A stretch of 64,000 bases of DNA, taken from Chamaelirium japonicum. Its lineage: Eukaryota > Streptophyta > Magnoliopsida > Liliales > Melanthiaceae. A model generated the notes under the pieces. That model did not search any database. It was given only the letters and a program-made list of their open reading frames with translations, and was not told where the DNA came from. The translations under genes and the position numbers were made by a program. Shown piece after piece: positions 1 to 64,000 of the stretch; the first letter of the stretch is position 1, and every line of letters begins with the position of its first letter. The DNA is taken from contig OX393550.1 in the NCBI GenBank assembly GCA_947650365.1, positions 120,840,374 to 120,904,373 on the forward strand. The letters run 5' to 3'.

Positions 1-2022
1 ATAAATCGGGAGAAATCTATGATTTTTTTCAGTCAGAATGCAGTGGACAAAGAGAATATAATCTCCATCCTTGGTTTTGGTGAAGCAGCTCTACCTGTTA
101 AGTATCTTGGTCTTCCTCTCTCCTCCAAAAGTCTTAAACAATCTGATTGCCAACCACTTATTGATAGAATACGATCCAGAATTGGTTCTTGGAACAAAAA
201 ATTTTTGTCCTTTGCTGGCAGGGTGGAATTAGTGAAATCTGTTCTTAATTCCCTTCATATTTACTGGTCTGGGGTTTTTAATTTCCCTAAATCTATTAAC
301 AAGGAGATAGAAAGACTTTTCAGTAGATTCTTGTGGGGAGGGACCATACTTCCTAAGAAATTAATCCCTGTGGCTTGGAAGAAGCTATGTTTCCCTAAAA
401 AGGAGGGTGGACTGGGATTCAGAAACCTTGATGAATGGAACATTGCTGCACTTTCTAAATATATTTGGAGAATTTGCTCAAGTGATCAGTCTTTGTGGGC
501 TAGATGTATTAAGAATAAGCACTTAAAGAAGGAAGATATTTGGGGCTGCAAAAGCAGTCCAAATGCCTCTGGTATATGGAGAGGTATTCTTAAGAACAGA
601 CAGCAAATTAAACCCCTTATTCAAAGTATTCTGGGTAATGGTGACACTACAAATTTCTGGCTTGATAACTGGCACTCTAATGGCAGATTAATAGATCAAT
701 ATGGCAGTAGGGCAGTTTATGATATGGGCTATGGTACGGATGTTATGGTCAGCAAATTCTGGCATGGTAACAATTGGTCTTTTCCCCAAGCTACTTCAGC
801 AGATCTTATGAATATGTATGATAGCATAAAAAATCAGATTATTCATTATCCTGATTGTCCTGATCTTGTTGTTTGGAAGCCTTCAACAGATGGGATTTTC
901 TCTCTCAAATCAGCTTGGAATGCCCTTAGATTGAAAAATCCTCTAATGATTGAATATGATTGGATTTGGCATCATCAAAGAATTGAGAGGCATGATATGT
1001 GTCTTTGGAGATCAGTACAGCAAACTTTACTCACTTGTGATAAATTGCACAAGAGAGGAGTTTTTGTTTCAAATTTATGTACTCTCTGCTGGTCTGATAC
1101 GGAAGATCATGATCACATTTTCTTCAAATGTTCTTATTTTAATTGGATTTGGAGATCTATTCTAGCTAGAGTTGGGATCAAAGCCACAAACATTGGCTAT
1201 ATCAAAGAAGAACTTCATAGACTTCGATCCAAATTTTCAGGAGATGGTTTGATTGCTACTATAGCAAAGCTTGCTATTGGATGTGCTGTCTATTTTATAT
1301 GGGAAGAGAGAAATATGCGGATTTTTGAACGAAAAACAAGACACAAAAGATTTCTGCTGGCCAGCATAACTAGTATAATTCATCTCAAACTTTCAGAGCT
1401 CAATCTCCATGAGAAGGACAGTCATGAAAATAGAATTTCTGTAGCAAAATGGGGTCTCTTATTTTTTCCTTGGCAAAATACCATCAATCAGGTTGTGTGG
1501 GGAAAACCTACTGGTGACTGGATAAAGTTAAATACTGATGGGGCTGTTACTGATATAAAGGCTTCTATTGGAGGTATTTTTCGTAACTCTGAAGGACAGA
1601 TTATGTTAGGCTATTGTGGGCCTTCAAGACATAAGCAAATACTTTCTGTGGAGCTTGATGCTATTGAACAAGGTTTATCTTATGCTGAAGAATTGAATAT
1701 ATCTCAATTATGGGTGGAATCAGATTCTCATACTGCTGTAACCTCCATCAAAAATACATGTTTAATTCCTTGGAATGTCTCTCAACAAGTAAACTGTATA
1801 AGGAAAAAGTGTGCCAAATTCAAATATTTTCTTTTATCTCATGTTTGGAGAGAAGGAAATCAGCCGGCAGATATCCTTTCCAAGATGGGTCAAGAAGAAA
1901 ATAATATGGTTAAGTGTTACTCAGCAGACTTAAAAGGTAATCTTCGTATTGCTATTGAAGCTGACAAAATGGGGAAGTGCTATGAAAGATGCAAAATTAA
2001 GAAACCAAGTATATTCCATTGA
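1..2022 (+). CDS. LINE ORF2 C-terminal part: RT thumb region, zf-RVT and RNase H
   Basis: The frame is open from base 1 (reading INREKS before the Met at 19) to the TGA at 2020-2022, so the Met at 19 is probably internal and the true start lies upstream. Counting residues from 19: the RT C-terminal region, with KYLGLPL and the GRVELVKSVL stretch, covers about 1-180. A zf-RVT-like domain, with SLKSAWN and the Cys/His pattern CTLCW...HIFFKC, lies near 293-376. An RNase H domain lies near 503-630 and keeps four acidic residues of the expected DEDD type: D507 in NTDGA, E545 in VELDAIEQ, D569 in ESDSH and D618 in PADILSK. The protein would act in target-primed reverse transcription, with RNase H removing template RNA. 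No frameshift or stop is seen in this part. The LINE class is secure; the family within plant L1 is not resolved. Confidence 0.9.
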   Translation: MNREKSMIFFSQNAVDKENIISILGFGEAALPVKYLGLPLSSKSLKQSDCQPLIDRIRSRIGSWNKKFLSFAGRVELVKSVLNSLHIYWSGVFNFPKSINKEIERLFSRFLWGGTILPKKLIPVAWKKLCFPKKEGGLGFRNLDEWNIAALSKYIWRICSSDQSLWARCIKNKHLKKEDIWGCKSSPNASGIWRGILKNRQQIKPLIQSILGNGDTTNFWLDNWHSNGRLIDQYGSRAVYDMGYGTDVMVSKFWHGNNWSFPQATSADLMNMYDSIKNQIIHYPDCPDLVVWKPSTDGIFSLKSAWNALRLKNPLMIEYDWIWHHQRIERHDMCLWRSVQQTLLTCDKLHKRGVFVSNLCTLCWSDTEDHDHIFFKCSYFNWIWRSILARVGIKATNIGYIKEELHRLRSKFSGDGLIATIAKLAIGCAVYFIWEERNMRIFERKTRHKRFLLASITSIIHLKLSELNLHEKDSHENRISVAKWGLLFFPWQNTINQVVWGKPTGDWIKLNTDGAVTDIKASIGGIFRNSEGQIMLGYCGPSRHKQILSVELDAIEQGLSYAEELNISQLWVESDSHTAVTSIKNTCLIPWNVSQQVNCIRKKCAKFKYFLLSHVWREGNQPADILSKMGQEENNMVKCYSADLKGNLRIAIEADKMGKCYERCKIKKPSIFH

Positions 2023-2320
2023 TGGTTTTGAGCTGAATTTGGGTGGAGAATATGTTTTAGATTGGCTGATTCTTATGATACATCAGATTTTGAAGTAGAG
2101 CCAAGTTTTAGATGTATACGTGGTTCTATATTGTAAGTTTGTGCATTTGTTGGACTTGGAGTGATGATCCTTGTATTGTAACTTCTTTTTTTGTGCACTC
2201 TCTGATAGCCTTGTTGTTATAACAGGCCAGAGCTGTAATTCTTTTTCTTGTCTTTTGGGCGGGGTCCCTAATAAAATCCCCTAGCTTTGGTTAAAAAAAA
2301 ATAAAATAAAATAAATAATT
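2023..2320 (+). other. LINE 3' UTR and A-rich tail
   Basis: Non-coding. It contains an AATAAA signal at 2270-2275 and, about 20 bp further on, an A-rich run broken by single Ts (about 2292-2317). Satellite sequence in minus orientation begins immediately after it. This is the expected 3' end of a LINE insertion. Confidence 0.85.
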
Positions 2321-2347
2321 CCTTCGTAATATCCATTCTAATTCCTT

Positions 2348-5113
2348 CGTACGTACAAATGAATTAGAATAGATACATTCGTGCAAAAGAATTAGAATGG
2401 ATTGTATGAATGAATTAGAATGGATCGTGCGAATGAATTAGAATGGATCGTACGAATGAATTAGAATGGATACATTCGTGCGAATGAATTAGAATGGATT
2501 GTACGAATGAATTAGAATGGATCGTACGAATGAATTAGAATGGATCGTACGAATGAATTAGAATAGATTGTGCGAATGAATTAGAATGGATCGTACGAAT
2601 GAAATAGAATAGATCGTACGAATCAAATAGAATGGATACAAATGAATTAGAATAGATCGTGCGAATGAATTAGAACGGATCGTATGAATGAAATAGAATG
2701 GATCGTATGAATTAGAATGGATCATACGAAGGAATTAGAATGGATCGTACGAATGAATTAGAATGGATCATACGAATGAATTAGAATGGATCGTACGAAT
2801 GAAATAGAATGGATCGTACGAATGAATTAGAATGGATCGTGCGAATGAATTAGAATGGATCATACGAATGAATTAGAGTGGATACATTCATACGAAGGAA
2901 TTAGAATGGATCGTACGAATAAATTAGAATGGATACATTCGTGCGAATGAATTAGAATGGATCGTATGAATGAATTAGAATAGATTGTGCAAATGAATTA
3001 GAATGGATCGTGCAAATGAATTAGAATGGATCGTACAAATGAATTAGAATGGATACATTCGTGCGTTCTAATTCATTCATACGATCAATTCTAATTCATT
3101 CGCACGAATGTATCCATTCTAATTCACTCGTACGATCCATTCTAATTCCTTGGTACGATCCATTCTAATTCCTACGAAGGAATTAGAATGGATCGTACGA
3201 AGGAATTAAAATGTACGATCTATTCTAATTCATTCGTACGATCCATTCTAATTCATTTGTATGATCCATTCTAATTCATTCGGACGAATGTATCCATTCT
3301 AATTCATTCGTACGATCCATTCTAATTCATTCGTACAATCCATTCTATTTCATTCGTACGATCCATTCTTACTCATTCGTATGATCCATTCTAATTCATT
3401 CATACGATCCATTCAAATTCATTCATACGATCCATTCTAATTCATTCGAACGATCCATTCTAATTCATTCGCACAATCTATTCTAATTCATTCGTACGAT
3501 CCATTCTAATTCATTCGCACGAATGTATCCATTCTAATTCATTCATACGATCCATTTTAATTCCTTCGTACGATCCACTCTAATTCATTTGCACAATCCA
3601 TTCTAATTCATTCATACGATCCATTCTAATTCATTCATACGATCTATTCTAATTCTTTCGCACGAATGTATCCATTCTAATTCATTCGCACGAATGTATC
3701 CATTCTAATTCATTCGTACGATCCATTCTAATTCATTCGCACGAATGTATCCATTCTAATTCATTCGTACGATCCATTCCGTGCGAATGAATTAGAATGG
3801 ATCATACGAATGAATTAGAATGGATCGTATGAATGAATTAGAATGGATCGTACAAAGGAATTGGAATGGATCGTACGAATGAATTAGAATGGATCGTACG
3901 AATGAATTAGAATGGATCGTACGAATGAATTAGATTGGATCGTATTAATGAATTAGAATGGATCGTACGAATGAATTAGAATGGATACATTCGTGCGAAT
4001 GAATTAGAATGGATCGTATGAATGAATTAGAATAGATCGTACGAATGAATTAGAATGGATCGTACGAATGAATTAGATTGGATCGTACGAATGAAATAGA
4101 ATGGATCATACGAATGAGTAAGAATGGATCGTATGAATGAATTAGATTGGATCGTATGAATGATTTTGAATGGATCGTGCGAATGAATTAGAATGAATCG
4201 TACGAATAAATTAGAATGGATCGTACGAATGAATTAGAATTCATACATTCGTGCAAAAGAATTAGAATGGATTGTATGAATGAATTAGAATGGATCGTGC
4301 GAATGAATTAGAATCGATCGTACGAATGAATTAGAATGGATCATAGGAATGAGTAAGAATGGATCGTATGAATAAATTAGATTGGATCGTATGAATGAAT
4401 TAGAATGGATCGTGCGAATGAATTAGAATGGATCGTACGAATGAATTAGAATGGATCGTACGAATGAATTAGAATAGATACATTCGTGCAAAAGAATTAG
4501 AATGGATTGTATGAATGAATTAGAATGGATCGTGCGAATGAATTAGAATGGATCGTACGAATGAATTAGAATGGATACATTTGTGCGAATGAATTAGAGT
4601 ACGATCCATTCTTACTCATTCGTATGATCCATTCTAATTCATTCGTACGAATGTATCCACTCTAATTCATTCGTACGATCCATTCTAATTCATTCACGTG
4701 ATCCATTCTAATTCATTCGTTCGATCCATTCTATTTCATTCGTACGATCCATTCTAATTCATTCGGACAATCTATTCTAATTCATTCGTACGATCCATTC
4801 TAATTCATTCGCACGATCTATTCTAATTCATTCGCACGATCCATTCTAATTCATTCATACGATCCATTCTAATTCATTCGCACGATCCATTCTAATTCAT
4901 TCATACGATCCATTCTAATTCATTCGTACGATCCATTCTAATTCATTCGCACAATCTATTCTAATTCATTCGTACAATCCATTCTATTTCTTTCGTACGA
5001 TCCATTCTTACTCATTCGTATGATCCATTCTAATTCATTCGCACGAATGTATCCATTCTAATTCATTCGTACGATCCATTCTAATTCCTTCGTACGATCC
5101 ATTCTAATTCCTT
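2348..5113 (+). repeat. Satellite higher-order repeat, copy A
   Basis: Begins at the marker CGTACGTAC. Strand blocks are plus 2348-3062, minus 3063-3172, plus 3173-3212, minus 3213-3779, plus 3780-4597 and minus 4598-5113. Internal markers are the switch at GTGCGTTCTAATTC (about 3062), the mini-inversion near 3173 and the CATTCCGTGCGAATG switch at about 3778. The next copy starts 2766 bp later. Confidence 0.85.
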
Positions 5114-7540
5114 CGTACGTACGAATGAATTAAAATGGATACATTCGTGCTAAAGAATTAGAATGGATTGTATGAATGAATTAGAATGGATCGTGCGAAT
5201 GAATTAGAATGGATCGTACGAATGAATTGGAATGGATACATTCGTGCGAATGAATTAGAATGGATTGTACGAATGAATTAGAATGGATCGTACGAATGAA
5301 TTAGAATAGATTTTGCGAATAAATTAGAATGGATCGTACGAATGAAATAGAATGGATCGTACGAATGAAATATAATGGATACAAATGAATTAGAATAGAT
5401 CGTGCGAATGAATTAGAATGGATCGTATGAATGAAATACAATGGATCGTATGAATTGGAATGGATCGTATGAAGGAATTAGAAAGGATCGTACGAATGAA
5501 TTAGAATGGATCATACGAATGAATTAGAATGAATCGTACGAATGAAATAGAATGGATCGTACGAATGAATTAGAATGGATCCTGCGAATGAATTAGAATG
5601 GATCGTACGAATGAATTAGAGTGGATACATTCATACGAAGGAATTAGAATGGATCGTACGAATGAATTAGAATGGATACATTCGTGCGAATGAATTAGAA
5701 TAGATCGAATGAATGAATTAGAATAGATTGTGCAAATGAATTAGAATGGATCGTACGAATGAATTAGAATGGATCGTACGAATGAATTAGAATGGATACA
5801 TTGGTGCGTTCTAATTCATTCATACAATCAATTCTAATTCATTCGCACGAATGTATCCATTCTAAATCATTCGTACGATCCATTCTAATTCCTTCGCATG
5901 ATCCATTCTAATTCGTACGAAGGAATTAGAATGGATCGTACCAAGGAATTAGAATGTACGATCTATTCTAATTCATTCGTACGATCCATTCTAATTCATT
6001 CGTATGATCCATTCTAAATTATTCGGACGAATGTATCCATTCTAATTCATTCGTACGATCCATTCTAATTCATTTGTACAATCCATTCTATTTCATTCGT
6101 ACGATCCATTCTTACTCATTCGTATGATCCATTTTAATTCATTCATACGATCCATTCTAATTCATCCATACGATCCATTCTAATTCATTCGTACGATCCA
6201 TTCTAATTCATTCGCACAATCTATTCTAATTCATTCATACGATCCATTCTAATTCATTCGCACGAATGTATCAATTCTAATTCATTCGTACGATCCATGC
6301 TAATTCCTTCGTACGATCCATTCTAATTCATTCGCACAATCCATTCTAATTCATTCATATGATCCATTCTAATTCATTCATACGATCTATTCTAATTCTT
6401 TCGCACGAATGTATCCATTCTAATTCATTCGCACGAATGTATCCATTCTAATTCATTCGTACGATCCATTCTAATTCATTCGCACGAATGTATCCATTCT
6501 AATTCATTCGTACGATCCATTCCGTGCGAATGAATTAGAATGGATCATACGAATGAATTAGAATGGATCGTATGAATGAATTAGAATGGATCGTACAAAG
6601 GAATTAGAATGGATCGTACGAATGAATTAGAATGGATCGTATGAATGAATTAGAATAGATCGTACGAATGAATTAGATTGGATCGTATTAATGAATTAGA
6701 ATGGATCGTGCGAATGAATTAGAATGGATACATTCGTGCGAATGAATTAGAATGGATCGTATGAATGAATTAGAGTGGATCGTACGAATGAATTAGATTG
6801 AATTGTACGAATGAAATAGAATGGATCATACGAATTAGTAAGAATGGATCGTATGAATGAATTAGATTGGATCGTATGAATGAATTAGAATGGATCGTGC
6901 GAATGAATTAGAATGGATCGTACGAATAAATTAGAATAGATCGTACGAATGAATTAGAATGGATACATTCGTGCAAAAGAATTAGAATGGATTGTATGAA
7001 TGAATTAGAATGGATCGTGCGAATGAATTAGAATGGATCGTACATATGAATTAGAATGGATCATACGAATGAGTAAGAATGGATCGTATGAATGAATTAG
7101 ATTGGATCGTATAAATGAATTAGAATGGATCGTGCGAATGAATTAGAATGGATCGTACGAATGAATTAGAAAGGATCGTACGAATGAATTAGAATGGATA
7201 CATTCGTGCAAAAGAATTAGAATGGATTGTATGAATGAATTAGAATGGATCGTGCGAATGAATTGGAATGGATCGTACGAATGAATTAGAATGGATACAT
7301 TTGTGCGAATGAATTAGAGTACGATCCATTCTTACTCATTCGTATGATCTATTCTAATTCATTCGTACGAATGTATCCACTCTAATTCATTCGTACGATC
7401 CATTCTAATTCATTCGCGCGATCCATTCTAATTCATTCGTATGATCCATTCTATTTCATTCATACGATCCATTCTTACTCATTCGTACGATCCATTCTAA
7501 TTCATTCGCACGAATGTATCCATTCTAATTCATTTGTACA
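5114..7540 (+). repeat. Satellite higher-order repeat, copy B
   Basis: Starts at the CGTACGTAC marker and follows copy A block by block: plus to about 5807, minus to 5917, short plus to 5955, minus to 6521, plus to 7317, then minus. It then departs from A and leads into a tail (about 7541-8340) shared with the tail after copy E. Confidence 0.8.
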
Positions 7541-8340
7541 ATGGATACATTTGTGCGAATGGATTAGAATGGATCGTGTGAAAGAATTAGAATGGATCAT
7601 GTGAATGAATTAGAATGGATCGTATGATTGAATTAGAATGGATCGTGCGAATGAATTAGAATGGATCGTCCGAATGAATTAGAATGGATCGTCCGAATGA
7701 ATTAGAATGGATCGTCCGAATGAATTAGTATGAATGAATTAGAATGGATGGTGCTAATGAATTAGAATGGATCGTACGAATGAATTAGAATGGATATATT
7801 CGTGCAAATGAATTAGAATGGATCGTATGAATGAATTAGAATGGATCGTACGAATGAATTAGAATGGATCATACGAATGAGTAAGAATGGATCGTATGAA
7901 TGAATTAGATTGGATCGTATGAATGAATTAGAATGGATCGTACGAATGAATTAGAATGGATACATTCGTGCAAAAGAATTAGAATGGATTGTATGGATGA
8001 ATTAGAATGGATCGTACAATCCATTCTAACTCATTCGCACGATCCATTCTAATTCATTCATACGATCCATTCTAATTCATTCACACGCACGAATACATTC
8101 GTACGATCCATTCTTACTCATTCGTACGATCCATTCTAATTCATTCATACGATCCATTCTAATTCATTCGCATGATCCTTTCTAATTCATTAATACGATC
8201 CAATCTAATTCATTCATACGATCCATTCTAATTCATTCGTACGATCCATTCTAATTCATTAGCACTATCCATTCTAATTCATTCATACGATCCATTCTAA
8301 TTCATTCATACGATCTATTCTAATTCTTTCGCACGAATGT
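7541..8340. repeat. Tail block shared with 47826-48650
   Basis: Shares a sequence of rare variants with the region after copy E. These are ACAATGGATACATTTGTG, then GTGTGAAAGAATTAG, then GAATTAGTATGAATG followed by GGTGCTAATG, then CACACGCACGAATACATTC near 8085 (matching about 48445). The two diverge near 8340 and 48650. Confidence 0.75.
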
Positions 8341-11300
8341 ATCCATTCTAATTCATTCGCACGAATGTATCCATTCTAATTCATTTGTACGATCCATTCT
8401 AATTCATTCGCACAATCTATCCTATTTCATTCGTACGATCCATTCTAATTCATTTGTACGATCCATTCTTACTCATTCGTACGATCCATTCTTACTCATT
8501 TATACGATCCATTCTAATTCATTCGCATACGAATGAATTAGAATGGATCATACGAATGAATTAGAATAGATTGTGCGAATGAATTAGAATGGATCGTACG
8601 AATGAATTTGGATGGATCGTACGAATGAATTAGAATAGATTGTGCGATATGAGTGAATTCGAATGGATCGTGCGAATGAATTAGAATAGATTGTACGAAT
8701 GAATTAGAATGGATCGTATGAATGAATTAGAATGGATCGTGCGAATGAATTAGAATAGATTGTGCGAATGAATTAGAATGGATCATACGAATGAATTAGA
8801 ATGGATACATTCGTGCGAATGAATTAGAATGGATCGTACGAATGAATTAGAATGGATTGTACAAATGTATCCATTCTAATTCATTCGTACGATCCATTCT
8901 AATTCCTTCGTACGATCCATTCTAATTCCTTCGTACGATCCATTCTAATTCATTCGTTCGTTAGAATGGATCGTATGAATGAATTAGAATGGATCGTACG
9001 CGTACGAATGGATTAGAATAGATACATTCGTGCGAATGAATTAGAATGGATCGTACGAATGAATTAGAATGGATCGTGCGAATGAATTAGAATGGATACA
9101 TTCGTGCGAATGAATTAGAATGGATCGTACGAATGACGTACGAATGAATTAGAATGGATACCTTCGTGCGAATAAATTAGAATGGATCGTATGAATGAAA
9201 TAGAATGGATCGTACGAAGGAATTAGAATGGAACGTACGAATGAAATAGAATAGATCGTACGTATGAATTAGAATGCATCATGCGAATGAATTATAATGG
9301 ATCGTACGAATGAATTAGGATGGATACATTCGTGCGAATGAATTAGAATGGATCGTAAGAATGAATTAGAATGGATACAATCGTGCGAATGAATTAGAAT
9401 GTATTAGAATGGATCATACGAATGAATTAGAATGGATCGTACGAATGAATTAGAATGGATCGTACGAATGAATTAGAATAGATCGTACGAATGAATTAGA
9501 ATGGATACATTCGTGCGAATAAATTAGAATGGATCATACGAAGGAATTAGAATGGATCGAATGAATTAGAATGGATCGTAAGAATGAATTAGAATGGATC
9601 GTGCGAATGAATTAGAATGGATCGTATGAATGAAATATAATGGATCATATGAATTAGAATGGATAGTACGAAGGAATTAGAATGGATCTTACGAAGGTGC
9701 GAATGAATTTGAATGGATCGTGCGAGTGAATTAGAATGGATCGTACGAATGAATTAGAATAGATCGTGCGAATGAATTAGAATGGATCGTACGAATGAAT
9801 TAGAATGGATCGTATGAATGAATTAGAATGGATACATACGAATGAATTAGAATGGATCGAATGAATGAATTAGATTGGATAGTATGAATGAATTAGAATG
9901 GATCGTGCGTCGTACGAAAGAATTAGAATGGGCCGTATTAATGAATTAGAATGGATCGTACGAAGGAATTAGAATGGATCGTACGAATGAATTAGAATGG
10001 ATCGTACGAATGAATTAGAATGGTTCGTACGAATGAATTAGAATGGATCGTATGAATGAATTAGAAAGGATCGTACGAAGGAATTAGAATGGATCGTACG
10101 AATGAATTAGAATGGATCGTAATAATGGATCGTACGTATGAATTTGTACGTATGAATGAATTAGAATGGATCGAATTAGAATGGATCGTACGAAGGAATT
10201 AGAATTCATTCGTACGATCCATTCTAATTCATTCGTATGATCCATTCTAATTCATTCGCACGATCCATTCTAATTCATTCATACAATCCATTCTAATTCA
10301 TTCGCACGATCCTTTCTAATTAATTCGTACGATCGTGCTAGTGAATTAGAATGGATACATTCGTACGATACATTCTAATTCCTTCGTACGATCCATTCTA
10401 ATTCTTTCGCACGATCCTTTCTAATTCATTCGTACGATCCATTCTAATTCATTCGTATGATTCATTCGTATGATCCATTCTAATTTATTCGTACGAATGT
10501 ATCCACTCTAATTCATTCATACGATGCTAATTCATTCGTACGATCCATTCTAATTCATTCGCACGATCCATTCTAATTCATTCATACAATCCAGTCTAAT
10601 TCATTCGTACGATCCATTCTAATTCATTCGTATGATCCATTCTAATTCATTCGCACAATCTATTCTAATTCATTCGTACAATCCATTCTAATTCATTCGC
10701 ACGATCCATTCTAATTCATTCGTACGATCCATTCTATTTCATTCGTATGATCCATTCTAATCCCGACGTACGATCCATTCTAATTCCGACATACGATCCA
10801 TTCTAATTCCTTCGTACGATCCATTCTATTTCATTCATATTATCCATTCTAATTCCTTCGTACGATCGATTCTTATTCATTCCCATGAATGTATTCATTC
10901 TAATTCATACGTACGATCCATTCTAATTCATTTATACGATCCAATCTAATTCATTCATACAATCCATTCTAATTCATTCGCACGAATTTATCCATTCTAA
11001 TTCATTCGTACGATCCATTCGAATTCATTCGCATGAATGTATCCATTCTAATTCATTCGTACGATCCATTCCGTGCGAATGAATTAGAATGGATCGTACG
11101 AATGTATTAGAATGGATCGTACGAAGGAATTAGAATGGATTGTACGAATGAATTAGAATGGATATATTCGTGCAAATGAATTAGAATGGATCGTACGAAT
11201 GATTAGAATAGATCGTACGAATGAATTAGAATGGATTGTATGAATGAATTAGATTGGATCGTATAAATGAATTAGAATGGATCGTACGAATGAATTAGAA

Positions 11301-12289
11301 TGGATACATTCGTGCGAATGAATTAGAATGGATCGTACGAATGAATTAGAATAGATTGTGCGAATGAATTAGAGTGGATCGTACAAATGAATTAGAATTG
11401 ATCGTACGAATGAATTAGAATAGATTGTGCGAATGAATTAGAATGGATCGTACGAATGAATTAGAATGGATCGTATGAATGAATTAGAATGGATCGTGTA
11501 TCCATTCTAATTCATTCGTACGATCCATTCTAATTCATTCGCACAATATATTCTAATTCATTCGTACAATCCATTCTAATTCATTCGCACGATCCATTCT
11601 AATTCATTCATACGATCCATTCTAATTCATTCGTACGATCTATTCTAATTCATTCGTACGATCCATTCTAATTCATTTGCACGAATATATCCATTCTAAT
11701 TCATTTGTACGATCCATTCTAATTCCTTCGTACGATCCATTCTAATTCATTCGTACGATCCATTCTAATTCATTCGCACGGAATGGATCGTACGAATGAA
11801 TTAGAATGGATACATTTGTGTGAATGAATTCAAATGGATCGTACGAATAAATTAGAATGAATAAATTCGTGCGAATGAATTAGAATGGATTGTATGAATG
11901 AATTAGATTGGATCGTATAAATGAATTAGAATGGATCGTACGTATGAATTAGAATAGATACATTCATGGGAATGAATAAGAATGGATCGTACGAAGGAAT
12001 TAGAATGGATCATGCGAATGAAATAGAATGGATCGTATGAAGGAATTAAAATGGATCGTACGAATGAATTAGAATGGATACATTCCGTACGATCCATTCT
12101 AATTCATTTAATGAATTAGAATGGATCGTACGAATGAAATAGAATGGATCGTACTATGAATTAGAATGGATCGTACGAATGAATTAGATTGGATCGTACG
12201 AATGAATTAGAATAGATCGTACGAATGAATTAGAATGGATACATTCGTGCGAATGAAATAGAATGGATCGTACGAATGAGTAAGAATGG
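8341..12289. repeat. Satellite lacking the 2.7-kb periodic structure
   Basis: Same 23/28-bp units in mixed orientation, without the CGTACGTAC-led block pattern. It includes long plus runs (about 8960-10205) and minus runs (about 10365-11073). Marker blocks shared elsewhere: 8850-8960 resembles 62640-62755; 10740-11070 resembles 48640-49140; 10110-10190 is the reverse complement of about 17180-17260. No coding sequence seen. Confidence 0.8.
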
Positions 12290-15050
12290 ATTGTACGAAT
12301 GAATTAGAATGGATCGTGCGAATGAATTAGAATGGATCGTGGGAATGAATTAGAATGGATCGTGCGAATAAATTAGAATGGATCTGGATACATTCGTGCG
12401 AATGAATTAGAATGGATCGTACGAGTACGAATGAGTAAGAATGGATCGTACGAATGAAATAGAATGGATTATACGAATGAATTAGAATGGATCGTACGAA
12501 TGAATTAGAATGGATCTTGTGAAAGAATTAGAATGGATCGTACGAATGAATTAGAATGGATACATTCGTGCCAAAGAATTAGAATGGATTGTATGAATGA
12601 ATTAGAATGGATCGTGCTAATGAATTAGAATGGATCGTACGAATGAATTAGAATGGATCGTATGAATGAATTAGAATAGATTGTGTGAAACGTACGAATG
12701 AATTAGAATAGATTGTGCGAATGAATTAGAATGGATCGTACGAATGAATTAGAATGGATAAACTCGTGCGAATGAATTAGAATGGATTGTACGAATGAAT
12801 TAGAATGGATCGTACGAAAGAATTAGAATGGATCGTACGAATAGATTAGAATGGATACATTCGTGCGAATGAATTAGAATGGATCATACGAATGAGTAAG
12901 AATGAAATATACAAATGAAATAGAATGGATTGTACGAATGAATTAGAATGGATTCATTCGTGCGAATGAATTAGAATCGATACATTCGTGCGAATGAATT
13001 AGAATGGATCGTACGAATGAGTAAGAATGGATCGTACGAATGAAATAGAATAGATTGTGTGAATGAATTAGAATGGATCGTGTGAAAGAATTAGAATGGA
13101 TTGTATGAATGAATTAGAATGGATTGTATGAATGAATTAGAATAGATTGTGCGAATGAATTAGAATGGATCGTACGAATGAATTAGAATGGATACATTCG
13201 TGCGAATGAATTAGAATGGATCGTACGAATGAGTAAGAATGGATCGTACAAATGAAACAGAATGGATTGTACAAATGAATTAGAATGGATTCATTCGAAT
13301 GAATTAGAATGGATCGTGTGAAAGAATTAGAATGGATTGTATGAATGAATTAGAATGGATCGTATGAATGAATTAGAATGGATCGTACGAATGAATTTGA
13401 ATGGATCGTACGAATGACTTAGAATGGATACATTCCGTACGATCCATTCTAATTCATTCGTACGATCTATTCTAATTCATCTATACAATCCATTCTAATT
13501 CATTCGTACGAAGGAATTAGAATGGATCGTACGAATGAATTAGAATGGATCATATGAATGAAATAGAATGGATCATACTTATGAATTAGAATGGATCGTA
13601 TGAATGAATTAGAATGGATCGTACGAATGAATTAGAATAGATCGTACGAATGAATTAGAATGCATACGTTCGTGCGAATGAATTAGAATGGATCGTACGA
13701 ATGACTAAGAATGGATCGTACGAATGAAATAGAATGGATTGTACGAAGGAATTAGAATGGATCATATGAATGAAATAGAATGGATCGTGTGAAAGAATTA
13801 GAATGGATTGTATGAATGAATTAGAATGGATCGTATGAATGAATTAGAATAGATTGTGCGAATGAATTAGAATGGATCGTACGAATGAAATAGAATGGAT
13901 ACATTCGTGCGAATAAATTAGTATGGATCGTACGAATGAGTAAGAATGGATCGTATGAATGAAATAGAATGGATTGTACGAATGAATTAGAATGGATTCA
14001 TTCGAATGAATTAGAATGGATCGTGTGAAAGAATTAGAATGGATTGTATGAATGAATTAGAATGGATCGTATGAATGAATTAGAATGGATCGTACGAACG
14101 AATTAGAATGGATCGTATGAATAAATTAGAATGGATACATTCCGTACGATCCCTTCTAATTCATTCGTACGATCTATTCTAATTCATTCATACAATCCAT
14201 TCTAATTCATTCGTACGAAGGAATTTGAATGGATCGTACGAATGAATTAGAATGGATCGTACGAATGAAATAGAATGGATCGTACTTATGAATTAGAATG
14301 GATCGTACAAATGAATTAGAATGGATCGTACGAATGAATTAGAATAGATCGTACGAATGAATTAGAATGGATACATTCGTGCGAATGAATTAGAATGGAT
14401 CGTACGAATGAGTAAGAATGGATTGTACGAATGAATTAGAATGGATCGTGCGAATGAATTAGAATGGATCATGCAAATGAATTAGAATGGATCTAGATAC
14501 ATTCGTGCGAATGAATTAGAATGGATCGTACGAATGAATTAGAATGGATCGTACAAGTACGAATGAGTAATAATGGCTCGTACGAATGAAATAGAATGGA
14601 TTGTACGAATGAATTAGAATGGATCGTACGAATGAATTAGAATGGATTGTGTGAAAGAATTAGAATGGATCGTACGAATGAATTAGAATGGATACATTCG
14701 TGCAAAAGAATTAGAATGGATTGTATGAATGAATTAGAATGGATCGTGCTAATGAGTTAGAATGGATCGTACGAATGAATTAGAATGGATCGTATGAATG
14801 AATTAGAATAGATTGTGCGAATGAATTAAAATGGATCGTACGAATGAATTAGAAAGGATAAATTTGTGCGAAGGAATTAGAATAGATTGTATGAATGAAT
14901 TAGAATGGATCATACGAATGAATTAGAATGGATCGTACGAATGAATTAGAATGGATACATTCGTGCGAATGAATTAGAATGGATCATACGAATGAGTAAG
15001 AATGGATAGTACGAATGAAATAGAATGGATTGTATGAATGAATTAGAATG
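12290..15050 (+). repeat. Second higher-order pattern, related blocks about 2.1 kb apart
   Basis: A block with the rare features GGATCTGGATACATTC (12382 area), GAGTACGAATGAGTAAG (about 12424) and GTGTGAAAGAATTAG recurs about 2.1 kb downstream near 14490-14650, and again at 51980-52330. Inside lies a shorter duplication of about 0.71 kb: the minus insert at 13436-13505 recurs at 14146-14215, and its preceding plus blocks recur with it. Confidence 0.7.
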
Positions 15051-18000
15051 GATTCATCTATGCGAATGAATTAGAATGGATCGTACGAATGAATTAGAAT
15101 GGATCATACGTATGAATTAGAATGGATACATTCATGGGAATGAAGAAGAATGGATCGTACGAATGAATTAGAATGGATCGTATGAATGAATTAGAATGGA
15201 TATATTCGTGCAAATGAATTAGAATGGATCGTATGAATGAATTAGAATGGATCGTACGAATGAATTAGAATGGATCGTACGAATGAATTAGAATGGATCA
15301 TACGAATGAGTAAGATTGAATCGTATGAATGAATTAGATTGGATCGTATGAATGAATTAGAATGGATCGTGCGAATGAATAAGAATGGATCGTATGAATG
15401 AAATAGAATGGATTGTACGAATAAATTAGAATGGATCGTACGAATGAATTAGAATGGATCGTATGAATGAATTAGAATGGATCGTGCGAATGAATTCTAA
15501 TTCATTCATAGGTGCGAATGAATTAGAATGGATCGTACGAATGAATTAGAATGGATACATTCGTGCGAATGAATTAGAATGGATCGTATCAATGAATTAG
15601 AATGGATCGTGCGAATGAGTTAGAATGGATCGTATGAATGTATTAGAATGGATCATGCGAATGAATTAGAATGGATCGTACGAAGGAATTAGAATGGATC
15701 GTATGAATACGATCCATTCTAATTCATTCGTATGATCCATTCTTATTCATTCCCATGAATGTATCTATTCTAATTCATATGTACGATCCATTCTAATTAA
15801 TTTATACGATCCAATCTAATTCATTCATACAATCCATTCTAATTCATTCGCACGAATGTATGATCCATTCTTACTCATTCGTACGATCCATTCTAATTCA
15901 TTCGCACGAATGTATCCATTCTAATTCATTCGTACGATCCATTCTAATTCATTCGCACAATCTATTCTAATTCATTGGATCGTACGAAGGAATTAGAACG
16001 GATCGTACGAATGAATTAGAATGGATACATTCATGCGAATGAGTTAGAATGGATCGTACGAGTGAATTAGAAAGGATCGTACGAATGAATTAGAATGGAT
16101 ACATTCGTGCGAATGAATTAGAATGGATCATACGAATGAGTAAGAATGGATCGTACGAATGAAATAGAATGGATCGTACGAAGGAATTAGAATGGAACAT
16201 ACGAATGAATTAGAATGGATCGTATGAATGAATTAGATTGGATCGTATGAATGAATTAGAATGGATCGTACGAATGAATTAGAATAGATGATACGAACGA
16301 ATTAGAATGGATCGTACGAATATATTAGAATGGATCGTACGAATGAATTAAAATGGATCGTATGAATGAATTAGAATGGATACATTCGTGCGAATGAATT
16401 AGAATGGATCGTACGGAATGAATTAGAATAGATCGTATCAATGAATTTGGATGGATCGTGCGAATGAATTAGAATGGATCGTACGTACGAAGGAATTAGT
16501 ATGGATCGTACGAAGGAATTAGAATGGATCGTACGAATGAATTAGATTAGATTGTGCGAATGAATTAGAATGGATCGTACGAAGGAATTAGAATGGATAC
16601 ATTCGTGCGAATGAATTAGAATGGATCGTACGAATGAGTAAGAATAGATTGTATGAATGAATTAGAATGAATCGTATGAATGAATTAGATTAGATTGTAT
16701 TAATGAATTAGAATGGATCGTGCGAATGAATTAGAATGGATCGTACGAATGAATTCGAATAGATTGTGCGAATGAATTTGAATGGATCGTACAAATGAAT
16801 TAGAATGGATCGTAATAATGGATCGTACGAATGAAATTGAATGGATCGTACGAATGAATTAGCATGGATCATTCTAATTTATTCGTAATTCGTACGATCC
16901 ATTCTAATTCATTAGCACGATCTATTCTAATTCATTCGTACGATCTATTCTATTTTATTCGTACGATCCATTCTTACTCAATCGTATGATCCATTCTAAT
17001 TCATTCGCATGAATGTATCCATTATAATTCATTCGTACGATCCATTCTAATTCATTCGCACGATCCATTCTAATTCATTAATACGATCCAATCTAATTCA
17101 TTCATACGATCCATTTTAATTCATTCGCACGAATGTATCCACTCTAATTCATTCGTACAATCCATTCTAATTCATTCGTACGATCCATTCTAATTCGATC
17201 CATTCTAATTCATTCATACGTACAAATTCATACGTACGATCCATTATTACGATCCATTCTAATTCATTCGTACGATCCATTCTAATTCCTTCGTACGATC
17301 CATTCTAATTCATTCGTATGTATCCATTCTAATTCATTCGCACAATCCATTCTAATTCATTAATACGATCCATTCTAATTCATTCGTACAAAGCACGATC
17401 CATTCTAATTTATTCCTACGATCCAATCTAATTCATTCATGCGATCCATTCTAATTCATTCGTATGTATCCATTCTAATTCATTCATACGATCCATTCTA
17501 ATTCATTCGTACGATTAGAATGGATCGTACGAATGAATTAGAATGGATACATTCGTGCGAACGAATTAGAATGAAGGAATTAGAATGGATCATGTGAATG
17601 AATAAGAATTGATCGTACGAAGGAATTAGAATGGATCGTACGAATGAATTAGAATGGATACATTCGTGCGAATGAATTAGAATGGATCGTACGAATGAAT
17701 TAGAATGGACTGTGCGAATGAATTAGAATGGATCGTACGAATGAATTAGAATGGATGCATTCGTGTGAATGAATTAGAATGGATCGTACGAATGAGTAAG
17801 AATGGATCGTACATTCGTGCGAATGAATTAGAATGGATTGTATGAATGAATTAGATTGGATCGTATAAATGAATTAGAATGGATCGTACGTATGAATTAG
17901 AATGGAAACAATCATGGGAATGAATAAGAATGGATCGTACGAATGAATTAGAATGGATCGCATTCATACGGTCCATTCTAATTCCTTCGTACGATCCATT

Positions 18001-19398
18001 CTAATTCATTCGTACGATCCATTCTAATTCATTCATATGATCCATTCTAATTCATTCGTACGATCCATTCTAATTCATTCATACGATCCATTCTAATTCA
18101 TTCTCACGAATGTATCCATTCTAATTCATTCGTACGATCCATTCTAATTCATTCGCACGAATGTATCCTACGAATGAATTAGAATGGATATATTCGTGCA
18201 AATGAATTAGAATGGATCGTATGAATGAATTAGAATGGATCGTACGAATGAATTAGAAATGAATCGTACGAATGAAATAGAATGGATCGTACGAATGAAT
18301 TAGAATGGATCATGCTAATGATAAGAATGGATCGTGCGAATGAATTAGAATTGATCGTACGACTGAATTAGAATGGATCGTGCTAATGAATTAGAATAGA
18401 TTGTGCGAATGAATTAGAATAGATTGTGCGAATGAATTAGAATGGATCGTACGAATGAATTAGAATGGATACATTCGTGCGAATGAATTAGAATGGATCG
18501 TATGAATGAATTAGATTGGATCGTATTAATGAATTAGAATGAATCGTGCGAATGAATTAGAATGGATCGTACGAATGAATTAAATGGATACATTCGTGCG
18601 AATGAATTAGAATAGATCATACGATTGAGTAAGAATGGATCGTACGAATGAAATAGAATAGATCGTACGAATGAATTAGAATGGATCGTGCTAATGAATT
18701 AGAATGGATCGTACGAATTACGAATAAATTAGAATCAATTAGAATGGATTGTATGAATGAATTAGAATGGATCGTATGAATGAATTAGAATGCATTCTAA
18801 TTCATTCGTACGATCTATTCTAATTCATTTGCACGAATGTATCCATTCTAATTCATTCGTACGATCCATTCTAATTCATTCGCACGATCCATTCTAATTC
18901 ATTCATACTATCCAATCTAATTCATTCGTACTATCCATTCTAATTCATTCGCATACGATCCAATCTAATTCATTCATACGATCCATTCTAATTCATTCGC
19001 ACGAATGTATCCATTCTAATTCATTTGTACGATCCATTATAATTCATTCGCACAATCTATTCTAATTCATTCGTACGATCCATTCTAATTCATTCGCACG
19101 ATTCATTCTAATTCATTCGCACGATCCATTCAAATTCATTCATATGATCCATTCTAATTCATTCGCACGATCCATTCTAATTCATTCATACGATCCATTC
19201 TAATTCATTCGTACGATCCATTCTAATTCATTCGCACAGTCTATTCTAATTCATCCGTACGATCCATTCTATTACTTTCGTACGATCCATTCTTACTCAT
19301 TCGTATGATCCATTCTAATTCATTCGCACGAATGTATCCATTCTAATTCATTCGTACGATCCATTCTAATTCCTTCGTACGATCCATTCTAATTCCTT
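15051..19398. repeat. Satellite of mixed orientation between the second pattern and copy C
   Basis: Only 23/28-bp units. The marker with CATGGGAATGAA occurs in plus orientation near 15128 and 17908, and its complement occurs near 15742. The minus block 16870-17170 resembles 61850-62090. No gene or foreign insertion is seen. Confidence 0.8.
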
Positions 19399-22061
19399 CG
19401 TACGTACGAATGAATTAGAGTGGATACATTCGTGCAAAAGAATTAGAATGGATTGTATGAATGAATTTGAATGGATCGTGCGAATGAATTAGAATGGATC
19501 GTACGAATGAATTAGAATGGATACATTTGTGCGAATGAATTAGCATGGATTGTACGAATGAATTAGAATGGATCGTATGAATGAATTAGAATGGATCATA
19601 CGAATGAATTAGAATAGATTGTGCGAATGAATTAGAATGGATCGTACGAATGAAATAGAATGGATCGTGCGAATGAATTAGAATGGATCGTACGAATGAA
19701 TTAGAATGGATACATTTGTGCGAATGAATTAGCATGGATTGTACAAATGAATTAGAATGGATCGTATGAATGAATTAGAATGGATCGTACGAATGAAAAA
19801 GAATGGATCGTACGAATGAATTAGAATAGATCGTGCGAATGAATTAGAATGGATCATACGAATGAATTAGAGTGGATACATTCGTACGAAGGAATTAGAA
19901 TGGATCGTACGAATGAATTAGAATGGATACATTCGTGCGAATAAATTAGAATGGATCGTATGAATGAATTAGAATAGATTGTGCAAATGAATTAGAATGG
20001 ATCATGCGAATGAATTAGAATGGATCGTACGAATGAATTAGAATGGATACATTCATGCGTTCTAATTCATTCATACGATCAATTCTAATTCATTCGCACG
20101 AATGTATCCATTCTAATTCCTTCGTACGATCCATTCTAATTCCTTCGTACGATCCATTCTAATTCCTACGAAGGAATTAGAATGGATCGTACGAAGGAAT
20201 TAGAATGTACGATCTATTCTAATTCATTCGTACGATCCATTCTAATTCATTTGTATGATCCATTCTAATTCATTCGGACGAATGTATCCATTCTAATTCA
20301 TTCGTACGATCCATTCTAATTCATTCGTACAATCCATTCTATTTCATTCGTACGATCCATTCTTACTCATTCGTATGATCCATTCTAATTCATTCATACG
20401 ATCCATTCAAATTCATTCATAAGATCCATTCTAATTCATTCGTACGATCCATTCTAATTCATTCGCACAATCTATTCTAATTCATTCATACGATCTATTC
20501 TAATTCATTCGCACGAATGTATCCATTCTAATTCATTCGTACGATCCATTCTAATTCCTTTGTACGATCCATTCTAATTCATTCGCACAATCCATTCTAA
20601 TTCATTCATATGATCCATTCTAATTCATTCATACGATCTATTCTAATTCTTTCGCACGAATGTATCCATTCTAATTCATTTGCACGAATGTATCCATTCT
20701 AATTCATTCGTACGATCCATTCTAATTCATTCGCACGAATGTATCCATTCTAATTCATTCGTACGATCCATTCCCTGCGAATGAATTAGAATGGATCATA
20801 CGAATGAATTAGAATGGATCGTATAAATGAATTAGAATGGATCGTACAAAGGAATTAGAATGGATCGTACGAATGAATTAGAATGGATCGTACGAATGAA
20901 TTAGATTGGATCGTATTAATGAATTAGAATGGATCATACGAATGAATTAGAATGGATACATTCGTGCGAATGAATTAGAATGGATCGTATGAATGAATTA
21001 GAATGGATCGTACGAATGAATTAGAATGGATCGTACGAATGAATTAGATTGGATCATACGAATGAAATAGAATGGATCATACGAATGAGTAAGAATGGAT
21101 CGTATGAATGAAATAGATTGGATCGTATGAATGAATTAGAATTGATCGTGCGAATGAATTAGAATGGATCGTACGAATAAATTAGAATGGGTCGTACGAA
21201 TGAATTAGAATGGATACATTCGTGCAAAAGAATTAGAATGGATTGTATGAATGAACTAGAATGGATCGTGCGTATGAATTAGAATGGATCGTACGAATGA
21301 ATTAGAATGGATCATACGAATGAGTACGAATGGATCGTATGAATGAATTAGATTGGATCGTACGAATGAATTAGAATGGATCGTGTGAATGAATTAGAAT
21401 GGATCGTACTAATGAATTAGAATGGATCGTATGAATGAATTAAAATGGATACATTCGTGCAAAAGAATTAAAATGGATTGTATGAATGAATTAGAATGGA
21501 TCGTGCGAATGAATTAGAATGGATCCTACGAATGAATTAGAATGGATACATTTGTGCAAATGAATTAGAGTACGATCCATTCTTACTCATTCGTATGATC
21601 TATTCTAATTCATTCGTATGAATGTATCCACGCTTATTCACTCGTACGATCCATTCTAATTCATTCGTGCGATCCATTCTAATTCATTCGTATGATCCAT
21701 TCTATTTCATTCGTACGATCCATTCTAATTCATTCGCACAATCTATTCTAATTCATTCTTACGATCCATTCTAATTCATTCGCATGAACCATTCTAATTC
21801 ATTCGCACGATCCATTCTAATTCATTCATACGATCCAATGTAATTCATTTGCACGATCTATTCTAATTCATTCGTACAATCCATTCTAATTCATTCGCAC
21901 AATCTATTCTAATTCATTCGTACGATCCATTCTATTTCTTTCGTACGATCCATTCTTACTCATTCGTATGATCCATTCCAATTCATTTGCATGAATGTAT
22001 CCATTCTAATTCATTCGTACGATCCATTCTAATTCCTTCGTACGATCCATTCTAATTCCTT
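19399..22061 (+). repeat. Satellite higher-order repeat, copy C
   Basis: Starts at CGTACGTAC. Blocks: plus to about 20058, minus to 20168, short plus to 20208, minus to 20775, plus to 21566, minus to 22061. The block sizes nearly equal those of copy A. The distance to copy D is 2663 bp. Confidence 0.85.
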
Positions 22062-23444
22062 CGTACGTACGAATGACTTAGAATGGATACATTCGTGCTA
22101 AAGAATTAGATTGGATTGTATGAATGAATTAGAATGGATCGTGCGAATGAATTAGAATGGATCGTACGAATGAATTAGAATGGATACATTCGTGCGAATG
22201 AATTAGAATGGATTGTACGAATGAATTAGAATGGATCGTACGAATGAATTAGAATGGATCGTACGAATGAATTAGAATAGATTGTGCGAATGAATTAGAT
22301 TGGATCGTACGAATGAAATAGAATGGATCGTACGAATGAAATAGAATGTATACAAATGAATTAGAATAGATCGTGCGAATGAATTAGAATGGATCGTATG
22401 AATGAAATAGAATGGATCGTATGAATTAGAATGGATCGTACGAACGAATTAGAAAGGATCGTACGAATGAATTAGAATGGATCATACGAATGAATTAGAA
22501 TGGATCGTACGAATGAAATAGAATGGATCGTACGAATGAATTAGAATGGATCGTGCGAATGAATTAGAATGGATCGTACGAATGAATTAGAGTGGATACA
22601 TTCATACGAAGGAATTAGAATGGATCGTACGAATAAATTAGAATGGATACATTCGTGCGAATGAGTTAGAATGGATCGTATGAATGAATTAGAATAGATT
22701 GTGCGAATGAATTAGAATGGATCGTGCGAATGAATTAGAATGGATCGTACGAATGAATTAGAATGGATCGTACGATCGATTCTAATTCGTACGAAGGAAT
22801 TAGAATGGATCGTACGAAGGAATTAGAATGTACGATCTATTCTAATTCATTCGTACGATCCATTCTAATTCATTCGTATGATCCATTCTAATTCATTCGG
22901 ACGAATGTATCCATTCTAATTCATTCGTACGATCCATTCTAATTCATTCGTACGATCCATTCTATTTCATTCGTACGATCCATTCTTACTCATTCGTATG
23001 ATCCATTCTAATTCATTCATACGATCCATTCTAATTCATTCATACGATCCATTCTAATTCATTTGTACGATACATTCTAATTCATTCTTACAATCTATTC
23101 TAATTCATTCATACGATCCATTCTAATTCATTCGCACGAATGTATCCATTCTAATTCATTTGTACGATCCATTCTAATTCCTTCGTACGATCCATTCTAA
23201 TTCATTCACACAATCCATTCTAATTCATTCATACTATCCATTCTAATTCATTCATTCGATCTATTCTAATTCTTTCGCACGAATGTATCCATTCTAATTC
23301 ATTCGCACGAATGTATCCATTCTAATTCATTCGTACGATCTATTCTAATTCATTCGCACGAATGTATCCATTGTAATTCATTCGTACGATCCATTCCGTG
23401 CAAATGAATTAGAATGGATCATACGAATGAATTAGAATGGATCG
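22062..23444 (+). repeat. Satellite higher-order repeat, copy D, left piece
   Basis: Starts at CGTACGTAC, and keeps the mini-inversion near 22793-22830 and the switch CATTCCGTGC near 23396. It is interrupted after 23444 by the Gypsy insertion and resumes at 44088-45356. The satellite alone, counting GATCG once, is 2647 bp. Confidence 0.85.
23440..23444. repeat. Target-site duplication GATCG, left
   Basis: The five bases before the LTR start TGTTGGGGG equal those after the other LTR at 44088-44092. Nearly every satellite unit contains GATCG, so the match alone is weak. However, the phase of the satellite across the insertion also fits. Confidence 0.85.
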
Positions 23445-24461
23445 TGTTGGGGGTAGTTGAAATCCTCCCAGGAGTTCGACCCCCCCCCCCCCCCCCCCCC
23501 GTGCTCACCAAATCATCTTGACAGGGAGCGAGATCCACATTGGGCTGAAGGAGCTTAGGCTAGGAGCTCACTCAGAAGCTCGCCAAGCTCGCTCAGGAGC
23601 TCGCCTAAGCTCGCACAGGAGCTCGCCTAAGCTTGCCCAAGTTCGCTCAAGAGCTCGCCTAAGCTCGTACAGGAGTTCGCCGAGATCGCACAGGAGCTCG
23701 CCGAGATCGCACAGGAGCTCGCTGGTAGTGGCAGCGGGAGTTAGACCGTCATGCATGCAAGGGTACAGGCATCAGAAACGCCCCTAGCTCGCTCAGGAGC
23801 TCGCCCAAGCTCGCTCAGGATCTCGCCCAAGCTCTCCCAGACCCCTGTTTATCGAAGAGGTTGCTCCCGCGAGGTCCGACTTTTGATAAATATGGGCGAA
23901 AGGACGGAGCCACGGAGGGCGAGCTCGCCTTTGCTTCCCCCCTGAGGTCGCCCACTGTAGAGCAACATAAAGGCTGCCAGGTGTCAAAACCTCGCGGAAG
24001 CTACATGGACAAACGTGGTCCACGGAAGCCCGCTCAAGTCAGTTCGAGACCTCCCAGACTTGAACATTCCAGAATAGCCACCTGGCAATGACAAGAAAGA
24101 TGCTCTCCCCCACTCAAACCGCCTGGCAGGCTCGGCGACAAAGAATGTCAGGGGCGAGAGTACCAAGGACTGTCAGAAACCCACGCGAGCCAGAACGTGG
24201 GGGACTAGAAGGCTCTGGAAAGAATCTCCACGTGTCGGGCAACGGTAGGTCACCGATGTCTATAAATGCTCACCCCCAGGCTCCAGAGTACAGGTTCGAA
24301 ACCCTTTTCCCTTCCACTTTTGTCTACTACAGCTCGCCGTTGTGCATCTAAGACTGACTTGAGTGTCGGAGGGTCTGCGCTCCTAAGGGAGCCAACCGTT
24401 CTTATGCTTTTTCTTTGTCTTGCAGGTAGATCGCACGGACCAGCAAAAAATCCCCCAAACA
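23445..24461 (+). repeat. Gypsy 5' LTR
   Basis: Runs from TGTTGGGGG to CCAAACA, 1017 bp. It contains a C homopolymer of about 21 bases (23480-23500), a run of imperfect AGGAGCTCGCCTAAGCTCGC-like repeats (about 23570-23730) and a TATA box at 24261-24267. Its partner is 43066-44087. Confidence 0.93.
24261..24267 (+). promoter_or_regulatory. TATA box in Gypsy 5' LTR
   Basis: TATAAAT in the context GATGTCTATAAATGCTC, about 195 bp before the LTR end; the same box is present in the 3' LTR at 43887-43893. This is a typical position for the element's promoter, with transcription expected to start about 30 bp downstream. Confidence 0.6.
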
Positions 24462-24479
24462 TTTGGCACCTTCTGTGGG
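24462..24479 (+). other. Gypsy primer binding site region
   Basis: The bases directly after the LTR, TTTGGCACCTTCTGTGGG, occupy the primer-site position and resemble the TTGGCGCCGTCTGTGGG-like start recalled from related plant Tat elements. I cannot assign the tRNA with confidence. Confidence 0.55.
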
Positions 24480-24551
24480 ATCTTTCGACTGGTTCCGGCG
24501 AGAACGCCCACGACCACGCGGTTGAACGCCGGAGGCTCTCGTAACCCAAAG

Positions 24552-26440
24552 ATGGCTCCGGCGACAAGGGGACGCAGGCGACCGAGGACCCGTGCGAGGT
24601 CTGCGCGCAGCGAACCTTCTGTTGAGACCCCCCAGGCCCATGTCCCGCTCAGTGACTAGCTCCTGTTGGAGATGTTAGCCACCCAGCGGGCAATGATGGA
24701 GGAACTGACGCGACTGCGTCAGGTTCCGGCGGACAGCCGACGGTCTGGGCCGGCAAAGACGGCATCTCCGGTGCAACCACCAGCTTCAGCATCGCGCCCG
24801 CCCACGACCATTCCGGCACGGCAGGTTTCCCATCCGGAACCCCCGGTCGAGAGAGCGGCCGTGCACGGGGTGCCGGAAACCCCGCTTACGAGGCTGCAGA
24901 AGCTAGTAACCCAGCGATCTAGCAACCAAGCGACCTCGCGGGCGACCATCCCTCGCCGCCGTAGCCGGAGCGCCGACTCTAACGAGTCGGAGGCAAGGTC
25001 TCTAAAGCGGGATCGCGACCCGTGCCATCGGCGATGAGGAAAAGAGCCCGCGGTGGCTATACCTTCCGAAGCTCGAGAGGCAACGACCTCCCACAGACCA
25101 AGCGCCACACTGAAGGAATCCGCGGGCAAACAGCGAGGAGGCCGCCGATCGGTAGCCCCCGAGGGTCGCCGCGGGGTGGATCCGAACCTCCCTCGAGGGA
25201 GCGTGCACGACCGCCTAGGACCTGCGCAGCAGCCTCTGGGAGTTTTCCCCGGGCACTGGCAGCGACCTAACGCGACGGTTGACCTGCTGGAGGACCTCGC
25301 CGCCCACGAGGGTAGCTCGCCCTTCACGAGCGAGGTGCACCGAGGAGGTTTCCCTCACCATTGGACCCCGCCTAAGTTTGTTTAGTTCGATGGATCGCAA
25401 GATCCAGTCGACCATCTATTGGCTTACCGGAAGCTGTTATTTTTCCGGGACCATGACCATGTCTTGTGCCTGGCTTTCCCTAGCAGTTTGACGAGCTCGG
25501 CGCTAAATTGGTTCTACAAATTGCCGTCGGGCACCATTCCAGACTTCCCAACTCTCTCCAGGTTGTTTCTGGAGCAGTACCGCTGCAACAGACAACCCCC
25601 TAAGAGGATCGAGTCCCTCTTCACTTTGGCCATGGGAGCCCGCGAAACCCTGCGAAGCTTCACGACGCGCTTTCGAAGCGTCTACCTCACCCTTGAGGAT
25701 GCGGTTGGTCAAGATCGCACGACGGTGAGCGCTTTCCGGAACGCCCTCCCCGAGGGGAGCAAACTTCATGATGCGCTGGTAATCAAAGATCCTCGCACGA
25801 TGGTCGAGCTCTTCGCCCTTGTCCAGCAGCACATCAAGCTCGAAGATGCGGTGTTAGACCGGAAGGGAAAGGCAGTCGAGCAGCGACCTCCTCCGACTCT
25901 GCGACCTCTCGTCGTTAAGGCCGTCGAGAGGCGGGAGGTGCCACTGGCGGTACCTTTGCCCGGACCGCCCGCAGCTCCTGCCGTACAGCCCGCTGAAATC
26001 CCTGCGGTGGTCGCTGGAAGGCCGGCGAACTGGCGCCTACCTCCGGAACCCGGGGAGCGGGATTTCACCGTGTTAACCCACTCGCCAGGGCAAGTCTTTC
26101 ACCAGATCCGGAATGAACCTTTCTTTCAGTACCCACCACCGCTGCAGGTCAGGGAGCCCGGCTCAACCGATAATTCGCGGCGTTGCGCTTTTCACCGCAG
26201 CCCCGGGCATCACACCAACAGATGCCGGGCTCTGAAGAACCACCTCGAGGACTTGGTCGCCCAAGTACATTTGGATCAGTTCATTTCGCCTCCAAGGAGG
26301 TTCAAGGTGTACCGGCGCGGGCTCCTCGGGAGGGAGATCGCCCGGGGCCCGCTGAGCCCGCCCTGCCTCCACCTCCTCCGGGAGGGCCGGCGGTCTGTCA
26401 CACTATCAGCGGGCGTCTGAACGGCCCAAGATCCAGTAAC
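24552..26440 (+). pseudogene. Gypsy gag region (fossil)
   Basis: A GC-rich gag region of the Gypsy element. The N-terminal part is basic and Arg/Pro/Ser-rich, followed by a stretch resembling the start of Tat gag proteins (LATQRAMMEELTRLRQ). The capsid-type retrotransposon gag domain lies at about 25.4-25.9 kb, with AYRKLLFFRDHDHV, ALNWFYKLPSGTI and RFRSVYLTLEDAVGQD. A Cys/His cluster (CAFHRSPGHHTNRCRALKNH) near 26.2 kb resembles the nucleocapsid zinc-binding stretch of this group. Gag would form the virus-like particle. Degraded; family assignment is good. Confidence 0.85.
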
Positions 26441-26459
26441 GAGGTTCGCCGACAAGTTA

Positions 26460-27055
26460 GAGAGATGGAGCGGGCTCAGAAGGTATTCTTCGTTTCTCTA
26501 ACTCCTGTACTACTCCAAACACCAAGGATAGAAGCCCGAGACTTCATTTGGTTCTCGGAGGAGGACATGGCCGGGGTGGTTACCCCCCACAATGATCCCC
26601 TGGTCATACGTCTTATGATGGCAAACATCAAAGTAAGGCGGGTCCTGGTTGACCCAGGAAGTGTCGTAGACATCCTGTTCTTGTCGGCCTTCCAGCGAAT
26701 GGGACTGAGACAAATTGATTTGTCTCCCTCAACGGGCTAACTCACCGGTTTCACTGGCGAGGTCGCTAAGGTGGCAGGGGAGATAACCCTCACCGTAACG
26801 GCGGGCCCAGAGGTACGTCAAGTCCGTTTCGCGGTGGTGGATGGGCAGTCCGCTTTCAATGCCATCCTAGGGCGACCTTTGCTGAGGCAGATGAAAGCCG
26901 TGTCCTCGCCTAATCACCAGGCCCTCAAGTTCCCCACCAACGGAGGGGTAGTGGTAATTCGAGGAGACCAGGTCGTTGCTACCAGGTGCGAGCAGGACGT
27001 CTTTCACCTCGCAGACGTTGAGGTCGCTGAGGCCAAGAGGCCCGCGCCCTCCTAG
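26460..27055 (+). pseudogene. Gypsy aspartic protease region (fossil)
   Basis: The stretch with DFIWFSEEDMAGVVTPHNDP, then HNDPLVIRLMMANIKVRRVL, then the flap-side stretch GEITLTVTAGPEVRQVRFAVVDGQSAFNAILGRPLL, matches the retroviral-type protease domain found after gag in Tat elements. It would process the polyprotein. It is part of the broken element. Confidence 0.75.
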
Positions 27056-27145
27056 CAATTAGCGCCCACCTCGAGCGGGCTCCCTCAAAGCCCTAGAGAG
27101 GTCACCTCGCTTAGATCCCCCACTTCACCCCTGGGTGGGAGCGGC

Positions 27146-28354
27146 GTGGATTTTGAGCTCGAGGAGAAAGGCCGCCTACCAGGGTCCCAGAGAGGAAGTT
27201 TTCCCATCGCCGAGCCACTACAAGAAGTCAATATCGGTAGCGAGGACGGACCGAGGATTGTTAGTCTCGGAACCTCGCTAACCAAGGGCGAGGTCCTGGC
27301 CCTGACCAAAATACTCAGGGAATACCATGACGTATATGCCTGGAGCTTCGTGGACATGCCAGGGATTGACCCGGAGGTCGCCTGTCATCGTCTGCACACC
27401 ATGAAAGAGTTCCCGCCGGTCAAGCAAAAAGCTCGGCACATACCTGCTGCGAAGTCCATTGCAGTGGCGGCGGAGATAGACAAGCTTGAGCGGGCTGGCT
27501 TTATACGCAAGGCACACTTCCCCGAGTGGATCTCCAATATTGTGGCGGTGCCCAAGAAGAGTGGGGCGGTGAGAACGGACTACTTCACCAAATGGGTGGA
27601 AGCGGTCCCGCTAGCTAAGATAGGCGAAAAGCAAGTAAGAGACTTCCTATGGAAGAATATTTTCTGTCATTTCGGGCTGCCCCGAGTACTCATCACCGAC
27701 AATGGTCGCCAGTTTGATAATCACTTGATCAGAAATTTTTGCGTTGAGTATGGAGTCGACCTAAGGTTCTCGTCCCCAAGGTACCCTCAAAGCAACGGGC
27801 AGGCCGAAGCTACCAATCGTGTAATCCTAGACAACCTCAAGAAAAGGCTGGAAGGGAAAAAAGGATTGTGGGAGCAAGAGCTTGATGGAGTCTTGTGGGC
27901 CTATCGCACTACTCCACGTCGCTCAACTAACGAGTCCCCTTTCAGTCTCACTTTTGGTTGCGAAACCGTGCTACCCGTAGAAGCCGAGCTGCCCACTGAG
28001 AGAAGGCTTGCGTCGGAGGAAGTCGACAATGACGCTCTGCTCGCCGACTCCCTCGACCAGCTCGAAGAACGATGAGAGCGCGCCAACCTGCACCTCGCCG
28101 GATACAGACAAGAAATGAAGCGCGCATATGACAAAAGAGTCCGCCACCGGGCATTCAAGGCTGGGGACATGGTGATGAGAAAGGTGTTCGCAAACACGCA
28201 GGAGCCTAATGCAGGAAAGCTCACGGCGAACTGGGAAGGCCCCTACATAGTACACGAAGCAGGAAGCTCGGGGGCTTACCGGCTGATGACCGTTGAAGGC
28301 GACCTGTTAGAGCGACCTTGGAATGCTTTACACCTTCGCAAGTTTTATGCATAA
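27146..28354 (+). pseudogene. Gypsy pol remnant: RT fragment and integrase (fossil)
   Basis: The first part matches the region leading into reverse transcriptase (YHDVYAWSFVDMPGIDP, VKQKARHIPAAKS, EIDKLERAGFIR). The second part is an integrase core: TDYFTKWVEAVPL supplies the first acidic residue, ITDNGRQFDN the second and NGQAEATNR the Glu, followed by GPYIV and WNALHLRKFYA at the C-terminal end. No chromodomain is seen, as expected for Tat and unlike Tekay, CRM or Reina. Most of RT and RNase H is not seen, so the element could not have moved on its own in this state. Confidence 0.85.
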
Positions 28355-28467
28355 AACCAGGGAATTTTGTAAATCATCTTCTGAAGAAGTTGTGAATGAA
28401 CGATGGGGGTTTCAACAATTTAACTAGGAATCTCGGCGCAGCAAGAGCCCGCATGATCTATAAAGTG
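28355..28467 (+). other. Spacer after pol remnant
   Basis: Non-coding sequence between the integrase end and the 78-bp repeats; nothing recognisable. Confidence 0.5.
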
Positions 28468-28800
28468 TAGTCCATCGTTGTGTGGACTTAAAGCAAGACC
28501 GGGATCCTCAAAGGTAGCCAGTGGGCGACCTTGAGCTTCCCGGGGCAGTCCGCCGTTGTGCGGACTTAAAGCAAGACCGGGATCCTTAGAGGCAGCCAGT
28601 GGGCGACCTTGAGCTTCCCGGGGCAGTCCGCCGTTGTGCGGACTTAAAGCAAGACCGGGATCCTCAGTGGCAGCCAGTGGGCGACCTTGAGCTTCCCGGG
28701 GCAGTCCACCGTCGTGCTGACTTAAAGCAAGACCGGGATCCTCAGAGGTAGCCAGTGGGCGACCTTGAGATTCCTGGGGAAGCCCGCTGCCTAGTGGACT
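28468..28800 (+). repeat. 78-bp tandem repeat in Gypsy 3' region
   Basis: The marker AAGCAAGACCGGGATCCT recurs at 28491, 28569, 28647 and 28725, an exact period of 78 bp, with a degenerate further copy near 28801. Each unit includes GGGCGACCTTGAGCTTCC and CAGTCCGCCGTTGTG. Tandem repeats downstream of pol are common in Tat and Ogre elements. The units are very alike, which suggests recent turnover. Confidence 0.92.
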
Positions 28801-29284
28801 CTAAACCTAACCGGGATCCTTCGCGTTCACCTGCCATGAACGGAAGCATCCTGGCACGGGCATACCCCTCAAAGGGCAAGTCCGCTGAACGGGATCATCG
28901 AGGGAAATTAACCAGGCAGGGGGCAGCTAGCACTTATTAGTTTCCTTCAAAAATAAAATGGTTTTAAGTCTCTGAGTGTAGGGAAGTTTTTGAAGTCATT
29001 TGGTTCGCTTATCGTTTTCCGAGCTCAGAGACTATATTGAGTTTTAGCGAGCATGCCGAGTTTTTCGTTTGCATATACTTTCAAATAAAAAGGTTGAATC
29101 GAATTAGCTGCCTCGCCCGGGGTATCACTCTCGAGATAGCTGCGAAACTCCTAAAGCGGACTCATGAGCGACACAAAGAAAGAAAAGAAACATAGAGAAT
29201 AAAAAGCAGAATCGAGCTCGAAAAGTATCATTCATTTTATTCATTATTTAAAGGTACATCGAAGGGGTTACAAAAGGATGGAAC
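28801..29284. other. AT-rich interval between converging sense and antisense regions
   Basis: No coding sequence. On the plus strand AATAAA occurs at 28952-28957 and 29084-29089; on the minus strand AATAAA occurs at 29236-29241, about 45 bp beyond the end of the antisense coding region. It looks like a tail-to-tail transcript end region, although the full-length sense RNA must pass through it to the 3' LTR. Confidence 0.5.
29236..29241 (-). terminator. Candidate polyadenylation signal of antisense gene
   Basis: AATAAA on the minus strand, 44-49 bp past the TAG that ends the antisense coding region at 29285. Spacing is right for a plant polyadenylation signal, but single hexamers are weak evidence. 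Confidence 0.4.
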
Positions 29285-30339
29285 CTAAGCAGGGCTAGCA
29301 CCCGCACCGTCGTCATCGTCGCGCTTCTTCTTGTTTGACCTTTCGGCCTTATACTTCTCAATGGCGTCCAGCGCGCCCTTCTGGAGGAGCTCGCCCAGCT
29401 GCGACTGGAGGCGCTCTCGCTGGGTGTTGAGGTCGCGGAGATGTTCCTCCTTCAGCGCCGCGATCTCGTCCCTGGAGGCCGCCACCAGGTTGCGGAGCTC
29501 GAGGACCTCTTTCTGGGCGGCCACTTTGGCTTTGGTCGCCTCTTGTAGGTCCGCAAGGGCACGGGCACGAGCGTCCTCGACCAAGGCGAGCCCAATGGTG
29601 AGGGTGGCAGCCCGCTGGCGCAGCTGGGCAACCTCTGTATCAACAGAGGCGGCCTGCTAGCGCAGCCGGTCCACCTCAGCTCGGAGCTCGCCGGAGTGGT
29701 CCATTTGGTGAAGCCGGTGGATGTGCTCGTCTACTCTCCTCTCCGAGTCGTGGAGAGTGTCATCGTAGAGGGCGACCGTGTCCCCCGCGACACCAGCGAC
29801 CTCATCGGCGAGAGCCCGGCTGACCCGCTTTACCTATGGCAAGGGAAAACAGTTAAGAGTTAGAAGTTAGAACGGAGATTTGGGACAAAGAAGTGTGAAG
29901 GTAATCTTACCTCGAGAAGCCGGTTGATGAGGGCGATGTAGGGAGTCCGGGCGAAAATGTTGCGCCCCAGGATCTCCCGTAAGAAGTAGGGGGCGCGCTC
30001 GGGGTCGCCTGAAGAGGGGCCCACCTGGCTCACCTCGGTTGGGGTAGCCGGGGGAGGCACATCGATGGCAATAGCGGCGGGCTCGCCCCCTTGAGCGCCG
30101 GCACCCCCTTCCTTGATAGGGGGAGGTGGAGCGGCTTCCCCTTGCCCGGACAAGCCTGGGTCTGAGGCTTCCGAGCTGGAGCTCGAAAGATCGTCCAGGA
30201 TGGCCCCCAGGTCCGGAGACCAGTAGACCAACCCGCCAAGCTCCTCCGGGAGGATAGGAACCTCGAGAGCAGAGGGCGCGGAGGGAGCAGCGGGCGTAGG
30301 CGCGTTGGAAGCAGCAGGCGCGGGCTCGGGCGCGAGCGC

Positions 30340-30650
30340 GCTGGAAGCGGCGGGCGCAGGCTCGGGCGCGGGCGCACTGGGAGCAGAGGGCGCGGGCGCG
30401 CTGGAAGCAGCAGCCGCGGGCACGGGCTCGGGCGTGGGCGCGCTGGGAGCAGAGGGCGCGGGCGTGCTGGAAGCGGCGGGCGCGGGTTCGGGCACGGGCG
30501 CGCTGGGAGCAGAGGGCGCGGGCGCGCTGGAAGTAGCAGCCGCGGGCGCGGGCATGGGCTCGGGCGCGGGCACGCTGGGAGCAGAGGGCACGGGCGCGCT
30601 GGAAGCAGCAGCCGCGGGCGCGGGCGCGGGCTCGGACACGGGCGCGCTGG
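30340..30650 (-). repeat. In-frame Pro/Ala-rich coding minisatellite
   Basis: CTGGGAGCAGAGGGC-type repeats start at about 30377, 30443, 30503 and 30575 on the plus strand. The spacings of 60-72 bp are all multiples of three, so the antisense frame stays open through the repeat (PAPSAPSAP-like units). The opposite strand also gives a long Gly/Ala-rich frame, which is a mirror artefact. Confidence 0.85.
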
Positions 30651-31323
30651 AAACAGGCGCAGCCGGTGCCGGGGTCTTGCTCGGAGCGGGTACTGGAGAG
30701 GTCGAGGTCGGCGGCACCGGTCCCTCGAAGGGCGGGGGAAGCCCCGCGGTTGCTGGCGCGGGCTTATCTCCCGAAGCCTGCTCCTCGTCGTCGGAGCTGG
30801 AGGTCGTGCTGAGATCATCGGCTAATCCCAAGCCCGCCTCCGCGTGGGCGGCCTTCCTCCGCTCCTCGAGGACTTGTTGGAAGGCTTCGCGAGCCTCCCA
30901 AACAGTGTTGTCCTCTCCCGACGGGCGGGCTGAAGGAGTCTTCTTCTTCTTCGCCTTCTTCTGTGGGGCACCCTCCTCTGGATTCATCACGCAACAAATA
31001 AATTCTTAGAAGGGTCACTTGGGAACCCGCGCATCAACACTTCAGCCATTGGGGATTCCACTTCCGCCATGCTTAGAAGAAGCTCGACGCGCGGATCCTC
31101 GGGTTCGACGAAAGAGATACGACGACATCGAGGCTCCGGGATTGGGATCCTCGGAGGAAGAATAGAGAGGGAGGTCGCCTGACCTGGGGCTGCTTCGCGG
31201 GCTGGTGGTGGAGGCAGGGCGACATCCTCCTCGCGGAGCATCTCTAGGGTGTCCTGGTCTGCGACCTTGATGGGGGAAGCCCTCTTCTTCCCCTTCTTCG
31301 CCGAGGGCCCAGCCGCGGAGGTC

Positions 31324-31328
31324 GCAGG
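31324..31328. repeat. Target-site duplication GCAGG, left of Copia
   Basis: GCAGG directly before TGTTGGAAG equals GCAGG directly after the other LTR at 41325-41329. Confidence 0.95.
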
Positions 31329-33462
31329 TGTTGGAAGTTAATCCGGGTCAGAGGCTCGCAGCGGAAGCGATTTGGCGGTCGAAAGACCGTTCATGGTCCA
31401 CGTTACACTATTTAAACTTTTCATAGAAACTAATCTACATATGTGTGCATGTGTATGCACGAGAATCGAAAACCCCTAACGGCAATCTAGCATAATGATT
31501 AACTAGCATGGATGCAAATCATAATGCTCGCTAGATCTACATGTTAGATTACACATACCTTTCGTACGGATCTTTTAACCGTGGAGAATTGTCTTCTTTG
31601 TCGATGGAGACGGAAGATCGTTCGCGAAGATGCCGACGGTACGAATGGAGATATTGCCTTCTTGTTCACCCGATCTCACACGATACACGGAACGTCGCTC
31701 TCAGATCTCTGAGTGCCTCCGAAGAATGACCCTTCTCCTTCTTCAGAACTCCACGCGAGGAAGACGAAGTAGCAAGCGGGAAACTGAGAGAGATTAGGGA
31801 GAGAACTAGAGAGATTAGAGATAGAGGGGGTTCGGTTTTTTTTGACTCATGGGGCCGGTGCCCATAGGTACTTTTATAGGGCCGGCCAACCCCCTTGGAT
31901 AAGGATCCAAGGGGATAATGACCCCCCACGATTATCTCTCCATTATCTCCTTTTTATCTCTCCGCTTATTTATCCGTTTTCCCACTTTTTAGGGCTCGAT
32001 CTTAACCGTTTTTATCGCCCCATCCCTATCTATATGGCCGGCCCTATAGATGAGGGATTCTTATCCCTACATCATAGGGCTGGCCCTAGCAAGGTGTCCC
32101 ACCACTAGGGTCGGCCAACAGTGAGGTCCGGCAGAGTGAGGTTTTTACCAAAACGCCCCGATGCCTCATTTTGACCATTTCTAGCATGCGATACCTAGCG
32201 GCCACTTCTTAAGTGATCTTTACTAGTTACCTACTATTAACTGAGGCCACCGGAGGGTGCCTCTAGCAAAGTCAACTAGTCAACTCGCAACATACCCCGG
32301 TGCATCGCACCTATGCAGCGAAGTTCACTTATGGCTAGGGATTACTACATGCGACTCTGCACTAGTCTCGGGCTCAACCCTTAGTACTCGTATGTAGTTA
32401 CGCATCTACCGTGCTCTAGTGCCAAGCACACACGGAGCGTATACTTCTTTCTTCCTCATGCTTATGGTGTTCCGAGGAGACGGTTCAAGAACCGTACATA
32501 ATGTTGATAAGGTGGAACCATCAGGGACCGGGGTTCATGGCTTCCAACTCAAGCTCGATCGACACACTACCCGAGTGTACCATCGATCTTCTGAGCTCGA
32601 GTTAACCAGCGTAGCCACCCAGAGTGCGACGCAGGCTACACTCCAATTCATCCAGACTTACTATGTTCTCCATCATACCCCTGCTCTCCGCTTAGTAGTG
32701 GTAAACCCGCTGTCCCTCCACTTGATGCCATGATTCACTTCGAGCGGTGAAGACTACCGTCAGACTCGAATGATCATATGACTTGGTTCCTTCCAGGTTG
32801 ACCTATACATCGTACCTATGATTATCCCGTCGAGTAATCGAACCCGGTCAACAGTCAAACTGATGACCACCAGGCCTGGGTTTGGTACAGTGTAAGTCAC
32901 ACCAAGGACCGCACCTCCCATCAGGGGTGTGGATGGCCTGCAGGAGTGACACACTAATGCAACGCCAGCCGGGTAACCCAGTACACCGTGGTTTTGGATC
33001 ACTGCATATGGATCCTCACACATTGGTGCGCCAAAGCACCACGCAACTGGTTAGTCCATCAGACGTGGTTCCTCAGGGTTTAGGACCGTTTTACCCTAAG
33101 CAGAAACACGGCTTAGTGTACCAGTGTCTGCTCACTGATCTGTACACCGTGTTAGTTCCGTTCAGCCACAGACACTGTGCCTGGTGATGACCATGGTGAA
33201 GACATCCCATGAACTGTCATCGCCAACAGCTTACCATGATGAGGCGACCAACCTGATCATAGCTGCGAACTTATTTAGGTTATACGGGACCAATCCACTT
33301 AGTCTTCAACTCAGTGGACTACCATATAACCATGGCTCTATGTTCCCTAAAGAACACGTAACTATGTTACGCACCTATATGCATCTCATATATTAATAAC
33401 TATAAATCTTTATTAGACCAAAACATAAAGTTTTACAAGCTTAAAACACATCAATCTCAACA
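31329..33462 (-). repeat. Copia 3' LTR
   Basis: 2,134 bp, bounded by TGTTGGAAG and CTCAACA on the plus strand. It sits downstream of the coding region in the element's own sense, next to the purine tract. A minus-strand TATA box lies at 31872-31878. Open frames inside it occur almost identically in the other LTR and are not genes. Confidence 0.95.
31872..31878 (-). promoter_or_regulatory. TATA box in Copia 3' LTR
   Basis: TATAAAA on the minus strand (TTTTATA on plus), matching the box in the 5' LTR at 39734-39740. In this LTR it would drive read-out into the Gypsy antisense region, if active. Confidence 0.5.
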
Positions 33463-33475
33463 ATCTCCCACTTGG
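33463..33475 (-). other. Copia polypurine tract
   Basis: On the minus strand CAAGTGGGAGAT directly precedes the 3' LTR start TGTTGAG; this is the classic plant Copia plus-strand primer AAGTGGGAGA. Confidence 0.85.
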
Positions 33476-33476
33476 T

Positions 33477-36400
33477 CTAGCGAAGCAAAACGGTTTTGAC
33501 TCCCATCGGGTCCACATGTCGCTCGAATGCCTTGGTAGGTATTGCCTTTGTGAAAGGATCAGGAATATTATCTGTAGATGCAATCTGTGTCACCGCTACT
33601 CGCCCTTGCTTTTGAAACTGCCGAATCAAGTGGAACTTGCGCTCGATGTGCTTCCCCTTTTGGTGATGTCTTGGCTCCTTAGCTTGTGCTACCGCCCTAC
33701 TATTGTCGCAGTAAAGCACAATAGGTAACTGGGCCTCTGGTACATACCCCAAATCCGTAAGGAATTTCTTGAGCCATACCGCCTCTTTGGCTGCCTCGCA
33801 CGCTGCAACGTACTCAGCCTCTGTGGTAGAGTCTGCGATGCATTTCTGCTTCACACTCTGCCAACTAACCGTTGCTCCTCCTAGCATAAACACAAAACCT
33901 GATGTCGACTTCTTGGATTCCAAATCTGATATAAAGTCAGAATCTGTATATCCAATCGGCGTCAGTTCTTGTCCAGTGTAAACCAACTCATAGTCCCTTG
34001 TTCTACGAAGGTACTTGAGTATACACTTCACAGCTGTCCAGTGATCTGGACCCGGATTCGACTGAAACCGACCCATCATTCCTACTGCGAAACAGATATC
34101 AGGCCTTGTACAGTGCATAGCATACATTAGACTACCTAATGCCGAAGCATAAGGTATCTTCTGTATTTCTGCTCTCTCCTCAGGTGTCTTAGGACATTGA
34201 TCCTTAGACAGTTTTACGCCATGTCTGAATGGCACAAAACCCTTCTTGGAGTTTTGCATGTCAAATCTAGCCATAACCTTATCTATATATGCAGCCTGTG
34301 ATAGCGAGAGAATCCTGTTCTGGCGATCACGTGTTACCTTGATCCCCAAAACATAACTCGCTTCACCTAGGTCTTTTCATATCGAACTGTGTTGACAACC
34401 AGACCTTTACCGTTGACAATGTTCCTACATCATTTCCAATGAGTAGAATATCGTCTATGTAAAGTATCAAATATACTACTGTGGTCTTATCAGTCCTCTT
34501 GTATATACATGGTTCATCCTCGTTTTGAGTAAATCCATATGACTGGATTGCCTGATCAAAACGGATGTTCCAACTTCTAGATGCTTGCTTTAGTCCATAA
34601 ATGGACTTCTGCAACTTGCAAACTAGATGTTCCTGACCCTCTGACTCAAAACCTGGTGGCTGCATCATATAAATGTCTTCTTCCAAATTCCCGTTAAGGA
34701 ATGCTGTCTTAACATCCATTTGCCAGATCTCCCAGTCATAATGGGCTGCAATGGATAGGAGGATCTGAATAGACTTTATCATAGCTACCGGCGAGAAGGT
34801 TTCGTCAAAGTCGATTCCTTCTCTCTGGGTATAACCCTTGGCAACTAATCTAGCTTTATAAGTCTCAATTGTTCCATCAGATCCTCTCTTCCTTTTATAC
34901 ACCCACTTACACCCAATAGGTTTAATATTGGATGATGGTGTAACGAGAGTCCAGACAGCATTATGGGACATTGATGCAATTTTTGCCTCCATAGCCTTTT
35001 GCCAGTCAGAGCTGTCAGAAGCTCCCACTGCCTCATCGTAGCTCAGTGGGTCATCCTCCTGACCCTCTGGATCAACCAATAAGGTTTCTCCATAGTATCT
35101 GTCAGAAGCTCTGATGTTTCTCCCACTGCAACGAGGTGGTGGTGGTGTTACAGGATTAATAGGTTCTACTGTATCTAGTATATTATTATCTGTAATGTCA
35201 GCTCCCACTATGCTTTCGGATGCGCTATCTGTACTAGTACCCAGCAGTTCATCCAGAACTACCTTACTAGTAGGCTTGTGGTCCACAATATAATCCTGTT
35301 CTAGGAAATAGGCTTTCGTAGAAACGATCACCTTCTTTTCCTCAGGATCATAAAATAGACCACCTTTGGTCTCCTTAGAATACCCTACAAATAAGCATAC
35401 TCTGGTTTTAGATTCCATCTTTTCCCTCTTATCCCTTCGCACATGTGCAGGGCATCCCCATATTCTGAAATGCTGTAGCAATGGCTTTCGCTTTGACCAC
35501 AGTTCTCTAGGGGTCTGAGGCACTGACTTAGACGGAACGTGATTCAGAATATAAACTGCTATTTGTAGGGCATACCCCCAAAAGGTCATTGATAAACTGG
35601 CGTAACTCATCATGCTACGAACCATGTCCAACAAGGTTCGATTCCTTCTCTCGGAAACTCCATTCTGTTGTGGGGTACCTGGAGCAGTTAACTGGGATTT
35701 TATCCCATGCTCCACCAAATACCCTAGGAACTCGTCAGATAGGTATTCACCTCCTCGTTCAGATAGAAGGGTTTTTATATATTTACCTGTCTGCTTTTCT
35801 ACTTCAGCCCTGAACTCTTTGAACATGTCAAAGGATTCCGACTTTCGATGCATCAGGTAAATATAACCATATCTTGAGTAATCATCAGTGAAAGTGATGA
35901 AGTACTCATGGCCTCCTATCGCCTTGACGTTCATGGGTCCACACACATCTGAATGGATTAACTCTAACACCTCAGTAGCTCTTACTCCTTTGCCTTTAAA
36001 GGACCTCTTGGTCATCTTGCCTTCCAGGCAGGATTCACAGGTGGGAAGGATCTCCGTAGGATCTGTTTCCAGAAGCCCGGCCTTCACCATTCTATGGATC
36101 CTGTCTAAGGCAATATGCCCAAGTCGTAAGTGCCATAGGTGGGTTAAATTTTCCGAAGGATTCTTACGCTTAGATGAATTAACATTAAATGCTGAAGTTA
36201 TTATGTTATCCTTTTCAAATTTAGGACTTACAACATAGAGATGATTCTGAACCATTCCTCTTATTATAAAAGTTCCATTCAGTTTAAACGACACACTAGA
36301 AGCATCAAAATAAACTGAATAACCTTCATTAACTAAAGAAGAAACAGAAATTAAGTTACGTCGCAAGGACGGTACATAAAAGACATCTCTAAGAGTCAAA

Positions 36401-37443
36401 GTCTTATTATTCGAAAAACTAAGATTAACGTCTCCAATAGATTCAGCAGCAGCCACGGCCTCAGTTCCCATGCTCAAGGTCACCTCTCCATCAAGCAATC
36501 TTCTGCTTTCCCGAAACCCCTGAAGAGAGTTACATGCATGGTTAGTGGATCCAGAATCCACAATCCAACTAGCAAAAGTACTATTACTTGAAAGAAATGA
36601 TTCAACAACTAAGAGTTGTAGATTACCTTCACCAGCATTCTGAGGCTTCTTGCAGTCCTTCTTCCAATGACCTTTCTGGCCACACCGGAAGCACTTCGTG
36701 CTCGGTTTTTTTGATTCTCCAGACCCAGAGGCCCCAGCAGAGTCCTGCACAGGCAATGACTTAGGTTTCCTTTTATGTTTCTTGCCTTGAGGTTTACCAG
36801 GCTTCTTAAAGGATCTACGTTGCACATGAAGTGCTTCGCCCTTCTGCTTGAAGCCATCTTCAGCTGCCTGGAGAGCTCCCAGAAGCTCTGCATTCGTCAT
36901 AGCCAACTTGTTCAAATTAAAGTTGGTGACAAAGCCTTCAAAGGCTCCAGACAGTGACGAGAGGAAGATGTCTGTCATCACCTCGCCTTCTAGCACAATG
37001 TCCATGGTAGCTAGTTCGTTCTGGAACCCAAACATTTTCATCATGTGTTCCTGAACCAGCGTACCATTGGACATCTTAGTGCCAACGAGTTTCTTGATGG
37101 TAAGGTATCGCGTAACGCGATTGTGACCTTCAAACATCTCCTTCAGATACAACATCATGTCAGAAGCGTCGGGCATCTCCTCGACTTGCTTCTGCAGAGT
37201 TGTTTGCAAGGATGCTATAATATAGCATTTACATATTTCATTAGATTCCTTCCAGTCAGTGAATGCCTTTAACTGTGCCTCTGTGGCATTGGGTCCTGGC
37301 AAATCTGGCTCAGGGTCATTCAGGGCGGTCATATGTTTACCAATCCTTAGGACCAGGTATAGGTTGCGCTTCCAGTCCTCATAGTTGGGACCGGTAAGTT
37401 TGTGGTCATTTAGGATAGCGGACAGGGGGTCTACCTTTGTCAT
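33477..37443 (-). pseudogene. Copia gag-pol region (fossil, nearly whole)
   Basis: Read from 37443 leftwards: a gag domain ([38 protein letters not shown]), a CCHC zinc knuckle ([14 protein letters not shown]) near 36.69 kb, an aspartic protease ([13 protein letters not shown]) near 36.57 kb, the pre-integrase His/Cys stretch ([23 protein letters not shown]), an integrase core ([38 protein letters not shown]), reverse transcriptase ([36 protein letters not shown]) and RNase H (YTDSDF, TEAEYVAACEA, CDNSRAVAQAKEP, ending near DPFTKAIP). The length of about 1,320 codons is normal for Copia. The coding frame has about one break. Confidence 0.93.
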
Positions 37444-39175
37444 CTGAAAATAAAGATTGAATAATGAGTATGCATAAAAACTTATTTTATGGATTTTTAA
37501 AACAAGCTAATTATATCCATATGTCAACGCTACCCTCAAGCGAAGTCATTACCATGGATTAATTAACCATGTATGTAAGATCTCGGAATCGACTGTACCT
37601 GCCCTAGGGGGCATCATACAGCGTCAATCCGCTTACACAGGCCTTTTCCTTGACCCTATCCAAATCTGCCAACTAAGGGCTGTGATGGACCATGGTTATC
37701 TTTCGGCCAGTATCACGTGATCACCGTTGTCTTCGCAACGAATACCTCACGTGTACTTAGGATGCTTACCCACGAGCCTAAGCAATTACGACACGGGAGT
37801 TCATGCGGCCCCCACTAGGGTGGGATGAAAAGCCCTTCTCTCCTGGCCTCGTAATCGCCATATCCTTAGGGAGGTCATTAAGTAATTTGGCATGGAAACA
37901 CACAGCTCCCACCCTAGGGGGTGTGAAGTTATGCATCCCCACCCAAACACAAAACGACTGGCCGTGGAGGCCAGAGGATCTCTAAAAGTCCTCTCTTGCA
38001 TCCCTTATTATATATGAGGGTTATTTTGCGAGTATGAATTTATGCAAATGCAAAGGTAGCGACCTCCTAAATACTAGACCCTGGTCACACCATACTTCCA
38101 CTAGCGTTCAAACCCTTCGCCTAGCATTAATCACTCTCGGAATATCATAGTCCCTGCCTCAAGTGGATTTCTCCATTCAAGGGTCACATTACATATTCCA
38201 AGAATATCGATGCTTTGCAAAATTGGTTATCACGCTAATGCTCTGGAGCTAATTCTAGAGTCAGACTCACTGGAAAGGACTCCCACTAGTTATGGCGCCT
38301 TGATTATAGATTTGACAATTGATGTTCAATGGATCTCCATCTCATCTTTGATTTTGATGCTGGCCAAATAGGCACACCCGACTAATCGGGTGTTGACCTA
38401 ATGGTGGCATAACCATATGTGATGGGATCCCACTAACATCAAAAGTCAACTAAATAATAAGCGTCATCTAGCGGGATCCTATCCTCAAACATTCGCTTGG
38501 ACCGGAGGGGAAAGGCATCCCTCTGAAAACAGATAATCATATTATCTCATCGGGGTTCGATATGAAGCATAAAGAACTAATTAAAGAAAGCAACCATTAA
38601 AACTGAATTAAGTTCAGGGTCTGACCCCTGAACCTAATTAGCACAGCGCAGGCCTCTAGCTTTCTTCGCAAGGTTCCTCGGTCCGGCTCCTTCGTCGCGC
38701 TCGTGAACACTTTGCCAGATCGCCTTCATCCTCCAGGGTTCCGCTTTCGCTCCCGATGGTGGATTTCTTTGGCACAATTTTCTTCTCGATCTGTAACCAA
38801 AAAAGTCTAGTACGCTTCGAGCAAGTGCTCGCTCATACATAATTTCCTAGAAAGAAGAGAAAACACACCTAGAAAAAGGCCATGGGAAACCGAGGATGGT
38901 CAACCCCCATCACTCGCCCAATCTAAGGCTCAATTACATATCCACACACAGAAAGCAAATCCAGAAAATTGCTAACTCGGGGTCCGACCCCCCGTAGCAA
39001 GCACAAACCATAGATCTAGATTTTTTATAGCGGCGCCCTGCAAGAATGATTAATAGAACAAGCACAATCTATACTTATGCATGATCTAAGCATAAGAACC
39101 CCGATGATCTCATGCATTCATCATGCGCACACATGTTGGTTTCATGAAAAAACATGAAACGCAAACCACTAATGC
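37444..39175 (-). other. Copia leader between primer site and gag
   Basis: About 1.7 kb of sequence upstream of gag in the element's sense. No convincing coding sequence is seen; short open frames here (for example around 38634-38840) resemble no known domain. A long untranslated leader is usual in the Angela/Tork group. Confidence 0.6.
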
Positions 39176-39188
39176 GGCTCTGATACCA
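39176..39188 (-). other. Copia primer binding site, tRNA-iMet
   Basis: The minus strand reads TGGTATCAGAGCC two bases from the 5' LTR end. This is the standard complement of the initiator methionine tRNA 3' end used by plant Copia elements, and it fixes the element's orientation. Confidence 0.95.
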
Positions 39189-39190
39189 AT

Positions 39191-41324
39191 TGTTGGAAGT
39201 TAATCCGGGTCAGAGGCTCGCAGCGGAAGCGATTTGGCGGTCGAAAGACCGTTCATGGTGCACGTTACACTATTTAAACTTTTCATAGAAACTAATCTAC
39301 ATAAGTGTGCATGTGTATGCACGAGAATCGAAAACCCCTAACGGCAATCTAGCGTAATGATTAACTAGCATGGATGCAAATCATAATGCTCGCTAGATCT
39401 ACATGTTAGATTACAGAAACCTCTCGTACGGATCTTTTAACCGCGGAGAATTGTCTTCTTTGTCGATGGAGACGGAAGATCGTTCGTGAAGATGCCGACG
39501 GTACGAATGGAGATGTTGCCTTCTTGTTCACCCGATCTCACACGATGCACGGAATGTCGCTCTCGGATCTCTGAGTGCCTCCGAAGAACGACCCTTCTCC
39601 TTCTTCAGAACTCCACGCGAGGAAGACGAAGTAGCAAGCGGGAAACGGAGAGAGATTAGGGAGAGAACTAAAGAGATTAGAGAGAGAGGGGGTTCGGTTT
39701 TTTTTGACTCATGGGGCCGGCGCCCATAGGTCCTTTTATAGGGCCGGCCAACCCCCTTGGATAAGGATCCAAGGGGATAATGACCCCCCATGATTATCTC
39801 TCCATTATCTCCTTTTTATCTCTCCGCTTATTTATCCGTTTTCCCACTTTTTAGGGCTCGATCTTAACCGTTTTTATCGCCCCATCCCTATCTATATGGC
39901 CGGCCCTATAGATGAGGGATTCTTATCCCTACATCATAGGGCCGGCCCTAGCAAGGTGTCCCACCACTAGGGTCAGCCAACAGTGAGGTCCGGCAGAGTG
40001 AGGTTTTTACCAAAATGCCCCGACGCCTCATTTTGACCATTTCTAGCGTGCGATACCTAGCGGCCACTTCTTAAGTGATCTTTACTAGTTACCTACTATT
40101 AACTAAGGCCACCGGAGGGTGCCTCTAGCAAAGTCAACTAGTCAACTCGCAAAATACCCCGGTGCATCACACCTATGCAGCGAAGTTCACTTATGGCTAG
40201 GGATTACTACATGCGACTCTGCACTAGTCTCGGGCTCAACCCTTAGTACTCGTATGTAGTTATGCATCTACCGTGCTCTAGTGCCAAGCACAGACGGAGC
40301 GTATACTTCTTTCTTCCTCATGCTTATGGTGTTCCGAGGAGACGGTTCAAGAACCGTACATAATGTTGATAAGGTGGAACCATCAGGGACCGGGGTTCAT
40401 GGCTTCCAACTCAAGCTCGATCGACACACTACCCGAGTGTACCATCGATCTTCTGAGCTCGAGTTAACCTGCGTAGCCACCCAGAGTGCGACGCAGGCTG
40501 CACTCCAATTCACCCAGACTTACTATGTTCTCCATCATACCCCTGCTCTCCGCTTAGTAGTGGTAAACCCGCTGTCCCTCCACTTGATGCCATGATTCAC
40601 TTCGAGCGGTGAAGACTACCGTCAGACTTGAATGATCATATGACTTGGTTCCTTCCAGGTTGACCTATACATCGTACCTATGATTACCCCGTCGAGTAAT
40701 CGAACCCGGTCAACAGTCAAACTGATGACCACCAGGCCTGGGTTTGGTACAGTGTAAGTCACACCAAGGAACGCACCTCCCATCAGGGGTGTGGATGGCC
40801 TGCAGGAGTGACACGCTAATGCAACGCCAGCTGGGTAACCCAGTACACCGTGGTTTTGGATCACTGCATATGGATCCTCACACATTGGTGCGCCAAAGCA
40901 CCACGCAACTGGTTAGTCCATCAGACGTGGTTCCTCAGGGTTTAGGACCGTTTTACCCAAAGCAGAAACACGGCTTAGTGTACCAGTGTCTGCTCACTGA
41001 TCTGTACACCGTGTTAGTTCCGTTCAGCCACAGACACTGTGCCTGGTGATGACCATGGTGAAGACATCCCATGTACTGTCATCGCCAACAGCTTACCATG
41101 ATGAGGTGACCAACCTGATCATAGCTGCGAACTTATTTAGGTTATATGGGACCAATCCACTTAGTCTTCAACTCAGTGGACTACCATATAACCATGGCTC
41201 TCTGTTCCCTAAAGAACACGTAACTATGTTACGCACCTATATGCATCTCATATATTAATAACTATCAATCTTTATTAGACCAAAACATAAAGTTTTACAA
41301 GCTTAGAACACATCAATCCCAACA
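39191..41324 (-). repeat. Copia 5' LTR
   Basis: 2,134 bp, the same length as its partner at 31329-33462 and about 98% alike by eye. It lies next to the primer site, so it is the promoter LTR in the minus-strand element. Differences from its partner are mostly transitions. Confidence 0.95.
39734..39740 (-). promoter_or_regulatory. TATA box in Copia 5' LTR
   Basis: Minus-strand CCTATAAAAGG, about 1.58 kb from the outer LTR edge and 545 bp from the primer-site side. This gives a long U3 and an R-U5 of roughly 0.5 kb. It is the likely core promoter of the Copia element. Confidence 0.6.
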
Positions 41325-41329
41325 GCAGG
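41325..41329. repeat. Target-site duplication GCAGG, right of Copia
   Basis: Pairs with 31324-31328. Confidence 0.95.
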
Positions 41330-42211
41330 GGCAGCCGCGGAGGTCGAGCCGGCGCGGCGGGAGACTGCCTCTTTCTTGCGCATCACCTTCTGACGGGTGG
41401 TGATGACGCCAGTCCGGAGATCCTTCCACAGGAAGGAGAAGTCCGGCGGGAGGACCTTTTCGAGGGTTCGACCCCCGAGGAAGTGCAGGATCGCCTCGTC
41501 GAGCGATCTCTCTCGGGCGGCGGTGATGCACTTCTTCCCCTTTGCTCGGTATTCTGCGATCTCCTTGAAGACGGGAAGGGGCGGCCTACCGGGAAGAGAC
41601 GGGACGCCTAGGCAAGGACCCCGCCACTCGCCCTCGACGACGAACGGGTACTGTTTCCAGTACCTGTCCTTGTTCTCCACGGCGGAGAACGGGAGCAGCT
41701 CGCCAGTGCAGCCAGTAAGGTAAAACTGGCCGCAGTCCACCTCACTGAAGGCGGTCCCCGGCTTGAGGAACCACTTCTTCAGGAGGTAGGCGAGGGGGAT
41801 CCTCACGTTGAGGGCTTCCTCAATTCGAGAAAGCCCGTAGAGGATCCCCCACGAGTTTCCTGGAAGCTGAGCAGGGCATAAGACCGCCAGTTCCAGTAGC
41901 TCACTGGCAAGGTGGTTCAGGGGTAGCCTGAGCCCTAACCAAATTTGACCCACGGAGACCGCTGTGCCGGAGAGCGGTCTCCCCGAGTGTGGAAAGGGCA
42001 GGATGGCGAGCTCCTGAGGGATGTTCGCCACGGAGCGAAGGCTAGCAGGGACCGGCGCGCCGCTGATATCGTTGAACCAGACGACGGCGGGCTCCCTTGA
42101 GGGAACCTCCTCGGTGCCAGGTTCGCGCACCGAAATGGGGGCAACATTGAGAGGTTCCCCCTGGGAGGATGCAGCAGCAGCAGCAGAAGAGGAAGCAGCA
42201 GCCGAAGCCAT
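41325..42211 (-). pseudogene. Gypsy antisense gene, proximal part: PF04195-like domain (fossil)
   Basis: Starts at ATGGCT (A at 42211, a good plant initiation context) and is open to the Copia boundary. After an Ala/Ser-rich leader (residues 1-20) it has a domain at about 70-260 with the order expected of the plant 'putative gypsy type transposon' family, PF04195. Key stretches are GLRLPLNHLASELLEL, CPAQLPGNSWGILYGL, FYLTGCTGELLPF, YWKQYPFVVEGEW and ILHFLGGRTLEKVLPPDF. These proteins are encoded antisense to gag-pol in Tat-group elements; their role is not known. The Copia insertion cuts the gene and puts its remainder at 29285-31328. A TATA box lies about 110 bp upstream. The family call is from memory of conserved motifs. 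Confidence 0.75.
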
Positions 42212-42318
42212 GGAAGCAAAGAAGGTCTAGGGCGAGCTGAAAGCGTCTAAGGCGAGCTGAAAGCGAAGTGAGAAGGGAGAGCTGTTTTCACGCAGCGGTG
42301 AAAATCGCCCCCCATCCC

Positions 42319-42329
42319 CTATTTATAGA
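42319..42329 (-). promoter_or_regulatory. TATA box of the Gypsy antisense gene
   Basis: The minus strand reads GTCTATAAATAGGGG, a near-ideal plant TATA box, about 110 bp before the antisense ATG. This leaves a 5' UTR of roughly 80 bp. Two near-identical AGGCGAGCTGAAAGCG-type copies lie in that leader region (42229-42256, plus-strand sense). Confidence 0.65.
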
Positions 42330-42636
42330 CGGGTGAGAGGCAGGTGAATCGGGCCGCAGTTAATACTCGAGTGCGCCCAACGAGGCGACACGCCGACGGT
42401 TGAAGCGACAGCTCATCTTTCTCAAATCAGGAAGTGCCACGTGGGCCACGCGTGTAAAGGGCTGCGCCGGCGCCGGCATTGTCTTTTGCTGACAGAGAAA
42501 GGAGCAAATGAGAAAGAGACACGTGTCTCGCGCCAATCGGGATCTCATGATGAGATTCATTGTATCGACATCGAGCCTTGCACCGCATTTAAGATGAAGC
42601 GACCGTTGGAGATTTGGAGCGATACCCAAGCCGCAA
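42330..42636. other. Upstream region of the antisense gene
   Basis: Non-coding, GC-rich. It contains a palindromic GCGCCGGCGC-like stretch near 42465 and two CACGTG/CACGTGT-type E-box/G-box-like words (about 42437 and 42520). It may carry promoter elements of the antisense gene, but this is only motif-level evidence. Confidence 0.35.
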
Positions 42637-42975
42637 GATCGCCTGCGGCTGGTGCCCGAAGCTCGCCCGAGGCAGACCCTGACCGCGTGTGATGAGCTCG
42701 CACCGGAAAGAGATCGCTCGTGGCTGACGCTCCCGGCCCGCCCAGCGTTTGTGAAATACTGGGAGTCAAAACTCTCGACGCAGATCGCCTACGGCTGGTG
42801 CCCGCAGCTCGCCCGAGGCAGACCCTGACCGCGTGTGATGAGCTCACGCCGGAAGGAGATCGCTCGTGGCAAACGCTCCCGTCTCGCCCAGCGTTTGTGA
42901 AATACTGGCAGTTAAAACTCTCGGCGCAGACCGCCCACGGCAGGTGCCCGCAGCCCACAAGGTGGAGGTCGCCAA
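42637..42975. repeat. 146-bp tandem repeat before Gypsy 3' LTR
   Basis: GATCGCCTGCGGCTGGTGCCC starts at 42637; close copies start at 42783 and 42929, giving an exact period of 146 bp and about 2.3 copies. Each carries CGCCCAGCGTTTGTGAAATA or its relative. It lies upstream of the antisense TATA box, so it could act as a repeated promoter or enhancer module. Confidence 0.85.
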
Positions 42976-43053
42976 CGACTGGCGCTCCCAATTTGACCGG
43001 CATACGCAATAAGACTCCTGAGCAAGCGTCAAAGTCTCCTTGGCCGCTCCCTT

Positions 43054-43065
43054 AGAAGGGGGTAA
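43054..43065 (+). other. Gypsy polypurine tract
   Basis: AGAAGGGGGTAA lies directly before the 3' LTR start TGTTGGGGG, the expected place for the plus-strand primer. Confidence 0.8.
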
Positions 43066-44087
43066 TGTTGGGGGTAGTTGAAATCCTCCCAGGAGTTCGC
43101 CCCCCCCCCCCCCCCCCCCCCCCCCCGTGCTCACCAAATCATCTTGACAGGGAGTGAGATCCACATTGGGCTGAAGGAGCTTAGGCTAGGAGCTCACTCA
43201 GAAGCTCGCCAAGCTCGCTCAGGAGCTCGCCTAAGCTCGCACAGGAGCTCGGCTAACCTCGCCCAAGCTCGCTCAAGAGCTCGCCTAAGCTCGTGCAGGA
43301 GTTCGCCGAGATCGCACAGGAGCTCGCCGAGATCGCACAGGAGCTCGCTGATAGTGGCAGCGGGAGTTAGACCGTCATGCATGCAAGGGTATAGGCATCA
43401 GAGACGCCCCTAGCTCGCTCAGGAGCTCGCCCAAGCTCGCTCAGGATCTCGCCCAAGCTCGCCCAGACCCCTGTTTACCGAAGAGGTTGCTCCCGCGAGG
43501 TCCGACTCTTGATAAATATGGGCGAAAGGAAGTAGCCACGGAGGGCGAGCTCGCCTTTGCTTCCCCCCTGAGGTCGCCCACTGTAGAGCAACATAAAGGC
43601 TGCCAGGTGTCGAAACCCCGCGGAAGCTACGTGGACAAACGTGGTCCACAGAAGCCCGCTCAAGTCAGTTCGAGACCTCCCAGACTTGAACATTCCAGAA
43701 TAGCCACCTGGCAGCGACAAGAAAGATGCTCTCCCCCACTCAAACCGCCTGGCAGGCTCGGCGATAAAGAATGTCAGGGGCGCGAGTACCAAGGACTGTC
43801 AGAGACCCACGCGAGCCAGAACGTGGGGGTCTAGAAGGCTCTGGAAAGAATCTCCACGTGTCGGGCAACGGTAGGTCGCCGATGTCTATAAATGCTCACC
43901 CCCAGGCTCCAGAGTACAGGTTCGAAACCCTTTTCCCTTCCACTTTTGTCTACTACAGCTCGCCGTTGTGCACCTAAGACTGACTTGAGCGTCGGAGGGT
44001 CTGCGCTCCTAAGGGAGCCAGCCGTTCTTACGCTTTTTCTTTGTCTTGCAGGTAGATCGCACGGACCAGCGAAAAATCCCCAGAACA
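43066..44087 (+). repeat. Gypsy 3' LTR
   Basis: 1,022 bp, from TGTTGGGGG to CAGAACA. It is about 97% like the 5' LTR by eye. The C tract is longer here (about 27 bases, 43100-43126) than in the 5' LTR (about 21). A TATA box lies at 43887-43893. Confidence 0.93.
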
Positions 44088-44092
44088 GATCG
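44088..44092. repeat. Target-site duplication GATCG, right
   Basis: Pairs with 23440-23444. The satellite continues from here in the same orientation and phase. Confidence 0.85.
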
Positions 44093-45356
44093 TACGAATG
44101 AATTAGAATAGATCGTACAAAGGAATTAAAATGGATCGTACGAATGAATTAGAATGGATCGTACGAATGAATTAGAATGGATCGTACGAATGAATTAGAT
44201 TGGATCGTATTAATGAATTAGAATGGATCGTACGAATGAATTAGAATGGATACATTCGTGCGAATGAATTAGAATGGATCGTATGAATGAATTAGAATGG
44301 ATCGTACGAATGAATTAGAATGGATCGTACGAATGAATTAGATTGGATCGTACGAATGAAATAGAATGGATCATACGAATGAGTAAGAATGGATCGTATG
44401 AATGAATTAGATTGGATCGTATGAATGAATTAGAATAGATCGTGCGAATGAATTAGAATGGATCATACGAATAAATTAGAATGGATCGTACGAATGAATT
44501 AGAATAGATACATTCGTGCAAAAGAATTAGAATGGATTGTGTGAATGAATTAGAATGGATCGTGCGAATGAATTAGAATGGATTATACGAATGAATTAGA
44601 ATGGATCATACGAATGAGTAATAATGGATCGTATGAATGAATTAGATTGGATCGTATGAATGAATTAGAATGGATCGTGCGAATGAATTAGAATGGATCA
44701 TACGAATGAATTAGAATGGATCGTACGAATGAATTAGAATGGATACATTCGTGCAAAAGAATTAGAATGGATTGTATGAATGAATTAGAATGGATCGTGC
44801 GAATGAATTAGAATGGATCGTATGAATGAATTAGAATGGATACATTTGTGCGAATGAATTAGAGTACGATCCATTCTTACTCATTCGTATGATCCATTCT
44901 AATTCATTCGTACGAATGTATCCACTCTAAATCATTCGTACGATCCATTCTAATTCATTCGCGCGATCCATTCTAATTCATTCGTATGATCCATTCAATT
45001 TCATTCGTACGATCCATTCTAATTCATTCGCACAATCTATTCTAATTCATTCGTACGATCCATTCTAATTCATTCGCATGATCTGTTCTAATTCATTAGC
45101 ACGATCCATTCTAATTCATTCATACGATCCATTCTAATTCATTCGCACGATCCATTCTAATTCATTCATACGATCCATTCTAATTCATTCGTACGATCCA
45201 TTCTAATTCATTCGCACAATCTATTCTAATTCATTCGTACGATCCATTCTATTTCTTTTGTACGATTCATTCTTACTCATTCGTATGATCCATTCTAATT
45301 CATTCGCACGAATGTATCCATTCTAATTCATTCGTACGATCCATTCTAATTCCTTC
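44088..45356 (+). repeat. Satellite higher-order repeat, copy D, right piece
   Basis: Continuation of copy D after the Gypsy insertion: plus block to about 44865, then minus to the next CGTACGTA marker at 45357. It matches 20800-22061 of copy C in block order and size. Confidence 0.85.
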
Positions 45357-47830
45357 GTACGTATGAATGAATTAGAATGGATACATTCGTGCAAAAGAAT
45401 TAGAATGGATTGTATGAATGAAGTAGAATGGATCGTGCGAATGAATTAGAATGGATCGTACGAATGAATTAGAATGGATACATTCGAGCGAATGAATTAG
45501 AATGGATTGTACGAATGAATTAGAATGGATCGTACGAATGAATTAGAATGGATCGTACGAATGAATTAGAATAGATTGTGCGAATGAATTAGAATGGATC
45601 GTACGAATGAAATAGAATGTATCGTACGAATGAAATAGAATGGATACAAATGAATTAGAATAAATCGTGCGAATGAATTAGAATGGATCGTATGAATGAA
45701 ATAGAATGGATCGTATGAATTAGAATGGATCGTACGAAGGAATTAGAAAGGATCGTACGACTGAATTAGAATGGATCATACGACTGAATTAGAATGTATC
45801 GTACAAATGAAATAGAATGGATCATACGAATGAATTAGAATGGATCGTGCGAATGAATTAGAATGGATCGTACGAATGAATTAGAGTGGATACATTCATA
45901 CGAAGGAATTAGAATGGATCGTACGAATGAATTAGTATGGGTACATTCGTGCGAATGAATTAGAATGGATCGTATGAATGAATTAGAATAGATTGTACAA
46001 ATGAATTAGAATGGATCGTGCGAATGAATTAGAATGGATCGTACGAATGAATTAGAATAGATACATTCGTGCGTTCTAATTCATTCATACGATCAATTCT
46101 AATTCATTCGCGCGAATGTATCCATTCTAATTCATTCGTACGATCCATTCTAATTCCTTCGTACGATCCATTCTAATTCGTACGAAGGAATTAGAATGGA
46201 TCGTACGAAGGAATTAGAATGTACGATCTATTCTAATTCATTCGTACGATCCATTCTAATTCATTCGTATGATCCATTCTAATTCATTCGGACGAATGTA
46301 TCCAATCTAATTCATTCGTATGATCCATTCTAATTCATTCGTACAATCCATTCTATTTCATTCGTACGATCCATTCTTACTCATTCGTATGATCTATTCT
46401 AATTCATTCATACGATCCATTCTAATTCATTCATACGATCCATTCTAATTCATTCATACGATCCATTCTAATTCATTCGCATAATCTATTTTAATTCATT
46501 CATACGATCCATTCTAATTCATTCGCACGAATGTATCCATTCTAATTCATTTGTACGATCCATTCTAATTCTTTCGTACGATCCATTCTAATTCATTCAC
46601 ACAATCCATTCTAATTCATTCATACGATCCATTCTAATTCATTCATACGATCTATTCTAATTCTTTCGCACGAATGTATCCATTCTAATTCATTCGCACA
46701 AATGTATCCATTCTAATTCATTCGTACGATCCATTCTAATTCATTCGCTCGAATGTATCCATTCTAATTCATTCGTACGATCCATTCCGTGCGAATGAAT
46801 TAGAATGGATCATACGAATGAATTAGAATGGATCGTATGAATGAATTAGAATGGATCGTACAAAGGAATTAAAATAGATCGTACGAATGAATTAGAATGG
46901 ATCGTACAAATGAATTAGAATGGATCGTACGAATGAATTAGATTGGATCGTATTAATGAATTAGAATGGATCGTACGAATGAATTAGAATGGATACATTC
47001 GTGCGAATGAATTTGAATGGATCGTATGAATGAATTAGAATGGATCGTACGAATGAATTAGAATGGATCGTACGAATGAATTAGATTGGATCGTACGAAT
47101 GAAATAGAATGGATCATACGAATGAGTAAGAATGGATCGTATGAATGAATTAGATTGGATCGTATGAATGAATTAGAATGGATCGTGCGAATGAATTAGA
47201 ATGGATCGTACGAATAAATTAGAATGGATCGTATGAATGAATTAGAATGGATACATTCGTGCAAAAGAATTAGAATGGATTATACGAATGAATTAGAATG
47301 GATCGTGCGAATGAATTAGAATGGATCGTACGAATGAATTAGAATGGATCATACGAATGAGTAAGAATGGATCGTATGAATGAATTAGATTGGATCGTAT
47401 GAATGAATTAGAATGGATCGTGCGAATGAATTAGAATGGATCGTACGAATGAATTAGAATGGATCGTACGAATGAATTAGAATGGATGCATTCGTGCAAA
47501 AGAATTAGAATGGATTGTATGATTGAAGTAGAATGGATCGTGCGAATGAATTAGAATGGATCGTACGAATGAATTAGAATGGATACATTTGTGTGAATGA
47601 ATTAGAGTACGATCCATTCTTACTCATTCGTATGATCGATTCTAATTCATTCGTACGAATGTATCCACTCTTATTCATTCGTACGATCCATTCTAATTCA
47701 TTCGCGCGATCCATTCTAATTCATTCGTATGATCCATTCTGTTTCATTCGTACGATCCATTCTTACTCATTCGTACGATCCATTCTAATTAATTCGCACG
47801 AATGTATCCATTCTAATTCATTTGTACAAT
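45357..47830 (+). repeat. Satellite higher-order repeat, copy E
   Basis: Blocks: plus to about 46073, minus to 46180, short plus to 46222, minus to 46787, plus to 47610, then minus. It leads into the tail 47826-48650, which copies the tail after B. Confidence 0.85.
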
Positions 47831-48650
47831 GGATACATTTGTGCGAATGAATTAGAATAGATCGTGTGAAAGAATTAGAATAGATAGTGTGAAAGAATTA
47901 GAATGGATTGTATGAATGAATTAGAATGGATCGTATGAATGAATTAGAATGGATCGTGCGAATGAATTAGAATGGATCATCCAAATGAATTAGAATAGAT
48001 TGTACGGATGAATTAGAATAGATCATGTGAAAGAATTAGAATAGATTGTTTGAATGAATTAGTATGAATGAATTAGAATGTATGGTGCTAATGAATTAGA
48101 ATGGATCGTAGGAATGAATTAGATTGGATATATTCGTGCAAATGAATTAGAATGGATCATATGAATGAAATAGAATGGATCGTACGAATGAATTAGAATG
48201 GATCGTACGAATGAATTAGAATGGATCATACGAATGAGTAAGAATGGATCGTATGAATGAATTGGATTGGATCGTATGAATGAATTAGAATGGATCGTAC
48301 GAATGAATTAGAATGGATATATTCGTGCAAAAGAATTAGAATGGATTGTATGAATGAATTAGAATGGATCATACAATCCATTCTAATTCATTCGCACGAT
48401 CCATTCTAATTCATTCATACGATCCATTCTAGTTCATTCACACGCACGAATACATTCGTACGATCCATTCTTACTCATTCGTACGATCCATTCTAATTCA
48501 TTCATACGATCCATTCTAATTCATTCGCACGATCCATTCTAATTCATTATAACGATCCAATCTAATTCATTCATACGATCCATTCTAATTCATTCATATG
48601 ATCCATTCTAATTCATTCATACGATCTATTCTAATTCTTTCGCACGAATG
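47831..48650. repeat. Tail block shared with 7541-8340
   Basis: Carries the same string of rare variants as the tail after copy B, including GAATTAGTATGAATG near 48058 and CACACGCACGAATACATTC near 48441. Confidence 0.75.
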
Positions 48651-51600
48651 TATCATTCTAATTCATTCGTACGATCCATTCTAATTCCTTTGTATGACCC
48701 ATTATATTTCATTCGTATGATCCTTTCTAATTCCTTTGTACGATCCATTCTAATTCATTCGTACGATCCATTATAATTCCTTCGTACGATCCATTCTAAT
48801 TCATTCGTACGATCCATTTTAATTTATTCGTACAATCCATTCTAATTCCTTCGTACGATCCATTCTAATTCCTTCGTATGATCCATTCTAATTCCTTCGT
48901 ACGACCCATTCTAATTTCATTCGTATGATCCATTCTAATTCCTTCGTACGATCCATTCGTATTTATTCCCATTAATGTGTCCACTCTAAATCATACGTAC
49001 GATCCATTCTAATTCATTTATACGATCCAATCTAATTCATTCATACAATCCATTCTAATTCATTCGCACGAATTTATCCATTCTAATTCATTCATACGAT
49101 CCATTCGAATTCATTCGCACGAATGTATCAATTCTAATTCATTCGTACGATCCATTCTGTGTGAATTAATTAGAATGGATCGTACGAATGAATTAGAATG
49201 GATTGTATGAATGAATTAGATTGGATCTGTACAATGAATTAGAATGGATACATTCGTGCGAATGAATTAGAATGGATCGTATGAATGAATTAGAACGCAC
49301 GAATGTATCCATTCTAATTCATTCGTACGATCCATTCTAATTCATTCATATGATCCAATCTAATTCATTCATACGATCCATTCTAATTCATTCGCACAAT
49401 CTATTCTAATTCATTCATACGATCCATTCTAATTCATTCGCATGATCCATTCTAATTCATTTGCACGATCAATTCTAATTCATTCTGTACGATCCATTCT
49501 AATTCATTCGTATGATCCATTCTAATTCATTTGTATCCATTCTATTTCATTCGTACGATCCATTCTAATTCCCTCGTACTATCCATTCTAATTCCTTCGT
49601 ACGATCTATTCTAATTCATTCGCACGAATGTATCCATTCTAATTCATTCGTACGATCCATTCTAATTCATTCGTACAATCCACTCTATTTCATTCGTACG
49701 ATCCATTCTTACTCATTCGTACGATCCATTCTAATTCATTCGCACGAATGTATCCATTCTAATTCCTTCGTACGATCCATTCTAATTCCTTTATACGATC
49801 TATTCCAATTCATTCGCACGATCCATTCTAATTCATTCATACGATCCAATCTAATTCATTCATGCGATCCATTCTACGATCCATTCTAATTCATTTGCAC
49901 GAATGTATCCATTGTAATTCATTCGTAGGCATACAGTCCATTCTAATTCATACGATCCATTCTATTTCATTCATACAGATCCATTCTAATCCATTCTAAT
50001 TCATTCTAATTCATACGGATCCATTCTAATTCATTCGTACGCGTACAATCCATTCTAATTCCTTTGTACGACCCATTATATTTCATTCGTATGATCCATT
50101 CTAATTCCTTTGTACGATCCATTCTAATTCATTCATACGATCCATTCTAATTCATTTGCACGAATATATCCATTCTAATTCATTCGTAAGATCCATTCAA
50201 ATTCATTCACACGATCCATTCTAATTCCTTCGTACGATCCATTCTAATTCATTCATACGATCCATTCTAATTCATTCGTACGATCCATTCTAATTCATTC
50301 GTACGATCCATTCTAATTCATTCGCACGATCCATTCTAATTCATTCATATGATCCATTCTAATTCATTCGTACGATCTATTCTAATTCATTCGCATGATC
50401 CATTCTAATTCATTCATACGATCCATTCTAATTCATTCGTACAATCCATTCTAATTCATTCACACGATCCATTCGAATTCACTCATACGATCCATTCTAA
50501 ATCATTCATATGATCCATTATAATTCATTCGTACGACCTATTCTAATTCATTCGTACAATCCATTCTATTTCATTCGTACGATCCATTCTTACTCATTCG
50601 TACGATATCAATTCTAATTCATTCGTACGATCCATTCTAATTCATTCGTACGATCCATTCTAATTCATTCATACGATCCATTCTAATTCATTCGTACGAT
50701 CCATTCTAATTGATTCGCATGATCCATTCTAATTCATTCATACGATCCATTCTAATTCATTCATACGATCTATTCTAATTCTTTCGCACGAATGTATCCA
50801 TTCTAATTTATTTGCACGAATGTATCCATTCTAATTCATTCGTACGATCCATTCTAATTCATTCGCACAATCTATTCTAATTCATTCGTATGTATGCGAA
50901 TGAATTAGAATGGATCGTACGAATGAATAAGAATGGATCGTACGAATGAATTAGAATGGATCGTACAAATGAATCAGAATAGATCGTACGAATGAATTAG
51001 AATGGATCTTACGAATGAATTAGAATGGATCGTACGTACGAATGAATTAGAATGGATCGTACGAATGAATTAGAATGGATCGTACGAATGAATTAGAATG
51101 GATACATTCGTGCGAATGAATTAGAATGGGTCGTACGAATGAATTAGAATGGATCGTATGAATGAATTAGAATGATGGATCGTACGAAAGAATTAGAATG
51201 GATACATTCGTGCAAAAGAATTAGAGTGGATTGTATGAATGAATTAGAATGGATCGTGCGAATGAATTAGAATGGATCGTACGAATGAATTAGAATGGAT
51301 ACATTCATGCGAAAGATTTAGAATAGATCGTATGAATGAATTAGAATGGATCGTACGAATGAATTAGAATGGATCGTGCGAATGAATTAGAGTGGATCGT
51401 ACGAATGAATTAGAATGGATCGTACGAAGGAATTAGAATGGATCGTACGAATGAATTAGAATGGATACATTCGAATTCATTCGTACGATCCATTCTAATT
51501 CCTTTGTACGATCCATTCTAATTCATTCGCACGATCCATTCTAATTCATTCGCACGATCCATTCTAATTCATTCATACGATCCATTCTAATTCATTCTAA

Positions 51601-51899
51601 TTTATTCGTACGTGAGTGGATCGTGTTTTTTCTTGCTAATGAATTAGAATGGATCGTACGAAAGAATTAGAATGGATACATTCGTGCGAAAGAATTAGAA
51701 TGGATCGTATGAATGAATTAGATTGGATCGTATAATGAATTAGAATGGATCGTATGAATGAATTAGAATGGATCGTACGAATGAATTAGAATGGATCGTG
51801 CGAATGAATTAGAATGGATCGTGCGAATGAATTAGAATGGATCGTACGAAGGAATTGATCGTGCTTATGAATTAGAATAGATCGTTCAAATGAATTAGA

Positions 51900-52480
51900 A
51901 TGGATCGTACGAATGAGTAAGAATAGATTGTACGAATGAATTATAATGGATCGTACGAATGAATTAGAATGGATTGTGCGAATGAATTAGAATGGATCTG
52001 GATACATTCATGCGAATGAATTAGAATGGATCGTACGAATAAATTAGAATGGATCGTACAAGTACGAATGAGTAAGAATGGATCGTATGAATGAAATAGA
52101 ATGGATTGTACGAATGAATTAGAATGGATCGTACGAATGAATTAGAATGGATCGTGTGAAAGAATTAGAATGGATCGTACGAATGAATTAGAATGGATAC
52201 ATTCGTGCAAAAGAATTAGAATGGATTGTATGAATTAATTAGAATAGATCGTGCTAATGAATTAGAATGGATCGTACGAATGAATTAGAATGGATCGTAT
52301 GAATTAATTAGAATAGATTGTGCGAAACGTACGAATGAATTAGAATAGATTATGCGAATGAATTAGAATGGATCGTACGAATGAATTAGAATGGATAAAT
52401 TCGTAGGAATGAATTAGAATGGATTGTACGAATGAATTAGAATGGATCATACGAATGAATTAGAATGGATACATTCGTGC
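51900..52480 (+). repeat. Third copy of the second higher-order pattern
   Basis: Shares GGATCTGGATACATTC, AGTACGAATGAGTAAG and GCGAAACGTACG with 12290-12780, and the first two, in slightly altered form, with 14400-14600, in the same order. Confidence 0.7.
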
Positions 52481-53439
52481 GAATGAATTAGAATGGATCG
52501 TATGAATGGATTATAATGGATCGTACGAATGAATTAGAATGGATCATGCGAATGAATTAGAATGGATCGTATGAATGAATTAGAATGGATCGTATGAGTG
52601 AATTCGAATGGATCCGAATGAATTAGAATGGATTGTACGAATGAATTAGAATGGATCGTGCTAATGAGTAAGAATGGATCGTACGAATGAAATAGAATAG
52701 ATTGTACGCGATCCATTCTAATTCATTCGCACGATCCATTCTAATTCATTCGCACCATTCTAATTCATTCGCACAATCTATTCTAATTCATTCGTACGAT
52801 CCAATCTATTTCATTCGTACGATCCATTCTTACTCAATCGTATGATCCATTCTAATTCATTCACACGAATGTATCCATTTTAATTCATTCGTACGATCCA
52901 TTCTAATTTATTCCTACAATCCATTCTAATTCATTCTCATGATCCATTCAAATTCACTCATACGATCCATTCTAATTCATTCATACGATCCATTCTAATT
53001 CATTCGCACGAATGTATCCATCCTAATTCATTCGTACGATCCATTCTAATTCATTCGTACAATTCATTCTATTTCATTCGTACGATCCATTCTTACTCAT
53101 TCGTACGATCCATTTTAATTCATTCGCGCGAATGTATCCATTCTAATTCATTCGTACGATCCATTCTAATTCATTCGTACGATCCATTCTAATTCATCCG
53201 TACGATCCATTCTAATTCATTCGCACGATCCATTATAATTCATTCGTACGATCCATTCTAATTCATTCGCATGATCCATTCTAATTCATTCGTCGTACGA
53301 AGGAATTAGAATGGATACATTCGTACGATCTATTCTAATTCATTCGTACGATCCATTCTAATTCACTAGCACGATCGTATAAATTAATTAGAATGGATCG
53401 TGCGAATGAATTAGAATGGTTCGTACAAATGAATTAGAA

Positions 53440-54460
53440 TGGATCGTACGAATGAGTAAGAATGGATCGTACGAATGAAATAGAATGGATTGTACGAATG
53501 AATTAGAATGGATTCATTCGTGCGAATGAATTAGAATAGATTGTGCAAACGAATTAGAATAGATCGTACGAATGAATTAGAATGGATACATTCGTGCGAA
53601 TGAATTAGAATGGATCGTATGAATGAATTAGAATGGATCGTGCGAATGAATTAGAATGGATCGTGCGAATGAATTAGAATGGATCGTACGAAGGAATTAG
53701 AATGGATCGAACGAATGAATTAGAATGGATCGCACGAATGTATTAGAATAGATTGTGCGAATGAATTAGAATGGATCGTGCGAAAGAATTAGAATGGATC
53801 GTACGAATGAATTGGAATAGATTGTGCGAATGAATTAGAATGGATCGTACAAATAAATTAGAATGGATCATACGAATGAATTAGAATGGATATATTCGTG
53901 CAAATGAATTAGAATGGATCGTATAAATGAATTAGAATAGATCGTACGAATGAATTAGAATGGATACATTCGTGCGAATGAATTAAATGGATCGTACGAA
54001 TGAATTAGAAAGGATCGTGCGAAAGAATTAGAATGGATTGTATAAATGAATTAGAATGGATCGTGCGAATGAATTAGAAAGGATCGTACGAATGACTTAG
54101 AATGGATCGTATGAATGAATTAGAATGGATCGTGCGAATGAATTAGAATGGATCGTACGAATGAATTAGAATGGATACATTCGTACGAATGAATTAGAAT
54201 GGATCGTACGAATGAATTAGAATGGATCGTACGAATGAAATAGAATGGATCGTACGAATGAATAAGAATGGATCGTGCTAATGAATTAGAATAGATTGTG
54301 CGAATGAATTATAATGGATCGTACGAATGAATTAGATTGGATCGTATGAATGAATTAGAATGGATCGTGCGAATGAATTAGAATGGATCGTACGAATGAA
54401 TTAGAATGGATCGTACGAATGAATTAGAATAGAGCGTACAAAGGATGGATACATTTGTGC
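53440..54460 (+). repeat. Duplicated block, partner of 58700-59735
   Basis: Both blocks run through GAGTAAG, GGATTCATTCGTG, then GGATATATTCGTGCAAATG, and end with the unusual ACAAAGGATGGATACAT (about 54437 and 59709). They lie about 5.27 kb apart in the same orientation. Confidence 0.65.
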
Positions 54461-56389
54461 GAATGAATTAGAATGGATCGTACGAATGAATTAGAATGGA
54501 TCGTATGAATGAATTAGAATGGATCGTGCGAATGAATTAGAATGGATCATACGAATGAATTAGAATGGATTGTCTGAATGAATTAGAATAGATCGTGCGA
54601 ATGAAATAAAATGGATCGTACGAATGAATTAGAATGGATCGTGCTAATGAATTAGAATGGATCGTACGAATGAATTAGAATAGATTGTGCGAATGAATTA
54701 GAATGGATCGTACGAATGAATTAGAATGGATACATTTGTGCGAATGAATTAGAATGGATCGTGCGAATAAATTAGAATGGATCGTACGAATGAATTAGAA
54801 TGGATACATTCGTGCGAATGAATTAGAATGGATCATATGAATGAATTAGAATGGATCGTACTTATGAATTAGAATGGATACAATCGTACAATCCATTCTA
54901 ATTCATTCGTACGATTCATTCGTATGATCCATTCTAATTCATTCGTACGAATGTATCCATTCTAATTAATTCATACGATCCATTCTAATTCATTCGTATG
55001 ATCCATTCTAATTCGTTCGTACGATCCATTCTAATTCATTCGCACAATCTATTCTAATTCATTCGTACGATCCATTCTAATTCATTCGCACGATCCATTC
55101 TAATGCACTCGTACGATCCATTCTATTTCATTCGTACGATCCATTCTTACTCATTCGTACGATCCATTCTAATTCATTCGCACGAATGTATCCATTCTAA
55201 TTCATTCGTACGATCCATTCTAATTCTTTCGTACGATCCATTCTAATTCCTTCGTACGATCCATTCTAATTCCCTTATACGACCCATTATATTTCATTCG
55301 TATCGTACGATCCATTCTAATTCATTCGCACGATCCATTCTAATTCATTCATATGATCCATTCTAGTTCATTCATACAATCCATTCTAATTCTTTCGTAC
55401 GATCCATTCTAATTCATTCGTACAATCCATTCTATTTCATTCGTACGATCCATTCTTACTCATTCGAACGATCCATTCTAATTCATTCGCACGAATGTAT
55501 CCACTCTAATTCATTCATACGATCCATTCTAATTCATTCACACGATCCATTCTAATTCATTCATACGATCCATTCTAATTCATTCATACGTACAAATTCA
55601 TACGTACAATCCATTATTACGATCCATTCTAATTCATTCGTACGATCCATTATATTTCATTCATACGATCCATTCTAATTCCTTCGTACGATCCATTCTA
55701 ATTCCTCCGTATGATCCATTCTATTTCATTCGTATGATCCATTCTAATTAATAAGTATGATCCATTCTAATTCATTCATATGATCCATTCTAATTCATTC
55801 GTATGATCCATTCTTACTCATTCGTAAGATCCATTCTAATTTATTCGCACGAATGTATCCATTCTAATTCATTCATACGATCCATTCTAATTCATTCGCA
55901 TGAATGTATCCATTCTAATTCATTCGTACGATCCATTCTAATTCATTCGCACAATCTTTTCTAATTCATTCGTACGATCCATTCTAATTCATTAGCACGA
56001 TCCATTCTAATTCATTCATACGATCCATTCTATTTCATTCGTACGATCCATTCGAATTCACTCATACGATTCATTCTAATTCATTTATACGATCCATTCT
56101 AATTCATTCGCACGAATGTATCCATTCTAATTCATTCATACGATGCATTCTAATTCATTCGCACGATCCATTCTAATTCTTTAATACGATCCAATCTAAT
56201 ACATTCATACGATCCATTCTTACTCATTCGTACGATCCATTCTAATTCATTCGCACGATCTATTCTAATTCATTCATACGATCCATTCTAATTCATTCGT
56301 ACGATCCATTCTAATTCATTCACACGATCCATTCTAATTCATTCATACGATCCATTCTAATTCATTCGTACGATCCATTCTAATTCATT

Positions 56390-58110
56390 CGCACGAATGT
56401 ATCCATCCTTTGTACGATCCATTCTAATTCATTCATACGATCGATTCTAATTCATTCGTACGATCCATTCTAATTCATTCGCACGATCCATTCTAATTCA
56501 TTCATACGATCCAATCTAATTCATTCGTACGATCCATTCTAATTCATTCGCACAATCTATTCTAATTCATTAGCACGATCCATTCTAATTCATTCATACG
56601 ATCCATTCTATTTCATTCGTACGATCCATTCTAATTCATTCGTACGATCCATTCTATTTCATTCGTACGATCCATTCTAATTCATTCGTACGATCCATTC
56701 TAATTCATTTGCACCAATGTATCCATTCTAGTTCATTCGTACGATCCATTCAAATTCATTCGCACGATCCATTCTAATTCATTCATACGATCCATTCTAA
56801 GTCCTTCGTACGATCCATTCTAATTCATTCGCACGATCCATTCTAATTCATTCATACAATCCATTCTAATTCTTTCACACGATCCTTTCTAATTCATTCG
56901 TACGATCCAATCTAATTCATTCGTACGATCCATTCTAATTCATTCGCACGAATGTATCCATTCTAATTCATTCGTACAATCCATTCTAATTCATTCATAC
57001 GATCCATTCTAATTCATTTGCACGAATATATCCATTCTAATTCATTCGTATGATCCATTCTAATTCATTCGTACGATCCATTCTAATTCATTTGCACAAT
57101 CGATTCTAATTCATTCGTACGATCAATTCTAATTAATTCGCACGATCCATTCTAATTCATTCGCACAATCTATTCTAATTCATTCGTACGATCCATTCTA
57201 ATTCATTCGTACGATCCATTCCAATTCATTCGTACGATCCATTCTAATTCATTCGCACGATCCATTCTAATTCATTCATACGATCCATTCTAATTCATTC
57301 ATACAATCCATTCTAATTCTTTCACACGATCCATTCTAATTCATTTGCATACGATCCCTTCTAATTCATTCGTACGATCTATTCTAATTCATTCATACGA
57401 TCCATTCTAATTCATTCGCACAATCCATTCTAATTCATTCGTACAATCCATTCTATTTCATTCGTACGATCCATTCTAATTCATTCGTACGATCTATTCT
57501 AATTCATTCATACGATCCATTCTAATTCATTTGCACAATCCATTCTAATTCATTCGTACAATCCATTCTATTTCATTCGTACGATCCATTCTAATTCATT
57601 CGCACGAATGTATCCATCCTTTGTATGATCCATTCTAATTCATTCATACGATCCATACTAATTCATTCGTACGATCCATTCTAATTCATTCGCACGATCC
57701 ATTCTATTTCATTCATACGATCCAATCTAATTCATTCGTACGATCCATTCTAATTCATTCGCACAATCTATTCTAATTCATTAGCACGATCCATTCTAAT
57801 TCATTCGTATGATCCATTCTATTTCATTCGGACGATCCATTCTAATTCATTCGTACGATCCATTCTAATTCTTTCGCACGAATGTATCCATTCTAATTCT
57901 TTCGCACGATCCTTTCTAATTCATTCGTACGATCCATTCTAATTCATTCATACGATCCATTCTAATTCATTCGCACGAATGTATCCATTCTAATTCATTC
58001 GTACGATCCATTCTAATTCATTCATACGATCCATTCTAATTCATTTGCACGAATATATCCATTCTAATTCATTCGTATGATCCATTCTAATTCATTCGTA
58101 CGATCCATTC
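56390..58110 (-). repeat. Local duplication of about 1.2 kb
   Basis: The odd junction TGTATCCATCCTTTGTA occurs at about 56399 and again at about 57610, 1.21 kb apart. Further down, a variant string starting TTTGCACGAATATATCC is found near 57017 and 58044. The exact unit is blurred by indels. Confidence 0.55.
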
Positions 58111-61100
58111 TAATTCATTTGCACAATCTATTCTAATTCATTCGTACGATCCATTATAATTCATTCGCACGATCAATTCTAATTCATTCGCATAATCTAT
58201 TCTAATTCATTCGTACGATCCATTCTAATTCATTCGTACGATCCATTCTAATTCCTTCGTACGATCCATTCTAATTCATTCGCACGATCCATTCTAATTC
58301 ATTTGCACGATCCATTCTAATTCATTCGCACGAATGTATCCATTCTAATTCATTCGTACGATCCATTCTAATTCATTCGCACAATCTATTCTAATTCATT
58401 CGCACGAATGAATCCATTCTAATTCATTCGTACAATCCATTCTATTTCATTTGTACGATCCATTTTACTCATTCGTACAATCCATTCTAATTCATTTGTA
58501 CGATCTATTCTAATTCATTCGCACGATCCATTCTAATTTATTCGTACGATCGTGCTAGTGAATTAGAATGGATCGTACGAATGAATTAGAATAGATCGTA
58601 CGAATGAATTAGAATGGATCGTGCTAATGAATTAGAATAGATTCGAATGAGTAAGAATGGATCGTACGAATGAAATAGAATGCATTGTACGAATGAATTA
58701 GAATGGATCGTACGAATTAATTAGAATGGATCGTATGAATGAATTAGAATGGATCGTACGAATGAGTAAGAATGGATCATACGAATGAAATAGAATGGGT
58801 TGTACGAATGAATTAGAATGGATTCATTCGTGCGAATGAATTAGAATAGATTATGCGAATGAATTAGAATGGATCGTACGAATGAAATAGAATGGATACA
58901 TTCGTGCGAATGAATTAGAATGGATCATGCGAATGAATTAGAATGGATCATGCGAATGAATTAGAATGAATCGTACGATTGAATTAAAATGGATCGTACG
59001 AATGAATTAGAATGGATCGTACGAATGAATTAGAGTAGATTGTGCGAATGAATTAGAATGGATCGTGCGAATGAATTAGAATGGATCGTACGAATGAATT
59101 AGAATAGATTGTGCGAATGAATTAGAATGGATCGCACGAATGAATTAGAATAGATCATACGAATGAATTAAAATGGATATATTCGTGCAAATGAATTAGA
59201 ATGGATCGTATGAATGAATTAGAATGGATCGTACGAATGAATTTGAATTGATACATTCGTGCGAATGAATTAGAATGGATCGTACGAATGAATTAGAATG
59301 GATCGTGCGAAAGAATTAGAATGGATTGTATGAATGAATTAGAATGGATCTTGCGAATGAATTAGAATGGATCATACGAATGACTTAGAATGGATCGTAC
59401 GAATGAATTAGAATGGATCGTGCGAATGAATTAGAATGGATCGTACGAATGAATTAGAATGGATACATTCTTGCGAATGAATTAGAATGGATCGTACGAA
59501 TGAATTAAAATGGATCGTACGAATGAAATAGAATGGATCGTACGAATGAATTAGAATGGATCGTGCTAATGAATTAGAATAGATTGTGCGAATGAATTAG
59601 AATGGATCATACGAATGAATTAGATTGGATCGTATGAATAAATTACAATGGATCGTGCGAATGAATTAGAATGGAGAATAGATCGTATGAATGAATTAGA
59701 ATGGATCGTACAAAGGATGGATACATTCGTGCGTATGAATTAGAATGGATCGTACGAATGAAATAGAATGGATTGTACGAATGAATTAGAATGGATCATG
59801 CAAATGAATTAGAATGGATCGTATGAAGAATTACAATAGATCGAACGAATGAATTAGAATGGATCGAATGCGAATGAATTAGAATGGATCGTGTGAAAGA
59901 ATTAGAACGGATTGTATGAATGAATTAGAATGGATCGTATGAATGAATTAGAATGGATCGTGCGAATGAATTAGAATGGATCGTACGAATGAATTAGAAT
60001 GGATCGTATGAATGAATTAGAATAGATCGTAGGAATGAATTAGAATGGTTCGTACGAATGAATTAGAATGGATCGTACGAATGAATTAGAATGGATCATA
60101 CGAATGAGTAAGAATGGATCGTACGAATGAAATAGAATGGATCATACGAAGGAATTAGAATGGATCGTGCGAATGAATTAGATTGGATCGCACGAATGTA
60201 TCCATTCTAATTCTTTTGCACGAATGTATCCTGAATTAGAATGGATCGTACGAATGAGTAAGAATGGATCGTACGAATGAATTAGAATGGATCGTACGAA
60301 TGAATTAGAATGGATACATTCGTGCGAATGAATTAGAATAGATCGTAAGAAGGAATTTGAATGGGTCGTACGTACGAAGGAATTACAATGGATCGTACGA
60401 AGGAATTAGAATGGATCGTACGAATGAATTAGAACGGTTCGTACGAATCGTATAGAATGGATACAAATGAATTAGAATGGATCATACGAATGAATTAGAA
60501 TGGATCGTACGAAATGAATTAGAATGGAATGTGCAAATGAATTAGTACGAAGGAATTAGAATGGATCGTACGAAGGAATTAGAATGGATCATACGAAGGA
60601 ATTAGAATGTATCGTAGGAATGAATTAGAATAGATTGTGTGAATGAATTAGAATGGATCGTATGAATGAATTAGATTGGATCGTATGAATGAATTAGAAT
60701 AGATTGTACGAATGAATTAGAATGGATATATTCGTGCAAATGAATTAGAATGGATCGTATGAATGAATTAGAATGGATCGTATGAATGAATTAGAATGGA
60801 TCGTGCGAATGAATTAGAATGGATCGTACGAATGAATTAGAATGGATCGTAAGAATAAATTAGAATGGATCGTGCGAATGAATTAGAATGGATCGTACGA
60901 TTGAATTAGAATGGATACATTCGTGAGAATGAATTATAATGGATCATACGTATGAATGAATTAGAATGGATACATTCGTGCGAATGAATTAGAATGGATC
61001 GTACGAATGAAATAGAATGGGTCGTACGAATGAATTAGAATGGATCGTGCTAATGAATTAGAATGGATCGTACGAATGAATTAGAATAGATTGTGCAAAT

Positions 61101-64000
61101 GAATTAGAATGGATCGTACGAATGAATTAGAATGAATACATTCGTGCGAATGAATTAGAATGGATCATACGAATGAGTAAGAATGGATCGTACTCTAATT
61201 CAGTAGCACGAATGTATCCATTCTATTCATACAATCTATTCTAATTTATTCGTACGATCCATTCGAATTTATTCGCACGAATGTATCCATTCTAATTCAT
61301 TCGTACGATCCATTCTAATTCATTTGCACGATCCATTCTAATTCATTCATACGATCCATTCTAAGTCATTCGTACGATCCATTCAAATTCATTCGCACGA
61401 TCCATTCTAATTCATTCATACAATCCATTCTAATTCTTTCGCACGATCCTTTCTATTTTATTCGTACGATCCATTCTAATTCATTCGTAAGATCCATTCT
61501 AATTCATTCGCACGAATGTATCCATTCTAATTCTTTCGTACGATCCATTCTAATTCACTCGTACAATCCATTCTAATTCATTCGCACGATCCATTCTAAT
61601 TCCTTCGTACGATCTATTCTAATTCCTTCGTACGATCCATTATAATTCATTCGCACGAATGTATCCATTCTGATTCATTCGTACGATCCATTCTAATTCA
61701 TTCGTACGAATGTATCCACCCTAATTCATTCGTATGATCCATTCTAATTCATTCGCACGAATGTATCCATTCTAATTCATTCGTACGATCCATTCTAATT
61801 CATTCGCACAATCTATTCTAATTCATTCGTACGATCAATTCTAATTCATTAGCACGATCCATTCTAATTCATTCGTACGATCTATTCTATTTCATATGTA
61901 TGATCCATTCTTACTCAATCGTATGATCCATTCTAATTCATTCGCACGAATGTATCCATTCTAATTCATTCGTACGATCCATTCTAATTCATTCGCACGA
62001 TCCATTCTAATTCATTAATACGATCCAATCTAATTCATTCATACGATCCATTCTAATTCATTCGCACGAATGTATCCATTCTAATTCATTCGTACGATCC
62101 ATTCTAATTCATTCGCACAATCTATTCTAATTCATTCGTACGATCCATTCTAATTCATTCGCACGATCCATTCTAATTCATTCATACGATCCAATCTAAT
62201 TCATTCATACGATCCATTCTAATTCACTCGCACAAATGTATCCATTCTAATTTATTCGTACGATCCATTCTAATTCATTCGCACAATCTATTCTAATTCA
62301 TTCGTATGATCCATTCTAATTCATTCGTACGATCCATTCTAATTCATTCGCACAATCTATTCTAATTCATTCGTACGATCAATTCTAATTCATTCATACG
62401 ATCCATTCTAATTCATTCATACGATCTATTCTAATTCTTTCGCACGAATGTATCCATTCTAATTCATTCGCACGAATGTAACCATTCTAATTCATTCGTA
62501 CAATCCATTCTAATTCATTCGCACAATCTATTCTAATTCATTGGATCGAATGAAGGAATTAGAATATATCGAACGAATAAATTAGAATGGATACATTCGT
62601 GCGAATGAATTAGAATGGATCATACGAATGAATTAGAATGGATTGTACGAATGTATCCATTCTAATTCATTCGTACGATCCATTCTAATTCCTTCGTACG
62701 ATCCATTCTAATTCCTTCGTACGATCCATTCTAATTCATTCGTACATTAGAATGGATCGTATGAATGAATTAGAATGGATCGTACAAATGAATTAGAATA
62801 GATCGTACGAATGAATTAGAATGGATCGTATGAATGAATTCGAATGGATACATTCGTGCGAATGAATTAGAATGGATCATACGAATGAGTAAGAATGGAT
62901 CGTATGAATGAAATAGAATGGATTGTACGAATGAATTAGAATGGATCGTACGAATGAATTAGAATAGATTGTATGAATTAGAATGGATCATACGAATAAG
63001 TAAGAATGGATCGTACGAATGAAATAGAATGGATTGTACGAATGAATTAGAATGGATCGTACGAATAAATTAGAATAGATCGTTCGAAGGAATTAGAATG
63101 GATCATACGAATGAATTAGAAATAAATCCATTCTAATTCATTCGTACAATCCATTCTATTTCATTCGTACGATCCATTCTAATTCATTCATATGATCCAT
63201 TCTAATTCATTCATACAATCCATTCTAATTCTTTCACACGATCCATTCTAATTCATTCGTATGATCCATTCTAATTCATTCGTAATTAGAATGGATTGTA
63301 TGAATGAATTAGAATGGATCGTACGAATGAATAAGAATGGAACGTACGAATGAATTAGAATAGATTGTGTGAATGAATTAGAATAAATCATATGAATGAA
63401 TTAGATTGGATCGTATGAATGAATTAGAATGGATCGTGCGAATGAATTAGAATGGATCGTACGAATGAATTAGAATGGATACATTCGTGCGAATGAATTA
63501 GAATGGATCGTATTAATGAATTAGAATGGATCGTGCGAATGAATTAGAATGGATCGTACGAATGAATTAGAATGGATACATTCGTACGAATGAATTAGAA
63601 TGGATCATACGATTGAGTAAGAATAGATCGTACGATTGAAAAACAAATAGATCGTACGAATGAATTAGAATTGATCGTGCTAATGAATTAGAATTGATCG
63701 TACGAATGAATTAGAATAGATTGTGCGAATGAATTTAAATGGATCATATGAATGAATTAGAATGGATACATTCGTGCGAATGAATTAGAATGGATCGTAT
63801 GAATGAATTAGGATGGATCGATCGTACTTATGAATTAGATTGGATCGTATGAATGAATTAGAATGGATCGTGCAAATGATTAGAATGGATCGTACGAATA
63901 AATTAGAATGGATCGTACGAATGAATTAGAATGGATCGTGCGAATGAATTAGAATGGATCGTACGAATGAATTAGAATGGATCGTACGAATGAATTAGAA

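Follow-up and report, generated by a model that had tools for sequence, protein, structure and literature searches.

The satellite array at this locus of Chionographis japonica, a holocentric plant whose chromosomes bind the spindle over their full length, changes strand many times, and a set of strand switches returns in it about every 2.7 kb. This raises the question of whether the switches were inherited, with the copies that carry them, or arose again and again at the same points of the monomer. The window, meaning the whole stretch of 64,000 nt that was analysed (C2:120840374-120904373), lies in a genome of 1.519 Gb, and its satellite matches the known 23/28-bp Chio1/Chio2 satellite of this species. 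An exact 39-mer of the 23-bp repeat was counted 535,170 times in forward and 542,462 times in reverse orientation in the genome. Satellite was also sampled at C2 120.56 and 121.00 Mb, on either side, so the position of the window fits the inside of a centromere unit.

Going by the main text of Kuo et al. 2023 (PMC10264360), Chio monomers of 23 bp are accompanied by less abundant ones of 28 bp differing by 5 bp, the arrays run in both orientations, CENH3 is enriched at CL73, a higher-order cluster of Chio1/2, and this enrichment applies to Chio arrays in general. The likeness to the window consists in the 23/28-bp monomers, the mixed orientation and the higher-order cluster. That text, supplements aside, describes neither the 2.7-kb unit nor switch points in a conserved order, nor long tracts common to centromere units, nor microhomology at switch points. 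Frequent alternation of Chio orientation is known from the literature; the literature searched, again leaving supplements aside, held no report of a 2.7-kb unit, of Chio units grouping by their place in the array, or of microhomology at Chio switch points.

Nine contiguous stretches, mostly picked because they carried the unit except for the window flanks, were decoded with a hidden Markov model (HMM) of both monomer forms. This gave 249,295 bp of satellite with roughly 9155 Chio1 and 1437 Chio2 monomers, and the orientation was mixed, with 440 switches (one per 567 bp), 73 of them in the window. The blocks of the unit copies in the window were called with the same kind of model, Chio1 and Chio2 on both strands, as follows.

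2348..5113, plus strand: copy A, blocks +714 -105 +43 -566 +819 -519 (HMM)
5114..7539, plus strand: copy B, blocks +691 -105 +43 -566 +796 -221, then exit at junction X1
19399..22061, plus strand: copy C, the first behind the leader, blocks +657 -105 +43 -566 +796 -496
22062..23444, plus strand: left part of copy D, with the 0.11-kb minus block mostly deleted and a target-site copy GATCG at its end
23445..44087, no strand assigned: LTR retrotransposon in copy D that itself contains a nested element and is flanked by GATCG on both sides
44088..45356, plus strand: right part of copy D, starting with the second GATCG
45357..47827, plus strand: copy E, blocks +714 -105 +43 -566 +819 -221, then exit at X1

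The initial annotation had read these as five copies that start with one marker and share a six-block inversion pattern. The marker CGTACGTAC was indeed present at 2348, 5114, 19399 and 22062, while position 45357 reads CGTACGTAT and does not carry it. Nor is it confined to unit starts, which make up four of its seven plus-strand sites in the window (2348, 5114, 16480, 19399, 22062, 51031 and 60367); on both strands it had 13 matches in the window against 0.11 expected in shuffles. The periods of 2766 and 2663 bp were correct, and so was that of 2647 bp once the LTR insertion at 23445-44087 was excluded together with one of the two 5-bp target-site copies (GATCG). The six-block pattern was complete in copies A and C and held up to the last block in B and E; it did not hold for copy D, whose blocks were called as +765 -566 +(49, insertion, 782) -496, because its 0.11-kb minus block is reduced to about 20 bp and the HMM no longer calls it. 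Copies A, B, C and E have the switch points J0-J5 in common, displaced by slight differences in length, and block lengths varied among the window copies by 23 to 57 bp. The departure of B and E in the last block, also proposed earlier, was borne out as one identical inherited junction, at 7539 and 47827. In the alignment of the five copies the block boundaries were homologous, and non-homologous boundaries were not seen.

The five window copies were 95.5-97.0% identical when compared up to 215 bp past J5. Over 18 unit copies the identity was 93.9-97.3%, which exceeds the 82-86% found for most off-register satellite pairs and is what distinguishes a higher-order repeat. A higher-order repeat of about 2.7 kb, with homologous strand-switch points in five copies, is therefore confirmed. 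A whole-unit palindrome was considered and rejected: the unit matched its own reverse complement at 82%, and off-register satellite matched equally well, so the unit is not a true inverted dimer. Foldback transposable elements have ends made of short subrepeats in inverted blocks, which the short subrepeats in the inverted blocks of the unit resemble. The unit could hardly be such an element with long repetitive inverted ends, as the arrays run on both sides in the same satellite and the 82% match is no better than the off-register background.

Two published systems can be set beside this higher-order repeat, each as far as its text goes. The TmSat1/TmSat2 macro-dyads of Tribolium madens (PMC13081366) have conserved inversion sites in abundant (peri)centromeric arrays and are repeated as cassettes, and mostly consist of two subarrays that tend to symmetry and measure kilobases to tens of kilobases. 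Conserved inversion sites were found here too, as junction families in the fetched stretches, whereas direct/inverted symmetry beyond background was not, the Chionographis unit consisting of six unequal blocks (714/105/43/566/819/519) within 2.7 kb. The Chama satellite of Chamaelirium luteum, in the sister genus, also has the 9-bp TTCGTACGA and a higher-order structure, but unlike Chio it is described as homogeneous and consistently oriented (PMC12722358).

The unit was shown to be one module of a larger composite, made of a leader, two to three units, an exit and a tail, whose junction order recurs elsewhere. The remaining parts in the window were the following.

7540..8019, plus strand: exit segment X1-X2 behind copy B, common to copy E and other loci
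8528..19398, plus strand: leader of Chio satellite, about 11 kb long, in which the junctions follow an order of their own that is also present on C12
47828..48376, plus strand: exit segment X1-X2 behind copy E
48377..64000, no strand assigned: tail, with a switch order as in C12 12.401-12.415 Mb and partly as in C2 4.135-4.145 Mb

The leader (about 11 kb) stands before unit arrays on C2 and C12, with exit and tail behind them. The composite of leader, two to three units and exit is about 17 kb long; visual inspection showed two of them on C2 and three on C12. The family of junction X1 has nine members, which besides B and E lie on C12, C6, C8 and at C2 4.13 Mb; genome-wide, X1 was matched with up to three mismatches at 20 places, 14 on C2, C5, C6, C8 and C12 and six on unplaced contigs. 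The exit of B and E at X1 is thus itself inherited. The family of J4 also has members in the leader.

For the descent of the switches in general, the 438 junctions whose flanks were complete were compared in either orientation, pairs of the same type being taken within two HMM states. Flank similarity of same-class pairs was bimodal, and at a threshold of 0.86 the junctions fell into 122 families, 65 of them singletons (100 to 146 families for thresholds of 0.82 to 0.90). Families found on at least two chromosomes numbered 46 of the 122. The 73 window junctions fell in 40 families, and 70 of them had a homologue in another fetched stretch, shares that hold for stretches mostly picked for the unit and are not genome-wide estimates. 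This recurrence, like the composite module and the inherited exit of B and E, had been missed in the initial annotation. Each of J0-J5 was found again, between homologous flanks, in the copies fetched from C2, C8, C10 and C12; in those from C6 this held for four of the six junctions. A BLAST comparison of the unit with the fetched stretches was discarded, as it was swamped by monomer similarity.

Genome matches to single junctions were numerous, 136 for J1 and 131 for J5 (up to one mismatch) and 96 for J0 (up to three), and a phase-shifted control junction itself had 83, so such counts were dropped as proof of descent. The evidence of descent used was instead the J2-J3 double junction, the exit X1 and the junction of a LINE described below. 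The double junction, 71 bp long, had 209 genome matches with up to three mismatches, and among the matches listed it was present on at least C1, C2, C3, C5, C6, C8, C9 and C12. J0 alone was seen on more chromosomes than the whole unit; as 40 of 10768 candidates were scored for the unit, its copy numbers are minimum values. Near 1.83 Mb on C8 there is another tandem unit of 3046 bp, in two copies 90% alike, which has the J1-J3 trio without J0 and J4; this suggests, without proving it, a greater age for J1-J3 than for J0 and J4.

How the switches first arose was approached through microhomology, in the 103 families in which some member has blocks of 40 bp or more to its left and right (48 of the 438 junctions were dropped). 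Over these 103 independent junctions the mean microhomology was 1.77 bp, against 0.79 bp for random phase pairs (0 of 5000 resamples). Microhomology of at least 7 bp was found in 10 of the 103 against 1.2 expected (0/5000), and of 2-6 bp in 30 against 17.7 expected (15 of 5000 resamples had as many); 37 had none. The ten long cases were inspected by eye: the palindrome TCGTACGA accounts for six of them, a variant of it with one base changed accounts for a seventh, and the other three lie at Chio2-type sequence. This excess at independent junctions suggests that the switches arose by short-homology joining or by template switching, between which these data do not separate.

The same excess, reaching 8 bp at the palindrome, might be taken to mean that switches arise repeatedly at preferred monomer phases, common switch points then being hot spots and not signs of descent, and the frequent matches of the control junction would agree with this. 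Such an origin is very improbable in view of what surrounds the junctions: 240-bp flanks were at least 0.85 similar in more than 2300 of 5007 same-class pairs but in only 19 of 3383 sampled different-class pairs, the order is common over tens of junctions, and the J2-J3 double junction recurs as given above. What is new here is that the switch junctions behave as inherited markers.

A tree was built from 18 unit copies, aligned over 2414 columns with 137 informative sites; reverse-oriented copies on C6 and in one C8 stretch (C8c) were left out of it, as were those lacking J5. One group, with support 97, comprised copies behind the leader (copy C of C2, two of C12 and one of C10), and another, with support 99, comprised copies before the exit (B and E of the window, three of C12 and one of C2 4.13 Mb). 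Place in the array could be labelled from barcode neighbours for 14 of the 18 copies; copy A and C12_12339076, both behind the LINE, as well as C8a_1509253 and C8b_1590020 were omitted as ambiguous, and C12_12380480 was labelled as last though its exit junction decodes as 20.2, slightly off X1. On the 14 labelled copies, array place needed two changes (0 of 10000 shuffles had as few), while chromosome needed seven (10000 of 10000 had as few); on all 18 rows chromosome needed nine (8165 of 10000). The AU test rejected a single clade for the five window copies (p 6e-6) and for the eight C12 copies (p 1.4e-5). Internal branches were very short and end branches long, with several inner nodes below 70 (some 49-67), a shape as would be left after a burst followed by separate divergence. 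The earlier proposal that the amplified unit already held its inversions is upheld by these groups, which cut across chromosomes, together with the recurrence of J0-J5 with homologous flanks.

Homogenisation of neighbouring copies, which is usual though not obligatory in higher-order repeats, was not seen among the 14 labelled copies: unit copies group by array place and not by chromosome, so neighbours were not homogenised. This bears on the possibility that unequal crossing over and local gene conversion built and homogenised the repeat in place, with distant copies produced by short-tract conversion. Tandem copies with length steps near one monomer would fit unequal exchange, and published models name non-allelic gene conversion; turnover in place is nevertheless quite unlikely: copies group across chromosomes by array place rather than with their neighbours, a LINE with its satellite flanks is found at one common site, and the tract in common spans 82 kb of C2.

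The LINE is the feature at the left edge of the window.

1..2315, plus strand: 3' part of a LINE (about 6.3 kb in full) inserted 36 bp before J0, the same insertion being present on C12

Its distance to J0 is 36 bp on C2 and 35 bp on C12, with matching satellite on both sides, and its left junction was found, with up to three mismatches, at exactly two places in the genome, one on C2 and one on C12. The two LINEs differ at 127 of 6277 sites (115/6165 outside CpG), and the unit copies adjoining them are 97.3% identical. The LTR element of copy D was absent from the fetched C12 copies, and its terminal repeats differ at 33 of 1012 sites (20/872 outside CpG). An LTR insertion younger than the split of the C2 and C12 tracts was considered and found unsupported, because the repeats of the element (33/1012) have diverged no less than the LINE pair (127/6277), so that insertion order and divergence are not in clear agreement.

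Junction orders were aligned locally by family label, with 200 shuffles for each comparison and 100 for C12. C2 and C12 gave 64 matches with a score of 96 against a shuffle maximum of 8. For C2 4.13 Mb there were 13 matches (score 20 against 8), for two C8 stretches 11 matches each (18 against 11 and 20 against 13), for C6 eight matches (12 against 6), and for C10 also eight (16 against 11). For two other C8 stretches, C8c (6 vs 8) and C8d (4 vs 4), the order was not above the shuffled maxima. In a longer run, with 5 kb added on each side of the C12 stretch and with junction classes in place of families, 83 junctions were matched between C2 and C12 and the score was 114, where 100 shuffles gave at most 10. 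The common tract extends from -13951 to 67821 in window coordinates, its right end being the end of the C12 sequence compared. On C2 it is 82 kb long, and about 27 kb of this is taken up by the LTR element and the LINE. A tract of tens of kilobases, LINE included, is common to C2 and C12, with the caveat that the C12 stretch could be a misplaced C2 allele.

If the C12 stretch at 12.3 Mb were an allele of the C2 array at 120.8 Mb, the colinearity of the two would be an assembly effect and no long transfer between these two chromosomes would have occurred. The assembly is a hifiasm primary one, the word 'purge' is absent from the main text of the assembly paper, and the contigs sum to 1.526 Gb against a 1C value of 1.368 Gb; both stretches lie in satellite-rich DNA, and a LINE junction present exactly twice with about 2% divergence would be possible for alleles. 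We consider this unlikely, although it is the most serious of the alternatives. Colinear pieces above the shuffled maxima are also found at C2 4.13 Mb, C6, C8 and C10, and one diploid locus cannot supply so many places as alleles; these shorter pieces argue that a misplaced allele cannot explain everything. The by-eye count of three composites of leader and units on C12 and two on C2 also speaks against it, and a DNA primase small subunit probe, found at one place, is a weak point on the same side (a single short exon, n=1).

The best explanation as a whole, to which we give a probability of about 0.8, is that of old inherited switches in a Chio higher-order repeat, followed by copying in blocks. 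Rare strand switches would have arisen where short homology permitted joining or template switching, in some cases at the 8-bp palindrome TCGTACGA of the monomer. Long blocks bearing the switches would then have been duplicated in tandem, first as 2.7 kb and then as about 17 kb, and tracts of tens of kilobases may have been copied to other centromere units. Later the copies would have accumulated point mutations separately, neighbours exchanging little sequence. Speaking against this explanation are the chance that a contig was misplaced, the commonness of single junctions such as the control, the wide spread of J0 alone and the J4 relatives in the leader, the imperfect fit between insertion order and divergence, the short and partly weak inner branches of the tree, the two C8 stretches that stayed within their shuffles and the 37 junctions with no microhomology. 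The literature, as far as its texts go, calls the route by which roughly 100 Chionographis centromere units spread unknown and names gene conversion and circular DNA as candidates. That tracts of at least about 80 kb were copied from one chromosome to another together with their transposons, seeding or extending centromere units whose arrays were then frozen without homogenisation, is a tentative extension of the block-copying explanation and somewhat doubtful as yet.

The flip pattern was fixed long ago and copied within larger blocks, so flips can be used as family markers to follow the spread of centromere segments. The junctions are specific and slowly lost in an otherwise uniform satellite, which makes the descent of an array readable. 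In this case they speak for the copying of long tracts that were hardly homogenised afterwards, which departs from the usual view of how satellites evolve. If this is true, the inherited junctions would be a barcode with which the lineage of the roughly 100 Chionographis centromere units could be reconstructed.

The phase-shifted junction built as a control for counting single strand-switch junctions genome-wide was itself found to be an amplified junction, with 83 matches in the genome distributed over chromosomes C1, C2, C3, C5, C7, C9 and C10 and unplaced contigs, and a single identical sequence was present at 83 of the 83 matches. A distinct Chio higher-order unit of 3046 bp existed on C8 (1826001-1834000) in two copies, 90% alike, and it was organised around the trio of strand-switch junctions J1-J3 that the 2.7-kb unit also carries.

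In copy D of the 2.7-kb unit, the interrupting LTR element contained a pair of direct repeats (window 31329-33462 and 39191-41324, 97.9% identity). An element of about 10 kb is probably nested here, with these repeats as its termini. Two tandem arrays were also located in the outer element:

28469-28787, tandem repeat of 78 bp
30275-30650, GC-rich tandem repeats of 60/66 bp

On C2, the 4.7 kb at 120949699-120954373 (L024:5326-10000) were non-satellite. When 31 of 7706 candidates were scored, at least 30 other long matches to this stretch, 96-99% identical, were spread over many contigs; it is probably a recently active transposable element.

The additional 5 bp of Chio2 created the near-palindrome ATTCGTGCGAAT in 28-bp monomers of the window (for example around 2474), so this variant may have originated as a very short strand switch.

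Among the matches listed for C5, those at 41209099 and 41342693, spaced by 133.6 kb, were near-equal in score, as were those at 40861870 and 41070868. These pairs suggest large internal duplications within a single centromere unit (40.86-41.34 Mb).
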